Origin: an uncultured Bacteroidia bacterium
Lineage (GTDB): Bacteria > Bacteroidota > Bacteroidia > Bacteroidales > F082
DNA: 55,662 nt
Direction: 5' to 3'
Assembly (NCBI GenBank): GCA_902802535.1
Contig: CADCML010000029.1
Location: 1 to 55,662 of the forward strand
The notes under the pieces are model-generated. The model was given only the letters and a program-made list of their open reading frames with translations, did no database searches and had not been told where the DNA came from. Shown here one piece after another: positions 1 to 55,662 of the stretch (its first letter is position 1; the number at the start of each line of letters is the position of its first letter). The position numbers and the translations under genes are program-made.

Positions 1-50
1 TGCTCAAATTCGAGGTGGGCAATTTTGTACATAATTACAAGTTTACTTTA

Positions 51-212
51 ACTACAGATTGTACAGATTTCACTGATTTATTACCGACAGAATTTGGCAA
101 CTTCGTTGCGGATGGATACAGATGGGTTTTCACCGATTGAAATCTGTATTAATCGGGCGCTTGCGCCTTACATTTATTATTGCTCATCTGTTTAATCTGT
201 ATAATCTGTAGT
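51..212. repeat. Long imperfect inverted repeat of the ACAGATT family
   Basis: The arms at about 51-79 and 186-212 are near reverse complements built from the word ACAGATT/AATCTGT. The interior carries further copies of the same word (around 118-155). No reading frame explains it. It fills the gap upstream of the first gene and looks like a dispersed intergenic palindromic element, possibly folding in RNA. No second copy lies in this window, so the family assignment is inference. Confidence 0.55.
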
Positions 213-247
213 TTGCTATTATTTCAGCGGCAAAATTACAAAAAGTG

Positions 248-255
248 TATCTTTG
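248..255 (+). promoter_or_regulatory. Bacteroidota -7 element (TATCTTTG) for the CPBP protease
   Basis: The octamer matches the Bacteroidota TAnnTTTG -7 consensus and ends 17 bases before the ATG at 273. This placement also argues against the longer reading frame that opens at 180. Confidence 0.6.
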
Positions 256-272
256 CAGCAAAATCAAACGTC

Positions 273-1148
273 ATGAAAGAGAATTTGTTTATCGAAAACC
301 TCAAGCAGTCCACAGGGATGCGCTTTTTCTTGTATTTAATCATCTTGTTGATAAGCAGCATAATAGGCATCGCGATAGCCTTCCCACTCATGACTGCCGG
401 CGACATGGGACTGAAAATCGGACAAGGCATCAGTTCCATCATGATGTTCGTGGTGCCGCCCATCGTGTACTATTTCATCACGCGCAAGGAACAACAGATG
501 CAAGCCTTGGGCCTCCGCAGGCCCGATCATCCTTGGTGGCTTATATTAATAGGTGCAGCGGTGATATTCGTATCTGTACCCGTCACCACCACGCTGACCA
601 CATGGAACGAAAGCATGAGCTTGGGTGGGGCTTTATCGCAACTCGAAAAATTGTTGAAAGAATTGGAAGAAACCGCACAAGCCGCTACCGAAAAGATGCT
701 GAATGTCAACACCATCGGTGGGCTGTTACTTAATCTACTCATCATCGCACTGATACCCGCCGTGGGCGAAGAGCTGACCTTCCGTGGCGTATTGCAGCAG
801 TCGCTGACACGAAAAATGAACCCGCATCTCGCCATTTTTCTTTCGGCAGCCATCTTTTCCTTCATCCATTTCCAGTTCTACGGCTTCCTGCCACGCCTGT
901 TCCTCGGCGTTTTGTTGGGCTATATGTTTTACATCACCAACTCACTCTGGGCCAGCATGTTGATGCACTTCCTCAACAACGGCACAGCCGTCGTTCTTTA
1001 TTATCTGAGCAACAAAGGCATCATCGAAGACGCTGAACATTTCGGGGAAACGCAAAATGTGTGGATATTGTTTGCAAGTGCTTTGCTGACATCAGGGCTT
1101 ATCGTGTTCAGTTTGGCAAAGGCGCAACCCAATGTACAAAGGGACTGA
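273..1148 (+). CDS. CPBP family intramembrane glutamic protease
   Basis: A multi-pass membrane protein of about 291 residues of the CPBP (CAAX prenyl protease 2/bacteriocin-processing, Abi) family. The family hallmarks are visible in the second half: EELTFRG (motif 1, EExxxR), FSFIHF (motif 2, FxxxH) and HFLNN (motif 3, HxxxN), each in or beside hydrophobic segments. The N-terminal half has three or four more membrane spans and a charged loop. The frame can be extended to a TTG at 180, but the ATG at 273 follows a -7 promoter directly and gives a normal family N-terminus. It converges on the O-antigen ligase gene with a 15-base gap. Substrate unknown; family roles range from protein processing to self-immunity. 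Confidence 0.85.
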   Translation: MKENLFIENLKQSTGMRFFLYLIILLISSIIGIAIAFPLMTAGDMGLKIGQGISSIMMFVVPPIVYYFITRKEQQMQALGLRRPDHPWWLILIGAAVIFVSVPVTTTLTTWNESMSLGGALSQLEKLLKELEETAQAATEKMLNVNTIGGLLLNLLIIALIPAVGEELTFRGVLQQSLTRKMNPHLAIFLSAAIFSFIHFQFYGFLPRLFLGVLLGYMFYITNSLWASMLMHFLNNGTAVVLYYLSNKGIIEDAEHFGETQNVWILFASALLTSGLIVFSLAKAQPNVQRD

Positions 1149-1163
1149 CAAACTGTTTTTTCC

Positions 1164-2849
1164 TTATAATTGCTGGTATTGTTGGCACAAAGATAGCGGT
1201 TTTTTTGCGAACAGCAGCAAGGATTCAAAAAAGGCGAACAGCGTGGCACCGGCTTGAGTTTCCAAGGTGTCTTCAGGAAACATCGAGAGCAGCATGATGC
1301 AGAGGAACACCATATACAAATAAGTGTGGTTCCGTTTCGAGGAGCACCAAGGATAAAACAGGACGAACAGGAAAAACGCTAAACCCACCAAACCGAAGGC
1401 CACCGCAATAGCAAGATACTGATTATGAGCACGGAAACGAAACTCCTCATGCAGTGGGGAATGGATTTCGTCGTATGTTTGGGCAAAGGCCTGCGGCACA
1501 TCGCCCGTACCCACCCCAAACCAAGGATGTTGTCTGATAATATGGAACGAAGCCCGCGTGAACTCAATCCGTTGCGAGAGCGAGCCACCATTGGGATTAT
1601 TGAAACGTCGGTAAAGGTTGTATTCAAACAAGGTCGACGAAAGGCGGGCGTGCAGGCCGGGATGTTTCCAGTTGTTGTAGTTGGCCACTCCCTGTTCGAT
1701 GTTGCGGATATCCTCGTCGGTGAGGGCCATCACGCCTTGGGCATCCTTGCGCAAGTCCTTGGAAGTCAGATAGCGGGACAGCGTTGCCTCCAAGTTTTCG
1801 CCGTTAGTGGTCGTGCCGTCAAAAGGCAGATTGCTGCGCTCAGACCAAGCCTCTTGCAACTCCGAGCGGCAATAATACAAGCCCACAAACTTCCCGTCCT
1901 CAACGGGATTGTAAATCGTGTCGTGCCAATAAACGTTGCCCAGCGCCGTCTTCTTTTCCAAGGTGCTAAAATCCACGGGCTCCACTTTCAACAAAGGTTT
2001 CACAAAATGCACGACGGCCACGATGCCGAAGACGAGAACCGACAAAGCAACAGCCCCAACTGCGGTATGCCATGCCCTACTCTTTTTCCATTGCAGGAAG
2101 GCATAAACGGCCGTAACGACGACGACAGCCGCCAAAATCACATAGCCCGACAACGACTCGAAAATGAAAATTTGATAGGCGAACCAAAGCAAAAGAAACC
2201 ACTGAAGGAACCGGTCAACGGCCACTTTTATGCCGAATCGGGACGGGCCCTTGTCAGGCTCAGGAGCCTGCTTTTTCAGGGTCGTTGAGCGTGTCGAAAC
2301 GCCCTTTTTAACAAGATACCACCCGATAATGGCCATGCTGAACACGATATTCAGGCAAAAGCGGATATGACTGATAAAACGGGAAATCTCACGGACATCC
2401 TCGTAGTCGTGCTTCAAGTAAGTCGAAAAGCTGAATAGCGTGGCAATGAAAACCGACAACACATAAATGAGCAGAACGAAGTTGAAACGCTTGCGATCGA
2501 GCGGCTCCATGCTGGACAGAACGAAAGGCATGACCAAAATGGGCAACTTGACGCGGAGGTCTTTTGTTGCGTATTGGAAATCGGAGGTCCAGAATAGGCC
2601 GATGACGTGCATAAGGTAGAAGGCGACCAACAACACAGCGGCCTTGTTGTGCCAGAAGCGGGAGAGCTTGGTTTTCATCCCCCGCCCCTTAAAAGGGGGA
2701 AGAGATGCGTCCACAAGCCAGACGAGAACGAGCCAAAACTGCGACATGCCCATGAGGAAAGGCGACAGTGTGAGTCCCACGGCCACCATCAGCAAGCCCA
2801 AGAGATAGGCCTGGTTCAGGTAGGATCGTATGGAAGCCTGAGCCGTCAT
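1164..2849 (-). CDS. O-antigen ligase family (Wzy_C) membrane protein with repeat-derived inserts
   Basis: A protein of about 561 residues with many hydrophobic spans. A large periplasmic loop lies in the second half, followed by the motif QHPWFGVGTGD, typical of the Wzy_C/O-antigen ligase superfamily, which joins or polymerises polysaccharide on undecaprenyl carriers at the periplasmic face of the inner membrane. The ATG at 2849 overlaps the TGA of the upstream S41 protease gene (TGATG), so the two are translationally coupled; a GTG three bases earlier is also possible. Two short palindromic repeats sit in frame: a CCCCTTTTAAGGGG-type one near residues 49-58 and a CTTCGACAGGCTCAGG-type one near residues 184-202. 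Both fall in loops between membrane segments. Whether it acts as ligase (WaaL) or polymerase (Wzy) cannot be told. Confidence 0.8.
   Translation of the reverse strand: MTAQASIRSYLNQAYLLGLLMVAVGLTLSPFLMGMSQFWLVLVWLVDASLPPFKGRGMKTKLSRFWHNKAAVLLVAFYLMHVIGLFWTSDFQYATKDLRVKLPILVMPFVLSSMEPLDRKRFNFVLLIYVLSVFIATLFSFSTYLKHDYEDVREISRFISHIRFCLNIVFSMAIIGWYLVKKGVSTRSTTLKKQAPEPDKGPSRFGIKVAVDRFLQWFLLLWFAYQIFIFESLSGYVILAAVVVVTAVYAFLQWKKSRAWHTAVGAVALSVLVFGIVAVVHFVKPLLKVEPVDFSTLEKKTALGNVYWHDTIYNPVEDGKFVGLYYCRSELQEAWSERSNLPFDGTTTNGENLEATLSRYLTSKDLRKDAQGVMALTDEDIRNIEQGVANYNNWKHPGLHARLSSTLFEYNLYRRFNNPNGGSLSQRIEFTRASFHIIRQHPWFGVGTGDVPQAFAQTYDEIHSPLHEEFRFRAHNQYLAIAVAFGLVGLAFFLFVLFYPWCSSKRNHTYLYMVFLCIMLLSMFPEDTLETQAGATLFAFFESLLLFAKKPLSLCQQYQQL
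2245..2300. repeat. In-frame CTTCGACAGGCTCAGG-type palindromic repeat inside the O-antigen ligase gene
   Basis: Two inverted half-elements: one around 2245-2266 with TTGTCAGGCTCAGG, one around 2279-2300 with GTTGAGCGTGTCGAAACG. Their cores match the copies at 15345, 15635, 17930 and 37787. The frame stays open and yields a polar loop of about 19 residues. Confidence 0.7.
2678..2703. repeat. In-frame CCCCTTTTAAGGGG-type repeat inside the O-antigen ligase gene
   Basis: A short palindrome (CCCCTTAAAAGGGG core) that reads in frame as PPFKGRG between two hydrophobic segments. A related word occurs between genes at 16399-16470. Confidence 0.55.
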
Positions 2850-4495
2850 CACTTGCCGCTCAAGATGCTATGGTATTCGTCCTTGCCGTTGGTGTTGAGC
2901 AGGATTTCAAAGGCGCGTTTCAGGTCGGGGTCATCCTTCAGCGAGGCAATGATGCGACCTTTCTGGAAATAATAACGACCCACAATCTCTGAACGCAACA
3001 GCTCCTCGATGTCCTTGCGATTGCTAAGCAGGTCATTGTCCTTCTCGGCGGCAAGGTTTTTCTCCAATTGGTCGATTTGGGGCTGAATCTTGTCGAGATA
3101 GCCCTCGTCCTTAGCAGTTTTTTTCAGCTTCTCGATGGCCTTTTCGCTCTCGGTGGTGTAGCTGAACTTCTTGTCTTTCACGAACTTCATGAAGTCCTGA
3201 TACGTAGCCTCGTCAATCTGGAAACGGTCGGCGGAGTCGATGCTCTTGTGCTCACTGTAGAACTTGTTGGCATAGTCGAAGATGTAGTTTTTGGCGTAAA
3301 GATAGGCCGTCACTGTGGCATAGGGGTCGCGGTCGACCTTCACGTCAGGCGTGATGCCGTGACCTTCATAAACGGTGCGTCCGCCCATGGTCTTGAAAGC
3401 CTTGCCGAGGGTATCGGTGGTTTTTTGCGTCGTGTCCTTCTTGTGCGAGTAGTCGATTTCCTGGATGCAACGGCCGCTTGGTATGTAGTAATGCGCCACC
3501 GTGACCTTCATCTGGGTATTGTAGCTCAACGGCAAAATATTCTGCACCAAGCCCTTACCAAACGTACGTTGCCCGATGATGACACCGCGGTCATAGTCCT
3601 GAATGGCTCCCGCCACAATCTCACTGGCTGAAGCACTGCTGCCGTCGACAAGAATAGCCAAAGGAATTTCAAGGTCGACAGGGTCGTTGGTGGTGGGATG
3701 CATACTGTTGGCATTGGCTGCCTTGCCTTTCATCGAAACGACAGGTTTGGCCTTGGGAATGAACAGGTTGACGATGTCAACGGCCTCGTTCATCAAGCCG
3801 CCGCCATTGCCGCGCAGGTCGAGGACAAAACCCTTCAACTGACGGTCTTTGCGCATCTCCATGAACTTCTCCTTCAGCTCCTTGCCTGCGTCGCGGGTGA
3901 AACCACTCAACGAGAGGTAGGCCACACCATTGTCGAACACCTTATAATAAGGAATGTTGTCGATTTTTACCTTCTCGCGCTTCAGTTTGATTTCCAATGG
4001 CTTATCCTGACCATAACGTTTAAGCTTCAGCGTCACCTCTGTGCCAGGCTGACCCTTCAGCAGGTTGCTGACCTCTTGGGTGTTTTTCTTCTTGCAGTCG
4101 ACGCCGTTCACTTCAAGGATGGCATCGCCGGCGATGAGTCCGGCCTTGTGGGCGGGCCAACCTTCGTAAGGCTCGGAGATGCGGGTGAACTCGCCATCAT
4201 ATTGGATGAGTGCGCCGATGCCGCCGTATTCGCCCGTGGTCATGAATTTGGCGTTCTCGATGTCAGACTCGGGAATGAAGACCGTGTAGGGGTCGAGGCC
4301 GTCGAGCATGGCCTTGATGGCCGTTTCGTTGAGCTCGCCCGGGTTGATTTCGTCGACATAGTTGAGGTTCAACTCGCGCAAAAGGCTGTTGTAGATGTCG
4401 AGGCTCTTAGCGATTTCGAAGTTGTTCTGCTTCTCTTGGGCTATGAGGCTCATGGAGAGGAGCAGGGTGAGGATTAGGGTGGTTATGTTTTTCAT
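2849..4495 (-). CDS. S41 family C-terminal processing protease (Prc/CtpA-like)
   Basis: A 548-residue periplasmic serine protease. Order of parts: signal peptide of about 19 residues ending SLIAQ; a helical segment; a PDZ domain (about 90-165, with GGIGALI and AGLIAGDAILEVNG) that binds the C-termini of substrates; the S41 core with LRGNGGG; then the catalytic Ser in DGSSASASEI and the Lys in TFGKGLVQ; and a long charged C-terminal extension. Members degrade or trim periplasmic and lipoprotein substrates. Length and layout are normal for the Bacteroidota version. It follows yidD in the operon after a leader holding two copies of a hairpin repeat and overlaps the O-antigen ligase start. Confidence 0.9.
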   Translation of the reverse strand: MKNITTLILTLLLSMSLIAQEKQNNFEIAKSLDIYNSLLRELNLNYVDEINPGELNETAIKAMLDGLDPYTVFIPESDIENAKFMTTGEYGGIGALIQYDGEFTRISEPYEGWPAHKAGLIAGDAILEVNGVDCKKKNTQEVSNLLKGQPGTEVTLKLKRYGQDKPLEIKLKREKVKIDNIPYYKVFDNGVAYLSLSGFTRDAGKELKEKFMEMRKDRQLKGFVLDLRGNGGGLMNEAVDIVNLFIPKAKPVVSMKGKAANANSMHPTTNDPVDLEIPLAILVDGSSASASEIVAGAIQDYDRGVIIGQRTFGKGLVQNILPLSYNTQMKVTVAHYYIPSGRCIQEIDYSHKKDTTQKTTDTLGKAFKTMGGRTVYEGHGITPDVKVDRDPYATVTAYLYAKNYIFDYANKFYSEHKSIDSADRFQIDEATYQDFMKFVKDKKFSYTTESEKAIEKLKKTAKDEGYLDKIQPQIDQLEKNLAAEKDNDLLSNRKDIEELLRSEIVGRYYFQKGRIIASLKDDPDLKRAFEILLNTNGKDEYHSILSGK

Positions 4496-4524
4496 CTTTT
4501 GTATGTTGTTTGTTCGTGTCTGTT

Positions 4525-4606
4525 TGCGCAGGGACTTACGTCGTCTGCTGCCTGTATGCGCAGGGACTTACGTCGCCTGCTTACTGATGTGCCGTCCCTA
4601 CGGGAC
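4525..4606 (-). repeat. Tandem GNRA-hairpin leader repeat upstream of the S41 protease gene
   Basis: Read on the minus strand, there are about 1.7 copies of the unit also found three times at 10792-10938: GCAGG, C, GAC, GTAA, GTC, CCTGC followed by a CATACAGGCA-like spacer. They are preceded by GTCCCGTAGGGAC, itself a small hairpin that touches the yidD stop codon. As RNA each unit can fold into a stem capped by the GNRA tetraloop GUAA. Orientation relative to the downstream gene is the same as at the second locus. Confidence 0.75.
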
Positions 4607-4828
4607 TGGGTCATACCCGCTGCCGCCCCAAGGGTTGCATGAGAGGATGCGCTTAAAGGTGAGCCAGCCGCCCTTGAAGAATCCGTACTTCCCGATGGCC
4701 TCGATGCCGTAGTTGGAGCATGTCGGAACATAGCGGCAATTCTTTCCCAACCAGGGAGACAACGTCACCTGATAGAGCCGAATCAAGAGAATCAGGAACT
4801 TAGCGGGCAGTTGTGCTATGCTTCTCAT
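4598..4828 (-). CDS. Membrane protein insertion efficiency factor YidD
   Basis: A 76-residue protein of the YidD family, which assists YidC-dependent insertion at the inner membrane. The signature is clear: a hydrophobic helix with [14 protein letters not shown], then [15 protein letters not shown], then the C-terminal [14 protein letters not shown]. The ATG at 4828 gives the usual family length and lies inside the end of rnpA, overlapping it by 29 bases. That rnpA-yidD overlap is common across bacteria. The longer upstream frame is only the rnpA shadow. Confidence 0.92.
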
Positions 4829-5222
4829 GGTTAGAACTATACCTTTTGACAATCTCTTTGACGGCTTTCTGGGTCTTCGTGAACACCTCTTCGTAGCTGT
4901 GGATGACCGTAGCCGTATATACCAACGCCACATCCACGGAAATATTATCCTTTTGGCAGATTTCGTAAAGCGGGGCCTTGTTTTTGCGCCAAGCCTCACG
5001 CATCAGGCGTTTCACACGGTTACGCTTGAAGGCGTGATGGAAGCGTTTTTTGGAGACAGAAACCAGCAAGCGGCACGTGACGGGACGGCTTTCGTCGCGA
5101 CGAAACAGATAGATGACCCGATAAGGATACACGCTGAAGCCTTGGCCCTCGTCGAAAAGCACCTGAATGTCGTTTTCCTTACAGATCCGCTCATATTTCG
5201 GGAATCCCTCCTTGGCCATCAT
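4800..5222 (-). CDS. Ribonuclease P protein component
   Basis: A 140-residue RNase P protein, which binds the RNase P RNA and helps it cleave tRNA 5' leaders. The family RNR motif is plain in [19 protein letters not shown], and the N-terminal part has the usual basic strand pattern. A pair of ATGs opens the frame (MMAKEG); either may start. It sits 28 bases after hemD and overlaps yidD, the standard Bacteroidota order. Confidence 0.93.
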
Positions 5223-5250
5223 GGGAAAAAAGCTTTGGATGTCGGGAGGC

Positions 5251-6015
5251 TCACTTCTTCTTGCTCTTCTTCTGCTCGGCAGCCAAATATTCCTCCATGG
5301 CCATGGTCATCGAAGGTGCCGTTTGGGTGGGCGCATGGAAACTGAGCTCAAAGCCGGCTTCAACGATGGCTTGGCAAGTAGCCTCGCCGAAACCGCCGAT
5401 GGCAACTTCTTTCTGCTCGAAATCAGGGAAGTTCACTTTAAGGGAGTGAATACCAGCGGGGCTGAAGAAACACAGCATGTCGAACTCGTTGATTTTCACC
5501 TTATCCTTCAGGTCGGCAGGCACCGTGCGGAACATCACAGCCTTAGTGAAGTTGAGCTTGGCGGCGGTCAACAGGTCGATGGTCGAGTCGGAACTGATGT
5601 CGGAGCAGACATAGAGGTATTTTTCGTCCTTGTGCTTCTTCATGATGTCGATAAGGTCGGTCAGTGTTTGGTTGCCGTAAAACACCTTGCGCTTGCGGTA
5701 TTGCACATAGCGTTGCAGGTAGAAGGCCGTCGACTCGTTGATGCAGAAGTATTTCAGCGTTTCGGGAACGGTGTAGCGCATTTCCTTGGCCACGCGGAAG
5801 AAATGGTCGATGGCATTGCGGCTGGTGAGGATAATGGCAGTGTATTCGGGAAGCTTGATGTGCTCTTGACGCAGCTCACTGGCCGTAACATCGTCAAGCT
5901 TGATGAATTTCTCGAATGTGAATTCGACTCCGTACTTCTTTTTCATGTCCGCAAAAGGTGTCTTCGAAATGTCGGCTGGCTTGGGCTGCGACACCAAAAC
6001 TGACTTTATCTTCAT
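5251..6015 (-). CDS. Uroporphyrinogen-III synthase family protein (HemD-like)
   Basis: A 254-residue soluble protein with the two-lobed HemD layout: N-terminal KSVLVSQPKP and LPEYTAIILTSRNAIDHFF, the second lobe with YLYVCSDIS, then FDMLCFFSPAGIHSL and a Gly-rich AIGGFGEATCQAIVEAG near the end. HemD closes the linear tetrapyrrole hydroxymethylbilane into uroporphyrinogen III. Sequence identity within the family is low, and no other haem gene is present here, so activity rests on fold-level similarity and the conserved place between DUF4271 and rnpA. The C-terminus is Lys-rich. Confidence 0.8.
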   Translation of the reverse strand: MKIKSVLVSQPKPADISKTPFADMKKKYGVEFTFEKFIKLDDVTASELRQEHIKLPEYTAIILTSRNAIDHFFRVAKEMRYTVPETLKYFCINESTAFYLQRYVQYRKRKVFYGNQTLTDLIDIMKKHKDEKYLYVCSDISSDSTIDLLTAAKLNFTKAVMFRTVPADLKDKVKINEFDMLCFFSPAGIHSLKVNFPDFEQKEVAIGGFGEATCQAIVEAGFELSFHAPTQTAPSMTMAMEEYLAAEQKKSKKK

Positions 6016-6081
6016 CTTTTTCTTCTCTTTTAAGAACGTCTAAATACTCTCTTTTTTCCTGCATCCAAACAACTCAACGCG

Positions 6082-6906
6082 CTAAAACACAGCTCCTTGA
6101 TTAAAGTATCGCCAACCTGCGGTCACGAGGGTTGCAATGGGTGCGATTTCGAGGGCGCAAAAATACAAAAAAATATAAAACGTGGATATTTTTGTTGAAA
6201 CTCTCGTCTCAACGACTCCCAAAACAAGTCTGAACAGAGCCGAAACGCCCAGTATGGCAAAGCCTAACCACACGAAATATCTTGTCGGATTGTATAGCAG
6301 CAGCAACACGATGGGCACCATGACAAAAAGCGTGAAAATGGAAATGGAAAACTGGACAGTCATCTGCCGGTCGATGGTGTCGCGGGCATCGAAAAGCCAA
6401 TTGACGAAATGTAGCATCATATAGCGGAGCAGCACCCAACCCGTCACTCCGGCGCAAAGGGTCCAAAACATCGGTCTGCCGTTGTAGGTCTGCATATCGT
6501 GAGAGAGCACCACGCAGCTTTTTTGGACGAAAAGCGCCATGAGCAGAATGTAACCCAAGGTGAACGAAGCACAAAGGAAACTGCGCACGGGATTCCACTC
6601 GCGCAAGAGTTGATTGGTGTGCGCCACGCCATTAGGCACTGAAAGCACCTGCCTGAACTGGCGCGGATAGAGCTGTTTGTTGATGACGATGAGCAACAGC
6701 ATCAGTCCCAACAAGGCCAAATTCCAGCCTTGCAGGATTTCGTAGCTCATGCGCGGCAAAGGCGTCAACGTTCCACGGAAACCCGAAGTGATAAAACTCG
6801 GCACCACGCTGTCGCAGGCCATGGAATCGGCAACCTGCACTGTGTCAATGGGTTGAACCGTATCCACGAAGGGATTCCTATAAAATATATCGGAATACTG
6901 CGGCAT
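6082..6906 (-). CDS. DUF4271 multi-pass membrane protein
   Basis: A 274-residue protein with a polar N-terminal stretch of about 60 residues followed by six hydrophobic segments. The family is nearly confined to Bacteroidota and has no established function; it is recognised here from its length, topology and its position directly upstream of hemD-rnpA. It is the first gene of the minus-strand operon; a TATTTTTG -7 element lies about 20 bases upstream of its ATG. Confidence 0.75.
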   Translation of the reverse strand: MPQYSDIFYRNPFVDTVQPIDTVQVADSMACDSVVPSFITSGFRGTLTPLPRMSYEILQGWNLALLGLMLLLIVINKQLYPRQFRQVLSVPNGVAHTNQLLREWNPVRSFLCASFTLGYILLMALFVQKSCVVLSHDMQTYNGRPMFWTLCAGVTGWVLLRYMMLHFVNWLFDARDTIDRQMTVQFSISIFTLFVMVPIVLLLLYNPTRYFVWLGFAILGVSALFRLVLGVVETRVSTKISTFYIFLYFCALEIAPIATLVTAGWRYFNQGAVF

Positions 6907-6926
6907 GAGGGGCGTTTTTTGCGCTG

Positions 6927-6934
6927 CAAAAATA
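6927..6934 (-). promoter_or_regulatory. -7 element (TATTTTTG) for the DUF4271-hemD-rnpA-yidD-S41 operon
   Basis: Matches TAnnTTTG on the minus strand, 20 bases before the ATG at 6906. A TTTG about 22 bases further upstream could serve as the -33 box. It is back to back with the pta promoter. Confidence 0.6.
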
Positions 6935-6967
6935 ATGGATTATTTGCAAACCGAGGCAAAAACTTAC

Positions 6968-6975
6968 TAACTTTG
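6968..6975 (+). promoter_or_regulatory. -7 element (TAACTTTG) for pta
   Basis: Matches TAnnTTTG and implies an untranslated leader of roughly 90 bases before the pta ATG at 7070. This rules out the longer frame that starts at 6989 as the likely protein. Confidence 0.6.
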
Positions 6976-7069
6976 CAACCGAAAATAAATGGGCGGACAC
7001 GTTGGTCTGTCTCTACGATTTAGATTTCAACAATTAAACAATAATCAATCAACACTTAAACATCAGAAA

Positions 7070-8080
7070 ATGGACTTAATGCAAGAAATCATTGCCAATG
7101 CCCAAGCCAACAAGCAGCGCATTGTGCTCCCCGAGGGCGACGAGCCCCGCACCCTGAAAGCCGCCGACCGTCTTTTGGCTGACGGTGTCGCCGACATCAT
7201 CCTCATCGGTCCCGCCGAGAAAATCAAGGAGATGACCGCCGAATTTGGCCTCAAGAACATCGACAAGGCCCGCATCATCGACCCGAAAAACAACCCCGAC
7301 AAGAAGAAATATGCCGACCTGCTTTACGACCTCCGCAAAGCCAAAGGCATGACACCCGAACAAGCCGACGACCTGGCCCAGAACTTCATGTATCTCGGCA
7401 TCCTGATGGTCAAGGCAGGTGAGGCCGACGGTCTCGTCAGCGGTGCCCGCAGCACCACGGGCGACATGCTCCGTCCCGCTTTGCAAATCATCAAGACCGT
7501 GCCCGGCGTGACCTGCGTCAGCGGCGCCTTCACGATGTTCCTTCCCGAAGGTTGTCCTTACGGCACCAACGGCCGCATGGTCTTCGCCGACTGCGCCGTC
7601 ACGCCTATGCCGACCGCCGAGCAATTGGCCGAAATCGCCATCTGCACTGCCGACACAGCCAAGGCTATCGCCAAGATTGACCCCATCACCGCCATTTTGA
7701 GCTTTTCCACCAAGGGCAGCGCCAAACACGAGGTGGTCGACAAGGTCATCGAGGCCACACGCATCGCCAAGGAACGTCGTCCCGACCTCGTCCTCGACGG
7801 TGAGCTGCAAGCCGATGCCGCCATCGTGCCGTCCGTCGGTTCGAGCAAAGCCCCAGGCAGCCCTGTCGCTGGCAAGGCCAACACACTGGTGTTCCCCTGC
7901 CTCGAAGTGGGTAACATCGCTTACAAACTCGTGCAACGCCTCGCCGGCGCCGAAGCCGTCGGCCCCGTGCTGCAAGGTCTCGCCAAGCCTTGCAACGACC
8001 TCAGCCGTGGATGTTCTATCGATGACGTTTACAAATTGGTAGCCATCACCTGCAATCAGGCCATTGCGCAGAAGAAATAA
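7070..8080 (+). CDS. Phosphate acetyltransferase
   Basis: A 336-residue Pta of the short class without the N-terminal regulatory domain. It interconverts acetyl-CoA plus phosphate and acetyl phosphate plus CoA. Family landmarks are RIVLPEGDEPRTLKAADRL at the start, GEADGLVSGA, TKGSAKH and DAAIVPSVGSSKAPGS near the end, all in the usual order. The ATG at 7070 is chosen because it matches family N-termini; one at 7079 is the alternative. Acetate kinase follows, so the pair forms the acetate/ATP branch of fermentation. Confidence 0.96.
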   Translation: MDLMQEIIANAQANKQRIVLPEGDEPRTLKAADRLLADGVADIILIGPAEKIKEMTAEFGLKNIDKARIIDPKNNPDKKKYADLLYDLRKAKGMTPEQADDLAQNFMYLGILMVKAGEADGLVSGARSTTGDMLRPALQIIKTVPGVTCVSGAFTMFLPEGCPYGTNGRMVFADCAVTPMPTAEQLAEIAICTADTAKAIAKIDPITAILSFSTKGSAKHEVVDKVIEATRIAKERRPDLVLDGELQADAAIVPSVGSSKAPGSPVAGKANTLVFPCLEVGNIAYKLVQRLAGAEAVGPVLQGLAKPCNDLSRGCSIDDVYKLVAITCNQAIAQKK

Positions 8081-8179
8081 CTATGGCTTATGGCACATGG
8101 CCTATGGCTTGCCCCATAAGGCTTGAGAGCTTCAACTTCTCATGGGGCAAGCCATAGGCCATGGGCTATTGGCCATAGT
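8081..8179. repeat. Large inverted repeat (TATGGCCTATGGC family) between pta and ackA
   Basis: Arms of about 38 bases at 8081-8118 and 8141-8179 are nearly perfect reverse complements, built from ATGGCCTATGGC and ending in GCCCCAT next to the loop. It begins at the first base after the pta stop codon. A second copy is at 48054-48152. It may act as an mRNA-stabilising or attenuating hairpin between the two acetate genes. Confidence 0.8.
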
Positions 8180-8235
8180 CAAACCAGTTAAAACACGAAA
8201 GTAAAATTTGAAACAAAAATAAAACCTGAAATACG

Positions 8236-9441
8236 ATGAAAATCTTAGTCTTAAACTGCGGCAGTTCCTCCATCAAATACCAATTGCTGGAGATGGAAAA
8301 CGCCAATTCGTCGCGCCTGTTGGCCAAGGGCCTTTTGGAGCGCATCGGCCTCGAAATGGGCGAGTTTACCCACAAATACAATGGTGAGAAGCATTACGAA
8401 CAGCTTCCCATCCCGAACCACACCGAAGGCATCAAATTGGTGCTCAAGGCTTTGGTCGACCCGAAGATGGGTGTCATCAAGGACCTGAAGGAAATCAACG
8501 CCGTAGGTCACCGCGTGGCCCATGGCGGCGAGAAGTTCAGCCATAGCGTCCTCATCGACGACAATGTCGTCGAAATGATTAAAGACCTCGTTGACCTCGC
8601 CCCGTTGCACAATCCGGGTGCCTTGCAAGGCATCGCGGCCATGAAGGAAGTGCTTCCGGGCATCCCGATGGCGGCTGTGTTCGACACCTCGTTCCACAGC
8701 ACCATGCCGCCCGAGGCTTACCTCTATGCTTTGCCTTACGAATACTATGAGAAATACCGCATCCGTCGCTACGGCTTCCACGGCACCAGCCACAAGTACG
8801 TGGCCGAGAAGGCCGCCGCTTTCGTCGGGAAGGACTGGAAACAGTCGAAGATTGTGACCTGCCACTTGGGAAGTGGTGCCAGCATCGCCGCCGTGGAATA
8901 CGGCAAGTCGGTGGAAACCTCAATGGGCTTTACGCCGGTTGAGGGTCTCGTCATGGGCAGCCGCACCGGTGACTTGGATGTGGGCGCGTTCATGTACATC
9001 ATGGACAAGGAAGGCCTCAGCACCAAGGAGATGAACACTTTGGTGAACAAGAAATCGGGCCTCGTGGGCATCACGGGAGGCAAACAGGACATGCGCGACG
9101 TGCGTGCCGCCAAGGAAGAAGGCGATGAGCGTTGCACCTACGCCTTCAACATGTTTGCCCATCGCGTGAAGAAGTACATCGGCGGCTACATGGCCGTGAT
9201 GAACGGTGCCGACATCATCGTCATGACCGGCGGCATCGGCGAAAACGCCTGGTTCATGCGTGAGGCCATCCTCGAAAACATGGAAGGCCTCGGTATCGAG
9301 TTCGACCCCAAGGTCAACAAGGAAATCATCGGCGACGCCGGTGTCATCTCCACACCAAACTCTAAGGTCACTGTGGTGGTGTATCCAACTGATGAGGAGT
9401 TCGTCATCGCTCAGGATACTTACAATTTGGTGACGAAATAA
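8236..9441 (+). CDS. Acetate kinase
   Basis: A 401-residue AckA, normal length for the family, making ATP and acetate from acetyl phosphate. Visible motifs: NCGSSSIKY (phosphate 1), HRVAHGGEKF, DTSFHSTMPPEAY, RRYGFHGTSH, HLGSGASIAAV and MTGGIGENAW. It lies 155 bases after pta with a large hairpin repeat between. No separate -7 element is obvious in the gap, so co-transcription with pta is likely. A hairpin with a T-tract follows. Confidence 0.97.
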   Translation: MKILVLNCGSSSIKYQLLEMENANSSRLLAKGLLERIGLEMGEFTHKYNGEKHYEQLPIPNHTEGIKLVLKALVDPKMGVIKDLKEINAVGHRVAHGGEKFSHSVLIDDNVVEMIKDLVDLAPLHNPGALQGIAAMKEVLPGIPMAAVFDTSFHSTMPPEAYLYALPYEYYEKYRIRRYGFHGTSHKYVAEKAAAFVGKDWKQSKIVTCHLGSGASIAAVEYGKSVETSMGFTPVEGLVMGSRTGDLDVGAFMYIMDKEGLSTKEMNTLVNKKSGLVGITGGKQDMRDVRAAKEEGDERCTYAFNMFAHRVKKYIGGYMAVMNGADIIVMTGGIGENAWFMREAILENMEGLGIEFDPKVNKEIIGDAGVISTPNSKVTVVVYPTDEEFVIAQDTYNLVTK

Positions 9442-9461
9442 TTTGGTCAGCAATTAACTGG

Positions 9462-9493
9462 AAACGGCATCCACGAGATGGGTGCCGTTTTTT
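9462..9493. terminator. Intrinsic terminator after ackA
   Basis: A stem of AAACGGCATCC pairing with GGGTGCCGTTT around a 7-base loop, followed by a run of T. It sits between convergent ackA and the AraC regulator gene. Confidence 0.75.
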
Positions 9494-9504
9494 ATTTTCA
9501 TCTT

Positions 9505-10614
9505 TCATCGCTCCCCTGTCACAAACTTAGCAGGCGTAACCCCTGTGATTTCATGGAAGACACGCTGAAAATTGGAACGGCTGATGCCACAGTGGTCGGC
9601 GATGGCTTCGTTTGACCAATCGGGATGAGCCTGCAAGGCGCGTTTGGCCTCATCCACACGCAAGGTGGTAATCCAACGGGTGTAGGACGCATGGCCTTGG
9701 GCCTTAATCCACGCCGACAACAGATAAACGGGCAGCTTCATTTCCTGCGCGGCCATCGGCTTGGTGATGCCACTGCGCAGATAGCCGCCCGAGGCGGTCC
9801 AATTCCCAATGGCTTGCGAAGCCCGCTGCATGGCCTCATCAGGAACGGCCGAGGTGTGAACGGTATTGTCGGAAACGTGTTCCAGCGTTTCCTGTTCGGC
9901 ACTTTGCTCGGCTTCGCTCACGCGGTTCAATGCACCTGTGATGACGTAACGCACGAAACAGAACCAAATATAATAGATGCAAAGGAACATGAACAAGGCA
10001 AAACCCGACAATAGCCATCCACCGCTAAAGATGAGCAGTGGCACGAAGGGCGTCGTCAGCGCCAGCATCCAAATGCTCAGCTTCAACCAACCGAGTAGTT
10101 CGTCGCGTTCCTGTTCTTCATCGTAGTAGTCGGCCAGTACGATTTCCATGCGCGACATCTCGCGAAGTTGCAACCAACTGTAACACAGCTGCATCAGTCC
10201 GTATACGATGCTTGCCGCGACCTCAGTCCAAAAGAGCCGCGACGAGTTTTCGCCGCCCAAAAGTCCAAACGTCAGCAGCCCGAGCGACACCATCCATGCG
10301 ATGAGGCCAAGCAGCCATTCCATGCGACGGATGTGGCCTTGCCGCATCAAATTGATGATGTTCAGCGACATGTGTGCCGCTGCAGGGATGAAGAAGGCAA
10401 GATTGACGATGACTGCCAAAGTCTTGCTCGTTTCGCGGAGGCCAGTGAGGTATTGCACGAGAAACTGCACGGCAATCAGCGACAGACCGACGGTAAGGAG
10501 CCACCGCGAGCGGTTGGCCACGCGGTCGTCTTTCACCCGACGGGGCAGCAGCGTCACCAATGTCAGTGCCATCAGCGACATCATCACTATGCCGGTCAGT
10601 TGCATCTCCTTCAT
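9505..10614 (-). CDS. Membrane-anchored AraC family transcriptional regulator
   Basis: A regulator of about 369 residues. The N-terminal 220 residues form seven hydrophobic segments. A polar linker follows, then an AraC-type DNA-binding domain with two helix-turn-helices (ASYTRWITTLRVDEAKRAL and IADHCGISRSNFQRVF, ending EITGVTPAKFV). Such 7TM-AraC proteins are common in Bacteroidota and are thought to sense a signal at the membrane. A start at 10614 is favoured over 10680 because a -7 element at 10639-10646 lies between the two. The divergent neighbour is a giant T9SS protein, and three TTAAGACAA sites lie in the shared upstream region, suggesting that it controls that gene and itself. Confidence 0.85.
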   Translation of the reverse strand: MKEMQLTGIVMMSLMALTLVTLLPRRVKDDRVANRSRWLLTVGLSLIAVQFLVQYLTGLRETSKTLAVIVNLAFFIPAAAHMSLNIINLMRQGHIRRMEWLLGLIAWMVSLGLLTFGLLGGENSSRLFWTEVAASIVYGLMQLCYSWLQLREMSRMEIVLADYYDEEQERDELLGWLKLSIWMLALTTPFVPLLIFSGGWLLSGFALFMFLCIYYIWFCFVRYVITGALNRVSEAEQSAEQETLEHVSDNTVHTSAVPDEAMQRASQAIGNWTASGGYLRSGITKPMAAQEMKLPVYLLSAWIKAQGHASYTRWITTLRVDEAKRALQAHPDWSNEAIADHCGISRSNFQRVFHEITGVTPAKFVTGER

Positions 10615-10638
10615 GACAGAAAGGGGTGTTTTACGGGA

Positions 10639-10646
10639 CAAAAATA
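10639..10646 (-). promoter_or_regulatory. -7 element (TATTTTTG) for the AraC regulator gene
   Basis: Matches TAnnTTTG on the minus strand, 24 bases upstream of the ATG at 10614. One TTGTCTTAA site begins 8 bases upstream of it, so occupancy could block or alter this promoter. Confidence 0.6.
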
Positions 10647-10653
10647 CAGAAAT

Positions 10654-10722
10654 TTGTCTTAATTCATAGAATTGCAACAACTAATTGTTTAAATTAAGAC
10701 AACATTGCACGATTTAAGACAA
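10654..10722. promoter_or_regulatory. Candidate AraC operator array: three TTAAGACAA sites
   Basis: Sites: 10654-10662 (inverted, TTGTCTTAA within wider TTTGTCTTAATT), 10694-10702 and 10714-10722 (direct, TTAAGACAA). Starts of the last two are exactly 20 bases apart and the first is 40 bases from the second, so all three lie on roughly one DNA face. The rightmost ends 20 bases before the -7 element of the T9SS gene, where a -33 box would be and none is seen. AraC proteins typically bind direct half-sites about two turns apart. Confidence 0.55.
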
Positions 10723-10742
10723 ATTTTTCTGGAGAAATCTTC

Positions 10743-10750
10743 TATTTTTG
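10743..10750 (+). promoter_or_regulatory. -7 element (TATTTTTG) for the 1667-residue T9SS protein gene
   Basis: Matches TAnnTTTG. It implies a leader of about 205 bases that contains the tandem hairpin repeats at 10771-10938. No clear -33 TTG box is seen, which fits an activator-dependent promoter. Confidence 0.6.
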
Positions 10751-10770
10751 TTTGCAAAACAGCTAATTCC

Positions 10771-10938
10771 AGCCCCGTAGGGGCGACACACCAATAAGCA
10801 GGCGACGTAAGTCCCTGCACATACAGGCACAAACAACAACCAATAAGCAGGCGACGTAAGTCCCTGCACATACAGGCACAAACAACAAATAAGCAGGCGA
10901 CGTAAGTCCCTGCACATACAGGCACAAACAACAACAAA
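10771..10938 (+). repeat. Tandem GNRA-hairpin leader repeat, three copies
   Basis: A GCCCCGTAGGGGC hairpin is followed by three near-identical units starting at about 10792, 10841 and 10888 (periods 49 and about 46). Each carries GCAGG, C, GAC, GTAA, GTC, CCTGC, then ACATACAGGCAC and AAACAACAA. In RNA each unit can form an 8-bp stem with one bulged C and a GUAA loop (GNRA class). The block ends about 27 bases before the ATG. The same element precedes the S41 protease gene at 4525-4606. Confidence 0.8.
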
Positions 10939-10964
10939 TAAACAACAATCAAACAAATCATCAC

Positions 10965-13900
10965 ATGAAAAGACATTTACCACTCAAACAAGTCCTCGCG
11001 ACGCTGCTTGCCTTTGCGGCACTCTTGGCGGGGCAACAGGCCTGGGGCCAAAGCACTTTCACTGTGACTAGCTCAGTAAATGGCTTAGTAAACACATTCA
11101 CCATTACCCGATCGCAAAGCGCGACACAGGAAAAAGTGATTTACCGCACTGTGGACGAATCGACATTTGCGGGAGACCACTACACTGCTGTGGAGGGCAT
11201 ACTCACTTTTAACCCAAATGAAACCACTAAAACCGTCGATGTTAACGAGAAAGACATCACTGATGTCTCTGTCGTGTCGCGATACAGATACTCCAACGTC
11301 AGTAATCGCTCCTATCGTTTCGAAGTGGTTGACCTGGGCGGTTTCGTGTTGGCTGATTACAGAAGGGAACTATACAGCGATTATAACACCTATAAGGTTT
11401 ACCATATCAAAAATAATTATGTAAATACAAGCATCACAGACTTAGTCTATTTTGACAGCAATGGCCATTTCACTTCCGCCATGCCCTCTGGTGCCTATTA
11501 CGACGAACCCGTCATAAACACAACAAACTTCACCAAAGTCACCGATGCCGGATACAAAAATAATCCTTACGCATCTGATGAGTCAAAGAGGTTTTACTAT
11601 AAGCAGAGTGGTGATATCACTAGTACAGAGGCTAAAAACTATTTCTCTGCAGTTGGCGACAAGCTTTATGCCACGGTCTGTTTCACCCAAAAAGAAGAGG
11701 CTGATGGATACCAGTATATCCAAATTACAGCCGACCGCAACGATTTCGATGAATCCGATGATCCAAATGGAGATGTTGATAACCCCGTTAAATCCCTTTA
11801 TAAAGCCTGTTTCATCCTCAGCTATTCCCCTTCTGGAAGTGTCATGGCCGACTCTCATCACCAATTTTTCCCTCACAGATACGACTATGTTGACAATGCC
11901 ACCGCAACTTCAGCAGGTGTTTCCCACTTAGAGTTCGACTACAATAACAGTCATCTATACAAACAAAAATACAACACTTACAACCCTAACGTTAACTACA
12001 ATGCGCCAGATAACGGCGCACTATGCCTCGACCCAAAACTGAGTTATCTCAATTTCCGTTTCGATGCTGGAGGAGGGGGAGACGACCACGACGAATGGTA
12101 CTTTAAAGAACTCTTTGTCCGCTATGCCCTTCTTGATGCCACGGCTCCATCTCCCATCCCACAACATACTCGAGTCAATGTTTGGCCTTACTACCAAGGC
12201 AACGAATTCACCGTGAGCGTACCGTTTAACGAGATTGTGCTCGTCACTGGCACCCCCAGACTCAATTCCACATGGGGCCCCCTTACATACCTACACGGAG
12301 AAGGTACCAACATTCTCTGCTTCAAAGGCACTATCAATGCCTCTGTCAACACCCCATTGAACCTCCAAGGTCTTGTTTCTGGCTCCGGTACCATTAAAGA
12401 TATGGTGGGGCAAAATCTTTACGGCGCTATTACAACTACTGAGAGTAACGGAATCGGTGGAGCCAAAGTCCAATCCAACAATCAATTGGAATACGCCACC
12501 GTCAGCGGCATTAAACACCACTACCTATATACTGGCAATCCCATCTATTTCAACTATACCCTTACAGATTGGCAAGGCACTGTACTGACCCCAGGCCAAG
12601 ACTACCAAGTTTTTCTCAATCATAATACCGACCTCACCTCTAACCCAAATCCCACTGTCACCAATCTCGGCACTTACACCCTGACATTTGTAGGTATATC
12701 ACCTTACACAGGCGAAAAAGAGGTGCAATTCGAGGTGAGTGAAGGCATCATCGTCACTTCCGAGACCACCGCCATGGATGACTTTAAATACATTGTGAAC
12801 AGTGATGTGACCATTGAAAGCCGCATCTTCGTGACAGGCGATGTGGAACTGGTGTTGAATGAGAACTATACGCTCACTGCCACCAAGGGCATTGGAGTGG
12901 CCAAGGACCAGTCACTGACCATCAATGGTAACGGTTCCTTGAGTATTACCAGTACAGAAAGTGGAAATGCCGGCATCGGTGGAACAAAACTATCCGACAA
13001 TAACACTGAAGATAAACACGGCCACATCATCATCAATAGTGGAACAATTTACGTAAAAGCTGGCTATAGTGCAACAGCCATTGGCGGTTCATCTTATGGA
13101 GACAATAAATTATGTGGCAGCATCACCATTAATGGAGGCAACATCACCGCCACCAATTCCAGTACGGGACCCGCCATCGGCTGTGGTGCTGAAAATAACT
13201 ATGCCAAATGTGGAACCATCACTATCAATGGCGGCTGCGTTACTGCCAACAGTTTCCATACGTCCTACTACGGAGGCTTCCATGCAGAGCCAGGCTCATC
13301 AGCCATCCTCACCCTCGGTTGGACCAATACCACCGACTTTATTAATGCATCCAACTACAAAAACCTGAACATCGTATTTGCTGAAGGCAAGGATTGGGTC
13401 ATTGACGGTCCAAATATCAGAGCCACTCCAGAGAGCATTGTTGACGGCTGCAAGATCATCCCCAAGACCGAAGCCATGGGGAACGACATCGCCTACGCTA
13501 CTATCAGCGGCATCGACAGCACCTACAACTATTCCGGCAACGGCATCCCGTTAGAATACACCGTAACCGATGTAAACTACAATGCTCTTACCGAAGGCAC
13601 ACACTATACTACTGAAATAAAATTTGCGGGCAATTCGGTTTCCGAGGTGAATGCTATAGGCAACTATACGATAGAGTTCCATGGAATGGGCACCTACACT
13701 GGTATCAAAACCATCAGTTTCTCTGTCGCATTCCCCGGACCTTCAAATATTGTGCAAACAGGCTATTCCGCCTCTACCGCCTCACTCGAATGGACGGAAA
13801 ACGGCAACGCCACCAACTGGGTCTTGCAATACAGTACCGGTACTTTATTCAGTTCCTATCAGGAAGTGATCGTGAGTGGCACTCCTACCACAACTCTCAC

Positions 13901-15968
13901 TGGCCTCAACAATGAAACCAGATACTATGCCCGTGTGAAATCTGTCATCGGCGAAGTGGAAAGTGACTATACCAGTATTCAACCATTCTACACTACCGAC
14001 AAACGATGGATTGGCTTAGGACCTATAAAGTATGATTATATACTTCCTTTTTACACTAATAGTTATGCCTGTAATTCCTTATCACAGCAGCTTTACACTT
14101 CAGACGAAATAGGTGCGGCAGGAATCATCACGAGTATCGATTTCCGTTCCGGCAATGACGTAACACGCAACTTGGACATATATTTGGTTCATACAAACAA
14201 GAGCGCACACACAGGTGACTATGACTACATTACAGTTACAGCGGATGACAAAGTGTTCAGCGGCAATGTAACAATGGCTCTCTACGACTGGACCACCATC
14301 ACGTTTAGCAAGCCTTTTGTCTATAATGGCACTCAAAATGTCGCCCTTATCGTAAACGACCATTCTGGAAGCGATTCTGATTTTTGTAGTTTTTACGTTT
14401 TTGACGGTGAGAGCAGTTTGGTCAGCCTTTATTGTTACACGACGTCTTCTTCTGCTGCCTTAGATCCGACACAAACTTCAGGAGCATACCATAACAATTC
14501 TCATTCACGTTCCAAGAACGTTATCCGCCTTAACATTATCCAAAACACCTTCATAACTGATGGTGACTGGAACAATCCAGACAATTGGTCAGCAGGCAGT
14601 GTTCCCGTTGCTACCGACAGGGTAGCCATTAACGCTGCTGCCAACATCCCTTCAAATTGCCTTGCTCAGGTACACAGCATCCAAATCGGCACTGGGGGCA
14701 GCATCACCATCGAGGACGGTGGACAGCTCGTTTGCAGCAATGCTGTGGAAATCACAGCAGAGAAGAGTATTACAGCCCGTAGCATTGTCAATAACGTGAA
14801 TAAGGGTTGGACATTCATCGCCTCACCGATATCAACTGCCCTAGCACCGACTGCCGTCACCAACATGACCGACACCGACTTCGACCTATACAGATTCAAC
14901 CAAAGCGCGGATTTAGAGTGGGAGAACTACAAGCAAGAAGGCGAACATAATCTTTTCAATCTTGAAAACGGTCGAGGCTACCTCTATAACAATGCTCAAT
15001 CCATCGATTTGAAGTTTACCGGCTCCTGCAATCCTTCAACGACTGCAATCCCCGTCAATCTCCAATACACTCAGACCGCTGAGTTTGCCGGATGGAACCT
15101 TGTGGGTAACCCGTTCACCTTCAATGCGGTCGTCGATATGCCTTATTATAAGATGAATTCTGATGGTTCGGCCATTTTGGCTACTGAACAGACAACGGGG
15201 ACCATTCCTCCTTGCACGAGTATCATGGTGAAGGCAACAGAAGCCAATCAAAGCATCACCTTCAGCAAGCCCATAGAAGGAAGCGCACCTTCAAACGGCA
15301 ACCTAAACATCGCTGTGACACAACCCAACATGAGCAGCACTTCGACCCTACGACAGGCTCAGGGCTCAGCGACCGTGGTGGACAATGCCATCGTGAGCTT
15401 CAACGAAGGCAACGAATTAGAAAAATTCATCTTTAACACCAACAATGCCAAGCTCTACATCCCGCAAAACGGCAAGGACTACGCCATCGCATGCACAGAA
15501 AAGCAAGGCGAGCTACCGCTGAACTTCATAGCCGAGGAAAACGGCACCTACACGATTACGGTCGCTCCCGAAGGCGTGGAGATGAGCTATCTGCACCTGA
15601 TTGATAATTTGACTGGCAATGATGTTGACCTGCTGGCCCTTCGACAGGCTCAGGGACCAATGTCCTACACCTTCACCGCCAAAACCACGGACTATGAGAG
15701 CCGATTCAAGCTGGTGTTCATCTGCGGGGATACAAACGATGACAATGATGGTGACAATGCGACCTTCGCTTTCTATAGCAACGGCAACTGGATTATTGCC
15801 AACGAGGGCGAGGCCACACTGCAAATGGTTGATGTGATGGGCCGCATCCTCAGCAGCGAGACCATCAGCGGCAGCATCAACAAGACCATTGATGCTGTGC
15901 CTGGAATGTATGTGTTGCGCTTGGTGAATGGCAACGATGTTAAGACACAGAAAATTGTGGTGAAGTAA
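10965..15968 (+). CDS. Giant secreted surface protein with T9SS type A sorting domain
   Basis: A 1667-residue secreted protein. Parts in order: signal peptide of about 29 residues ending QQAWGQ; a Calx-beta-like strand region (about 30-100); a long region of unknown fold; two similar beta domains (about 508-600 and 843-925) with YATVSGI/YATISGI, YNYSGN and GTYTG; between them repeats of ITINGG suggesting a parallel beta-helix (about 620-800); a fibronectin III domain (about 925-1010); a Cys-poor region; and a C-terminal T9SS domain ending VLRLVNGNDVKTQKIVVK. It is therefore exported through the outer membrane and probably anchored to the surface. Two copies of a palindromic repeat are translated in frame (LRQAQG twice). 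Function unknown; adhesin is a guess. Divergent AraC regulator with operator-like sites upstream. Confidence 0.85.
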   Translation: MKRHLPLKQVLATLLAFAALLAGQQAWGQSTFTVTSSVNGLVNTFTITRSQSATQEKVIYRTVDESTFAGDHYTAVEGILTFNPNETTKTVDVNEKDITDVSVVSRYRYSNVSNRSYRFEVVDLGGFVLADYRRELYSDYNTYKVYHIKNNYVNTSITDLVYFDSNGHFTSAMPSGAYYDEPVINTTNFTKVTDAGYKNNPYASDESKRFYYKQSGDITSTEAKNYFSAVGDKLYATVCFTQKEEADGYQYIQITADRNDFDESDDPNGDVDNPVKSLYKACFILSYSPSGSVMADSHHQFFPHRYDYVDNATATSAGVSHLEFDYNNSHLYKQKYNTYNPNVNYNAPDNGALCLDPKLSYLNFRFDAGGGGDDHDEWYFKELFVRYALLDATAPSPIPQHTRVNVWPYYQGNEFTVSVPFNEIVLVTGTPRLNSTWGPLTYLHGEGTNILCFKGTINASVNTPLNLQGLVSGSGTIKDMVGQNLYGAITTTESNGIGGAKVQSNNQLEYATVSGIKHHYLYTGNPIYFNYTLTDWQGTVLTPGQDYQVFLNHNTDLTSNPNPTVTNLGTYTLTFVGISPYTGEKEVQFEVSEGIIVTSETTAMDDFKYIVNSDVTIESRIFVTGDVELVLNENYTLTATKGIGVAKDQSLTINGNGSLSITSTESGNAGIGGTKLSDNNTEDKHGHIIINSGTIYVKAGYSATAIGGSSYGDNKLCGSITINGGNITATNSSTGPAIGCGAENNYAKCGTITINGGCVTANSFHTSYYGGFHAEPGSSAILTLGWTNTTDFINASNYKNLNIVFAEGKDWVIDGPNIRATPESIVDGCKIIPKTEAMGNDIAYATISGIDSTYNYSGNGIPLEYTVTDVNYNALTEGTHYTTEIKFAGNSVSEVNAIGNYTIEFHGMGTYTGIKTISFSVAFPGPSNIVQTGYSASTASLEWTENGNATNWVLQYSTGTLFSSYQEVIVSGTPTTTLTGLNNETRYYARVKSVIGEVESDYTSIQPFYTTDKRWIGLGPIKYDYILPFYTNSYACNSLSQQLYTSDEIGAAGIITSIDFRSGNDVTRNLDIYLVHTNKSAHTGDYDYITVTADDKVFSGNVTMALYDWTTITFSKPFVYNGTQNVALIVNDHSGSDSDFCSFYVFDGESSLVSLYCYTTSSSAALDPTQTSGAYHNNSHSRSKNVIRLNIIQNTFITDGDWNNPDNWSAGSVPVATDRVAINAAANIPSNCLAQVHSIQIGTGGSITIEDGGQLVCSNAVEITAEKSITARSIVNNVNKGWTFIASPISTALAPTAVTNMTDTDFDLYRFNQSADLEWENYKQEGEHNLFNLENGRGYLYNNAQSIDLKFTGSCNPSTTAIPVNLQYTQTAEFAGWNLVGNPFTFNAVVDMPYYKMNSDGSAILATEQTTGTIPPCTSIMVKATEANQSITFSKPIEGSAPSNGNLNIAVTQPNMSSTSTLRQAQGSATVVDNAIVSFNEGNELEKFIFNTNNAKLYIPQNGKDYAIACTEKQGELPLNFIAEENGTYTITVAPEGVEMSYLHLIDNLTGNDVDLLALRQAQGPMSYTFTAKTTDYESRFKLVFICGDTNDDNDGDNATFAFYSNGNWIIANEGEATLQMVDVMGRILSSETISGSINKTIDAVPGMYVLRLVNGNDVKTQKIVVK
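15345..15373. repeat. In-frame CTTCGACAGGCTCAGG-type repeat, copy 1 in the T9SS protein
   Basis: CCCTACGACAGGCTCAGG followed by GCTCAGCGACC; translated as TLRQAQGSAT near residues 1461-1470. It sits in a Ser/Asn-rich linker. Confidence 0.75.
15635..15658. repeat. In-frame CTTCGACAGGCTCAGG-type repeat, copy 2 in the T9SS protein
   Basis: GGCCCTTCGACAGGCTCAGG plus GACC, translated as ALRQAQGP near residues 1557-1565. It is the cleanest copy in the window, nearly a perfect imperfect-stem palindrome. Confidence 0.8.
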
Positions 15969-15975
15969 TGCAAAT

Positions 15976-16010
15976 CAACGGGAAGCCGCCGGTTGGCGAG
16001 CTTCCCGTTG
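15976..16010. terminator. Terminator-like hairpin after the T9SS protein gene
   Basis: CAACGGGAAG pairs with CTTCCCGTTG around a 15-base loop, 8 bases after the stop codon. It lacks a clear T-tract, so it may be a factor-independent terminator or simply an mRNA 3' stem. It separates convergent genes. Confidence 0.55.
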
Positions 16011-16023
16011 CAATCCGAAACAC

Positions 16024-16359
16024 CTACCCCCTATCATAATGCGGCATGTCGTCAGGCAGGATGATGGAGAACTCGATGAGTCCGCCCACCACCTGCCTGT
16101 CGTCGTCTTCGTACCACGGGGTCTGGTAAATCAGTTTCTTTTTACCTTTCTTTGAAATCGTGTAGACGTTTGTGGCGGCATCATCCAACAGGTGACGGAT
16201 GATCTGCTGCGAGCGTTCGTTGTGGCATTTCATCAGGTCGCGACCACGGGCATCGCCGTTCACCTCGATGGAGCTGTCGTTTTGGTAGAGGATTTCGCCG
16301 TCTTTGGCACTAATCGTTATGGCCAGATTGAGGCCTTTGAAATAATCAAATGTGTTCAT
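16024..16359 (-). CDS. Small single-domain PAS protein
   Basis: A soluble protein of 111 residues made of one PAS-type domain: NLAITISAKDGEILYQNDSSIEV (first strands), then GRDLMKCHNERSQQIIRHLL, then KKGKKKLIYQTPWYEDD and VGGLIEFSIILPDDMP (last strands). The CH...S pattern resembles the PAS domain of DUF438-type proteins. No output domain is attached, so it would act through a partner. The ATG at 16359 is chosen since a -7 element lies at 16378-16385, downstream of the longer frame start. Divergent from the LptF/G gene. Confidence 0.7.
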   Translation of the reverse strand: MNTFDYFKGLNLAITISAKDGEILYQNDSSIEVNGDARGRDLMKCHNERSQQIIRHLLDDAATNVYTISKKGKKKLIYQTPWYEDDDRQVVGGLIEFSIILPDDMPHYDRG

Positions 16360-16377
16360 AGCGTGATATTTTTTCTG

Positions 16378-16385
16378 CAAAAATA
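16378..16385 (-). promoter_or_regulatory. -7 element (TATTTTTG) for the PAS protein gene
   Basis: Matches TAnnTTTG on the minus strand, 18 bases upstream of the ATG at 16359. Confidence 0.55.
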
Positions 16386-16398
16386 GAAAAATCCCACG

Positions 16399-16470
16399 TG
16401 TCCCCATAAAAGGGGGAAATTTTCCTACCTTTGCAGCGTTATTTAATCCCCTTTACCCCCTAAAAAGGGA
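16399..16470. repeat. CCCC(T)TTTTAGGGG-type palindromes between the PAS and LptF/G genes
   Basis: CCCCATAAAAGGGGG and CCCCCTAAAAAGGG flank the lptF promoter. The same kind of word lies in frame in the O-antigen ligase gene at 2678-2703. Confidence 0.45.
16426..16433 (+). promoter_or_regulatory. -7 element (TACCTTTG) for the LptF/G-glycosyltransferase-ettA genes
   Basis: Matches TAnnTTTG, 46 bases upstream of the ATG at 16480, between the two short palindromes. Confidence 0.6.
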
Positions 16471-16479
16471 AATTTAAGG

Positions 16480-17961
16480 ATGAAGAAGCTTTACCAATAT
16501 ATCACCAAATCGTTTTTGGGCACCTTTTTCCTCACCTTTTTCATCGTGGTGTTCGTTTGGGTGATGCAATTTGTGTGGCTTTATGTCGATGACTTGGTCG
16601 GCAAAGGATTGGAACTCAAGATTATAGCCGAACTTTTGTTTTACACCTCCATCACGGCCATTCCCATGTCCCTGCCCTTGGCCTTGCTGTTGGCCTTGCT
16701 GATGTGCTTCGGCAACCTCGGCGAACATTACGAACTGGTGGCGATGAAAGCCTCTGGCATCTCCATGTGGAGAGTCATGAGGCCACTCATGAACTTCGCC
16801 ATACTTCTCAGCGTGTTGGCTTTCTTCATCTCCAACAGCCTCATCCCTATTGCCACACTCAAATGGCGCACCTTGCTGACCGATGTGCAACGGCAAAAAC
16901 TCGCCTTCAATATCAAGGAAGGGGTGTTTTACAAGGACATCGACAACTACGTCATCTACGTGGAAAAGAAAGGCAAAGACGGCAGCAGCATCTACGGTGT
17001 GAAGATTTATGACCACACCGACCGCCTGGGCAACACCAAAATCATCAGCGCCGACTCGGGCATGATGTCGATGAGTCCCAACCAACGCAACATCATTTTT
17101 ACCCTGTATGACGGCTACAACTACACCGACCTTACCCCCGACAACTATAAGGAAACACGGCCTTTCGAGCGCATGTCGTTCAAGCAGGAACAAATCAAGT
17201 TCAGCCTCGCCTCGTTCGACATGACCCGTTCGAACGAAGACATGTACAAGTCGTACCAGCAGATGATGAACATCCGCCAACTCTCCTCCTCGTTAGACTC
17301 GCTGCAACACCGTTTCGCAGGCAAACAAGAGGCTTTCTCTCAAGGCTTCTCGCGACGTTGGGCCAACTATAGTAGCATACGCGGCTCAACGCCTGAAGAC
17401 ATCGCGCAACACATCCCCGACAGTCTTGTGGCCGACACAAACCTCATCCTGAGCTGGCCCCTCCTCGACCAATACGAAGGAGAAATCCGCTCCTCCATCC
17501 TCAACATGGCCATCTCCAGCGCCCAAAACGCCAAAGACAACGCCTCGTTCAACAATGTAGACTTCAAGTCCCAGAACGAGAACATCAACAAACACAAGAA
17601 GGAATGGCACAAGAAGTTCACTTTGAGCATCGCCTGCCTCATCTTTTTCTTTATCGGGGCACCCTTGGGCAGCATTATCCGCAAGGGCGGCTTGGGTCTG
17701 CCCGTCGTCATCTCCGTGGTCTTTTTCATCATCTACCATCTCATCTCCACCATAGCCGAGCGCATGGCCGTGTTTGGCGACCTCAACATGTTCCTCGGCG
17801 TGTGGCTATCGTCATTGGTGCTGCTTCCCCTCGGACTGTTCTTCACCTTCAAGGCCACCACCGACGCGGCCCTCTTCGACGGCGACAGCTGGAAAAAATT
17901 CTTCCAACGATTGTTCAAACGCCACAAGACCCCTAAGCTCGTCGAAGGGCCGAAACCATAA
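16480..17961 (+). CDS. LptF/LptG family permease (YjgP/YjgQ)
   Basis: A 493-residue inner-membrane protein of the family whose members, with LptB and LptC, pull lipopolysaccharide out of the inner membrane toward the LptA bridge. Layout fits: three N-terminal membrane spans (SFLGTFFLTFFIVVFVWVM onward, with the family PMSLPLALLLALL and ELVAMKASGISMWRVMRP coupling region), a periplasmic beta domain of about 250 residues, and three C-terminal spans starting near SIACLIFFFIGAPLGSI. LptF and LptG cannot be separated by eye. The last ten residues (TPKLVEGPKP) derive from a palindromic repeat, so the native C-terminus has been replaced or extended. The glycosyltransferase follows after 12 bases. 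Confidence 0.88.
   Translation: MKKLYQYITKSFLGTFFLTFFIVVFVWVMQFVWLYVDDLVGKGLELKIIAELLFYTSITAIPMSLPLALLLALLMCFGNLGEHYELVAMKASGISMWRVMRPLMNFAILLSVLAFFISNSLIPIATLKWRTLLTDVQRQKLAFNIKEGVFYKDIDNYVIYVEKKGKDGSSIYGVKIYDHTDRLGNTKIISADSGMMSMSPNQRNIIFTLYDGYNYTDLTPDNYKETRPFERMSFKQEQIKFSLASFDMTRSNEDMYKSYQQMMNIRQLSSSLDSLQHRFAGKQEAFSQGFSRRWANYSSIRGSTPEDIAQHIPDSLVADTNLILSWPLLDQYEGEIRSSILNMAISSAQNAKDNASFNNVDFKSQNENINKHKKEWHKKFTLSIACLIFFFIGAPLGSIIRKGGLGLPVVISVVFFIIYHLISTIAERMAVFGDLNMFLGVWLSSLVLLPLGLFFTFKATTDAALFDGDSWKKFFQRLFKRHKTPKLVEGPKP
17930..17952. repeat. CTTCGACAGGCTCAGG-type repeat forming the LptF/G C-terminus
   Basis: CCCCTAAGCTCGTCGAAGGG plus CCG, an inverted copy of the family, encodes KLVEGP just before the stop at 17959-17961. 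Confidence 0.7.
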
Positions 17962-17973
17962 AAACTCTCCATC

Positions 17974-19191
17974 ATGAAGATACTCCTACTCTGCAACAAG
18001 CCCCCCTACCCTGCCACCGAAGGCGGTCCCATGGCGATGAACAGCATCATCACCGGCCTTTTGGAAGCAGGTCACCATATCAAAGTGTTGGCCGTCAACA
18101 GCCCGAAATACGGGGTGAAGGCGAGCGACATCCCCGAAGCCTACCAGCAGAAGACCGGCATCGAACTCATCGATGTCGACCTGCGCGTCAGGCCATTGAA
18201 GGCATTCGTCAACCTTTTCACGAAAAAATCCTACCATGTGGAGCGTTTCATCTCTGAGGATTTCAAGGCGAAATTGACCGAAGTGCTTCAAAAAGAGCAA
18301 TTTGACGTGGTGCAATTAGAGATGCTCTACATGGCACCCTACGTGGAGACCATCCGCAAGCTCAGCAAGGCCATGATTGTGCTGCGCGCCCACAACGTGG
18401 AGCACAAGATTTGGGAACGCATCGCCAAGGAAACACGATTTTTCGCCAAACGCTGGTATATCAACCACTTGGCCAAGACGCTGAAAGAGTACGAATTGTC
18501 GGCCCTCGAAACCGTCGACGGCATTGCAGCCATCACGCGCAAGGATGCCGCCTATTTCAGGAAATACTGCTCGAAACCCATCGTTGACATCCCGTATGGC
18601 GTTTATCCGGAGGAGTTTACACCACATTCGGAGATTGAGGGACATCCCAAGTTCTACCACATCGGCTCCATGAACTGGATGCCCAACGAGGAAGGCATAC
18701 GCTGGTTCGTTGACGAGGTGCTGCCCAAGACAGTCGAAAAGGTGCCGAGTTTCGTCTACCATTTAGCCGGTCGCAACATGCCCGAATGGCTCACTACCTT
18801 GAACAATCCGAATGTCGACGTCATCGGCGAGGTGCCTGATGCCAAAGTCTTTGTGGCCCAACATGATGTGGCCATCGTGCCTTTGCTTTCGGGCAGCGGC
18901 ATCCGCATCAAAATCATTGAGTCGATGGCCATGGGCAAGACCGTCATCACGACGCGTGTGGGAGCCGAGGGCATCCTTTACGACGAGGAGGTCAACATCA
19001 TCATTGCAGAGAACAAGGCCAAGATGGTGGAGGCCATCCGTAGCATCCACGACAACCCCGACATCGCTATGCGCATCGGCCAAGCCGCCCGCAAGCTCGT
19101 CGAAGAAACCTACGACAACCGCAAGATTATCAGTCGTTTGCTAATGTTTTATGAGCAAATTCGGCCTGGGAGCAAGATTAGTTTTTTATAA
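17974..19191 (+). CDS. Glycosyltransferase, GT4-like
   Basis: A 405-residue GT-B fold enzyme. The N-terminus KILLLCNKPPYPATEGGP holds the Gly-rich acceptor-side loop; the first domain includes DVVQLEMLYMAPY and LRAHNVEHKIWERIA; the second carries DIPYGVYPEEF, FYHIGSMNWMPNEEGIRWF, the nucleotide-sugar site VPLLSGSGIRIKIIESMAMGKTVITT and a final helical tail. Sugar donor and acceptor unknown. It sits between an LPS-transport permease and EttA, which supports but does not prove a role in surface glycan synthesis. It resembles in layout the glycosyltransferase at 44379-45560. Confidence 0.87.
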   Translation: MKILLLCNKPPYPATEGGPMAMNSIITGLLEAGHHIKVLAVNSPKYGVKASDIPEAYQQKTGIELIDVDLRVRPLKAFVNLFTKKSYHVERFISEDFKAKLTEVLQKEQFDVVQLEMLYMAPYVETIRKLSKAMIVLRAHNVEHKIWERIAKETRFFAKRWYINHLAKTLKEYELSALETVDGIAAITRKDAAYFRKYCSKPIVDIPYGVYPEEFTPHSEIEGHPKFYHIGSMNWMPNEEGIRWFVDEVLPKTVEKVPSFVYHLAGRNMPEWLTTLNNPNVDVIGEVPDAKVFVAQHDVAIVPLLSGSGIRIKIIESMAMGKTVITTRVGAEGILYDEEVNIIIAENKAKMVEAIRSIHDNPDIAMRIGQAARKLVEETYDNRKIISRLLMFYEQIRPGSKISFL

Positions 19192-19207
19192 ACAAACACA
19201 ATATAAT

Positions 19208-20887
19208 ATGGCACAACCCGACGACAAAAAAATCATCTTCTCGATGGTGGGTGTAAGCAAAATCATCCCGCCGTCGCGACAAATCCTGAAAGACATCTAC
19301 CTCTCCTTCTTCTATGGCGCCAAAATCGGCATCATCGGTTTGAACGGAGCGGGAAAATCGACCTTGCTGCGCATCATCGCGGGCAAAGAGAAATCCTTCA
19401 ACGGCGAAGTGGTCTTCTCGCCCGGCTATTCGGTCGGGATGCTCGACCAAGAGCCGCAACTCGACGACAACAAGACCGTCCGCCAAGTGGTGGAAGAAGG
19501 CGTGCAGGAGATTGTCGATATCCTCAAGGAATACGAGGAAATCAACAACAAGTTCGCCGAACCCGACGCGGACTTCGACAAACTGATTGCCCGTCAGGGC
19601 GAACTCACCGAACTCATCGAGCAGCACGACGCTTGGGAACTCGACAGCAAACTGGAACGCGCCATGGACGCATTGAACTGTCCCGACGGCGACACGCCCG
19701 TGCGCAACCTATCGGGTGGCGAGCGTCGCCGCGTGGCCTTGTGCAGGCTTCTCTTGCAAGAGCCTGACATCCTGCTCCTTGACGAACCAACCAACCACCT
19801 CGATGCCGAGAGCATCCAATGGCTGGAGAGCCACTTGCAACAATACAAAGGCACCGTCATCGCCGTCACCCACGACCGTTACTTCCTCGACCACGTTGCC
19901 GGCTGGATTCTCGAACTCGACCGTGGCGAAGGCATCCCGTGGAAGGGCAACTATTCCTCGTGGCTCGACCAAAAGACCGCCCGCCTCGCGATGGAGGAAA
20001 AGACCGAAAGCAAGCGCCGCAAGACCCTCGAAAGGGAGTTGGAATGGGTGCGCATGGCCCCGAAAGCGCGTCACGCCAAGGGCAAGGCTCGTTTGGAATC
20101 GTATGAGAAGATGCTCAACGAGGACGTGAAAGAAAAGGAAGAGAAACTCGAAATCTACATCCCGAATGGTGACCGACTAGGTACAAAAGTCATTGAGGCG
20201 CATGATGTTACCAAGGCTTACGGCGACAAACTCCTGTTTGAGAACCTGAACTTCAGCCTGCCGCAAGGCGGCATCGTGGGCGTGATTGGTCCCAACGGTG
20301 CGGGCAAAACGACCTTGTTTCGCCTCATCATGGGCTTGGAAAAGCCCGACAGCGGCACTTTCGAGGTCGGCGAGACCGTGAAAATCGGCTATGTCGACCA
20401 ACAACATGCCGAAATCAACCCCGAGAAGACCGTCTGGGAAGTCATCAGCGGCGGCAACGACTTGATTCAGTTGGGCAAACGAAGCATCAACTCACGCGCC
20501 TACGTCTCGCGCTTCAACTTCGGCGGCAACGACCAACAGAAGAAAGCCGGCGTACTTTCAGGCGGTGAGCGCAACCGTATGCATTTGGCCTTGACCTTAA
20601 AACAGGAAGCCAACGTGCTCCTCTTGGACGAACCCACCAACGACATCGATGTCAATACGTTACGCGCCTTGGAGGAAGGTTTGGAGAACTTCGCTGGCTG
20701 CGCCGTCATCATCAGCCACGACCGCTGGTTCCTCGACCGCGTGGCCACCCACATCCTCGCCTTCGAGGGCAACTCGCAGGTGTATTTCTTCGAGGGCAGC
20801 TATTCGGAGTACGAAGAGAACAAAATGAAGCGCCTCGGCAATGTTGAGCCCAAGCGATTTAGATACAAAAAGTTGAAAGTTGATTAA
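19208..20887 (+). CDS. Energy-dependent translational throttle protein EttA (ABC-F)
   Basis: A 559-residue soluble ABC-F ATPase with two nucleotide-binding domains and no membrane part. Walker A: GLNGAGKST and GPNGAGKTT. Signatures: LSGGERRRVALCRLL and LSGGERNRMHLAL. Walker B: LLLDEPTNHLD and LLLDEPTNDID. The PtIM linker between the domains has the EttA-type charged helix and WVRMAPKARHAKGKARL. EttA binds the ribosomal E site and gates the first elongation steps by ATP level. The ATG at 19208 gives the family length (555 in E. coli); the frame opens earlier, within the end of the glycosyltransferase gene, which is not a plausible start. Confidence 0.95.
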   Translation: MAQPDDKKIIFSMVGVSKIIPPSRQILKDIYLSFFYGAKIGIIGLNGAGKSTLLRIIAGKEKSFNGEVVFSPGYSVGMLDQEPQLDDNKTVRQVVEEGVQEIVDILKEYEEINNKFAEPDADFDKLIARQGELTELIEQHDAWELDSKLERAMDALNCPDGDTPVRNLSGGERRRVALCRLLLQEPDILLLDEPTNHLDAESIQWLESHLQQYKGTVIAVTHDRYFLDHVAGWILELDRGEGIPWKGNYSSWLDQKTARLAMEEKTESKRRKTLERELEWVRMAPKARHAKGKARLESYEKMLNEDVKEKEEKLEIYIPNGDRLGTKVIEAHDVTKAYGDKLLFENLNFSLPQGGIVGVIGPNGAGKTTLFRLIMGLEKPDSGTFEVGETVKIGYVDQQHAEINPEKTVWEVISGGNDLIQLGKRSINSRAYVSRFNFGGNDQQKKAGVLSGGERNRMHLALTLKQEANVLLLDEPTNDIDVNTLRALEEGLENFAGCAVIISHDRWFLDRVATHILAFEGNSQVYFFEGSYSEYEENKMKRLGNVEPKRFRYKKLKVD

Positions 20888-20913
20888 AAAGCTATGCTTC
20901 CAAAAAAAATTCT

Positions 20914-20921
20914 TACCTTTG
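20914..20921 (+). promoter_or_regulatory. -7 element (TACCTTTG) for the small lipoprotein gene
   Basis: Matches TAnnTTTG, 32 bases upstream of the ATG at 20954. Confidence 0.6.
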
Positions 20922-20953
20922 CAACAAATTAACCCATTAAAACATCAAAAAAA

Positions 20954-21337
20954 ATGAAAACAACCAAATTAATCCTGTGCTTTGTGGCCCTGTCCACAAT
21001 GTTTCTCGTTGGCTGCAAGAAAGACACCAGCAGCTCAATTTCCAACACTAATTGGTCACTCTTCGTCCCTGACGACCCTGCTTCTTTGTATCTGGCAGAT
21101 GTCACCTATACGCTTGAATTCGGGAAAAGCGATGTCGTTTTCACGCGCAAATACGATTATGGGGATATGGTTGAAACCTATACCCTGGAAGGCACTTACA
21201 CCTACAGCAACGGCAGCGGTGTAGCCATGATTCACGAAAATGGCGACACCACCGATTACCGTATAACGTTCACTGTTACAGGCAATACGTTGGTTTGGCG
21301 TTTCAACCTGCGTGACATTACACTCACCAAACAATGA
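20954..21337 (+). CDS. Small lipoprotein, lipocalin-like beta fold, function unknown
   Basis: A 127-residue lipoprotein. The signal peptide ends in a lipobox (FLVGC, Cys21 likely lipidated) followed by Lys-Lys-Asp. The mature part is all-beta in pattern: NTNWSLFVPDDP, YTLEFGKSDVVFTRKY, YTLEGTYTYSNGSGVAMI, TLVWRFNLRDITLTKQ. That resembles the small lipocalin-like/DUF-type lipoproteins of Bacteroidota, but no specific family can be named. It has its own promoter and stands alone between ettA and the C10 protease gene. Confidence 0.8.
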   Translation: MKTTKLILCFVALSTMFLVGCKKDTSSSISNTNWSLFVPDDPASLYLADVTYTLEFGKSDVVFTRKYDYGDMVETYTLEGTYTYSNGSGVAMIHENGDTTDYRITFTVTGNTLVWRFNLRDITLTKQ

Positions 21338-21435
21338 TAAAAGATTAATCCAATCCTAAAACACGGGGTCTTGACTTTGCTTCAATGCCTCGTTATTTTT
21401 TTCCTCAAATTGACACCTAATCAAAATAAAGCGAC

Positions 21436-21443
21436 TATCTTTG
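21436..21443 (+). promoter_or_regulatory. -7 element (TATCTTTG) for the C10 protease gene
   Basis: Matches TAnnTTTG, 32 bases upstream of the ATG at 21476. The frame opening at 21371 is upstream of the promoter and can be discarded. Confidence 0.6.
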
Positions 21444-21475
21444 CCCCCTTAGAATCAATCACAAACATTTACAAT

Positions 21476-23836
21476 ATGAAGAAACTAACTTTAGCCCTAT
21501 GCCTCATCGCTGCCTGCATGGGTAGCACAATGGCTGGCCCTGTTGACCAACAGAAGGCCCAAAAATTAGGTGCCAAGTTCTTGAGCACCACAGTTTTAAA
21601 TCAGAGAAACGCTGACATTCAACTGAATCTGGTCAGTGCTGCGGTCAATCGCGATGCCATTGACTATTATGCCTTCAATGTCAAAGACGGCGAAGGCTTC
21701 GTCATCGTGGCTGGCGACGACCGCGTAAAGCCCATCCTCGCCTACTCCACCACAGGTCAGTTCGACCCAAGCAACGTGGCCGACGGCTTCCGCTTCACCC
21801 TCGACGGCTTCCGTGAGGAAATCCAATACGTGCGCGAACACAACCTCGCTGCCACACCCGACATCACCGCCGAATGGAAATCGGTGAACGAAAGGGGCAG
21901 CCTCAATCGTGGCCAACAGACTCGCACTGTGGTAGGGCCTTTGTGCCAGACCATTTGGAACCAAAACTACCCCTACAACAGCCAATGCCCCGAAGACCCC
22001 GAAGGCAGCGGCGGTTACGTCTACGCCGGCTGCGTGGCCACGGCCATGGCGCAGGTGATGAAGTTTTACGACTGGCCTGAACAAGGTACCAGCTCGCACA
22101 GCTACCACCCGCAAGGCTATGCCCAACAGACCGCCAACTTTGGCGAAACCGAATACCACTTTGAGTTGATGCCGCTTTCCATCGACTCGACCAGCACCGA
22201 GGACGAAATCTTCTACATCGCCCAGTTCCAACACCATTGCGGCATCGCCGTCAACATGATGTATAGCGGCAGCGGCAGCGGTGCCATGTCCGACGACGTT
22301 CCGCCTGCGCTGCGCAACTATTTCCGCTACACCTGCGACGACCACGTGACCAATTACAACGGCTGGGGCTGGGGCGGCTATTCCAACGAAGAATGGGTGC
22401 AAATGCTGAAAGACGGCGGTTTGGATGAAGGCATTCCGTTGTACTACAGCGGCCAGGACGACAACTTTCAGGGCGGTCACGCCTTCGTGTGCGACGGTTA
22501 CGACGAGAACGACTACTTCCACTACAACTGGGGTTGGAGCGGTCGCGACGATGCCTGGTGCCCCATCGGTGCGCTGAACACAACCAAATACGCCTTCAAT
22601 ATGATGAACGGCTTCACCGGTCACATCATCCCGCAAAACGGCGAATATTTCATGCGTCCCGACAGCGTGGCCAACATGATGGTCATCGAAAACACCAACT
22701 TCGACGGAGTAACACTGGAATGGACCAACCCGACTCTCGACCTCAACGGTAACACCTTGACCAATATCACTTCCGTCACTTTGCGCCGCAATTCTGAAGT
22801 CATTGCCGAATTGACCAATGCCGAAGTGGGTGCCGCCATGACCTACGACGACAATGGCCTCGAACCTGGCCTTTACGAATACGCCATCTATGTCACCAAC
22901 GAGGCCGGCATCAGCCGCACCACTTACCGCAAGGTACTCGTCGGCGAGAAGTGCAATGTCGTCTTCCAACTCCATGACGACGGCGGCGACGGCTGGAAAG
23001 GCGCAGCCATCAGCGTGACCTCCGAAAACGGCCAGCGCATCGCCATCATTACGATGACTGGCGGTTCGGATTTGGTTGTTGACCTGCCGCTGCTCAAAGG
23101 CAACCTCAGCTTCATCTGGAACCACGGCTGGTATCACACCAGCGAGGGATACGACACCGATTTCGAATGTTCGTTCACCGTCCTCGATTTCGAAGGCAAC
23201 GAACTCTTCGTCAGCGACGAACTTGAAGACGGCGTTTTCCTTGCTTACGACAACAACTGCGAGGAAGGCGTGCTGACCTGCTATCCCGTGCAGAACCTCG
23301 ACGGCGAATACCTTTGGAACTCCGAAGAGGAATACGGTGCCTATCTCACTTGGGACAGCCCCGAAATCACCACTTACCTCGACCACTTCAATATTTATCG
23401 CGTTGAAGCAATAAACAAGGATGAAGAGCCCATTGCTGAGATTCCTTATAATGGCACCACTCATTACGAGTTTTTCGACAATCTCGTTGAAAATCAATGG
23501 GGTGGATACGGCTATTGGGTCACTTCCGTTTATGTCAAGAACGATGAAAAATGCGAATCTACGGATGAAGCTGTTTCCATCACCGTGACCGACGTGGAAG
23601 AAAACACTGATAGCATGATCCAAGTCTATCCCAACCCAACCAACGGCCTGCTCAACGTGAGCGGCAACGGCACGATGCACATCACTGTGAGCAACGTACT
23701 GGGACAGAGAATTTTGGAAATAACTGCCGATGGCAGCGCCACCCTTGACTTGAGTGGCTATGAATCGGGCATGTACCTCATCCGCATCGAATCCGAAAGC
23801 GGCGTGATGGTTCAGAAAGTGAACGTTAGGAAATAA
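21476..23836 (+). CDS. C10 family (streptopain/interpain-like) cysteine protease with T9SS sorting domain
   Basis: A 786-residue secreted protease. Parts: signal peptide (about 1-19, ending STMAG); a Spi-type propeptide (about 20-135) that keeps C10 zymogens inactive; the catalytic domain with Cys186 in GCVATAMAQVMKFYDWP and His335 in GHAFVCDGYDENDYFHYNWGW; an accessory beta domain; a second domain with LHDDGGDGWKGAAISV; a fibronectin-like stretch; and a T9SS type A domain starting VYPNPTNGLLNV and ending VQKVNVRK. Relatives are the streptopain of Streptococcus, interpain A of Prevotella intermedia and PrtT of Porphyromonas. Likely work: digestion of host or dietary protein at the cell surface. 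A strong terminator follows. Confidence 0.93.
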   Translation: MKKLTLALCLIAACMGSTMAGPVDQQKAQKLGAKFLSTTVLNQRNADIQLNLVSAAVNRDAIDYYAFNVKDGEGFVIVAGDDRVKPILAYSTTGQFDPSNVADGFRFTLDGFREEIQYVREHNLAATPDITAEWKSVNERGSLNRGQQTRTVVGPLCQTIWNQNYPYNSQCPEDPEGSGGYVYAGCVATAMAQVMKFYDWPEQGTSSHSYHPQGYAQQTANFGETEYHFELMPLSIDSTSTEDEIFYIAQFQHHCGIAVNMMYSGSGSGAMSDDVPPALRNYFRYTCDDHVTNYNGWGWGGYSNEEWVQMLKDGGLDEGIPLYYSGQDDNFQGGHAFVCDGYDENDYFHYNWGWSGRDDAWCPIGALNTTKYAFNMMNGFTGHIIPQNGEYFMRPDSVANMMVIENTNFDGVTLEWTNPTLDLNGNTLTNITSVTLRRNSEVIAELTNAEVGAAMTYDDNGLEPGLYEYAIYVTNEAGISRTTYRKVLVGEKCNVVFQLHDDGGDGWKGAAISVTSENGQRIAIITMTGGSDLVVDLPLLKGNLSFIWNHGWYHTSEGYDTDFECSFTVLDFEGNELFVSDELEDGVFLAYDNNCEEGVLTCYPVQNLDGEYLWNSEEEYGAYLTWDSPEITTYLDHFNIYRVEAINKDEEPIAEIPYNGTTHYEFFDNLVENQWGGYGYWVTSVYVKNDEKCESTDEAVSITVTDVEENTDSMIQVYPNPTNGLLNVSGNGTMHITVSNVLGQRILEITADGSATLDLSGYESGMYLIRIESESGVMVQKVNVRK

Positions 23837-23850
23837 AACGTCTGGAAATA

Positions 23851-23891
23851 AAAAGAAATTGGGGCGACCGTTGGCCGCCCCAATTTCTTTT
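23851..23891. terminator. Bidirectional intrinsic terminator between C10 protease and PPi-PFK genes
   Basis: AAAGAAATTGGGGCG pairs with CGCCCCAATTTCTTT (small differences at the loop side), loop near 23867-23875, with A- and T-tracts on the two sides. It serves both convergent genes and overlaps the stop codon of the PFK gene. Confidence 0.8.
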
Positions 23892-25107
23892 ACCACTTCA
23901 AAATCTTCTTGAAATCGTATTCCTCAGGATTCGGTAGGTAGGCCTTGGCCGCTTCATAGTCGGCAGGCATGATGTACTGCAATCCGTCGTTGAAAATCAA
24001 TTCAGCCTTCGGGCCATTGAGATTGACCAAGCGCGGCTTGATCTTACCGTTCTCGTCTTCCACATCCTTCAGGTACAAAGGAACGATTTCGCCCTTCGGG
24101 TTGGCGGTGACCATCGCGCCACTCACGCCCTTGTCGAAGAGTTTCTTCACGCCATAGCCGAGCAACGAGCAATAGGTCAAATCGTAGCCGTTCGGCTCGA
24201 CGCAACGGATGCCGTAGCCAATCTCGACGGGACGGCTCTTCACGTTGATGCCCAACGCTTTCAGCCTCTGCTGCAGCAAGAGGTTGAAGATGTGCGCCTT
24301 ACTGACGTTGCCGAGCTCAGGATGGCCGTGTTCGTCGTATGTGAAGGCCACACCCGACTTCTCTATTTCCTCATCGCTCATGAAATGGAACACGCCCTCG
24401 CTGATGATGACTACGCCATAATTGACACCCAACAGCTTACGCTTCACGATGGAGCTGACCACCAACTTGATGATGGCGTCGAAGGTGACTTCCGCATGAT
24501 TGAACATTTCAGGAATGACAACCATCGGGCAATGGCAGGCCGAAGTCATGCCGAAGGCCAAGTGACCAGCCTCGCGACCCATGGCAGAGATGACGAACCA
24601 GTTGCCGGAAGTGCGGGCATCTTCGTATATGGTCTGCACCAAATGCACAGCAGCATCCTTGGCGGAATAGTAGCCGAAGGTCGGGCTGCCCTCAGGCAAC
24701 GGAAGGTCGTTGTCGATGGTCTTGGGCACATGGATGTTTTGGATATGCACGCCACATGTCGCCAAGAACTTCGAGATACGGTTGGCCGTCGAAGCGGTGT
24801 CGTCGCCGCCGATGGTGACCAACAGTTTGATGTTGTTCTTGACGAAAAAGTCGGTATTAAATTCCTCGTTCTTAGGTTTGTAGCGGCTCATCTTCAGTGC
24901 TGAACCACCCTGCTTCAGAATGGCATCGGCATAGAGGAAGTCCATTTCCACCACATCGGGATTGGGTTTGAAGAGGTTTTTGTAGCCTTCGTTGAGGCCG
25001 AGAACACGATAACCGTCCTTGAGGAAGGTTTTGGCCACGGTGCTGATGACCGTGTTGATGCCAGGGGCGGGACCGCCGCCGGCGAGAATTACAATGGATT
25101 CTTTCAT
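23890..25107 (-). CDS. Pyrophosphate-dependent 6-phosphofructokinase
   Basis: A 405-residue group II/long-clade phosphofructokinase. It phosphorylates fructose 6-phosphate (or works in reverse) in glycolysis. Motifs: ILAGGGPAPGINTVI (first loop), TIGGDDTAS, in which the second Asp replaces the Gly of ATP enzymes and marks PPi use, VPKTIDNDLP (catalytic Asp, with Lys as in PPi enzymes), SAMGREAGHLAFG, and VEIGYGIRCVEPNGYDLTYCSLLG. The ATG at 25107 starts the usual ESIVILAGGG; the frame opens 12 codons earlier in an AT-rich repeat. PPi-PFK is common in Bacteroidales. Confidence 0.9.
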   Translation of the reverse strand: MKESIVILAGGGPAPGINTVISTVAKTFLKDGYRVLGLNEGYKNLFKPNPDVVEMDFLYADAILKQGGSALKMSRYKPKNEEFNTDFFVKNNIKLLVTIGGDDTASTANRISKFLATCGVHIQNIHVPKTIDNDLPLPEGSPTFGYYSAKDAAVHLVQTIYEDARTSGNWFVISAMGREAGHLAFGMTSACHCPMVVIPEMFNHAEVTFDAIIKLVVSSIVKRKLLGVNYGVVIISEGVFHFMSDEEIEKSGVAFTYDEHGHPELGNVSKAHIFNLLLQQRLKALGINVKSRPVEIGYGIRCVEPNGYDLTYCSLLGYGVKKLFDKGVSGAMVTANPKGEIVPLYLKDVEDENGKIKPRLVNLNGPKAELIFNDGLQYIMPADYEAAKAYLPNPEEYDFKKILKW

Positions 25108-25117
25108 GTTTTCGTAT

Positions 25118-25157
25118 TTAAGATTTAAAGATTTAATATTCAAAGATTTAAGATTTA
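25118..25157. repeat. AT-rich direct repeats (AAGATTTAA)
   Basis: Three or four copies of AAGATTTAA-like words fill the short gap between the GH92 and PFK genes. It is low-complexity and may be polymerase slippage. Confidence 0.4.
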
Positions 25158-28116
25158 CTCTATCACAAACTCATCACAGAAGATCCAGGCCTTCTGTCCT
25201 GCACCGACATGGCCTTCGGGGCAAGTGCCGATAGTTTTGGCCATCATCTTCACATAGCGGGCGTTGGTACGCGGACGCACTTCCATCTCTTGGATGAAGG
25301 CGCCATCGGCATCAATAGGTACCTCGTTCTTTACCTTGCCCACACTACGGAAGTTCTTGCCGTCGTCGCTGACGAAATACTCCACCTCTGTGGGCATCCA
25401 AATCCAGGAATAAACCTCCTGTAAGAAACTGCCTGCCAAGCGATTAATTTTCTTGCTTTGACCCAAGTCAACGGTGGCGATAAGGTCGACGCCATAGTAG
25501 CCCTGCCATGCACCAGTGCGGAAATTCTCGCCGCCACGCAGATGGTCGATGAGAGCCTTGACACCACCCGCCTCATATTGCTCGTTATACATGTTCTGGA
25601 GCTTCACGCTACGATTGGCATCGATGAGATAGTACTCAGCATCGATCACACAGCTCCAGTAGTCACCTTGTTTGGCGGCGGCACGCACCGTGGTGTTTTC
25701 CTTCAAGCAGAGCGGCTGATCGTATAGCATTCCGTTTTCCCTCGGGTCGCTACCATCCAGGGTGTAGTAAATCCCAACACCCTCGACGGGATGGTTCATA
25801 CTCACCATAAGGCTGTCGAAGAAGGTGTCGGAATTGGCATTGACAGTCGGGACGATGACGATGCTCTCGGTGGGGATACGCATCACGGGACAGTTCTCAG
25901 GTTGCGTGGCCCAAGTGGAATTAGGCTGGTCGGTCATGGTGAATTCCAATGTGCCGCCATTGTACACTTCCTCAAAGGTGATATAACTGCGTTCCAACGG
26001 TTTGCCGTTCAGTTTCACCGTCTTTACAAAGCAGTTTTGCTCGCTCAGGTTTTTGGCAACCACTTCAAACTGCTTGCCGTTCTCGAAGGTCAATTTGGTT
26101 CTTTCAAAGCGCGGCACACCCAAGACATAATAACCCGAAGCGGGTGTGGCTGGATAGAAGCCCATGCACGAAAACACCGCCCAAGCCGACATCTGCCCGC
26201 AGTCCTCGTTGCCGGAATATCCGTCGCGACGGTCGGTGTAGAAGTCGTCCATCACTTGTTTCACGTATTTCTGCGTCTTGGTCGGCTGGCCGACGAAGTT
26301 GTACATATACACGGTGTTATGGCTCGGCTCGTTACCGTGGGCGTATTGCCCGATAAGACCCGTGATGTCGGGCTGCTCGCGACCCGTCAGGTTGGACGGC
26401 GCGTTGAAGAGGGCGTCGAGCTTGGCCTCATAGCTGTCTCTGCCGCCCATCAGGTCGATGTGACCGTTGACATCCTGCGGCACGAAGAAGCCATATTGGT
26501 AGGAGTTGGCCTCAGTCAGCGTGAAGTTGACCTGCGCAGGGTCGAAGGGGCGCATCCAGCCACCGTTGCGGCGACCTTGGAAGAACTGGTTTTGGGTGTT
26601 ATAAATGTTCTTATAGTTCTGTGCACGAGCATAGAATTCCTTGGCAATATCGGTCTTGCCCATAGCCTCGGCCATGCGGGCCACGCACCAGTCGTCGTAG
26701 GCATATTCAAGGGTCTTTGACGTAGCCTCGCCTTCCACCTCAATCGGGATATAGCCGTATTTCATGTAGGCACCCATGCCACGGAAGTCGTCTTTCGAGC
26801 TTGCCACCATAGCCTCCAAAGCTTTCTCCGTGTCGAAGTCACGAATGCCAGCAAAATAAGCGTCGGCGATGACGGGAATGGCGTGGTTGCCAATCATGCA
26901 GTAGGTTTCGTTGGCGGCCAACTCCCAGATGGGCAGCATGTGATGTGGGTTGGTCTCATACTTATTAATAAAGGTGTTGATGAAATCGAGCGTGCGTTCA
27001 CGCTGCATCAAGCTGAAGAGCGGGTGCAGACTGCGGAAGGTATCCCACAAAGAAAACACAGTATAAACTGGTCTGTCGGACTTGTAAACCTTCAAATCGT
27101 GGGCACGATAGCGACCGTCGGCATCGCTGAAAAGGTTGGGGGCAATCATGCAATGGTAAAGGGCCGTGTAGAACACCGTCTTGTTCGATTCGTTGGGGTC
27201 GCTCACCTCGTAACGTTTCAGCTCGGTATTCCATTTGTCGAAAGCCTTTTGCTTCAAGGCATCGAAGTCGAAGTCGTTCTCGGCGAGTTCGGCCTTCAGG
27301 TTGTTTTTCGCACCTTCCGCATCGACAGCGGAAATGGCGATGCGCATGACGAGGGGCTGTCCGTCTTCCATACCAAAGTCAAAATAGGCCCTGACGCGGT
27401 TGCCTTGCGCCCTCGGCTCTTCCCCTAAACGGACACCGTTTTCAAACATGCTGCAACTTGCAATAGGTTTCGAGAACTCGGCATAGAAATAGAGATATTG
27501 CTCGTTGGCCCAGTCGCGTGTCTTGCGGAAACCGCTGATGGCATTCTCGTTTTCCACTTGGAGCCAGGACTCATAGACGTACTCGTCATTCACGCCTTCC
27601 ACCATGTCAAGGAGCAGGTGAGCGTCGGCATCTTTCGGGAAGGTACAGCGCATCATACCCACGCGGTCGCCGGTGGTCAGCTCCACGTTAGTATTATAGT
27701 CGTCGAGCAGCACGGAATAATAGCCTGCCTTGGCATCTTCGTTCTCATGCTGGAAAGCAGAACGGTAGCCCGAAGCGGTGTTGGCTTCGTCGCCTTTGTC
27801 GAGTTTCACCTCGCCCACAACAGGCATAAACCTAAAATCGCCATAGTCGGAGCAGCCCGTGCCGCTGAGGTGGGTGGTGCTGAAGCCGAGGATGGTGTGG
27901 TCGGCCCGAGCAACCGTCCCAGTCGTTCATTCTTGTGTCGGGACTGAACTGCACCATGCCGAAGGGCACCGTGGCACCCGGGAAGGTATGGCCGTGGCCG
28001 CCCGTGCCGATGAACGGGTCGACATATTGGGCAGGGTCAGTAACGTAATCGGCCTTCGGCTGCTGGTTGCAGGCGGCTAAGGCCAAAAGGATTAATGGTA
28101 ATAGGAGTTTTTTCAT
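25155..28116 (-). pseudogene. GH92 alpha-1,2-mannosidase lipoprotein, frameshifted
   Basis: Together two frames make a full-length GH92 enzyme, which trims alpha-mannose from N-glycans with calcium help. The N-terminal part (28116 to about 27895) has a lipoprotein signal (LLALAACNQQ), then YVDPFIGTGGHGHTFPGATVPFGMVQFSPDTR and DWDGCSG. There the frame breaks. The rest resumes in another frame with DHTILGFSTTHLSGTG and continues to 25155, through the catalytic region (GNEPSHNTVYMYNFVGQ, GYSGNEDCGQMSAW), a chitobiase-C-like domain (YYTLDGSDP) and a C-terminal discoidin/F5-8C-type domain. Relatives usually have four more residues (like YHYS) at the break, so an 11-base deletion fits. No slippery heptamer is seen. 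Either a recent pseudogene or an assembly error. Confidence 0.85.
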
Positions 28117-28128
28117 TTCTGTATAGTT

Positions 28129-28870
28129 TTAGTTATTTGTTTCGTTATTGGCTTCAGGCAATTCTCCTGCGGCTTTTCGTGCTGCAAGGTTTTTCGCATT
28201 CATCGATGAAACCACAGGATGCCCCAATTCTTTTTCGATGGCAGAGCGGGCACCTCGGGCGGCTTTTCCTCCCCGTTTGGCCACATCTGCGCTTTCCATG
28301 AAGCCTCTTGGGTTTTCCTGTTGGGAAATTTCGGTCGCTGTGGCTTCCGCAAGCATATTGCACACCTTCCTTTACCCCGGCACGCTGCCATTCATCGGTT
28401 AAGGCCTTCCGTACTTCGATTGACTTGATGCGTTGGTTAATCCATGCCTCGGAATAACCCATCCTACGGTAATCTGCAACAGCCTGATTGATGCTGAGTT
28501 CTGGGTCTTGCATCTGGTCGATACGTTGGGAGGCCACCTGAGCCATCCATTGTTTGAACGGCTCGGCCTTCGGCGATGGGATGGATTGAATAATACGGAA
28601 AAGTTGCTCTGTATCAGCAACATCTGTCTTATAGTTCTTGCCATCTGAAGACCGTAATTTCAGTTGGTAACAATTTGTTACCGACTCATTACCCTCTTTT
28701 AAGAGTCTACCTTTCAATACTTTCCAGTATTTTCGTGCTGTCTGATAGTCGCTATCGGTCAAAACCGAAACCACATCCACAATGGAGAAATACCATTTCT
28801 CAGTATCCGTATCCCACACCGTGCGGACTTTCTTCTCCTCAAACAATTTCAAAGCTTGCTGTTGTGTCAT
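28129..28870 (-). pseudogene. Bro-N/DinD-like protein gene, internal out-of-frame deletion
   Basis: The first frame (from the ATG at 28870) has the Bro-N-type domain: ALKLFEEKKVRTVWD, WYFSIVDVVSVLTDS, VTNCYQLK, DTEQLFRIIQSIPSPKAEPFKQW, then WINQRIKSIEVRKALTDEW and GVKEGVQYA. In relatives about 40 residues (TKAW, KEYKQHKGLKKENLRDNM, ending N-MLAEA) follow. Here the sequence jumps directly into another frame at MLAEATATEISQQENP and runs to the family end (EKELGHPVVSSMNAKNLA) at 28129. The word AATATGCT spans the junction and fits both edges, consistent with deletion at a short direct repeat. The family is linked to DNA damage (DinD) and phage antirepressors by similarity only. It lies 12 bases upstream of the GH92 gene. 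Confidence 0.8.
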
Positions 28871-29017
28871 ACCGCTCCTTAATATAATAGACTTTTTTGA
28901 GCGTGTAAAATTAGAAATAAAAACAATTCGTTTCGCAAGACAGGGTGTTTTTTTGAGATTCACGGCAGGAATGTCAAAAAAAATGCGCCCGACACCTTGA
29001 CTTTGTCAAAAAAACAC

Positions 29018-29025
29018 TATTTTTG
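29018..29025 (+). promoter_or_regulatory. -7 element (TATTTTTG) for the first BNR-type T9SS gene
   Basis: Matches TAnnTTTG; a CTTGAC sits 21 bases upstream as a likely -33 box. It gives a leader of about 45 bases before the ATG at 29077. Confidence 0.65.
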
Positions 29026-29076
29026 TAGCCCAAAAATTGACATTAATCGTATTTAACCCCTTAAAAATTAAACGCT

Positions 29077-31125
29077 ATGAAAAAAGTTTTATTAACAACA
29101 CTCGCAATTGCCGTCGCCATGGCCGGCTTTGCGCAAAAAGGACAAGAGCGCGTGAAGGCCGAGCAGCCTCGCAGCGCCAAAGCTAACATCACCGCATTGG
29201 GCAAATATGATGCAGCGCCAGCGCTCAACTTCACGCCCAGCACAAGCGTCCCCAGAAACATTAAAGGTGACGATCTGAGTGGCTGGCAAACCATGAGGAC
29301 TCTCTATGACCTGCAAACCAACAAGATTGTGGGTAACCGCATGTACCGTTTTGAGGACGGCACCCTCGGCGTTACCGCCACCATGGGACAAACCCCTTCA
29401 GCCTATTCTGACCGTGGTACTGGCTATGACTACTACAACGGCACAGCCTTTATCTTCGAAGAAGAAGAAAACCCTGTAACCGGCCGCATCGAGTCGATGA
29501 AAACCGGCTGGCCGAGCTACTGCCAGTATGGCCCCAAGGGCGAAATCGTCGTATCCCACACCGGCTCCAACCTGGTTTACTACACCCGCGAAATCAAAGG
29601 TGAAGGCGAATGGCAAGGCCCCAACGAAATCCCGAATCCTGTGTGGCTTGGCACTTCCGACTCTGACATGACCTGGCCCAGAGTGGTCACCACTGGCCCC
29701 GACCACGACATCCTGCACGTGATTGCCGCCGCCAGCGACGACAACGGATTCTATCTGTTCTACAGCCGCTCGACCGACGGTGAGAACTGGACCACCACCT
29801 TTGTTCCCACTCTTGAAGAAGGTGAACAGGGCAAATACAGCGCCGACAGCTACGTGATGGCTGCCAACGGCGACAATGTTGCCATCATGCTCCTCAGCAT
29901 CATGGGACACGGTTACATCATCAAGTCGACCGACAATGGCGAGACTTGGACCAAGAGCAAGTTCTGGGACAACCCATACGCCGATTTCGACTGGGAAACC
30001 GACGAAAACTCGCTCTTCGGCTACAGCGACGATATCACTATTAACGATGTCGACCAATACGGCCCCGAACTCGGCACCATCTGCATCGACAACGACGGTA
30101 TTGTGCACGCTGCCTTCTCCGGCCACAAATACGCCCACCTTGAACTCGGCTCCACCTACACCTATTGGTACAGCAGAACCTTAGACGGCGTCTTCTACTG
30201 GAACGAGACCATGGGCACCCTGCAAGGACCCGAATGGGTTTGCCCCGACGACGGCACTGTCATCCCCTCCGACCCGCACAACATTTGCCGCATGTGGTGG
30301 CCCACCGATGAAACCGGCGAGTACATCACCCGCAACTGGGAATCGGCCAACCTCATTGGCTTCCTCACCCCAGACGATCACTTCTCTGAATTTTCCTCCG
30401 ACAATTGGGTGGTCACTGGCTATTTCCAGAGCCCTGCAGCATCGCCAGCCATCTGCGTTGACGAGAGTGGCACTGTCGCCGTTGCCTACTCAGTCCCTGA
30501 TCTTACACGTCCGTTGTCCAATGACGGCAAATATTTAAGAAGCATCATGGTGGCCTTCATTGAGCCCGGCTATGTGATGGGCGACGCCACCGGCAATTAT
30601 TCCGAAACCCCAGGCAACTGCTACTACGAATGGGTGAAGCTGCAAGATGCCGACGAATTCCTCCACTCCTACGACGAGGCCATCTACCCGATATGCCCGA
30701 CCAACACCACCAATGAGGAGTTCTGGTTCGGCTACATGGCTGACGATACCCCTGGCCTGAACTCAGGCAGCAACGCCCAACAAGGTGCTCCCTCCGACAA
30801 CTACATTTGGGTGCAGAAAGTCATTCCCGACTATGAAGGTCTTGGCATCAGCGAAAATCCCGCCGTCAACCCGATGACCGCCACCCGCGTTTATCCCAAC
30901 CCCGCTACCGACGTGCTCAACATCGAAGTGAACGCCTCGCAAGCCTCTGAGATGAGCATCAGCGTCTTCAACATCATGGGACAGAACGTGATGAACCAAA
31001 CCGTGAGCATCAACACGGGCATCAACACCCGCCCTGTGAGCATCAGCGAGCTGAACAGCGGCGTCTACTTCGTGACCGTCAAGGCCAACGGCTTTGAAAA
31101 CACCATGAAGTTCATTGTCAAGTAA
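29077..31125 (+). CDS. Secreted BNR/sialidase-like protein with T9SS domain, paralog 1
   Basis: A 682-residue secreted protein: signal peptide ending AMAGFAQ; a segment rich in KAEQ; a long beta-propeller-like region with BNR-type words (STDGENWTTTF, STDNGETWTKSKFWDNPYA), Trp-rich blades (GEWQGPNEIPNP, RTLDGVFYWNETMGTLQGPEWVCPDDGTVIPS) and CVDESGTVAVAYS; and a T9SS type A domain beginning VYPNPATDVLNI and ending TMKFIVK. The two genes downstream are close paralogs. BNR blades are found in sialidases, but the catalytic Arg triad and Asp of GH33 are not evident, so enzymatic function is not claimed; glycan binding or display is possible. Paralog 1 differs most in the N-terminal linker. Confidence 0.82.
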   Translation: MKKVLLTTLAIAVAMAGFAQKGQERVKAEQPRSAKANITALGKYDAAPALNFTPSTSVPRNIKGDDLSGWQTMRTLYDLQTNKIVGNRMYRFEDGTLGVTATMGQTPSAYSDRGTGYDYYNGTAFIFEEEENPVTGRIESMKTGWPSYCQYGPKGEIVVSHTGSNLVYYTREIKGEGEWQGPNEIPNPVWLGTSDSDMTWPRVVTTGPDHDILHVIAAASDDNGFYLFYSRSTDGENWTTTFVPTLEEGEQGKYSADSYVMAANGDNVAIMLLSIMGHGYIIKSTDNGETWTKSKFWDNPYADFDWETDENSLFGYSDDITINDVDQYGPELGTICIDNDGIVHAAFSGHKYAHLELGSTYTYWYSRTLDGVFYWNETMGTLQGPEWVCPDDGTVIPSDPHNICRMWWPTDETGEYITRNWESANLIGFLTPDDHFSEFSSDNWVVTGYFQSPAASPAICVDESGTVAVAYSVPDLTRPLSNDGKYLRSIMVAFIEPGYVMGDATGNYSETPGNCYYEWVKLQDADEFLHSYDEAIYPICPTNTTNEEFWFGYMADDTPGLNSGSNAQQGAPSDNYIWVQKVIPDYEGLGISENPAVNPMTATRVYPNPATDVLNIEVNASQASEMSISVFNIMGQNVMNQTVSINTGINTRPVSISELNSGVYFVTVKANGFENTMKFIVK

Positions 31126-31144
31126 ATACAATGTATTTTTCCAC

Positions 31145-31174
31145 GAAAAAGGAGGCCGTTTGGCCTCCTTTTTT
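31145..31174 (+). terminator. Intrinsic terminator after paralog 1
   Basis: AAAAAGGAGGCC pairs with GGCCTCCTTTTT around GTTT, followed by T residues, 20 bases after the stop codon. Confidence 0.85.
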
Positions 31175-31248
31175 GTCATTGCGAGCGAAGCGTGGCAATC
31201 CAGAAAATGAAGTTTGCTCTCTGGATTGCTTCGTGCCTCGCAATGACG
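31175..31248. repeat. CATTGCGAG/CAATCCAG inverted repeat, copy A
   Basis: GTCATTGCGAGCGAAGCG then GCAATCCAG, a short loop, CTGGATTGC, and CTCGCAATGACG: nested inverted arms. Copy B is at 35518-35600. The two copies flank paralogs 2 and 3. The word is a widespread dispersed repeat in many bacterial genomes. Confidence 0.85.
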
Positions 31249-31318
31249 CGAAGCGCGAGAAACAAGAAAAAAACAAGCAATTTTCCCCATAAATTATGCT
31301 TGCCTTTGGAAAAATGTT

Positions 31319-31326
31319 TATATTTG
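31319..31326 (+). promoter_or_regulatory. -7 element (TATATTTG) for paralog 2
   Basis: Matches TAnnTTTG, with a TTG about 19 bases upstream. Leader of about 55 bases to the ATG at 31385. Confidence 0.6.
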
Positions 31327-31384
31327 CAGCCTCAATTTGACATCAAATCAACTAATCACTAATTAAAAATTAAACTTAAACATC

Positions 31385-33409
31385 ATGAAGAAAGTTTTAT
31401 TCGTGACACTCGCCTTAGCCGTCGGAATGACTGGCTTTGCGCAAACCAAGAACATGCCTGTTAAGGCTGAAAAGGGTAAGGTTGGCACCGCCAACATCTA
31501 CAAGAAGGCCATCAAGGGCAACGAGCCTGCCGCCATGGAATTCTCGGTCACTCCCTCCGCTCCCATGAACCAGAGCAGAGAAAACGAGTTTGCCTACGAC
31601 GTTCAGACCATGAAGACCTACTACGACCTGCAGAGCAACGGCTTCGTGGCCAACCGTATGCACCGTTTTGAAGACGGCACCGTCGGCCTCGTCGCCACTT
31701 GGGGACAAAACGGCCCCAGCTTCCCCGACCGTGGTACGGGCTACGACTACTTCAACGGCAGCGAATTCCTTTGGGATGAAGAAAACAACCCGCTCGCCGC
31801 TCGCGTCGAAATCGAAAAGACTGGCTGGCCTTGCTACGCCCAGTATGGCCCCGAGGGTGAAATCATCATTGCCCACACTGGTAACGAGCTGACCTACTAC
31901 TTCCGTGAAAAGAAGGGTCAAGGCGCTTGGGACGGCCCCCACTACATCCAGAACCCCGATGCTTCTCTGCCTCAACCGGCCGCTGGTGCTGCCATGACTT
32001 GGCCCAAAATCATCACCTCTGGTGCCAACCACGACATCATCCACGTCCTCGGTGCTGACCAAGACAGCGACAACCTCGGCGACACCTATCTGTACTACTG
32101 CAGATCAACCGACGGCGACAACTGGACCATCTCGATGGTGCCCATGACTGAGGAATGGGAACAGAAGGCTTACAGCTCCGACTACTATGCCTTGGCTGCC
32201 AATGGCGACAATGTGGCCATCCTGCTCTGCGGCGATGTCATGAGCCACGGCCTCATCATCAAGTCGACCGACAATGGTGAAACCTGGACCAGAATCAAGT
32301 TCTGGGACAACCCGTATGCTGGCCTCGACTGGGAAACCGATCCGAACTCGCTCTTCGGCGAAGACAACGCCATGTACGGTCCTGAGACTGGTGCCATCTG
32401 CATCGACAACGATGGTATGATTCACTGCGCCTTCTCTTCCAAGAACTACTATCACGCTGAACTTGGTACGAGCTACAACTTCTACCACGGCAAGGGCATC
32501 GACGGTATCTTCTACTGGAACGAGACTATGGGCACCCTCCAAGCTCCCGAATGGGTTTGCCCTGAAGACGGCACTGTGATTCCCTCCAATCCTCACAACT
32601 GCTTCCGTCTGTGGTGGCCTTACGATGGTGCCGGCGAATATGTCACTCGTAACTTCGTTTCTTCCAACGTTGTTGGTTTGATTGATCCTGAAGTCTACAA
32701 CGATATGAACAACGACAACATCTTCTGCGAGCAAGTTTACTATCAATTCTGGAGTGCCTGCTCCGTGCTGCCCAGCATCTGCGTTGACGAAAGCGGTACC
32801 GTCGCCGTGGGTTATTCAGTCCCCGACTTCAACCGTGTTGACAACAACAACATGTACCTCAGAAGCATCTATGTCTCCTTCATCGAGCCTGGCTATGTGA
32901 TGGCCGATGCCTACGGCGAGTACACCGAAGAAATTGGTAACGTTTACTACAACATGTTCAAGCTGCAGGATGCCGACGACTTCATGCACAGCTATGACGA
33001 GGCCATCTTCACCATGTCGCCCCAGAACACCACCAACGAAGAATTCTGGTTTGGCTATCAAGCCGACGACCAACCCGGCCTGTTTGTTGGTAACAATGCC
33101 AACCAAACTTCCGCTTCCGACAACTACATTTGGGCCGTCATGGTTAAGCCCGACTTCGAAGGCTTAGGCGTTGAGGAGAATGTTGTTGCTGAGAACACCA
33201 AGATGGAAGTCTATCCTAACCCTGCCGTCAGTGAACTGAACGTCAGACTGGAAAACAGCGCTGAAATCAACGTCTTCAACATCATGGGCCAGAACGTGCT
33301 CAACATGCAAGGCGTGAAGGGTGTCAACCAAATCAACATCAGCGACCTGACCAGCGGTGTGTACTTCATCTCCGCCGGCAGCGTGACCCAAAAGTTCATT
33401 GTAAAGTAA
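31385..33409 (+). CDS. Secreted BNR/sialidase-like protein with T9SS domain, paralog 2
   Basis: A 674-residue protein with the same plan as paralog 1 and even closer to paralog 3: signal peptide KKVLFVTLALAVGMTGFAQ, mature start with PVKAEKGKVGTANIYKKA, blades with STDGDNWTISM and STDNGETWTRIKFWDNPYAG, GLDWETDPNSLFGEDN, and a C-terminal T9SS domain (VYPNPAVSELNVRLENSA to KFIVK). Paralogs 2 and 3 share long runs of identical residues and near-identical DNA in the signal peptide, the central blades and the sorting domain, so they arose by a recent tandem duplication or by gene conversion. Codon choice (more GCC/AAC, fewer rare codons) suggests high expression. Confidence 0.83.
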   Translation: MKKVLFVTLALAVGMTGFAQTKNMPVKAEKGKVGTANIYKKAIKGNEPAAMEFSVTPSAPMNQSRENEFAYDVQTMKTYYDLQSNGFVANRMHRFEDGTVGLVATWGQNGPSFPDRGTGYDYFNGSEFLWDEENNPLAARVEIEKTGWPCYAQYGPEGEIIIAHTGNELTYYFREKKGQGAWDGPHYIQNPDASLPQPAAGAAMTWPKIITSGANHDIIHVLGADQDSDNLGDTYLYYCRSTDGDNWTISMVPMTEEWEQKAYSSDYYALAANGDNVAILLCGDVMSHGLIIKSTDNGETWTRIKFWDNPYAGLDWETDPNSLFGEDNAMYGPETGAICIDNDGMIHCAFSSKNYYHAELGTSYNFYHGKGIDGIFYWNETMGTLQAPEWVCPEDGTVIPSNPHNCFRLWWPYDGAGEYVTRNFVSSNVVGLIDPEVYNDMNNDNIFCEQVYYQFWSACSVLPSICVDESGTVAVGYSVPDFNRVDNNNMYLRSIYVSFIEPGYVMADAYGEYTEEIGNVYYNMFKLQDADDFMHSYDEAIFTMSPQNTTNEEFWFGYQADDQPGLFVGNNANQTSASDNYIWAVMVKPDFEGLGVEENVVAENTKMEVYPNPAVSELNVRLENSAEINVFNIMGQNVLNMQGVKGVNQINISDLTSGVYFISAGSVTQKFIVK

Positions 33410-33433
33410 GGATTATTTGAACATTAATCAATG

Positions 33434-33461
33434 AAAAAAGGAGACTTTGGTCTCCTTTTTT
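33434..33461 (+). terminator. Terminator or attenuator hairpin between paralogs 2 and 3
   Basis: AAAAAAGGAGAC pairs with GTCTCCTTTTTT around a TTTG loop. It ends only about 19 bases before the ATG of paralog 3. No TAnnTTTG promoter lies between it and that ATG, so read-through would be needed for expression of paralog 3. Confidence 0.8.
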
Positions 33462-33479
33462 CATCTAAACACAAGCATT

Positions 33480-35501
33480 ATGAAAAAAGTTTTATTCGTT
33501 ACACTCGCCTTGGCCGTCGGAATGACCGGCTTTGCGCAAATCAAGAACCAGCCCGTCAAGGCTGAGCCTATGAAGACCGGCACCGCCAACATCTACAAGA
33601 AAGCCTACGGCGGCACCGAAGACCCCATCATGAGCTTCGCCCCCACACAGGCACTGCCCTACAACGAGAACAGAGAAATCGATTTCGCGGTAGACGTGCA
33701 GACCATGAAGACCTACTATGACCTGCAAAGCAACGGCTTTGTGGCCAACCGCATGCACCGTTTCGACGACGGCACCGTGGGTCTCGTCGCCACTTGGTCG
33801 CAACAATCCAACTTGAGCGACCGTGGTGCGGGCTACGACTACTACAACGGCAGCGCGTTCATCTACGACGAGGAGAACAACCCGATGCCCGGCCGCATCG
33901 AGAATGAAAAGACCGGCTGGCCCTGCTACACCCAGTATGGCCCCGACGGCGAAATCGTCATTTCCCATGCCGCCTTCGGCACAAGCAATGCCCACCTCTG
34001 CTATTACACCCGCGAGAAGAAGGGCGAAGGCGAATGGCAAGGCCCCTTCACCATTCCGAACCCCGAAGACCTCGGCACTACGGTGAACCTGATGACCTGG
34101 CCCAAGATTGCCACCTCGGGCCCCAACCATGACATCATCCATGTGCTCGGTTGCGACCAGGACGACGACAATCTGGCCGACTCTTACCTCTACTACAGCC
34201 GCTCGACCGACGGCGAGAACTGGACCACCACTTTCATCCCCACCTTGGAAGACTGGGAGCACAAGCTTTATGGCTCCGACTACTACTCGTTGGCCGCCAA
34301 CGGCAACAATGTGGCTATCCTGCTTTGCGGCGGTACCATGAGCCACGGCTATGTGATCAAGTCGACCGACAACGGCGAGACCTGGGAACAAATCAAGTTC
34401 TGGGACAACCCTTACGCCGGCCTCGACTGGGAAACCGACCCGAACTCGCTCTTCGGCGAAGACAATCCGATGTACGGCCCTGAAACCGGTGCCATCTGCA
34501 TTGACGACAACGGCATGGTACATGGTGTGTTCTCCTCTCATCGCTACTATCACGACGAGCTTGGCACCACCTATACCTTCAGCTATGGCAAGAACATCGA
34601 CGGCATCTTCTACTGGAACGAGAGCATGGGTACGCTGCAAGGCCCCGAGTGGGTTTGCCCCGACGACGGCTATGTGATTCCGTCCAACCCCCACAACGTG
34701 TTCCGCATGTGGTGGCCCGTCGACGAAAGCGGTGAGTACATCATCCGCAACTTCACCACCTCCAACCTCGTCGGTTTCATCGACTATGAAACCTACAGCG
34801 ACATGAATTTTGACAACATGTATTACGGGCAAGACTACTATCAGTTCTGGCAAGGCGCTTCGGTACTGCCCGTCATCTGCGCCGACGCAAGCGGCACAGT
34901 GGCCATCGGCTTCTCCTGCCCCGACTTTTACCGCGCCGACAACAACAACATGTACCTGAGAAGCATCTACGTGAGCTTCATTTTTCCGCCTTACATCATG
35001 GCAGATGCCAATGGTTTTTACACGGAGGAAACCGGTAGTGTCTACTACAACTGGTTAAAGTTGCAGGAGGCCGACGATTTCATGCACAGCTACGACGAGT
35101 GTGTGGCCACCATTTGCCCTCAGAACACCACCAACGGGCAGTTCTGGTTCGGTTACCAAGCCGACGACACTCCCGGCTTCTACATTGGCAACAACGCCTC
35201 TCAGACTTCTGCTACCGAAAACTTCATTTGGGCTGTTATGGTTGACACGCACATCGACGAGGTGGAAGAAAACATCGTTGCCGCCAACACGCAGATGGAA
35301 GTCTATCCCAACCCGGCTGTCAACGAGCTGAACGTGAGACTGGAAAACGACGCTGAAATCTCCGTCTTCAACATCATGGGCCAGAGCGTGCTCAACATGC
35401 AAGGCGTGAAGGGTGTCAACACCATCAATGTCAGCAACCTGACCGGTGGTGTGTATTTCATCACGGCTGGCACGGTGACGCAGAAGGTTATCGTGAAGTA
35501 A
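33480..35501 (+). CDS. Secreted BNR/sialidase-like protein with T9SS domain, paralog 3
   Basis: A 673-residue paralog of the two preceding genes. Signal peptide KKVLFVTLALAVGMTGFAQ is identical to that of paralog 2; mature start PVKAEPMKTGTANIYKKAY; blades STDGENWTTTF and STDNGETWEQIKFWDNPYAG; a T9SS domain from VYPNPAVNELNVRLENDA to TQKVIVK. The ATG at 33480 is chosen because it starts the signal peptide; the frame extends 11 codons upstream through the hairpin. It has no visible promoter of its own and so is probably co-transcribed with paralog 2 through an attenuating hairpin. Divergence from paralog 2 is concentrated in surface loops of the propeller-like region. Confidence 0.83.
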   Translation: MKKVLFVTLALAVGMTGFAQIKNQPVKAEPMKTGTANIYKKAYGGTEDPIMSFAPTQALPYNENREIDFAVDVQTMKTYYDLQSNGFVANRMHRFDDGTVGLVATWSQQSNLSDRGAGYDYYNGSAFIYDEENNPMPGRIENEKTGWPCYTQYGPDGEIVISHAAFGTSNAHLCYYTREKKGEGEWQGPFTIPNPEDLGTTVNLMTWPKIATSGPNHDIIHVLGCDQDDDNLADSYLYYSRSTDGENWTTTFIPTLEDWEHKLYGSDYYSLAANGNNVAILLCGGTMSHGYVIKSTDNGETWEQIKFWDNPYAGLDWETDPNSLFGEDNPMYGPETGAICIDDNGMVHGVFSSHRYYHDELGTTYTFSYGKNIDGIFYWNESMGTLQGPEWVCPDDGYVIPSNPHNVFRMWWPVDESGEYIIRNFTTSNLVGFIDYETYSDMNFDNMYYGQDYYQFWQGASVLPVICADASGTVAIGFSCPDFYRADNNNMYLRSIYVSFIFPPYIMADANGFYTEETGSVYYNWLKLQEADDFMHSYDECVATICPQNTTNGQFWFGYQADDTPGFYIGNNASQTSATENFIWAVMVDTHIDEVEENIVAANTQMEVYPNPAVNELNVRLENDAEISVFNIMGQSVLNMQGVKGVNTINVSNLTGGVYFITAGTVTQKVIVK

Positions 35502-35517
35502 TTCCTTTGACGCTTTG

Positions 35518-35600
35518 CGTCATTGCGAGCACAGCGAAGCAATCCAGACATCAAGTGATTCAGTTCTGGATTGCTTCGTCGTTCCTCCTCGCAATGACGC
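35518..35600. repeat. CATTGCGAG/CAATCCAG inverted repeat, copy B
   Basis: GCGTCATTGCGAGC, GAAGCAATCCAG, loop, CTGGATTGCTTCGTC and CTCGCAATGACGC. Same family as 31175-31248. It lies between convergent paralog 3 and pdxA and may end transcription from both sides. Confidence 0.85.
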
Positions 35601-35606
35601 ATGCGC

Positions 35607-36602
35607 TCAAACCTTTCTTCGGGAATTAACCACATCCGCCGCAAGGAACAACGCCTTGCGGTAAGAGTCGGGCACGGCCTTGTTCTGGTTGGCAATGTCG
35701 TAGGCCGGGCCATGCAACGGCGCGGTACACACCACTGGCAAACCGGCCCAATAGGTAGCGCACCCGTTCATCGACAAGAACTTCATCGGGAACGCCCCTT
35801 GCTCGTAAAGCAAGGCCATCACGGCATCATATTTCCTCCACAAGCCTGCGGCAAACAGCTGCGAAGCCGAGAAAGGCCCAAAGACATAAAGTCCCTTCTT
35901 TTGGGCATCACCCACTGCCTTCACCACCTTGTCGTCGTCGCCCACAGGCATCGAGCCCGAATGTGGGTTCACGCCCATAATGGCAATCTTCGGTGTGCCA
36001 ATGCCGAAGTCGGCTTTCAAGGCTTGGGCCAAGGTGGTCAGCTTGGAAACCAAAAAACGGATGTCGATTTGGTCAAGGGCGGTTCGCAGCGGCATGTCGT
36101 CCGTCGCCAAAGCGATGCGGAGCTGCTCGTTCACCAAGACCTGCACAGGGTCGGCCTCCTTGTGAAACGACAGCAGGAAGTCGCGGTTGGTCTTCATGAC
36201 CACAGGGTTGTCGGGCGCCATCACCAAGGCATTGAGATAGCCATTTTGGAGGTCGTCGGCAGCACGTTTCATTGAGAGCACCGACATCTCAGCCGAAAGC
36301 GGAGAAGGCACGCCTGGCTCAATCTTCAGCTCGTTTTCCACGATGTTGATGATGTTGAACTTCTTGTCCCACGACTGACGCGCATCGCGAGTCAACGAAT
36401 AGTTGGGATTGTCTATGCCGAAATTCTTCTTGTAGTAGGCAAAGATTTTCGATTGTCCATACAAGACAGGCGTAAAAGTTTCGAACATACGGACATCGGA
36501 AAAGGTCTTCAGCATGATTTCATAACTGATGCCATTAAAGTCGCCCTGGCTGAGGCCAATCCGGGAAAACTGTGGGTTGGTATTGTTGTCTTGCATAGGC
36601 AT
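35607..36602 (-). CDS. PdxA-like dehydrogenase lacking two metal-ligand histidines
   Basis: A protein of about 331 residues aligned along its length with PdxA (4-hydroxythreonine-4-phosphate dehydrogenase, vitamin B6 synthesis): IGLSQGDFNGISYEIM at the start, ALVMAPDNPVVM, PLRTALDQI, IAIMGVNPHSG, VFGPFSASQLF and PLHGPAYDIA at the end. In E. coli PdxA three His (166, 211, 266) hold the metal. The middle one is kept (NPHSG), but the THLPLR His is Asp here (TDDMPLR) and the YHDQG motif is LYEQG. So it may have changed chemistry or lost activity, although the fold is clearly kept. The ATG at 36602 follows a -7 element at 36644-36651; a TTG at 36617 is the alternative start. Confidence 0.8.
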   Translation of the reverse strand: MPMQDNNTNPQFSRIGLSQGDFNGISYEIMLKTFSDVRMFETFTPVLYGQSKIFAYYKKNFGIDNPNYSLTRDARQSWDKKFNIINIVENELKIEPGVPSPLSAEMSVLSMKRAADDLQNGYLNALVMAPDNPVVMKTNRDFLLSFHKEADPVQVLVNEQLRIALATDDMPLRTALDQIDIRFLVSKLTTLAQALKADFGIGTPKIAIMGVNPHSGSMPVGDDDKVVKAVGDAQKKGLYVFGPFSASQLFAAGLWRKYDAVMALLYEQGAFPMKFLSMNGCATYWAGLPVVCTAPLHGPAYDIANQNKAVPDSYRKALFLAADVVNSRRKV

Positions 36603-36643
36603 ATTTTTTTTACTCAACTGAATTTCAACGGGAAATCAGACTT

Positions 36644-36651
36644 CAAAATTA
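36644..36651 (-). promoter_or_regulatory. -7 element (TAATTTTG) for the pdxA-like gene
   Basis: Matches TAnnTTTG on the minus strand, about 40 bases upstream of the ATG at 36602, in the 74- to 88-base gap after the KdtA gene. Confidence 0.55.
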
Positions 36652-36690
36652 GGCAATAAAATTGTATAAACAAAAAAAAACAGTCTTTTT

Positions 36691-37962
36691 TTACAAAAAA
36701 AGTGTGTTTTTGAAGCCTTTTAAAATGATTTCCGTCGCTCCAACCTGCGATTTGAGGTAATTTCGGCAGGTTTCGGAGGCTTTTGCATAGAAATCTTCGT
36801 TGTGTATCAACCGCTCGACAACCGAGCCCAACTCCTCCGTATCCTTGACAGAGAAGGCACCTTCCAAGCCGACCAAGTCGACCGCCTCCTTGAAGCTCTT
36901 GTATTTGGGCCCGAACATCACTGGGCAGCCAAACGTGACCGGTTCCTGAATGTTATGGATGTTCACCCCGAAGCCGCCACCAATGTAAACGAAACGGGCA
37001 TATTGATAGAGTTGGGAAAGGATACCAATTGTGTTGATGATCAAAATCTTGGATTGCTTTTCCGTCTTCATATCCGTATAAAGCTGACATTCAGGGAACT
37101 GCATCTTGATTTGAGCGATATGCGAAGCCGAAATGTCGTGCGGCGCAATAATGAGGCAATAGTCGTCGGGCAACTGGGGAAGGACATTGACCAACAGTTT
37201 CTCGTCGGGCGGCCAAGTGCTGCCTGCGATGAAGCACTTCCTACCCTCGATAAAATGTTCCACTTCGGGGAAAGGTTTGGCCTGCCTCGCAATGGCCGCC
37301 ACTCGGTCGAAGCGCGTATCGCCACAAACGGTGACATTCCCCAAACCATGGGCTTCGAGCAACCGAGCCGTAGTTTCGTCCTGCACGAAGAAGTGGGTCA
37401 CATTGCGGAGTTGTTTGCGGAACCAGCCGCCATACCAGCGGAAAAAATAGGAATCGGGCTTCAGGATAAGCGAGATGTAGAACAAGGGGATGCCAGCCTC
37501 CTTCAAGGCACGCATGTAGTGGAACCAAAACTCGTACTTGATGAAGAAAGCCGCCACGAAATGATGGCGTTTTACCCATTGGGCGGCATGACGCGGCGTG
37601 TCGGAGGGCAGGTAAAGCACCTCGTCGGCCAAGGGATAGTCTTTGCGGATTTCGTAACCCGAAGGCGAGAAAAACGACAGCAGAATCTTGTATTGAGGGA
37701 AGTCCTTTTTGAGCGCCTCAATGACGGGACGGCCTTGCTCGAACTCACCGAGTGAGGCGGCGTGAAACCAAATCCATTCAGTAGAAGTCGGTCCTTCGAC
37801 AAGCTCATGGGCCGACTGTTTTTGAACCGACGTTTCGACAGGCTCAACGGCCTTGGTTTTGCGACCATTCACCCATTGCTTGGCTTTGGCATTGCCGAAC
37901 AGTGCGGCCGTCCTCACGCCGAGGGAATAAAAAAGGATGCCTATGGAGTAGAAGACGTTCAC
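36691..37962 (-). CDS. 3-deoxy-D-manno-octulosonic acid (Kdo) transferase KdtA/WaaA with a repeat-derived insert
   Basis: A 423-residue GT30 enzyme that adds Kdo to lipid A on the inner leaflet of the inner membrane. Family marks: an N-terminal membrane-binding helix; WFHAASLGEFEQGRPVIE (acceptor-side Glu), LLSFFSPSGYEIR, FIKYEFWFHYM, QDETTARLL, GSTWPPDEKLL, and YIGGGFGVNIHNIQEPVTFGCPVMFGP near the end, the nucleotide-sugar site. Between WVNGRK and WIWFHAAS lies an extra 26-residue stretch (36-61) from a double palindromic repeat; other family members join these segments by a few residues. The start codon is GTG. The gap upstream holds another repeat family and no clear promoter. Confidence 0.92.
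   Translation of the reverse strand: MNVFYSIGILFYSLGVRTAALFGNAKAKQWVNGRKTKAVEPVETSVQKQSAHELVEGPTSTEWIWFHAASLGEFEQGRPVIEALKKDFPQYKILLSFFSPSGYEIRKDYPLADEVLYLPSDTPRHAAQWVKRHHFVAAFFIKYEFWFHYMRALKEAGIPLFYISLILKPDSYFFRWYGGWFRKQLRNVTHFFVQDETTARLLEAHGLGNVTVCGDTRFDRVAAIARQAKPFPEVEHFIEGRKCFIAGSTWPPDEKLLVNVLPQLPDDYCLIIAPHDISASHIAQIKMQFPECQLYTDMKTEKQSKILIINTIGILSQLYQYARFVYIGGGFGVNIHNIQEPVTFGCPVMFGPKYKSFKEAVDLVGLEGAFSVKDTEELGSVVERLIHNEDFYAKASETCRNYLKSQVGATEIILKGFKNTLFL
37787..37853. repeat. In-frame double CTTCGACAGGCTCAGG-type repeat inside kdtA
   Basis: Half one: GGTCCTTCGACAAGCTCATG plus GGCC. Half two: CGTTTCGACAGGCTCAACGG plus CC. They are separated by about 17 bases. The same two-half plan is found in the O-antigen ligase gene at 2245-2300. 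Reading frame stays open and gives AVEPVETSVQKQSAHELVEG. Confidence 0.8.
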
Positions 37963-37991
37963 TTGATTTAGGTAACTTTGACGTGTGACTG

Positions 37992-38070
37992 GACTGCGAG
38001 ACTACGGGACTGCGGGACTACGGGACGTAGGACTATCTCGTAGTCCCGAAGTCTCGTAGTCCCGAAGTCA
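37992..38070. repeat. GGGACTACGGGACT-type inverted repeat
   Basis: Left arm GAGACTACGGGACTGCGGGA then CTACGGGAC; right arm TCTCGTAGTCCCGAAGTCTC then GTAGTCCCGAAGTC. It fills the gap between kdtA and the outer-membrane protein gene. A related copy is in frame in the acyltransferase at 49799-49868. Confidence 0.8.
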
Positions 38071-38071
38071 T

Positions 38072-38887
38072 TTAGTCATAATAGAATTCCTGCGGCTTGC
38101 GCTCGTAGACAGGGATGCTCCATGTGATGCGAATGCCGTAATAGAGGTTGTTGTAACGATTCTTCGGGTTGATGCGGCCCACAGGCTCCATCACCCCGGT
38201 TTCGGGATTGGTGAACACGCGAAAGTCGTAATCGCGGAGGTCGCGGGTGCGGGCATAGGTCACTTCCAAGGCCACCGACAGGTTGAGCAGGCGCGTGTCG
38301 TTGAGCAACAGGTAGCCTGCCTCGAAATGCGCCGCTGGACCACCGCGCAAACGGTCGTAGCCAAAGCGATAGTCCTTGTCGACCGGCAAAGGCGCGTTGA
38401 GCAACGCCTGTTGGTAGTCGATGCGGATGCGGTTGCTGAGATAGCCGAGACCTGCCTGCACGAAGAAACCACTGTTAGGATTGGGGCCCAAGGGGAACAA
38501 CTTGCCCACCTCGGCCTGTAGGTGGAGACCACGCTGGTTGAGTTCCAACAGAACGAAATTGCCCGCGCTGCCGATGATTTCGCCCACCTCAGTAGTAATG
38601 CCCTCGCCCAGAATCTCCACGCGGTCGCCTTTCACTTTGGGACCGTAGATGTAGTTGGCGTCGAAGGTAAACAGCAAGCCTGATTCGGTCTTATAAGTGA
38701 AACCGCCGCCCACGTTGTGACTTACGCCGTACAAAACCTTGGTGTCAAGACCAGGGATGTGGAAAGCATAGGTCGCGTGGAACATGGCCACGGAAATGGG
38801 TTCTTTCATGATGTCTTTGGGCGTTTGGGCTGAAAGGTGCAGTGAAACACCCAACAAAAGCAACAACGGGATAATGATTCTGCGCAT
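38072..38887 (-). CDS. Outer-membrane beta-barrel-like protein, function unknown
   Basis: A 271-residue protein with a signal peptide (RRIIIPLLLLLGVSLHLSAQ) and alternating amphipathic strands typical of a small outer-membrane barrel: YAFHIPGL, VGGGFTYKTESGLLFTFDANYIY, LLELNQRGLHLQAEVGKLFPLG, FFVQAGLGYLSNRIRIDY, HFEAGYLLLND, NLSVALEVTYARTRD and LYYGIRITWSIPVYER. It recalls PorT-like barrels but no family name is certain. The ATG at 38887 gives a clean signal peptide. It follows the subtilase gene by 27 bases with no promoter between, so the two are likely co-transcribed. Confidence 0.72.
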   Translation of the reverse strand: MRRIIIPLLLLLGVSLHLSAQTPKDIMKEPISVAMFHATYAFHIPGLDTKVLYGVSHNVGGGFTYKTESGLLFTFDANYIYGPKVKGDRVEILGEGITTEVGEIIGSAGNFVLLELNQRGLHLQAEVGKLFPLGPNPNSGFFVQAGLGYLSNRIRIDYQQALLNAPLPVDKDYRFGYDRLRGGPAAHFEAGYLLLNDTRLLNLSVALEVTYARTRDLRDYDFRVFTNPETGVMEPVGRINPKNRYNNLYYGIRITWSIPVYERKPQEFYYD

Positions 38888-38914
38888 GGTTTTTATTTTT
38901 CGATACAAACGAAT

Positions 38915-41900
38915 TTAGCGTGTTTTTATTATGCTGCGGACAAAGATGTTGCCACCACTCTTGATGCGGAGCGTATAGTTGCCAACTTCAAGATCGTCGA
39001 GTTGATGGGTATCGCCTTCCACCTTTATGCGTTGCACCAGTTTTCCGTCGGCGGAATAGACCTCAATCTGCGTCATGCCAGCACATTCGATGGTCACCTT
39101 GTCGGAGGTCGGGTTGGGATAGATGCTCACCTTGCCGTCGTTCTCGGCCAAACCAATGAAATAGTTGGCGCAAGCTACCTCCGATTGGTCGGAAACGCCT
39201 TTCTCGAAGACCGACTGCACAGCGTAGCAATGCACGGCATCGATAGGCATTTCGGTGTCGCTATAACTTGTTGTGGTAAGGTTTTCGGCAATCAACTCCG
39301 CGTTGCGGTACAGGTTGTAGGCAACGGCACCTTCCACCGCGTTCCACTCCACATTAATGGCAGCTTCACTCACGTTCACACTCGTTTTGGTGATTTCGGG
39401 CACCACATTGATAACCTCGAAAGTGAACTCGGAAGCAACGACCAGGCAATTCTCCTCAACAGGCGTCACTTGAATGGTATGGCTGCCCTCCAAATGGGCA
39501 GTATAGGCATTGGTTTCCACCATCACAAACTCCGCACCATCTAAACTGACTTGATAGGTATCGGCATCCCCGTTCCAAGTCACCGTGACCTCATTGCCGT
39601 TGAAGGCATAATCGAAGCCATCCACGGCGGGGCAAACCTCTTTTGACAAACATACAGGTTCCGAATAGCAGCCGTAGAGAGAATGTACTATCACACAGAT
39701 AGTATTTTCGCCCACAATCGGGTCGAATGAGAATTCTGTAGCACCACCTTGAGGCTCAACCAGCGTGGTATCGCCATTATAAATCACTTCGTAATTATAA
39801 ACATAGGGGTCATCGCAACTCCAAACGAAATGCATACCGCTTTCATTCATAGCAACAAACGACAAATCCTTAATCGGATCAACTATACAAATGTCAAAGC
39901 CAGCTAAGAACCTATAGCATCCTTCTTCAACAGGTCCAACCATAACTTCAAATATCCCCGAAGGAAGTTCTACTGAATAAGAGGGATCTTCTACTGTCGC
40001 AACAAGCACCTGATTGATGTAAACATCATACTGGCTCACGTATTCAAGAGCATCCCAAGTCAAATCAACAATATGGTCATCCATGACATAATTTAGATTC
40101 TCCACTCTTCCAAGGATGCATATTTCTGTTTGATTATCCTTGTCACAATTCTCAAACACGGCTTTAACAATAACATCATGGTAACCTATTGTTGTATTCA
40201 AATAGTAAATCAACTCGTTGGTAGACCCAATTAGTTCGTCATCCATATAGATTTGATACTCAACAAGGCCTATTGGGTTTTCTGGGGCTTCCCAAGTGAG
40301 GATGATTTGAATATTGTCATCATTGGTAAGTAGAGCGTGTCGCAAGTTCTGCACCGGGCCGCACATCGACACCACCGCCTCGATGCAGGCAAACTCGCTC
40401 TGGCAGTCGTCGTAAACAGCATAAACGCAATAGTTGTAAGCACCTTCATCCAAGCCGAAATCTTTGTAGGTCAGCTCAGTAGTCATGGTAAGCAACACCA
40501 TTTCCCTATACACTTCATAGCCAATAGGTGTATCGTTTTCAGGTGCAAGCCAGCTGAGTGTCACGGAGAGGTTTTCATCCACCGAATAAGAGAGCTCGCG
40601 CACGGGTTCACAAAGCTCAAAGGCGCTACTGCCATTGGTGCAATTGATGGTGAAAAGCTTATTGCCACTGAAACCGCCTTGGTTCTCGAAGATGACGGTG
40701 CCGTCCTCGTAAACGAGCTCAAAACTACACTGCGACACATTCTGGCCACTGTGCCAACGAAGCATTATCCGGCTATCTAAGGCTACATCGCGGGCAAAGG
40801 TGGCCTCGCTTCCATCCTCCAAAGTCAGCTGCTCGGCAGGCGACCCGTCGGAATAAGACACGTTCAAATAGCTGCCTTGCCAACCGTTGCCGTTGGCATC
40901 ATGAAGCACAAAAAAGACGCGACATGAATTCTTAAAGTCGAAAGCCAATTCACTATGCCTTCCAAAAGCATCCTCAAGGTCGAGGGTGAACGGGATGGCG
41001 GTACCTTCGGGAGCATCCGGATCCAATGTCACGTTAAAGTCGGCATAGCCCATCATACCGGCACCCATCGTACTGTATGACTTATCGTTATCGTTTATCG
41101 TAACAAACTCATAATCCGTGGTCAGCTTGCCAGTCAACATTTGCGCCATTTCATTACCGATGTTTTCGATAAAGATGCGCAAGTCGGCGGTCTCGCCCGG
41201 GTTGAGCAAACCGTTGCCGTCGTTGTCGTTAAGTACAACGGTGTTTGCATATTGCAAGGCGTAGTCACACACTTCCACACCGAAATTGAAATAGCCCGAC
41301 AGCTCGCCATCCACTGAAATGGCAATGCTGAACATGATGCTTTGGCCCGAAGTCACGTCCTCCGAGACCGAGAAAGCAAATGCGTTTTCAACGGTGAGGG
41401 TATCATTGGGAGCAAAGTTGGGGAAATCAACGGCATTGTCCGTAATGGTGACCTCGGGTGAATTCGAGCTCAACTCCACGCTGACATTGCTTACAGACAT
41501 ATCGGCGATATTATCCAAAGTGAGATCTATCATGACCGACTCGCCCGGATTGAGCCTTTGGTTACCGTTGCCATCAGGGTCATTGATGGCAAATGAAGTG
41601 TATCTGATGGCACCCATTTTGATGGCCTCAACAGCTTGGTACACATCCACGCGACCAAAGCCGTATGTGTTGCTCTTGCCTTGACTCAAGGGCACGGCGG
41701 TTTCTTCCAAAATCCTGCAGACCTCGGAAGGCGACAGGTTGATGTCCTTGCTCAGCATGAGTGCCATGCAGCCCGCCACGCAAGGCGTAGCCATTGAGGT
41801 GCCGCTCATGGCAGTATAGCCGTAATTGCTCTGATAATTAAGCGATTTGATGTCGACTCCAGGGGCACACACATCGGGACGGATGAGGCCGATACCGGGG

Positions 41901-43081
41901 TTGTAAGGATAGTCGGCAAAAGTGGTGTTCTGCCAAGTGACGGGACCTCGTGAGGTGAAATAGGCAGCGTTGTCGTTGTAGTCGACGGCACCCACACACA
42001 CCGAGCAGCTCAATTCGCCAGGGTTCGTGCCTTGCACTTCGTCCATATAGGGAGGCGGGCAGCTGCCCGGCACACGGACATTGTTGGGAATGGGATATTG
42101 CCAGGTGTTGTTGCCCTCGTTGCCCGCAGCGATGGCCGCCACGATGCCGGCATCCAAAGCAGCCACGCAGGTGTTGCGCAACAAAGTGCGTTCCGAAATG
42201 CTGGAGTTGGGAATGCCCAACGACATGCTGAACATATCGCAGCCATGCTCCACAGCCCATTGGATACCCTCACTGATGTTTTGGGCACCGCCATTACCAT
42301 TAGCATCCAAGCATTTGACGCACATCAGCGTGGCATCGGGAGCCATGCCCGTTTGCGAGCCTGCCGTGCCATCGCCCAACACCGTTCCAGAGCAATGCGA
42401 GCCGTGACCGTGGTCGTCCATGGGGTCGTTATCATGGTGAACCACGTCGTAGCCGTGGTGCGGAAACTCCGAACCGCCGTCCCAGAGGTGGTCGGCCACG
42501 TCGACATGATTGTAGTTGACACCCGTGTCGATGACAGCCACCACGACGCCTACGCCCGTGTAGCCCAAGGCCCACACGTCGTCGGCGTTCACTTGGAAGA
42601 CGTTTTGCGTGATTTCGCGCGTGGCCGAAGCCTGCCGTGGTGCTTCAGTTTCAGGAATCCAATTGTGCTCCTTGGCGAAGCCAATGATTTCAATGTCGTT
42701 GCGGCGAGCCAAGTCTTGGATGGCAGCCTTCGTGGCATTGAAATACAGCGCATTCGCCATCCACAAGACGGTAGGCTCGGTGACCATGCCATTGCTGCGC
42801 ATCTCCGAAAGCGAGCGGCACAAATCGTACTGCGAAGCTGAGGCAAACGCTTTCAGCTCGTTGACCACAAATTCGCGGCGTTCGGCGCGAGTGGCAAAAT
42901 AGTCGGCACGACGGTTCAATTGAACTCGGTCGTATTGCGACTTCATGATGACGACGATTGTCATCTGTTCGTTATCGTTGCGGCGATTCATCTCCTCGCC
43001 CAGCAACGGGTCGATGAGAACTTGGGCGAATCCGCTCGCCATGAGCAGCAACGCCAAAGAAAGTAACAACAGTTTTTTCAT
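38915..43081 (-). CDS. Subtilisin-like (S8) serine protease with T9SS sorting domain
   Basis: A 1388-residue secreted protease. Signal peptide ends MASGFAQ; an N-terminal inhibitor-like propeptide runs to about residue 150; then the S8 domain with Asp185 (VIDTGVNYNH), His226 (HGSHCSG), an Asn oxyanion region (IAAGNEGN) and Ser429 (GTSMATPCVAG). Downstream are beta domains resembling CARDB/fibronectin, a domain with LHDANGNGWQGSYLNV shared with the C10 protease, several fibronectin III-like repeats, and a C-terminal T9SS type A domain (IYPNPTSDKVTI to IIKTR). It is probably displayed on the surface to degrade protein. A -7 element lies 27 bases upstream, divergent from the M16 peptidase gene. 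Confidence 0.93.
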   Translation of the reverse strand: MKKLLLLSLALLLMASGFAQVLIDPLLGEEMNRRNDNEQMTIVVIMKSQYDRVQLNRRADYFATRAERREFVVNELKAFASASQYDLCRSLSEMRSNGMVTEPTVLWMANALYFNATKAAIQDLARRNDIEIIGFAKEHNWIPETEAPRQASATREITQNVFQVNADDVWALGYTGVGVVVAVIDTGVNYNHVDVADHLWDGGSEFPHHGYDVVHHDNDPMDDHGHGSHCSGTVLGDGTAGSQTGMAPDATLMCVKCLDANGNGGAQNISEGIQWAVEHGCDMFSMSLGIPNSSISERTLLRNTCVAALDAGIVAAIAAGNEGNNTWQYPIPNNVRVPGSCPPPYMDEVQGTNPGELSCSVCVGAVDYNDNAAYFTSRGPVTWQNTTFADYPYNPGIGLIRPDVCAPGVDIKSLNYQSNYGYTAMSGTSMATPCVAGCMALMLSKDINLSPSEVCRILEETAVPLSQGKSNTYGFGRVDVYQAVEAIKMGAIRYTSFAINDPDGNGNQRLNPGESVMIDLTLDNIADMSVSNVSVELSSNSPEVTITDNAVDFPNFAPNDTLTVENAFAFSVSEDVTSGQSIMFSIAISVDGELSGYFNFGVEVCDYALQYANTVVLNDNDGNGLLNPGETADLRIFIENIGNEMAQMLTGKLTTDYEFVTINDNDKSYSTMGAGMMGYADFNVTLDPDAPEGTAIPFTLDLEDAFGRHSELAFDFKNSCRVFFVLHDANGNGWQGSYLNVSYSDGSPAEQLTLEDGSEATFARDVALDSRIMLRWHSGQNVSQCSFELVYEDGTVIFENQGGFSGNKLFTINCTNGSSAFELCEPVRELSYSVDENLSVTLSWLAPENDTPIGYEVYREMVLLTMTTELTYKDFGLDEGAYNYCVYAVYDDCQSEFACIEAVVSMCGPVQNLRHALLTNDDNIQIILTWEAPENPIGLVEYQIYMDDELIGSTNELIYYLNTTIGYHDVIVKAVFENCDKDNQTEICILGRVENLNYVMDDHIVDLTWDALEYVSQYDVYINQVLVATVEDPSYSVELPSGIFEVMVGPVEEGCYRFLAGFDICIVDPIKDLSFVAMNESGMHFVWSCDDPYVYNYEVIYNGDTTLVEPQGGATEFSFDPIVGENTICVIVHSLYGCYSEPVCLSKEVCPAVDGFDYAFNGNEVTVTWNGDADTYQVSLDGAEFVMVETNAYTAHLEGSHTIQVTPVEENCLVVASEFTFEVINVVPEITKTSVNVSEAAINVEWNAVEGAVAYNLYRNAELIAENLTTTSYSDTEMPIDAVHCYAVQSVFEKGVSDQSEVACANYFIGLAENDGKVSIYPNPTSDKVTIECAGMTQIEVYSADGKLVQRIKVEGDTHQLDDLEVGNYTLRIKSGGNIFVRSIIKTR

Positions 43082-43108
43082 AGGAATAAAGATTTGAATT
43101 TAAAGTTG

Positions 43109-43116
43109 CAAAGTTA
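43109..43116 (-). promoter_or_regulatory. -7 element (TAACTTTG) for the subtilase gene
   Basis: Matches TAnnTTTG on the minus strand, 27 bases upstream of the ATG at 43081. Confidence 0.6.
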
Positions 43117-43136
43117 GAAATGTTTTGGGTTTATTG

Positions 43137-43144
43137 TATCTTTG
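43137..43144 (+). promoter_or_regulatory. -7 element (TATCTTTG) for the M16 peptidase gene
   Basis: Matches TAnnTTTG; the ATG at 43163 is 18 bases downstream. Divergent from the subtilase promoter with only 20 bases between the two -7 boxes. Confidence 0.6.
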
Positions 43145-43162
43145 CAGCCCAATTTTTAAAAC

Positions 43163-44401
43163 ATGTTGGAAAACAAATTTACTGAAGCCGTCCTTCCAAA
43201 CGGTATTCGACTGATACACAAGGAGAAACAAAGCGAAATCGCCCACTTGGTGCTGATGGTGGAAACTGGCACCCGCGATGAGCTGGTCCACCAAAACGGC
43301 CTCGCCCACTTTGTGGAGCACACCATTTTCAAAGGTACGCAGAACCGCAAGGCCTACCACATCCTGAGCTGCCTCGACAATGTGGGCGGCGACCTCAACG
43401 CCTTCACCACCAAGGAGGAAACCTGCATCCAAGCCACTTTCCTCAAGCAACACTACCAGCGCAGCCTCGACCTCTTCGCCGACATTGCCTTCCGCTCCAC
43501 TTTCCCCGAAAACGAGCTGGCCAAAGAAAAGGAAGTCATTTTGGACGAAATCAATTCCTACCTCGACTCCCCTTCCGACGAGATCTATGACCTGTTTGAG
43601 GAAATGGTTTTCGAAGGGCATCCGCTGTCGCGCAACATACTGGGCACCACTGAGTTGGTGAAAGGTTTCCGTCGGCAGGACGTCCTTGACTTCATGGCGG
43701 GCAACTACAGCACCGATGCCATGATTTTGGCCTCCATCGGCGATATCAGCTTCCATGAGTTCGAGAAACTGGCCATGCGCTACTTTGGTGAACAACCCGC
43801 ACACCTTATTAATAAAAGACGCGAGCTGTTCAGCAACTACAAGCCCCAAAACCGCAAGGCAGAGCGCAACAACCACCTGAGCCACTGCATTATAGGAGGC
43901 TTGGCACCCGAATTCAGCAACCCTTTACGAATGCCCATCGTGATGCTCAACAATGTGCTTGGCGGTCCGGCCATGAGCTCGCGCCTCGGCCTGAACATCC
44001 GCGAGAAATACGGTTTCGCCTACAGCATCGAGTCGCAATACACTGCCTACTCCGATGTCGGCCTCATCAATGTTTACATGGGTGTCGACCCTGACTCGTT
44101 GGAGAAGGCCATCGAACTGGTTCACAAGGAATTGGAAAAGCTTTGCACCCAGAAATTGGGCACGCTGCAACTGCACCACGCCAAGCAGCAACTCATCGGT
44201 CAGGTCGCCTTAAGCTACGAAAGTGGCATGAACGAATTGCTAAGCGCAACCCGTTCGCTCATCATGGGCGAACCCATCGAATACATGGACGACATCATCC
44301 GCAAGGTGGAGGCCGTCAATGCCAGCGACATCCTTGAAGTGGCCAATCGCGTATTCGACAAGAAACAACTGAGTCGGATTACTTTCGAAGGAGTTGACTG
44401 A
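43163..44401 (+). CDS. M16 family zinc peptidase (insulinase/PqqL-like)
   Basis: A 412-residue M16 peptidase. The inverted zinc motif HxxEH is plain as HFVEH (His49, Glu52 catalytic, His53), and the third ligand lies in KEKEVILDEINSY about 75 residues later. A second, non-catalytic M16 lobe follows. No signal peptide, so it is probably cytoplasmic like YmxG-type family members. Its last 23 bases overlap the end of the convergent glycosyltransferase gene. Confidence 0.92.
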   Translation: MLENKFTEAVLPNGIRLIHKEKQSEIAHLVLMVETGTRDELVHQNGLAHFVEHTIFKGTQNRKAYHILSCLDNVGGDLNAFTTKEETCIQATFLKQHYQRSLDLFADIAFRSTFPENELAKEKEVILDEINSYLDSPSDEIYDLFEEMVFEGHPLSRNILGTTELVKGFRRQDVLDFMAGNYSTDAMILASIGDISFHEFEKLAMRYFGEQPAHLINKRRELFSNYKPQNRKAERNNHLSHCIIGGLAPEFSNPLRMPIVMLNNVLGGPAMSSRLGLNIREKYGFAYSIESQYTAYSDVGLINVYMGVDPDSLEKAIELVHKELEKLCTQKLGTLQLHHAKQQLIGQVALSYESGMNELLSATRSLIMGEPIEYMDDIIRKVEAVNASDILEVANRVFDKKQLSRITFEGVD

Positions 44402-45560
44402 CCATCGCCTCTTCCATGCGTTCCGTGGCTTTGCCCCAATCGTACACGCGGTTCGTGAAATCGTAGCCAGCATGCGCGATTTGGTCAGCTTTTTCTTGGT
44501 TAGTCAACAGCGTGACAATGTGTTTTGCCATCTCCTCAGCGTTGCCGCCCACAAGGATTTCCTCATCGGGTTTTGCACCGAGTGAGGCGTTGGCCAAAGG
44601 CGAAGTGATGGCCGGCAGGCGCATCGACATGGCTTCCAACAGCTTGTTTTGCAAGCCCGTACCTATACGCATCGGGGCGATGAAGACACGGCTCTGCGCG
44701 TAAGCTTCTCGGATGTCGTCGAGCCAGCCGCTGACGATGATGCGTTCCGAAGCGGCTTTTTTCACCTTCGGATCGGGTGTGGCACCGGCGATGTAAAGCT
44801 TCACCCTGGGCAAGGTTTTCCACACGATGGGCAGGATTTCGTTGGCCAGATAATCCACGGCGTTCACGTTGGGCGGGTAGCTCATGTTGCCCGTGAAAAC
44901 GAGGTCATATTTTTTCGCGCGCTCCTGAGGCTTGAAGTAGTCGTGGTCGACACCATTGGGAATGATGAGAATCTCGTCGCGGCGCTCATGCGGAAACAAA
45001 GCCCTGTCGGGCTCGCTGATGATGGTTTTCACTTCGAAGTCGTCGAAAATGGCGGCTTCATAACGGGCCAAGCGACGGTACTCCATAGTATATATGGGTC
45101 TGGTCAATGGCGAAACGATATTGGCGCGGCGTTTCATGCCGTACGAGAAAACATCCTGATAGTCAATGGTTTTCGGAATATCTTGATACCTAATGTATTC
45201 CGCCGTGCGCAGCAGTTGTCCGAAAAGCATGTCGGGCTTGTGCTTCGCAATCAGCGCGTTGACCTTTTTGGCCGCTTTGCGATTATAGAAATAGCCACAC
45301 TGGAAAGGCCATCTTTTGAAAAAAGCCCGAATCAAGCCCAAAAGGATTTGCGCCTTGTTGCTCTTGATGAAATTGATGGACTGGCAGTAAGGCTGTAAGG
45401 CATGGAAAGCATCCTGCTCGCTCACCTTGGCATTGTCATTGAGCGCACAAAGTACAATCTCGTTGCGCTTCGCGAGTTGCTTTATCTGGTTGAAAGCCCG
45501 CAACTTGTCGCCTTTCTCAAGCGGAAACGGAATGCGGGGCAGGAGGACAAAGATTTTCAT
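44379..45560 (-). CDS. Glycosyltransferase, GT4-like (sugar transferase of the Stp2 type)
   Basis: A 393-residue GT-B enzyme. The start KIFVLLPRIPFPLEKGDKLRAF has the family acceptor loop, then IPKTIDYQDVFSYGMKRRA, IIPNGVDHDYFKP, YDLVFTGNMSYPPNVNAVDYL and VFIAPMRIGTGLQNKLLEAMSMRLPAI, the nucleotide-sugar region with its catalytic Glu. The wording resembles the TIGR03087-type glycosyltransferases linked to exopolysaccharide loci, though no such locus is in this window. A -7 element lies 20 bases upstream. Overlaps the M16 gene tail-to-tail by 23 bases. Confidence 0.87.
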   Translation of the reverse strand: MKIFVLLPRIPFPLEKGDKLRAFNQIKQLAKRNEIVLCALNDNAKVSEQDAFHALQPYCQSINFIKSNKAQILLGLIRAFFKRWPFQCGYFYNRKAAKKVNALIAKHKPDMLFGQLLRTAEYIRYQDIPKTIDYQDVFSYGMKRRANIVSPLTRPIYTMEYRRLARYEAAIFDDFEVKTIISEPDRALFPHERRDEILIIPNGVDHDYFKPQERAKKYDLVFTGNMSYPPNVNAVDYLANEILPIVWKTLPRVKLYIAGATPDPKVKKAASERIIVSGWLDDIREAYAQSRVFIAPMRIGTGLQNKLLEAMSMRLPAITSPLANASLGAKPDEEILVGGNAEEMAKHIVTLLTNQEKADQIAHAGYDFTNRVYDWGKATERMEEAMVSQLLRK

Positions 45561-45580
45561 TTCCCGTGGGTTTTGGCCTA

Positions 45581-45588
45581 CAAAAATA
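45581..45588 (-). promoter_or_regulatory. -7 element (TATTTTTG) for the GT4-like glycosyltransferase gene
   Basis: Matches TAnnTTTG on the minus strand, 20 bases upstream of the ATG at 45560. Confidence 0.55.
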
Positions 45589-45680
45589 AAGAAAATGTTG
45601 AGAAGCTGACCTTATTTTCTTGAAGCAACACGAATAAAGGAATACAGAAACTATGCATAAATATGGTTTTAAGCGGAAAA

Positions 45681-45712
45681 TATTTGATTAAAACGGAATT
45701 TATTTGATTAAA
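45681..45712. promoter_or_regulatory. Two TATTTGATTAAA direct repeats 20 bp apart
   Basis: The 12-base word occurs at 45681-45692 and 45701-45712, exactly 20 bases apart, in the 358-base AT-rich gap (45561-45918) between two divergent genes. Apart from these and the two promoters, the gap holds nothing else that can be recognised. The layout suits a dimeric regulator such as an AraC or OmpR-type protein. Confidence 0.4.
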
Positions 45713-45822
45713 TTTCAATTTTTACAAAAATGGAGATACTTTTTTCCAACTGAAAAACAGCGTTTTATGCCTTATGACGAAAAATAATTGAAAAAAACGC
45801 TTGACAAAACATTTTCAGTTTG

Positions 45823-45830
45823 TAATTTTG
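45823..45830 (+). promoter_or_regulatory. -33/-7 promoter for the 498-residue T9SS gene
   Basis: TAATTTTG matches TAnnTTTG and a TTGAC lies 22 bases upstream (45801-45805). It gives a leader of about 85 bases before the ATG at 45919. Confidence 0.65.
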
Positions 45831-45918
45831 CGGTATCAAAACGGAAAGAACAGGATTAAAACAGAAAATTCAATACTAAATAATCGACTATAGTATTAAC
45901 CTTAAAAAGCACAACACC

Positions 45919-47415
45919 ATGAAAGCAAGACTCTACACCATCCTTACCGGCCTGCTGATGGCCGCCTGCATCACCACTTACGGACAGGAAATCGTCTGCT
46001 CGTTTGAATACCATCCCGGCAAGATGTTTTCATACAACGACCTTCAGGTTTGCTCCGACGGATCGGTGTTGTCGGGCATCTACTGCTACAACCCGTCGAA
46101 TGGACAAAACACTGGATTCCACGTCTGCAAAATTTCCGACGAATGCCAGCTCATTAATTCGACGACTTTCTCGTCCGCATGGGAGCTGTTTGGCATTCCT
46201 GGAATGCCCGATATCTTTATCCTTCCTGATTACCAGTTCGATAACGAAAACGGCAGCCTAAGCATTAATATGACCCACATCGATGCCGACCTCAACATCA
46301 CTGACGAAATCACAACCTTGTTGGCCACTGGCCTCAACCAAAACGAATTCATGGAAGATGTCATGTTCATCTCACCTAGTGGTGACCTCATTGTCACTTA
46401 CTGGATGGAAAACGTGTACAACCTCGCCCGCATTGGTATCGATGGCACAGTGAAAGCCACCAACGAGACTTCGCAGCTCCTTCCGCAAAACATCACTGGA
46501 TATCATTCCATCGACAGTGCGCTGTATTATACAGAAACGGGTGTTTTCTGTGAGTCGCCAGAGCGTTTCTACAAATTGGGCGGCTATATCCCAGAAAACG
46601 AATCCGACCCCTGGACGCTCATTGCCTACATTTTCGATGCTGACCTCAACCTGACCGAAACCGTAACCTATGGCTATGTGGACGGAAACAGCAATTGTGA
46701 ACTTGCTGGCATCATGGATCACATCACCCCAGTCACGAGGAGCACGATTAAGGATACCTACCTCTTGGCAGCACAAATCCACAACGCCGACGACACTTAT
46801 CTCACCTCCTTGATTAGATATGACAAAAACCACCATGTCATGTCTGTCGCCAACCTCGAAGAGCCTTCACCAGGGATGGGCAGACCCATCCGCACTGAAG
46901 TGATTGACGAGAACACCATTTATCATACTTACAATTCGTTCCCATACAATTATTATAGCCCATTCGTTGGACTGGCACGCTTAGACAGGGATTTGAACGT
47001 GGTTTGGAATATTACACTTCCATTTGTAGCAAATGCCATGAGTTACGGCTATACACTGAAGGTACTCCCCAATGGCGACGTGGCCGTGAGCATGGCTTCC
47101 GGCTCATCCTCAAGCAGCACACTCTATATCTACATCATCCGCGACAACGACCCGACAAGCGTACCCGAAACCATGGTCACTGAAACACCCTTCACCCTCT
47201 ATCCCAACCCCGTGATAGACCAGTTGACCCTCCGCTTCGACGACGGCGTTGAGCCCGAGAGCGTTGAACTTTATGACCTTACAGGCCGTCGGGTCGGCAT
47301 CAAGCCAAACGGACTGGAAAGCATCGACTTAAGCGCGATGCCCTCCGGGGTGTATATGCTGCGCATCACCGCCACCGACGGAAAATCTTACCGCGAACGT
47401 GTGATAAAAGAATAG
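45919..47415 (+). CDS. Secreted T9SS cargo protein, function unknown
   Basis: A 498-residue secreted protein. The signal peptide (ARLYTILTGLLMAACITTYGQ) is followed by a repetitive beta region with one strand-turn motif per 50 to 60 residues (YNDLQVCSDGSVLSGIY, CKISDECQLINSTTF, LNITDEITTLLATG, GDLIVTYWMENVYNLARIG, LARLDRDLNVVWNI, LKVLPNGDVAVSMASG), which suggests a beta-propeller. It ends with a T9SS type A domain (LYPNPVIDQLTLRF to RERVIKE). No catalytic motif is seen. The leader before it is long and AT-rich. Confidence 0.8.
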   Translation: MKARLYTILTGLLMAACITTYGQEIVCSFEYHPGKMFSYNDLQVCSDGSVLSGIYCYNPSNGQNTGFHVCKISDECQLINSTTFSSAWELFGIPGMPDIFILPDYQFDNENGSLSINMTHIDADLNITDEITTLLATGLNQNEFMEDVMFISPSGDLIVTYWMENVYNLARIGIDGTVKATNETSQLLPQNITGYHSIDSALYYTETGVFCESPERFYKLGGYIPENESDPWTLIAYIFDADLNLTETVTYGYVDGNSNCELAGIMDHITPVTRSTIKDTYLLAAQIHNADDTYLTSLIRYDKNHHVMSVANLEEPSPGMGRPIRTEVIDENTIYHTYNSFPYNYYSPFVGLARLDRDLNVVWNITLPFVANAMSYGYTLKVLPNGDVAVSMASGSSSSSTLYIYIIRDNDPTSVPETMVTETPFTLYPNPVIDQLTLRFDDGVEPESVELYDLTGRRVGIKPNGLESIDLSAMPSGVYMLRITATDGKSYRERVIKE

Positions 47416-47464
47416 TAATTAGGTTTAGTGCTTTTTCATTTTGATTTGATTGGTTGATTTTGAT

Positions 47465-47490
47465 GAGACGGTGCACGCACCGTCTCTACC
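47465..47490. terminator. GAGACGGTGC palindrome acting as terminator
   Basis: GAGACGGTGC pairs perfectly with GCACCGTCTC around the dinucleotide AC and is followed by TACC and a T-run. It lies between the convergent T9SS and purE genes. The same repeat family is inserted in the TPR lipoprotein gene at 52081-52108. Confidence 0.75.
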
Positions 47491-47506
47491 TTTTTGTCAG
47501 CCCGAA

Positions 47507-48013
47507 TCAATTCGTCTTGAATTTGTACTGCACCGCTTTCAACTCGGCATTAGCCTTCGTGATTTTGTTCTTTAGGTTCTCCTTGTAATTCATCACTTTG
47601 GCAGCGATTTGTGCATCGCTCAAGGCCAACATTTCGGCAGCAAGGATGGCGGCATTCAGGGCACCGTTCACGCCCACCGTGGCCACTGGAATCCCAGGAG
47701 GCATTTGGATGATGGACAGCATGGCGTCTAAGCCATCGAGCATACCTTTCACTGGCACGCCAATGACGGGCAAGGTCGTGTTGGCGGCAATCACGCCTGG
47801 CAAGGCGGCGGACATACCCGCAGCGGCAATGATAACTTTGATGCCACGACCTTGGGCTTCGCGGGCAAACTGTTCCACCTCTTGCGGCGTGCGGTGCGCG
47901 CTCAAGGCATTCATTTCGAACGGGATAGCCATTTCATCGAAGAATTGGGCGGCTTTTTCAAGAACGGGAAGGTCGGAGGTGCTTCCCATGATGATGCTTA
48001 CTATTGGGGTCAT
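47507..48013 (-). CDS. N5-carboxyaminoimidazole ribonucleotide mutase (PurE)
   Basis: A 168-residue class I PurE, which moves the carboxyl group of N5-CAIR to make CAIR in purine synthesis. Signature residues: IIMGSTSDLPVLEKA near the start, then ALSAHRTPQEV, with the mobile-loop His, then AAAGMSAALPGVIAANTTLPVIGVP and SIIQMPPGIPVATVGVNGALNAAILA. Length is normal. PurK is not in this window. The gene is divergent from hpt, so two purine genes share the upstream region that holds a large inverted repeat. Confidence 0.95.
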   Translation of the reverse strand: MTPIVSIIMGSTSDLPVLEKAAQFFDEMAIPFEMNALSAHRTPQEVEQFAREAQGRGIKVIIAAAGMSAALPGVIAANTTLPVIGVPVKGMLDGLDAMLSIIQMPPGIPVATVGVNGALNAAILAAEMLALSDAQIAAKVMNYKENLKNKITKANAELKAVQYKFKTN

Positions 48014-48053
48014 ATCGATTATCAGTTGTTCTGTTATTCAGTTGTTCAGTTTG

Positions 48054-48152
48054 CAGATGGCAGATGGCTTATGGCCTATGGCAGCCCCAATAAAATGAAT
48101 AAAGTTTCCGTTTTGTGGGGCAGCCATGGGCCATTAGCCATAGGCCATAGTT
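48054..48152. repeat. Large inverted repeat (TATGGCCTATGGC family), purE-hpt copy
   Basis: Arms at about 48054-48090 and 48114-48152: GCTTATGGCCTATGGCAGCC plus CCAA pairs with TTGTGGGGCAGCCATGGGCC and ATTAGCCATAGG. Same build as the pta-ackA copy at 8081-8179, but lying between divergent genes and upstream of the hpt promoter. Confidence 0.8.
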
Positions 48153-48207
48153 TTGATGGCAAAAATAGTTTTTTTCCCAATGCGGTTGACCCAATGGAAG
48201 CATTTTG

Positions 48208-48215
48208 TATATTTG
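48208..48215 (+). promoter_or_regulatory. -33/-7 promoter for hpt
   Basis: TATATTTG matches TAnnTTTG and TTGAC lies 22 bases upstream (48186-48190), the same spacing as at 45801/45823. The ATG at 48260 follows after about 44 bases. Confidence 0.65.
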
Positions 48216-48259
48216 TGTCGCCTTACCCACAAAGGCAAGCAAACACTAATCCTTTGAAA

Positions 48260-48749
48260 ATGAAAACGGTAAAAGTTTTAGACAAGGAATTTGGGCCAAA
48301 TCAGCCGCGATATGGAAGGCATGAATCCGCTGTTTCTCGTGGTGCTCAACGGGGCGTTCATGTTCGCCTCCGAACTGTTCAAGCGCGTAACCATCCCCTG
48401 CGAGATCAGTTTCGTGAAACTATCGTCATACGCTGGCACCGAAACCACCAATGTCATCCGCGAACTCATTGGCTTGGACCATCCTCTGGACGGTCGCCAT
48501 GTGGTCATCGTGGAGGACATCGTCGACACCGGCCACACCATGCGCTACACCATCAAGAAGCTCCGCGACCTGAGAGCCGCCGATGTGCGCATTGCCACGC
48601 TGTTCTTCAAGCCCAACTCGTTCCAATATGACTATCCCATCGACTACAAGGGCATGGACATTGGCAACGACTTCATCGTGGGTTACGGCCTTGATTATGA
48701 CCAACAAGGGAGGAATTTACCAGATATTTATAAGATTATTGAGCCGTAA
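48260..48749 (+). pseudogene. Hypoxanthine phosphoribosyltransferase gene, internal out-of-frame deletion
   Basis: The frame from the ATG at 48260 begins like other Bacteroidota Hpt (MKTVKVLDKEF). It then meets GGGCCAAATCAG, where the family sequence continues in another frame (GQISRDMEGMNPLFLVVLNG). About 19 residues of the first helix are missing. The rest is intact: CEISFVKLSSYAG, the PRPP loop VIVEDIVDTGHTMRYTI, and FIVGYGLDYDQQGRNLPDIY at the end. Hpt salvages hypoxanthine and guanine with PRPP. A TTG at 48291 could start the downstream frame, making a shortened protein of 152 residues. Otherwise the gene is broken or misassembled. Confidence 0.8.
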
Positions 48750-48822
48750 GCAATAAGCTGTAAGCAATAAGCAACCGCCACTCCAAAGCGTGCTTATTGC
48801 TTATGGCTTAAAGCTAACAGCC
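48746..48822. repeat. TAAGCAATAAGC inverted repeat between hpt and adk
   Basis: GTAAGCAATAAGCTGTAAGC plus AATAAGCA pairs with TGCTTATTGCTTATGGCTTA plus AAGC. It begins inside the hpt stop codon, so the hpt 3' end and the repeat are fused. It resembles in design, but not in sequence, the TATGGCC family. Confidence 0.75.
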
Positions 48823-48863
48823 AATCAACAATTAAACAATCAACGATTCAACAACAACATACC

Positions 48864-49433
48864 ATGCTTAACATCATATTATTTGGCCCTCCCGGGGCTG
48901 GCAAAGGAACCCAATCGCAGTTCTTGCGCGAAAAATACAACCTGACTTACATCTCGACGGGCGAAATCCTTCGTGAGGAAATCGCTGCCGAAAGCGAATT
49001 GGGCTTGCAGGTCAAGGAAATCATTGGCCGAGGCGGTCTTGTCTCTGACGAAATCGTTGCGAAAATCATCGAGAAGAAACTCTCCGAAAACATGGACTCG
49101 GCGGGCTTCCTCTTCGACGGCTATCCGCGCACGGTGCGCCAAGCCGAAATTTTGGACGAGATGATGGAGAAATTCGGAATGTCGCTGACGGGCGTTTTGA
49201 GCCTCGAAGTGCCTGAAGAGCTGCTCATTGAGCGCATGTTGGAACGCGGCAAGACCAGCGGTCGCGCTGACGACAACATCGACTCCATCAAGCACCGTTT
49301 TGAGGAGTATTACGAGAAAACGCACCCTGTGACGGACTTCTACGAGGCCAAAGGCCACCTGCATCCGGTAAACGGCGTGGGCGAAATCCCGCAAATCTTC
49401 GAGAACCTCTGTAAAGTTATTGAGGAGTTATAA
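48864..49433 (+). CDS. Adenylate kinase
   Basis: A 189-residue short-type adenylate kinase, converting ATP plus AMP to 2 ADP. Motifs: Walker A GPPGAGKGTQ, AMP-binding STGEILREE, GFLFDGYPRTVRQAE, the short lid RGKTSGRADD (in place of the zinc-type LID), and HPVTDFYEAKGHLHPVNGVG. It follows hpt by 114 bases, in the Bacteroidota order hpt-adk. Confidence 0.96.
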   Translation: MLNIILFGPPGAGKGTQSQFLREKYNLTYISTGEILREEIAAESELGLQVKEIIGRGGLVSDEIVAKIIEKKLSENMDSAGFLFDGYPRTVRQAEILDEMMEKFGMSLTGVLSLEVPEELLIERMLERGKTSGRADDNIDSIKHRFEEYYEKTHPVTDFYEAKGHLHPVNGVGEIPQIFENLCKVIEEL

Positions 49434-49436
49434 TTT

Positions 49437-49572
49437 TCACAAAACCTTCAAAACTGGCAAAATCTTTTGTTTTCGTTGGGAAGCACGCCAACCGGCTGCT
49501 TCCCGGCGACAAGCGGTTGCGAGCCGCCCACGTTAAAATGAATGTTTTGAGAGTTTTGTAAGTTTTGTGACA
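49437..49572. repeat. CACAAAACCTTCAAAAC palindrome with an internal hairpin
   Basis: Outer arms TTCACAAAACCTTCAAAAC (49437-49456) and GTTTTGAGAGTTTTGTAAG plus TTTTGTG (49546-49572) are reverse complements with mismatches; an inner AAGCACGCCAACCGGCTGCTT-like hairpin lies within 49480-49510. It fills the gap between convergent adk and the acyltransferase gene and may terminate both. Confidence 0.6.
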
Positions 49573-49577
49573 AAAAA

Positions 49578-50315
49578 TCAATGTTCCCAGCGGATGTCGT
49601 GTTTGAGAACAGCAGGCGGATTGCCGCCAATCACCTGATATTCACCTGAAAAGTTCGATTTTACCATCGTTCCAGCCGCAACCACCGTATTGTCAGGCAC
49701 TTCTGCGCCTTTTAATAACACGCATTTGCAACCAATCCACACATGGTTGCCCACGATGATGGGCTTGTCGGGATTGATGCGCTCGTTTTCCTTATTTATT
49801 GACTTCGAGACTTCGGGACTCGGGACAGGACTGGAGTCCCGCGTCTCGTGTCTCGCAGTCTCGTGTCTATTATACAAAGGATGCTCGTCGGTATCCATCA
49901 CGAGGATGTCCCAACTCAGGAGGCAGTCGTCACCGAAACGGATTTCCTTGGCACAAACTATTGTGCTTTCAGCCGTCATGTTGAAGCCTGCACCGAGTTT
50001 CAAGTTACCGCGCACCGAGAGCTTAGAGCCATGTCCGATGCTCGCCTTGCCGCCAAAGCTTACCGTGCCGCTCACCTGCCAGATGCTTCGTGAACGCTTT
50101 CTGTCATAGTGTCCCACATCGCCGAAGCCGATTTTCACCATCGCAGTTTTTACATTTTCAGGGAGTTCCACTTTGCCGTGCAACTCTCGCAAAAATGTGC
50201 GGTGCGACACGACGACAGGCAACTTCAATGCCGTTTTCAGCGGAAAATAATGGAAATTGAAGCGCAATGTCTTCGGGATGGAGCAGAGGATATTGAAGAA
50301 ATCGAAAGCGGTCAT
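49578..50315 (-). CDS. Hexapeptide-repeat (LbH) acyltransferase with a repeat-derived insert
   Basis: A 245-residue acyltransferase of the left-handed beta-helix type. Hexapeptide words are seen in FGGKASIGHGSKLSVRGNLKLGAGFNM and again in PIIVGNHVWIGCKCVLLKGAEVPDNTVVAAGTMV; the latter holds the usual catalytic region. Likely it transfers an acetyl group to a sugar of a surface polymer, but the substrate is unknown. Between EHPLYN and INKENERINPDKP, where relatives have only a short turn, lies an extra stretch of about 24 residues encoded by a GGGACT-type palindromic repeat (about residues 150-173). The insert is Ser/Pro/His-rich and would sit in the surface loop next to the helix. Confidence 0.85.
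   Translation of the reverse strand: MTAFDFFNILCSIPKTLRFNFHYFPLKTALKLPVVVSHRTFLRELHGKVELPENVKTAMVKIGFGDVGHYDRKRSRSIWQVSGTVSFGGKASIGHGSKLSVRGNLKLGAGFNMTAESTIVCAKEIRFGDDCLLSWDILVMDTDEHPLYNRHETARHETRDSSPVPSPEVSKSINKENERINPDKPIIVGNHVWIGCKCVLLKGAEVPDNTVVAAGTMVKSNFSGEYQVIGGNPPAVLKHDIRWEH
49799..49868. repeat. In-frame GGGACTACGGGACT-type repeat inside the acyltransferase gene
   Basis: GACTTCGAGACTTCGGGACT plus CGGGACAGGA pairs with TCCCGCGTCTCG plus TGTCTCGCAGTCTC. Same family as the intergenic copy at 37992-38070. The frame is open through the whole repeat. Confidence 0.8.
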
Positions 50316-50421
50316 GATTCATTAATTATGGCGCAAAGATAGCAAATTTGCTCGATTGGACTAAAAAGGTAAAAAATCCTATTGAAATAAATAAAAATTG
50401 ATTTGAATCGAAATATTTTCC

Positions 50422-50429
50422 TATTTTTG
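50422..50429 (+). promoter_or_regulatory. -7 element (TATTTTTG) for the CarboxypepD_reg-like protein gene
   Basis: Matches TAnnTTTG, 22 bases upstream of the ATG at 50452. Confidence 0.6.
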
Positions 50430-50451
50430 CCTGTCAAAAAATCTCGAAACC

Positions 50452-51726
50452 ATGAAAAAGTTTACTCTATTCCTGCTACTTTTCAGCCTTAGTTTCACTT
50501 TTCAAATTACCGCTCAAGAACGCGCCATCGTGCAAGGCTACTGCAAGGACGAAAACGGCAAAGCCATTGAGAACGTGAGCGTTTATGCGCATGACTCGCT
50601 GCTCGTCTCGGTGACCGACGAGCAAGGCCGCTTCACATACGGCAATGCAAAAGCGGGCTTGAAACTCCGTTTTGCCCACATGGGCTTTGAGCCAACCTAC
50701 TACACCATCAAAGAAAAGGACATCAACGGCAAGAATCTAAATGTCAGGATGAAAACCAAAAGTCATGAACTGCTTGAAGTGCAAATTACAGCCAATGCGC
50801 CTCGCATCGCCTTCGACAATCCCGTGATGACCGTCATTGACTACACCATTCGTGAAGATGGCATTTATTTGATTGTTTACCGTCGCCGAAATTCCGCCCT
50901 GCTTCACCTCTCTTTCGATTTGGACACGCTACACGAGATGCCCATTTCGTCACGTTACAAGCAACTTTACAAAGATGCCTTCGGCGAAATCCACGCCATC
51001 AGCGACTACGGGGTCGAACAGCTTGGTTTTCTTGAACTTGAAAAAGACAAGAAAATCATGATGAACTTCTACAACTCCATGTCGCGCAAGACCTTCTACG
51101 ACAAATTCTCGACCATTTTGGCGGCTTCGGACAGCATTTTCGTGACGGGGCGTTACTTCTATTACAACAAGGAAATGGGCTATTACCGCAGTCGCTTGGG
51201 CGTTGACAAGGAGCCGGAACTGCTCCATTACATCGTGGACGAGGAAGGCCGAGACGACATTTGGCTTCTGACACATACAAGAGGCGGTATCGGTGCCAAC
51301 TTTTGGGTTGCCGACCCGATTTACAATCCCATTTATGCCATCGACAACAAATTCTACCTCTTTGCTTATACCGACCACGAAACCATAGTTTTTGATGCTT
51401 TGGGCAACGAATTGGAACGTCATCCCCTCACTTTCCACGAATACCGCAAATGGAACGGCAAGATGGTGCCCGACCGCCGCTGGAAACAGAAGATGATGTA
51501 TGACGCGGCACGAAAAGAGTTCTACACCTTCTTCGTCAACGACGGCATCTACACCCTGAAGCGCATCGACCTGAAGACAGGCACCGTCACCTCCGTCATG
51601 GACCTCAGCGGCTATCCTTTCGCGGAAAACATGCGGATTCATGATGGAGTGTTGTATTTCATCTATCCGACGGGCATCAATCGGCGGAAGGCGTTGTATC
51701 GAGTGGAAATTGAGAAATTTGATTGA
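50452..51726 (+). CDS. Secreted carboxypeptidase-regulatory-like domain protein
   Basis: A 424-residue secreted protein. Signal peptide ends FQITAQ. Residues about 24-100 form a CarboxypepD_reg-like domain (VQGYCKDENGKAIENVSVYA, SVTDEQGRFTYGNAKAGLKLRFAHMGFEPTYYTI), which in Bacteroidota often starts SusC-like and other surface proteins. The rest (about 110-424) is a beta-rich region with six or so strand repeats, maybe a propeller (DGIYLIVYRRRNSALLHLSFD, DIWLLTHTRGGIGANFWV, YAIDNKFYLFAYTDHETIVFDALGNE, YTFFVNDGIYTLKRIDLKTG). No T9SS or TonB-linked part is present. It is followed after 29 bases by the broken TPR lipoprotein gene. Confidence 0.78.
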   Translation: MKKFTLFLLLFSLSFTFQITAQERAIVQGYCKDENGKAIENVSVYAHDSLLVSVTDEQGRFTYGNAKAGLKLRFAHMGFEPTYYTIKEKDINGKNLNVRMKTKSHELLEVQITANAPRIAFDNPVMTVIDYTIREDGIYLIVYRRRNSALLHLSFDLDTLHEMPISSRYKQLYKDAFGEIHAISDYGVEQLGFLELEKDKKIMMNFYNSMSRKTFYDKFSTILAASDSIFVTGRYFYYNKEMGYYRSRLGVDKEPELLHYIVDEEGRDDIWLLTHTRGGIGANFWVADPIYNPIYAIDNKFYLFAYTDHETIVFDALGNELERHPLTFHEYRKWNGKMVPDRRWKQKMMYDAARKEFYTFFVNDGIYTLKRIDLKTGTVTSVMDLSGYPFAENMRIHDGVLYFIYPTGINRRKALYRVEIEKFD

Positions 51727-51743
51727 GTTTAATGAATTTTGAC

Positions 51744-51751
51744 TAATTTTG
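51744..51751 (+). promoter_or_regulatory. Possible -7 element (TAATTTTG) just before the TPR lipoprotein gene
   Basis: Matches TAnnTTTG but ends only 4 bases before the GTG at 51756, which would make that start leaderless. It may instead be a chance match with expression from the upstream gene. Confidence 0.35.
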
Positions 51752-51755
51752 CGGT

Positions 51756-53505
51756 GTGAGAGAAAGAAGACTACTATATATAGTTATTGCTTTGCTGATG
51801 CTGGTAAGCTGCAATTCCAGCAAGACCACTGAGCCTGAGGCAATTGAGGACCGTCGAAGGGTTGAAACGCCGTCCCCAGAATTGGTCTTCATCGACAGCC
51901 TAATGTGGCAACGCCCTGACAGCTCATTGTTGGTTTTGATGGAATACAAAGGCGATTCCAACGTGTTCAACACCCATTACGCCCAATTGCTAACCTCGGA
52001 ATTGCTGTTCAAGAACGATTACGCCCAAACCAATCGTACGGAATTGTTGCAGGCCGTGGCGTATTTCGATTCGTTGTGCGGTAGAGACGGTGTGCACACC
52101 GTCTCTTCAACCGTTGCGTTTTTGGATGCACGGGCGAATCATGGAAAACCATTTTGACGAGAATGAATTGGTGGATAAGAAGGCGCGGTTTATGGCCTTG
52201 ACATACGGCCGTCTTCTTGTTATGTTCAAAGACCAACTTATGCCAGAATCCGCCATTTATTGTGCCAAGCAGTACTTGGTATACAACCAGATTGCGCCGA
52301 CTTCACTCAACGCTAAAGCCAATATTTTGTATCAAATTGGATTAGAATATCATATCTTGCATCAACCAGACAGCGTTGTTTTCTATTATGATGCGGCGTT
52401 TAATGCCTTACATAACAGAAACACTATTGTTTACAGGGATTTGGTGGTTTCACAAGCAGTGTTTGATTATTATGAAGTCCACGATACCATAAAAGCCTTG
52501 GACAGTCTGAAAAGCATGGCAGCACAAGCCGAAAGCGAAACCGAAAGAATAACCCGATATTCAACCATTGGCGACATTTATCATAATGCCAGACAATTCG
52601 ATTCTGCCAAGGTATATTTGAAAGCAGTATTTGATTTTTCAAATGACGACATTATAAAAAAACTTGCAGCAAAGACTTTGCATGACATTGCCATTAGCGA
52701 AGGCGACACACTGAAAGCCAACCAATATGCCCAATTCCTCATAGAAGATGTAGCCGCAGCAGCCGAAAACCAAAAGCGGGTCTCCCAATTGAACGACCTG
52801 TTCCAGAACTACTTGCAGGAGAAGCAGGAAGCGGCTTCGCTCCGTGAACGAAGGAAGGCGGTGAGGCTGACGCTTATGGTATTAGTGCCGCTACTATTGG
52901 CCATTGGTTTGGCGGTGGCCATCGTGATGCGGCGCAGACACAGAAAACGCTTGGCGGCACAAGAGGCGGACGCGCAGCGGCGGTTGGAGGAGGAACGCCA
53001 AAGCCATCGCATGGAACAGGCGGCGCTTTCGGGACGGCTGAAACGGAGCAACGAGACCTTGCGCGAGCTGCAAGACCAGGTGCGACAACAGAACGACACG
53101 GCACCAAAGCCTGAAACATCGGCGGCGAGTTTTGCCGAGGAGCCGATTTGCCTCCTGATTATGGAACGGGTGAATGATGGGCAGTTCAAGTCGCAGATGG
53201 ACTGCACGGTTTACAAGGACTATGCCTTGGGGAAGGAACAAGTGACGGCGTTGCGCGAGGCCGCCGACCGCCACTTCAACCAGTTCACGAGCCGACTGGC
53301 CAAGGCTTATCCCGACCTCACCCGTGGCGATTTGGACTATTGCTGCCTGTATCTTTTAGGGCTTTCTGACGCTGATATTGCCGCTTTGATGCAGAAAGCC
53401 TATCCGACCGTGTCGCATCGTGCCCGAAAGATGAAGGCTATTTTTAAAAGTGAGTCACCTCTGCCTACAACACTTCTTGATTTTGCCAAGGAATCAAATG
53501 GTTAA
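51756..53505 (+). pseudogene. TPR lipoprotein with C-terminal HTH, disrupted by repeat insertion and deletion
   Basis: The first frame (GTG at 51756) has a lipoprotein signal (LLMLVSC) and a start of TPR helices to FLDARANH. The family then resumes in another frame with MENHFDENELVDKKARFMALTYGRL and continues through four or so TPR-like pairs (NAKANILYQIGLEYHILHQ, TRYSTIGDIYHNARQFDSAKVYL), a membrane helix (LTLMVLVPLLLAIGLAVAIVM), a coiled coil of about 60 residues, and a C-terminal HTH-like part (LTRGDLDYCCLYLLGLSDADIAALM). About 25 residues are missing at the frame break in comparison with the usual Bacteroidales family. In addition, a palindromic repeat is inserted in frame at 52081-52108. 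As read it is not one protein; the downstream part may be made from a start near 52141. Confidence 0.82.
52081..52108. repeat. GTAGAGACGGTGTGCACACC-type palindrome in the TPR lipoprotein gene
   Basis: GAGACGGTGTG pairs perfectly with CACACCGTCTC, the same family as 47465-47490. It is translated in frame as GRDGVHTVSS next to a conserved TVAFLDARAN. Confidence 0.8.
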
Positions 53506-53578
53506 AAATCAAGATATTGTGTAAAAATTGATACAAATTGATACATTGTTTTTCTTGACACGCGCGGCGTGAAGGGTG

Positions 53579-53586
53579 TATTTTTG
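53579..53586 (+). promoter_or_regulatory. -7 element (TATTTTTG) for the lipoprotein/barrel gene at 53611
   Basis: Matches TAnnTTTG with a TTGAC about 24 bases upstream (53555). Leader of about 20 bases to the ATG at 53611. This rules out the longer frame beginning at 53569. Confidence 0.6.
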
Positions 53587-53610
53587 CCGAAAATTTCAAA
53601 ACTAATTGAT

Positions 53611-54819
53611 ATGAAAACGACAAGATTTTTCACCTTAATCATTTTGGCTTTCGGGTTTTGTTCCTGTTCACCAAAAGTACACAAGCACATCATTAAAGAA
53701 ATGCACCCTGTCGGCAATGATACCGAAGTGGCGGTGTATGGCATTGGCGATGTTGTCCCCGAAAATGCGGAGGTGATTGGAAATGTGTCCGTGTTAGATG
53801 GAGGCTTCACCTCGCATTGCGATTGGGAAACCGTTCTGGAAACAGCCAAACAAGAGGTGCGGGCGGCAGGCGGCAATGGCATCGAGATTGTGCAGCACAG
53901 CTATCCCGGACAAAACGGCAGCAGTTGTCATCAGATTACGGCCTACATGTTGAATATCAGTGATGATATTGAACCCATTGCCCTATCGGAAGAGGCGCAA
54001 GAAGACTTCCATGATTATGTAGTCATGAAAGATGGCGACACCATTCCATGCCGCATTACCGACAAAACCAACAACGCCATCACATTCCTTTATGAACGCA
54101 ACGGCATCAGAAGGCTCTCCAGCTTGCCTTTGACGGATGTCCCTCACTACTATATTGACGACCCTGTGGAGCTGGCCAATCGAAAAGCCGAGAGCCAAAA
54201 GAAGGATTATAATGTCCAAATCGCGTTGAACGGTGGGTATGCCTTTAGGACGGCAAAGTTTTCCGGGGACATTTCGAGTGATTACAAAGACTATTTGAGA
54301 AAGCTGTCGCGAGGTCTTGACTATGGAGCCAGCATTCGGTTTAATATCAAAAACGGCATTACTTTGGGCTTGCATTACGACCAATTCTCGAGCAGCAATG
54401 GAGCCAATGTTTATGCATACGATGATGATGGCAACTATCATGAAGGGACTATGAGCAACATCCACTCCTTCACCTTCATTGGAGTGTCGCTTGGTGCTTT
54501 GACGGCCAATTCACAAAACGGCAAGCACATGTTGAACGTTGAGGGTTTAGCCGGATACCTGGGCTACAAGGATAGTGCTGAAGAGTTTGGCTACAAATAC
54601 ACATTGACAGGACAGACCTTCGGTTTGGGCTTAGCCTTCGGCTATGATTACAGACTCACGCAGCATATCGCCATCGGCGCGGAGGCTTCGTACTACATCG
54701 GGGCCTTGTCGAAAGTGACCTACGACGACGGAACACGGAAGGAAGTCATTGACTTGGGTAATTCCAAAGAAGGCTTGCAGCGATTCAACATTAAAGGAGG
54801 AATTAGGTTTTATTTGTGA
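53611..54819 (+). CDS. Envelope protein: lipoprotein-like N-terminus and C-terminal outer-membrane barrel
   Basis: A 402-residue protein. The N-terminus (KTTRFFTLIILAFGFCSCSPK) looks like a lipoprotein signal with Cys near residue 19. Residues about 20-115 hold an all-beta region (EVAVYGIGDVVPENAEVIGNVSV); about 130-185 a short domain with VVMKDGDTIPCRI that recurs in Bacteroidota proteins; and about 200-402 strands of an outer-membrane beta barrel (IALNGGYAFRTAKF, YGASIRFNIKNGITLGLHYDQF, FIGVSLGALTAN, FGLGLAFGYDYRLTQHIAIGAEASYYIG), ending in the aromatic FYL. Function unknown. The next gene also codes for a barrel-like protein after 66 bases. Confidence 0.72.
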   Translation: MKTTRFFTLIILAFGFCSCSPKVHKHIIKEMHPVGNDTEVAVYGIGDVVPENAEVIGNVSVLDGGFTSHCDWETVLETAKQEVRAAGGNGIEIVQHSYPGQNGSSCHQITAYMLNISDDIEPIALSEEAQEDFHDYVVMKDGDTIPCRITDKTNNAITFLYERNGIRRLSSLPLTDVPHYYIDDPVELANRKAESQKKDYNVQIALNGGYAFRTAKFSGDISSDYKDYLRKLSRGLDYGASIRFNIKNGITLGLHYDQFSSSNGANVYAYDDDGNYHEGTMSNIHSFTFIGVSLGALTANSQNGKHMLNVEGLAGYLGYKDSAEEFGYKYTLTGQTFGLGLAFGYDYRLTQHIAIGAEASYYIGALSKVTYDDGTRKEVIDLGNSKEGLQRFNIKGGIRFYL

Positions 54820-54885
54820 GAAGCAATCGAGCAAATTGAAAACAAGGATATTTAACACGAATCAATTCAACTAACACACAATACA

Positions 54886-55575
54886 ATGAAGAGAACCATG
54901 ATTATTGCAGCCTTGATGTGCTGCCTCGTGTCGGTAACGGCACAACAAACCAAGAACACGAAGAGAGTCAACAACACATTAGGTGTTTGCCTGATGGGCA
55001 AGACAATGCAATGTAACGGCATCAGCATGTCGTACATTGCTTCGGAACAAGGCAAGATGGGCTTTGCCTTTGGCGCGGAATACGACCGCGAGTATATGTT
55101 AGGCAAGACACCTCTCGGTCTTGTGACGGGCATCCGTATGGAATACAGCCGACCCTACGCCAAATACGAGGAGGGGGAGCAAACCCTCGAAGTGAAAGCC
55201 CACGACCTTACAGGAGTGCTTCCCATTATGCTGCAATACCACGACAAGTTGGGCGAGCACACCGAGCTTCAGCTCTTTACGGGTCCAAGTTTGGATTTGG
55301 TACTTTTCCGCAAGACGGATGCTTCAGGAGTCATGTCAGGAAGCGGCAGCTATATCTTCGGGAGCCCGCTTGAAAACACTGGTAAGCCCGTTTGGCATTG
55401 GATTGGTTTGTCGTGGAATTTCGGCATTGGAATCCAATACAACGACATCGCCTTCAAGATCTCCTCAGGTTATGGCTTGTTGAACCATTTTGACAAAGAT
55501 TATACGGCGCAGTATATGGGCTATCCTTTGCGCATCAACAGACCCATTGTGGGTACGGTGATTTTTAGGCTGTAG
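54886..55575 (+). CDS. Outer-membrane barrel-like protein, function unknown
   Basis: A 229-residue protein with a signal peptide (RTMIIAALMCCLVSVTAQ) and strands of a small barrel: GISMSYIASEQGKMGFAFGAEYDREY, LGLVTGIRMEYSRPYAKYE, LTGVLPIMLQYHDKLG, LQLFTGPSLDLVLF, GLSWNFGIGIQYNDIAFKISSGYG and VGTVIFRL at the end. It resembles PorT-like/OmpA-like short barrels of Bacteroidota. It follows the previous envelope gene by 66 bases with no clear -7 element, so the pair is likely co-transcribed. Confidence 0.72.
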   Translation: MKRTMIIAALMCCLVSVTAQQTKNTKRVNNTLGVCLMGKTMQCNGISMSYIASEQGKMGFAFGAEYDREYMLGKTPLGLVTGIRMEYSRPYAKYEEGEQTLEVKAHDLTGVLPIMLQYHDKLGEHTELQLFTGPSLDLVLFRKTDASGVMSGSGSYIFGSPLENTGKPVWHWIGLSWNFGIGIQYNDIAFKISSGYGLLNHFDKDYTAQYMGYPLRINRPIVGTVIFRL

Positions 55576-55621
55576 TGTTCAAGTGTGACTAAAAGTGCTA
55601 AAGTTTGGCTAACAATAACCT

Positions 55622-55662
55622 ATGAGAATAAAAAGGTTTTTCAGTTTGGTTTCTGTGGTGGT
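55622..55662 (+). CDS. Start of a further secreted protein gene (partial)
   Basis: An ATG at 55622 opens RIKRFFSLVSVV, the start of a signal-peptide-like sequence that runs off the window end. Only 13 codons are visible; product unknown. Confidence 0.45.
   Translation, partial: MRIKRFFSLVSVV

Follow-up and report, generated by a model that had tools for sequence, protein, structure and literature searches.

The window analysed here, a stretch of 55,662 nucleotides, is C29, a contig in the fragmented MAG of an uncultured gut bacterium of the Bacteroidales, and holds small repeats of several families, both between its genes and within them. Family A has the core TCGACARGCTC and covarying stems, family B consists of GTAGAGACG palindromes (GTAGAGACG...CGTCTCTAC), family C is a CGTC-type repeat with the word CGTCATTGCGAG (full form CGTCATTGCGAG...GCAATCCAG), and family D is tied to a RAYT transposase gene. 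The units are 24-30 nt long and clustered pairs span about 50-71 nt. Between genes, family D is present as units at 4525..4580 (plus strand) and as three units at 10798..10916 (minus strand), family C as inverted pairs at 31171..31251 (CGTC-type) and 35515..35602, and family B as a palindrome at 47461..47490, the last three having no strand assigned.

Family A accounts for most of the copies inside the genes of the window. A pair at 2241..2303 (minus strand) in the O-antigen ligase gene (ORF 1164-2852) reads GVSTRSTTLKKQAPEPDKGPS. The initial annotation saw two families in this in-frame insert; the insert stands, and its direct and inverted halves are two stem types of family A. The 1667-residue T9SS protein (ORF 10965-15968) has been hit twice in frame, as had been claimed, by family A units at 15344..15367 and 15635..15658 (both plus strand) that read STLRQAQGS and LALRQAQGP. 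When this protein was compared with paralogs from its own genome, the paralog on C5 had a copy at the same site as the second unit, and those on C12, C75 and C102 were without it. The C-terminus of LptF/G (ORF 16480-17961) is indeed made of a repeat, a unit diverged from family A at about 17930..17951 (plus strand); it reads PKLVEGP, and a similar tail was found only in G021 among 30 homologs. KdtA (ORF 36691-37962, with an open frame that extends to 38001) contains the expected in-frame insertion, which consists of two directly oriented units of family A at 37790..37852 (minus strand) and reads KAVEPVETSVQKQSAHELVEGP. The pLDDT of the KdtA model falls below 50 only at residues 36-38 and 40-55, both within the repeat, and in this predicted structure the insert appears as a linker left disordered.

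The other two genes are different. The hexapeptide acyltransferase (ORF 49578-50315) has a repeat of the GAGACTGC/GTCCCGAAGTC type at about 49791..49868 (minus strand), and in a comparison with solved structures its insert is about 26 residues long versus about 2 in 2wlc_A; the predicted insertion is thus present, and its family differs from A. The 3' part of a TPR-type lipoprotein gene (ORF 51756-52157) carries a family B palindrome at 52080..52109 (plus strand) that reads GRDGVHTVSS. This copy keeps the frame of the upstream part, as proposed, but the gene changes frame just downstream, which makes the lipoprotein a weak case. Family models support the annotation as O-antigen ligase, as T9SS sorting domain and as LptF/LptG; for the TPR lipoprotein and for the acyltransferase (Hexapep), the only matches fall below curated cut-offs. 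The window genes compared with orthologs in congeners were KdtA and LptF.

Dispersal, stems and transposase genes

The repeats in the MAG are real and dispersed. A family A 15-mer, with up to two mismatches, has 70 matches in the genome versus 8 for the reversed control word, and the corresponding numbers are 38 sites versus 1 for family B, 102 matches versus 11 for family C and 32 versus 3 for family D. Among 36 congeneric genomes, 20 have at least ten matches to family A. Exact cores pair 4/4 in the stem in 34/54 and 52/58 cases, where the shuffled maximum was 16 and 28. One might suppose that GC-rich genes produce such words by chance, and by inspection a few hits (C26, C35:34917, C43, C52 and C87) look like this. 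However, the control words (1-11 matches versus 32-102), the covarying stems and the orthologous sites that are empty in relatives (see below) refute this explanation for the bulk of the copies, and we consider it very improbable.

Family A neighbours no more than 80 nt apart are inverted in 14/15 cases in G000 and in 15/17 cases in G003. Such inverted close pairs are the arrangement of a REPIN, and lone units are common too. By energy, a lone unit forms no stable hairpin; two inverted pairs are stable (z -3.8 and -3.1) and the KdtA pair is not (z -0.7). A search of the window against Rfam gave no match at the gathering threshold, viral contigs had no exact match to a 24-nt pattern of family A, and no mention of four 15-mers of this family was found in the papers searched.

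The initial annotation had also proposed a mobilising machinery, and for family D this is supported. D lies on both sides of RAYT in three genomes (G000, G007 and G012), and the loci with this REPtron arrangement, in which REPs flank a Y1/RAYT gene, are L016, L318 and L343. The survey of transposases covered 53 distinct Y1_Tnp loci of 90 matches in 36 genomes, with several A-rich genomes (G022 to G033) outside it. None of these 53 loci had a RAYT flanked by family A, in MAGs that are incomplete, and none seen was linked to family C. Apparent family A hits at L328 and L331 are chance words by inspection, and the one at L338 falls within the neighbouring gene. Family B was beside none of the five RAYTs of G000; a GAGACGC...GCGTCTC palindrome on both sides of RAYT in G010 hints at a link between this family and RAYT. 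Presumably families A, B and C were mobilised in trans in the past by a transposase, either RAYT or another HUH enzyme.

Reading frames and orthologous sites

Copies also lie between genes, as had been noted. The clusters in frame, disrupting a gene and outside genes number 22, 0 and 35 for family A (n=57), 12, 0 and 19 for family B (n=31), 7, 0 and 52 for family C (n=59) and 0, 0 and 19 for family D (n=19). A, B and C, together with the acyltransferase repeat, agree with the claim that several families are read in frame inside genes, where the inserts would be translated as peptides, as predicted from the sequence. The seven in-frame clusters of family C overturn a first reading in which C never occurs in genes. 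About three of the 22 in-frame A clusters (C11, C52 and C87) resemble chance matches or 5' flanks by inspection, several family B copies sit in paralogs, so that the counts are partly non-independent events, and the lipoprotein of the window was counted in frame though it is frameshifted near the element.

For comparison, random insertion of single units into the window was simulated 1200 times per family. The fractions in frame, disrupting and outside genes were 0.345, 0.267 and 0.388 for A, 0.303, 0.287 and 0.409 for B, 0.338, 0.268 and 0.395 for C and 0.25, 0.318 and 0.432 for D. None of the 166 observed clusters disrupts a gene, versus 27-32% of the simulated single units, which bears out the suggestion of selection against broken frames. 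The suggested excess of in-frame copies was not found, since A (22/57) and B (12/31) stand against 47% and 43% of the simulated non-disrupting insertions. Nor was it supported that the repeats evolved to be stop-free: open frames number 5/6 for A, 4/6 for B, 5/6 for C and 4/6 for D, no more than in dinucleotide shuffles, which speaks against any special stop-freeness. Taken together, the lack of disrupting clusters and the in-frame A and B copies that do not exceed the simulation point to near-random insertion followed by loss of the disruptive copies. Under simple random insertion, families C and D should be found in genes far more often than they are, and so, insertion or tolerance differs among the families.

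Elsewhere in the genome, in-frame copies of A, B and C are present in PyrC, MurB, MurD, NqrF, NrdJ, FtsZ, XerD, PolA, Mfd and others, identities that family models support, with some matches under the curated cut-off. In congeners, the corresponding loops of MurB, PyrC and KdtA either lack an insert or contain a different copy. Of the MurB orthologs, 7/29 have an A-derived peptide, 1/29 has an unrecognised insert and 21/29 have an empty site (a 30th row without the region was left out). The PyrC orthologs have A or an A-derived peptide in 12/30, B in 5/30 and neither in 13/30, so that one loop has family A in some species and family B in others. KdtA has a clear A in 5/30, a degenerate one in 2/30 and none in 23/30. 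On a tree built without the loops, the fewest changes are eight for PyrC, six for MurB and three for KdtA. In the MurB model, the 281-300 blocks have a pLDDT of 62-66, and in the modelled cases, KdtA and MurB, the predicted structures agree with the claim that the inserts fall at loops, linkers or termini.

The dispersal, the paired stems, the in-frame copies in many conserved genes, the filled and empty orthologous sites and the absence of disrupted clusters argue for one main reading, to which we give a probability of roughly 0.8. Small palindromic elements of a REP-like kind, belonging to several families, would be, or would have been, mobile in the genus and would insert at roughly random positions. 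Copies in genes that shift the frame or introduce a stop would be lost through purifying selection, and copies that happen to be in frame, at a loop, linker or terminus able to tolerate them, would be retained and add their peptide to the protein. Insertion is the probable direction of change. Points against this reading are the rarity of C and D in genes, the lack of an A-flanked RAYT among the 53 loci, the frame bias of family A and the lone A unit that forms no stable hairpin.

Frame choice of family A

The frames in which family A is read display a pattern that is more difficult to explain. Two genomes have 52 genic units of this family, which fall in 44 ORFs and 33 similarity groups. With each group entered once per frame, the tally comes to 40: PSTGSG 18, PEPVEG 10, LRQAQG 9, FDRLRD 2 and LSLSKG 1. 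The last two make up 3/40 (p 6e-6 against 40%), and stop avoidance does not explain this. In a first reading of G000, A was never found in two of its open frames. However, KdtA reads LSLSKG/LSQSKG in G012, G016 and G018 and RPFDKLRA in G002, and under a looser rule 5/33 genic units of G003, with one spurious core dropped, are in the FDRLRD and LSLSKG frames. Therefore, the frame choice is now stated as a bias.

One explanation would be selection on the peptide itself. Beyond frame keeping, flexible or disordered readings (PSTGSG, PEPVEG and LRQAQG) would be favoured and the FDRLRD and LSLSKG readings purged, and some inserts may serve as favoured linkers. The frame tally and the repeated filling of the same loops, that of PyrC by both A and B, are in its favour, but the KdtA relatives and G003 do carry the disfavoured readings. 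Furthermore, in the 24-nt unit both disfavoured frames put the element edge in the same codon phase, as derived by hand, and so, a phase bias at insertion would lead to an identical pattern. We consider selection on the peptide quite possible, at slightly less than even odds. Alternatively, a short target of A may be rare in one codon phase, in which case two frames would be scarce without peptide selection. This fits both the tally and the shared edge phase, but several genes contain family B in that very phase (the GRDG copies), although B is another element. Such targeting seems somewhat unlikely. More broadly, REP-like elements in this genus might supply peptides for loops and linkers on a continuing basis, with unrelated families re-entering those loops of essential enzymes that tolerate them, and with selection picking flexible or disordered frames. 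We regard this as unlikely; if true, a selfish DNA family would now encode acceptable protein in chosen frames.

Known systems

The Rickettsia palindromic elements (RPE) and the coding palindromes of Wolbachia are palindromic repeats that lie in frame within unrelated genes. The likeness to RPE that had been pointed out holds, since the repeats described here have in-frame copies in unrelated coding genes and, as in both of those systems, several families per genome. However, they belong to another phylum and have short units, and the likeness concerns their in-frame position. Since the Rickettsia elements, it has been an old question whether mobile DNA inside proteins is merely tolerated or shaped by selection. 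With at least 36 genomes of one genus, filled and empty sites in conserved enzymes with solved relatives, two unrelated families in one loop and a measurable frame choice, the question becomes testable. For annotators, the lesson is that such inserts need not be functional motifs, domains or sequencing errors.

Family A inverted pairs are shared with the REPIN/RAYT system, and D flanks a Y1 transposase gene in a REPtron-like way. In contrast to that system, as far as the sources consulted describe it, no A-flanked RAYT was present in the examined loci, and 0/19 family D clusters are in genes. Enterobacterial RU elements, also small mobile repeats that provide reading frames within annotated genes (Delihas 2007, PMC2759123), measure 103-168 bp and are not REP-sized palindromes like the present ones.

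Our literature search found no closer precedent than Di Nocera et al. 2013 (PMC3733652), who cite the RPE and Wolbachia palindromes and have already published intragenic GTAG and CGTC REPs. According to the parts of their paper used here, more than half of the intragenic REPs are dimers or groups, and the hosts are repair and other genes, DNA polymerase I included. Their GTAG families are short palindromes with the tag unpaired at one end, and the same parts do not list GTAG repeats for Bacteroidetes; CGTC REPs are without a dedicated transposase, and some are in Bacteroidetes. By eye, no conserved GTAG or CGTC tag was seen in the sequence contexts of family A. Family B copies start with GTAG like the published repeats, and this tag is paired with CTAC in both full palindromes folded. 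Family C shares the CGTC tag, the CCA tail and the frequent inverted pairs, and it resembles the CGTC superfamily as judged by eye without alignment to the published consensus. Relative to these parts of PMC3733652, what is measured here is the frame choice and the filled versus empty sites within one genus.

Repeat families and their host genes

The genome to which the window belongs (contig C29) comprises 3.7 Mb in 139 contigs, with 85% completeness, and was compared with 35 further genomes of the same genus. Its closest titled PyrC records are from uncultured Bacteroidia/Bacteroidales MAGs, e.g., RUG11609 (89% identical); some close records are of rumen or reticulum origin according to their titles. 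Four dispersed repeat families were followed. The core of family A is TCGACARGCTC, and the four bases to its left pair with the four to its right; B is the GTAGAGACG palindrome, C is a CGTC-type repeat and D is GCAGGGACTTACGTCGCCTGC. All four outnumber their reversed control words (A, 70 vs. 8 matches; B, 38 vs. 1; C, 102 vs. 11; D, 32 vs. 3). Family A is abundant across much of the genus, with at least 10 matches in 20 of the 36 congeneric genomes and in two of 24 genomes belonging to other families in the order.

In the fetched stretches, 34 of 54 exact A cores of the window genome are fully paired across the four positions and show eight different stems, as are 52 of 58 in the congener G003, which show seven; shuffled partners gave at most 16 and 28 fully paired cores, respectively, in 1000 trials. 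A neighbors no more than 80 nt apart are inverted in 14 of 15 and 15 of 17 pairs. By folding energy, single A units form no stable hairpin; two inverted pairs are stable (z -3.8 and -3.1), unlike the KdtA direct pair (z -0.7). In the MurB gene of locus L158 and on contig C100, A fragments are nested or in tandem (GGCCCTTCGGCCCTTCGAC), a pattern that insertion of A into an earlier copy, or slippage within one, could leave.

Beyond the window genes, A lies in frame in NqrF, PyrC, MurD and MurB, just behind the NrdJ core, in a GYDIA-type GHMP kinase, an ABC substrate-binding protein and a DcuC-type carrier, in the region after the FtsZ C-terminal domain, in the TruA and rhomboid tails and near the N-terminus of a TolC-type protein. 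It immediately precedes the sorting domain in both T9SS proteins checked. B is in frame in a XerD-type recombinase, a U32 peptidase, a macro-domain protein and T9SS and TPR-like proteins, and C in DNA polymerase I, Mfd, aspartate-semialdehyde dehydrogenase and a DusB-like protein. The names of KdtA, the binding protein, XerD, the acyltransferase, the TPR lipoproteins and the Mfd, PolA and DusB fragments, and the specific name LptF, are those of the best family, because these matches lie below the curated cut-off.

Other repeats are present as well. A further type (GAGACTGCGAGAC / GTCCCGAAGTC words) lies directly upstream of kdtA (~37990-38070, ~38.0 kb), within the acyltransferase (49791-49868) and on contigs C10, C12, C77 and C81. 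Two additional palindromic families (CCATAGGCC words; GGGAAGC...GCTTCCC) occur outside the main reading frames of the window, jointly at 8080-8179, 48049-48150, 15979-16006 and 49478-49505. The window also holds paralogs of ~2 kb, three in tandem, at 29077-35501.

Filled and empty sites in orthologs

The initial annotation had proposed comparing each affected protein with its orthologs. The same MurB, PyrC and KdtA sites are empty in many congeners and filled in others. Of 29 MurB orthologs, 21 have no insert at the site flanked by GWLIE.G and WKGW, seven carry A-derived peptides there (24 to 60 extra nucleotides) and one has an unrecognized short insert. A neighboring MurB loop has other insertions in L179 of G035 (SFRPERSAVEKS...) and L186 of G032 (PLPSVGRNDSVSS), perhaps from other repeat families.

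The PyrC loop holds A or an A-derived sequence in 12 of 30 orthologs and B in five, whose DNA shows GTAGAGACGC-type palindromes; the remaining 13 have neither. B-filled loops exceed empty ones by just a few residues, so B may have taken the place of part of the loop here. In G021 PyrC, A is reversed in orientation and read in a different frame, which suggests that it arose in a separate event. Among 30 KdtA orthologs, A is clear in five, degenerate in two and absent in 23; of 30 LptF rows, a few of them short or truncated, two have an A-like tail. A quickly built tree of the three proteins, computed with the loops removed and weak at 11 of 34 inner branches, requires at least eight changes, whether gains or exact losses, for PyrC, six for MurB (G023 dropped as unclear) and three for KdtA (G007 and G021 likewise dropped).

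In alignments with solved structures, MurB shows a gap of 17 residues that coincides exactly with the repeat, and NqrF one of 14 residues that contains it; the MurD alignment is interrupted at the repeat, and the gaps in PyrC and XerD match it only in part. In the AlphaFold2 model of KdtA (mean pLDDT 89), confidence falls below 50 only at residues 36-38 and 40-55, which belong to the repeat and connect the N-terminal helices to the first strand. In the MurB model (mean 86), pLDDT is 62-66 for the blocks around the repeat and lower, at 53, in one further block (121-130).

Frame keeping and choice of frame

A single classifier sorted every cluster in the fetched stretches of the window genome, covering the 70 A matches (a looser search gives 135, 100 of them among the matches listed and part of those in fetched stretches), the B sites, the D matches and 100 of the 102 C matches. 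In frame, disrupted and outside genes, the clusters number 22/0/35 for A (three look spurious), 12/0/19 for B (paralogs included), 7/0/52 for C and 0/0/19 for D, a gene broken long ago decaying and then being counted as outside. C and D are depleted in genes. The window TPR-type lipoprotein gene (51756-53505) is in one frame until just past its B element and in another downstream, and is still classed as in frame; its paralog on contig C48 has a single frame throughout.

When single units were placed at random in the window by simulation (1200 trials per family), genes were disrupted in 27-32% of cases (38% for an A pair), and the unit was in frame in 35% (A) and 30% (B). Thus, broken genes are missing relative to random insertion, with a probability of about 3e-6 for A and 3e-4 for B by arithmetic from the simulated fractions, which takes clusters as independent although paralogs are not. 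The share of in-frame copies is not raised: it is 39% for A and for B clusters, and simulated insertions that disrupt no gene are in frame in 47% (A) and 43% (B). The suggested selection for open frames is supported by the absent disruptions; an excess of in-frame copies is not supported, and the repeats are not unusually stop-free, which lends no support to the idea that they evolved to be so.

In two genomes, 52 genic A units lie in 44 ORFs and 33 similarity groups (66 of 74 matches entered for G003). Counted once per group and frame, and labeled by peptide, the frames are PSTGSG 18, PEPVEG 10, LRQAQG 9, FDRLRD 2 and LSLSKG 1. Since the last two are also open in the A consensus, 3 of 40 is far from the 40% expected (p 6e-6). 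Two observations speak against so strong a bias: under a looser rule, these frames make up 5 of 33 in G003, and KdtA of four relatives uses them. The bias would fit either selection on the peptide or insertion biased in phase; FDRLRD and LSLSKG share a codon phase at the element edge, and therefore the two explanations are inseparable here.

Candidate mobilizing machinery and known systems

A mobilizing machinery had also been suggested; among the loci examined, a candidate is seen for D, with only a hint for B. The window genome has five Y1/RAYT transposase genes, each surrounded by its own palindromic or inverted repeats, and D flanks its RAYT in G000 (the window genome), G007 and G012. A B-like palindrome flanks one RAYT locus, in G010. 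A flanks none of 53 distinct Y1_Tnp loci (54 examined of 90 matches in 36 genomes, two without a recognized ORF), the A-rich congeners G022 to G033 being outside this search. At L013 (233-1477), a type I restriction specificity protein (Methylase_S) ends in the palindromic repeat that flanks the adjacent RAYT gene.

The publications listed in the literature searches showed no precedent for family A, the measured frame bias, genus-wide filled and empty sites or a loop shared by two families. The Rickettsia elements are a further known comparison for repeats within genes. Intragenic repeats of this kind are already known: published accounts describe GTAG- and CGTC-tagged REPs within genes, notably those for DNA repair (PMC3733652), and RU elements inside genes (PMC2759123).
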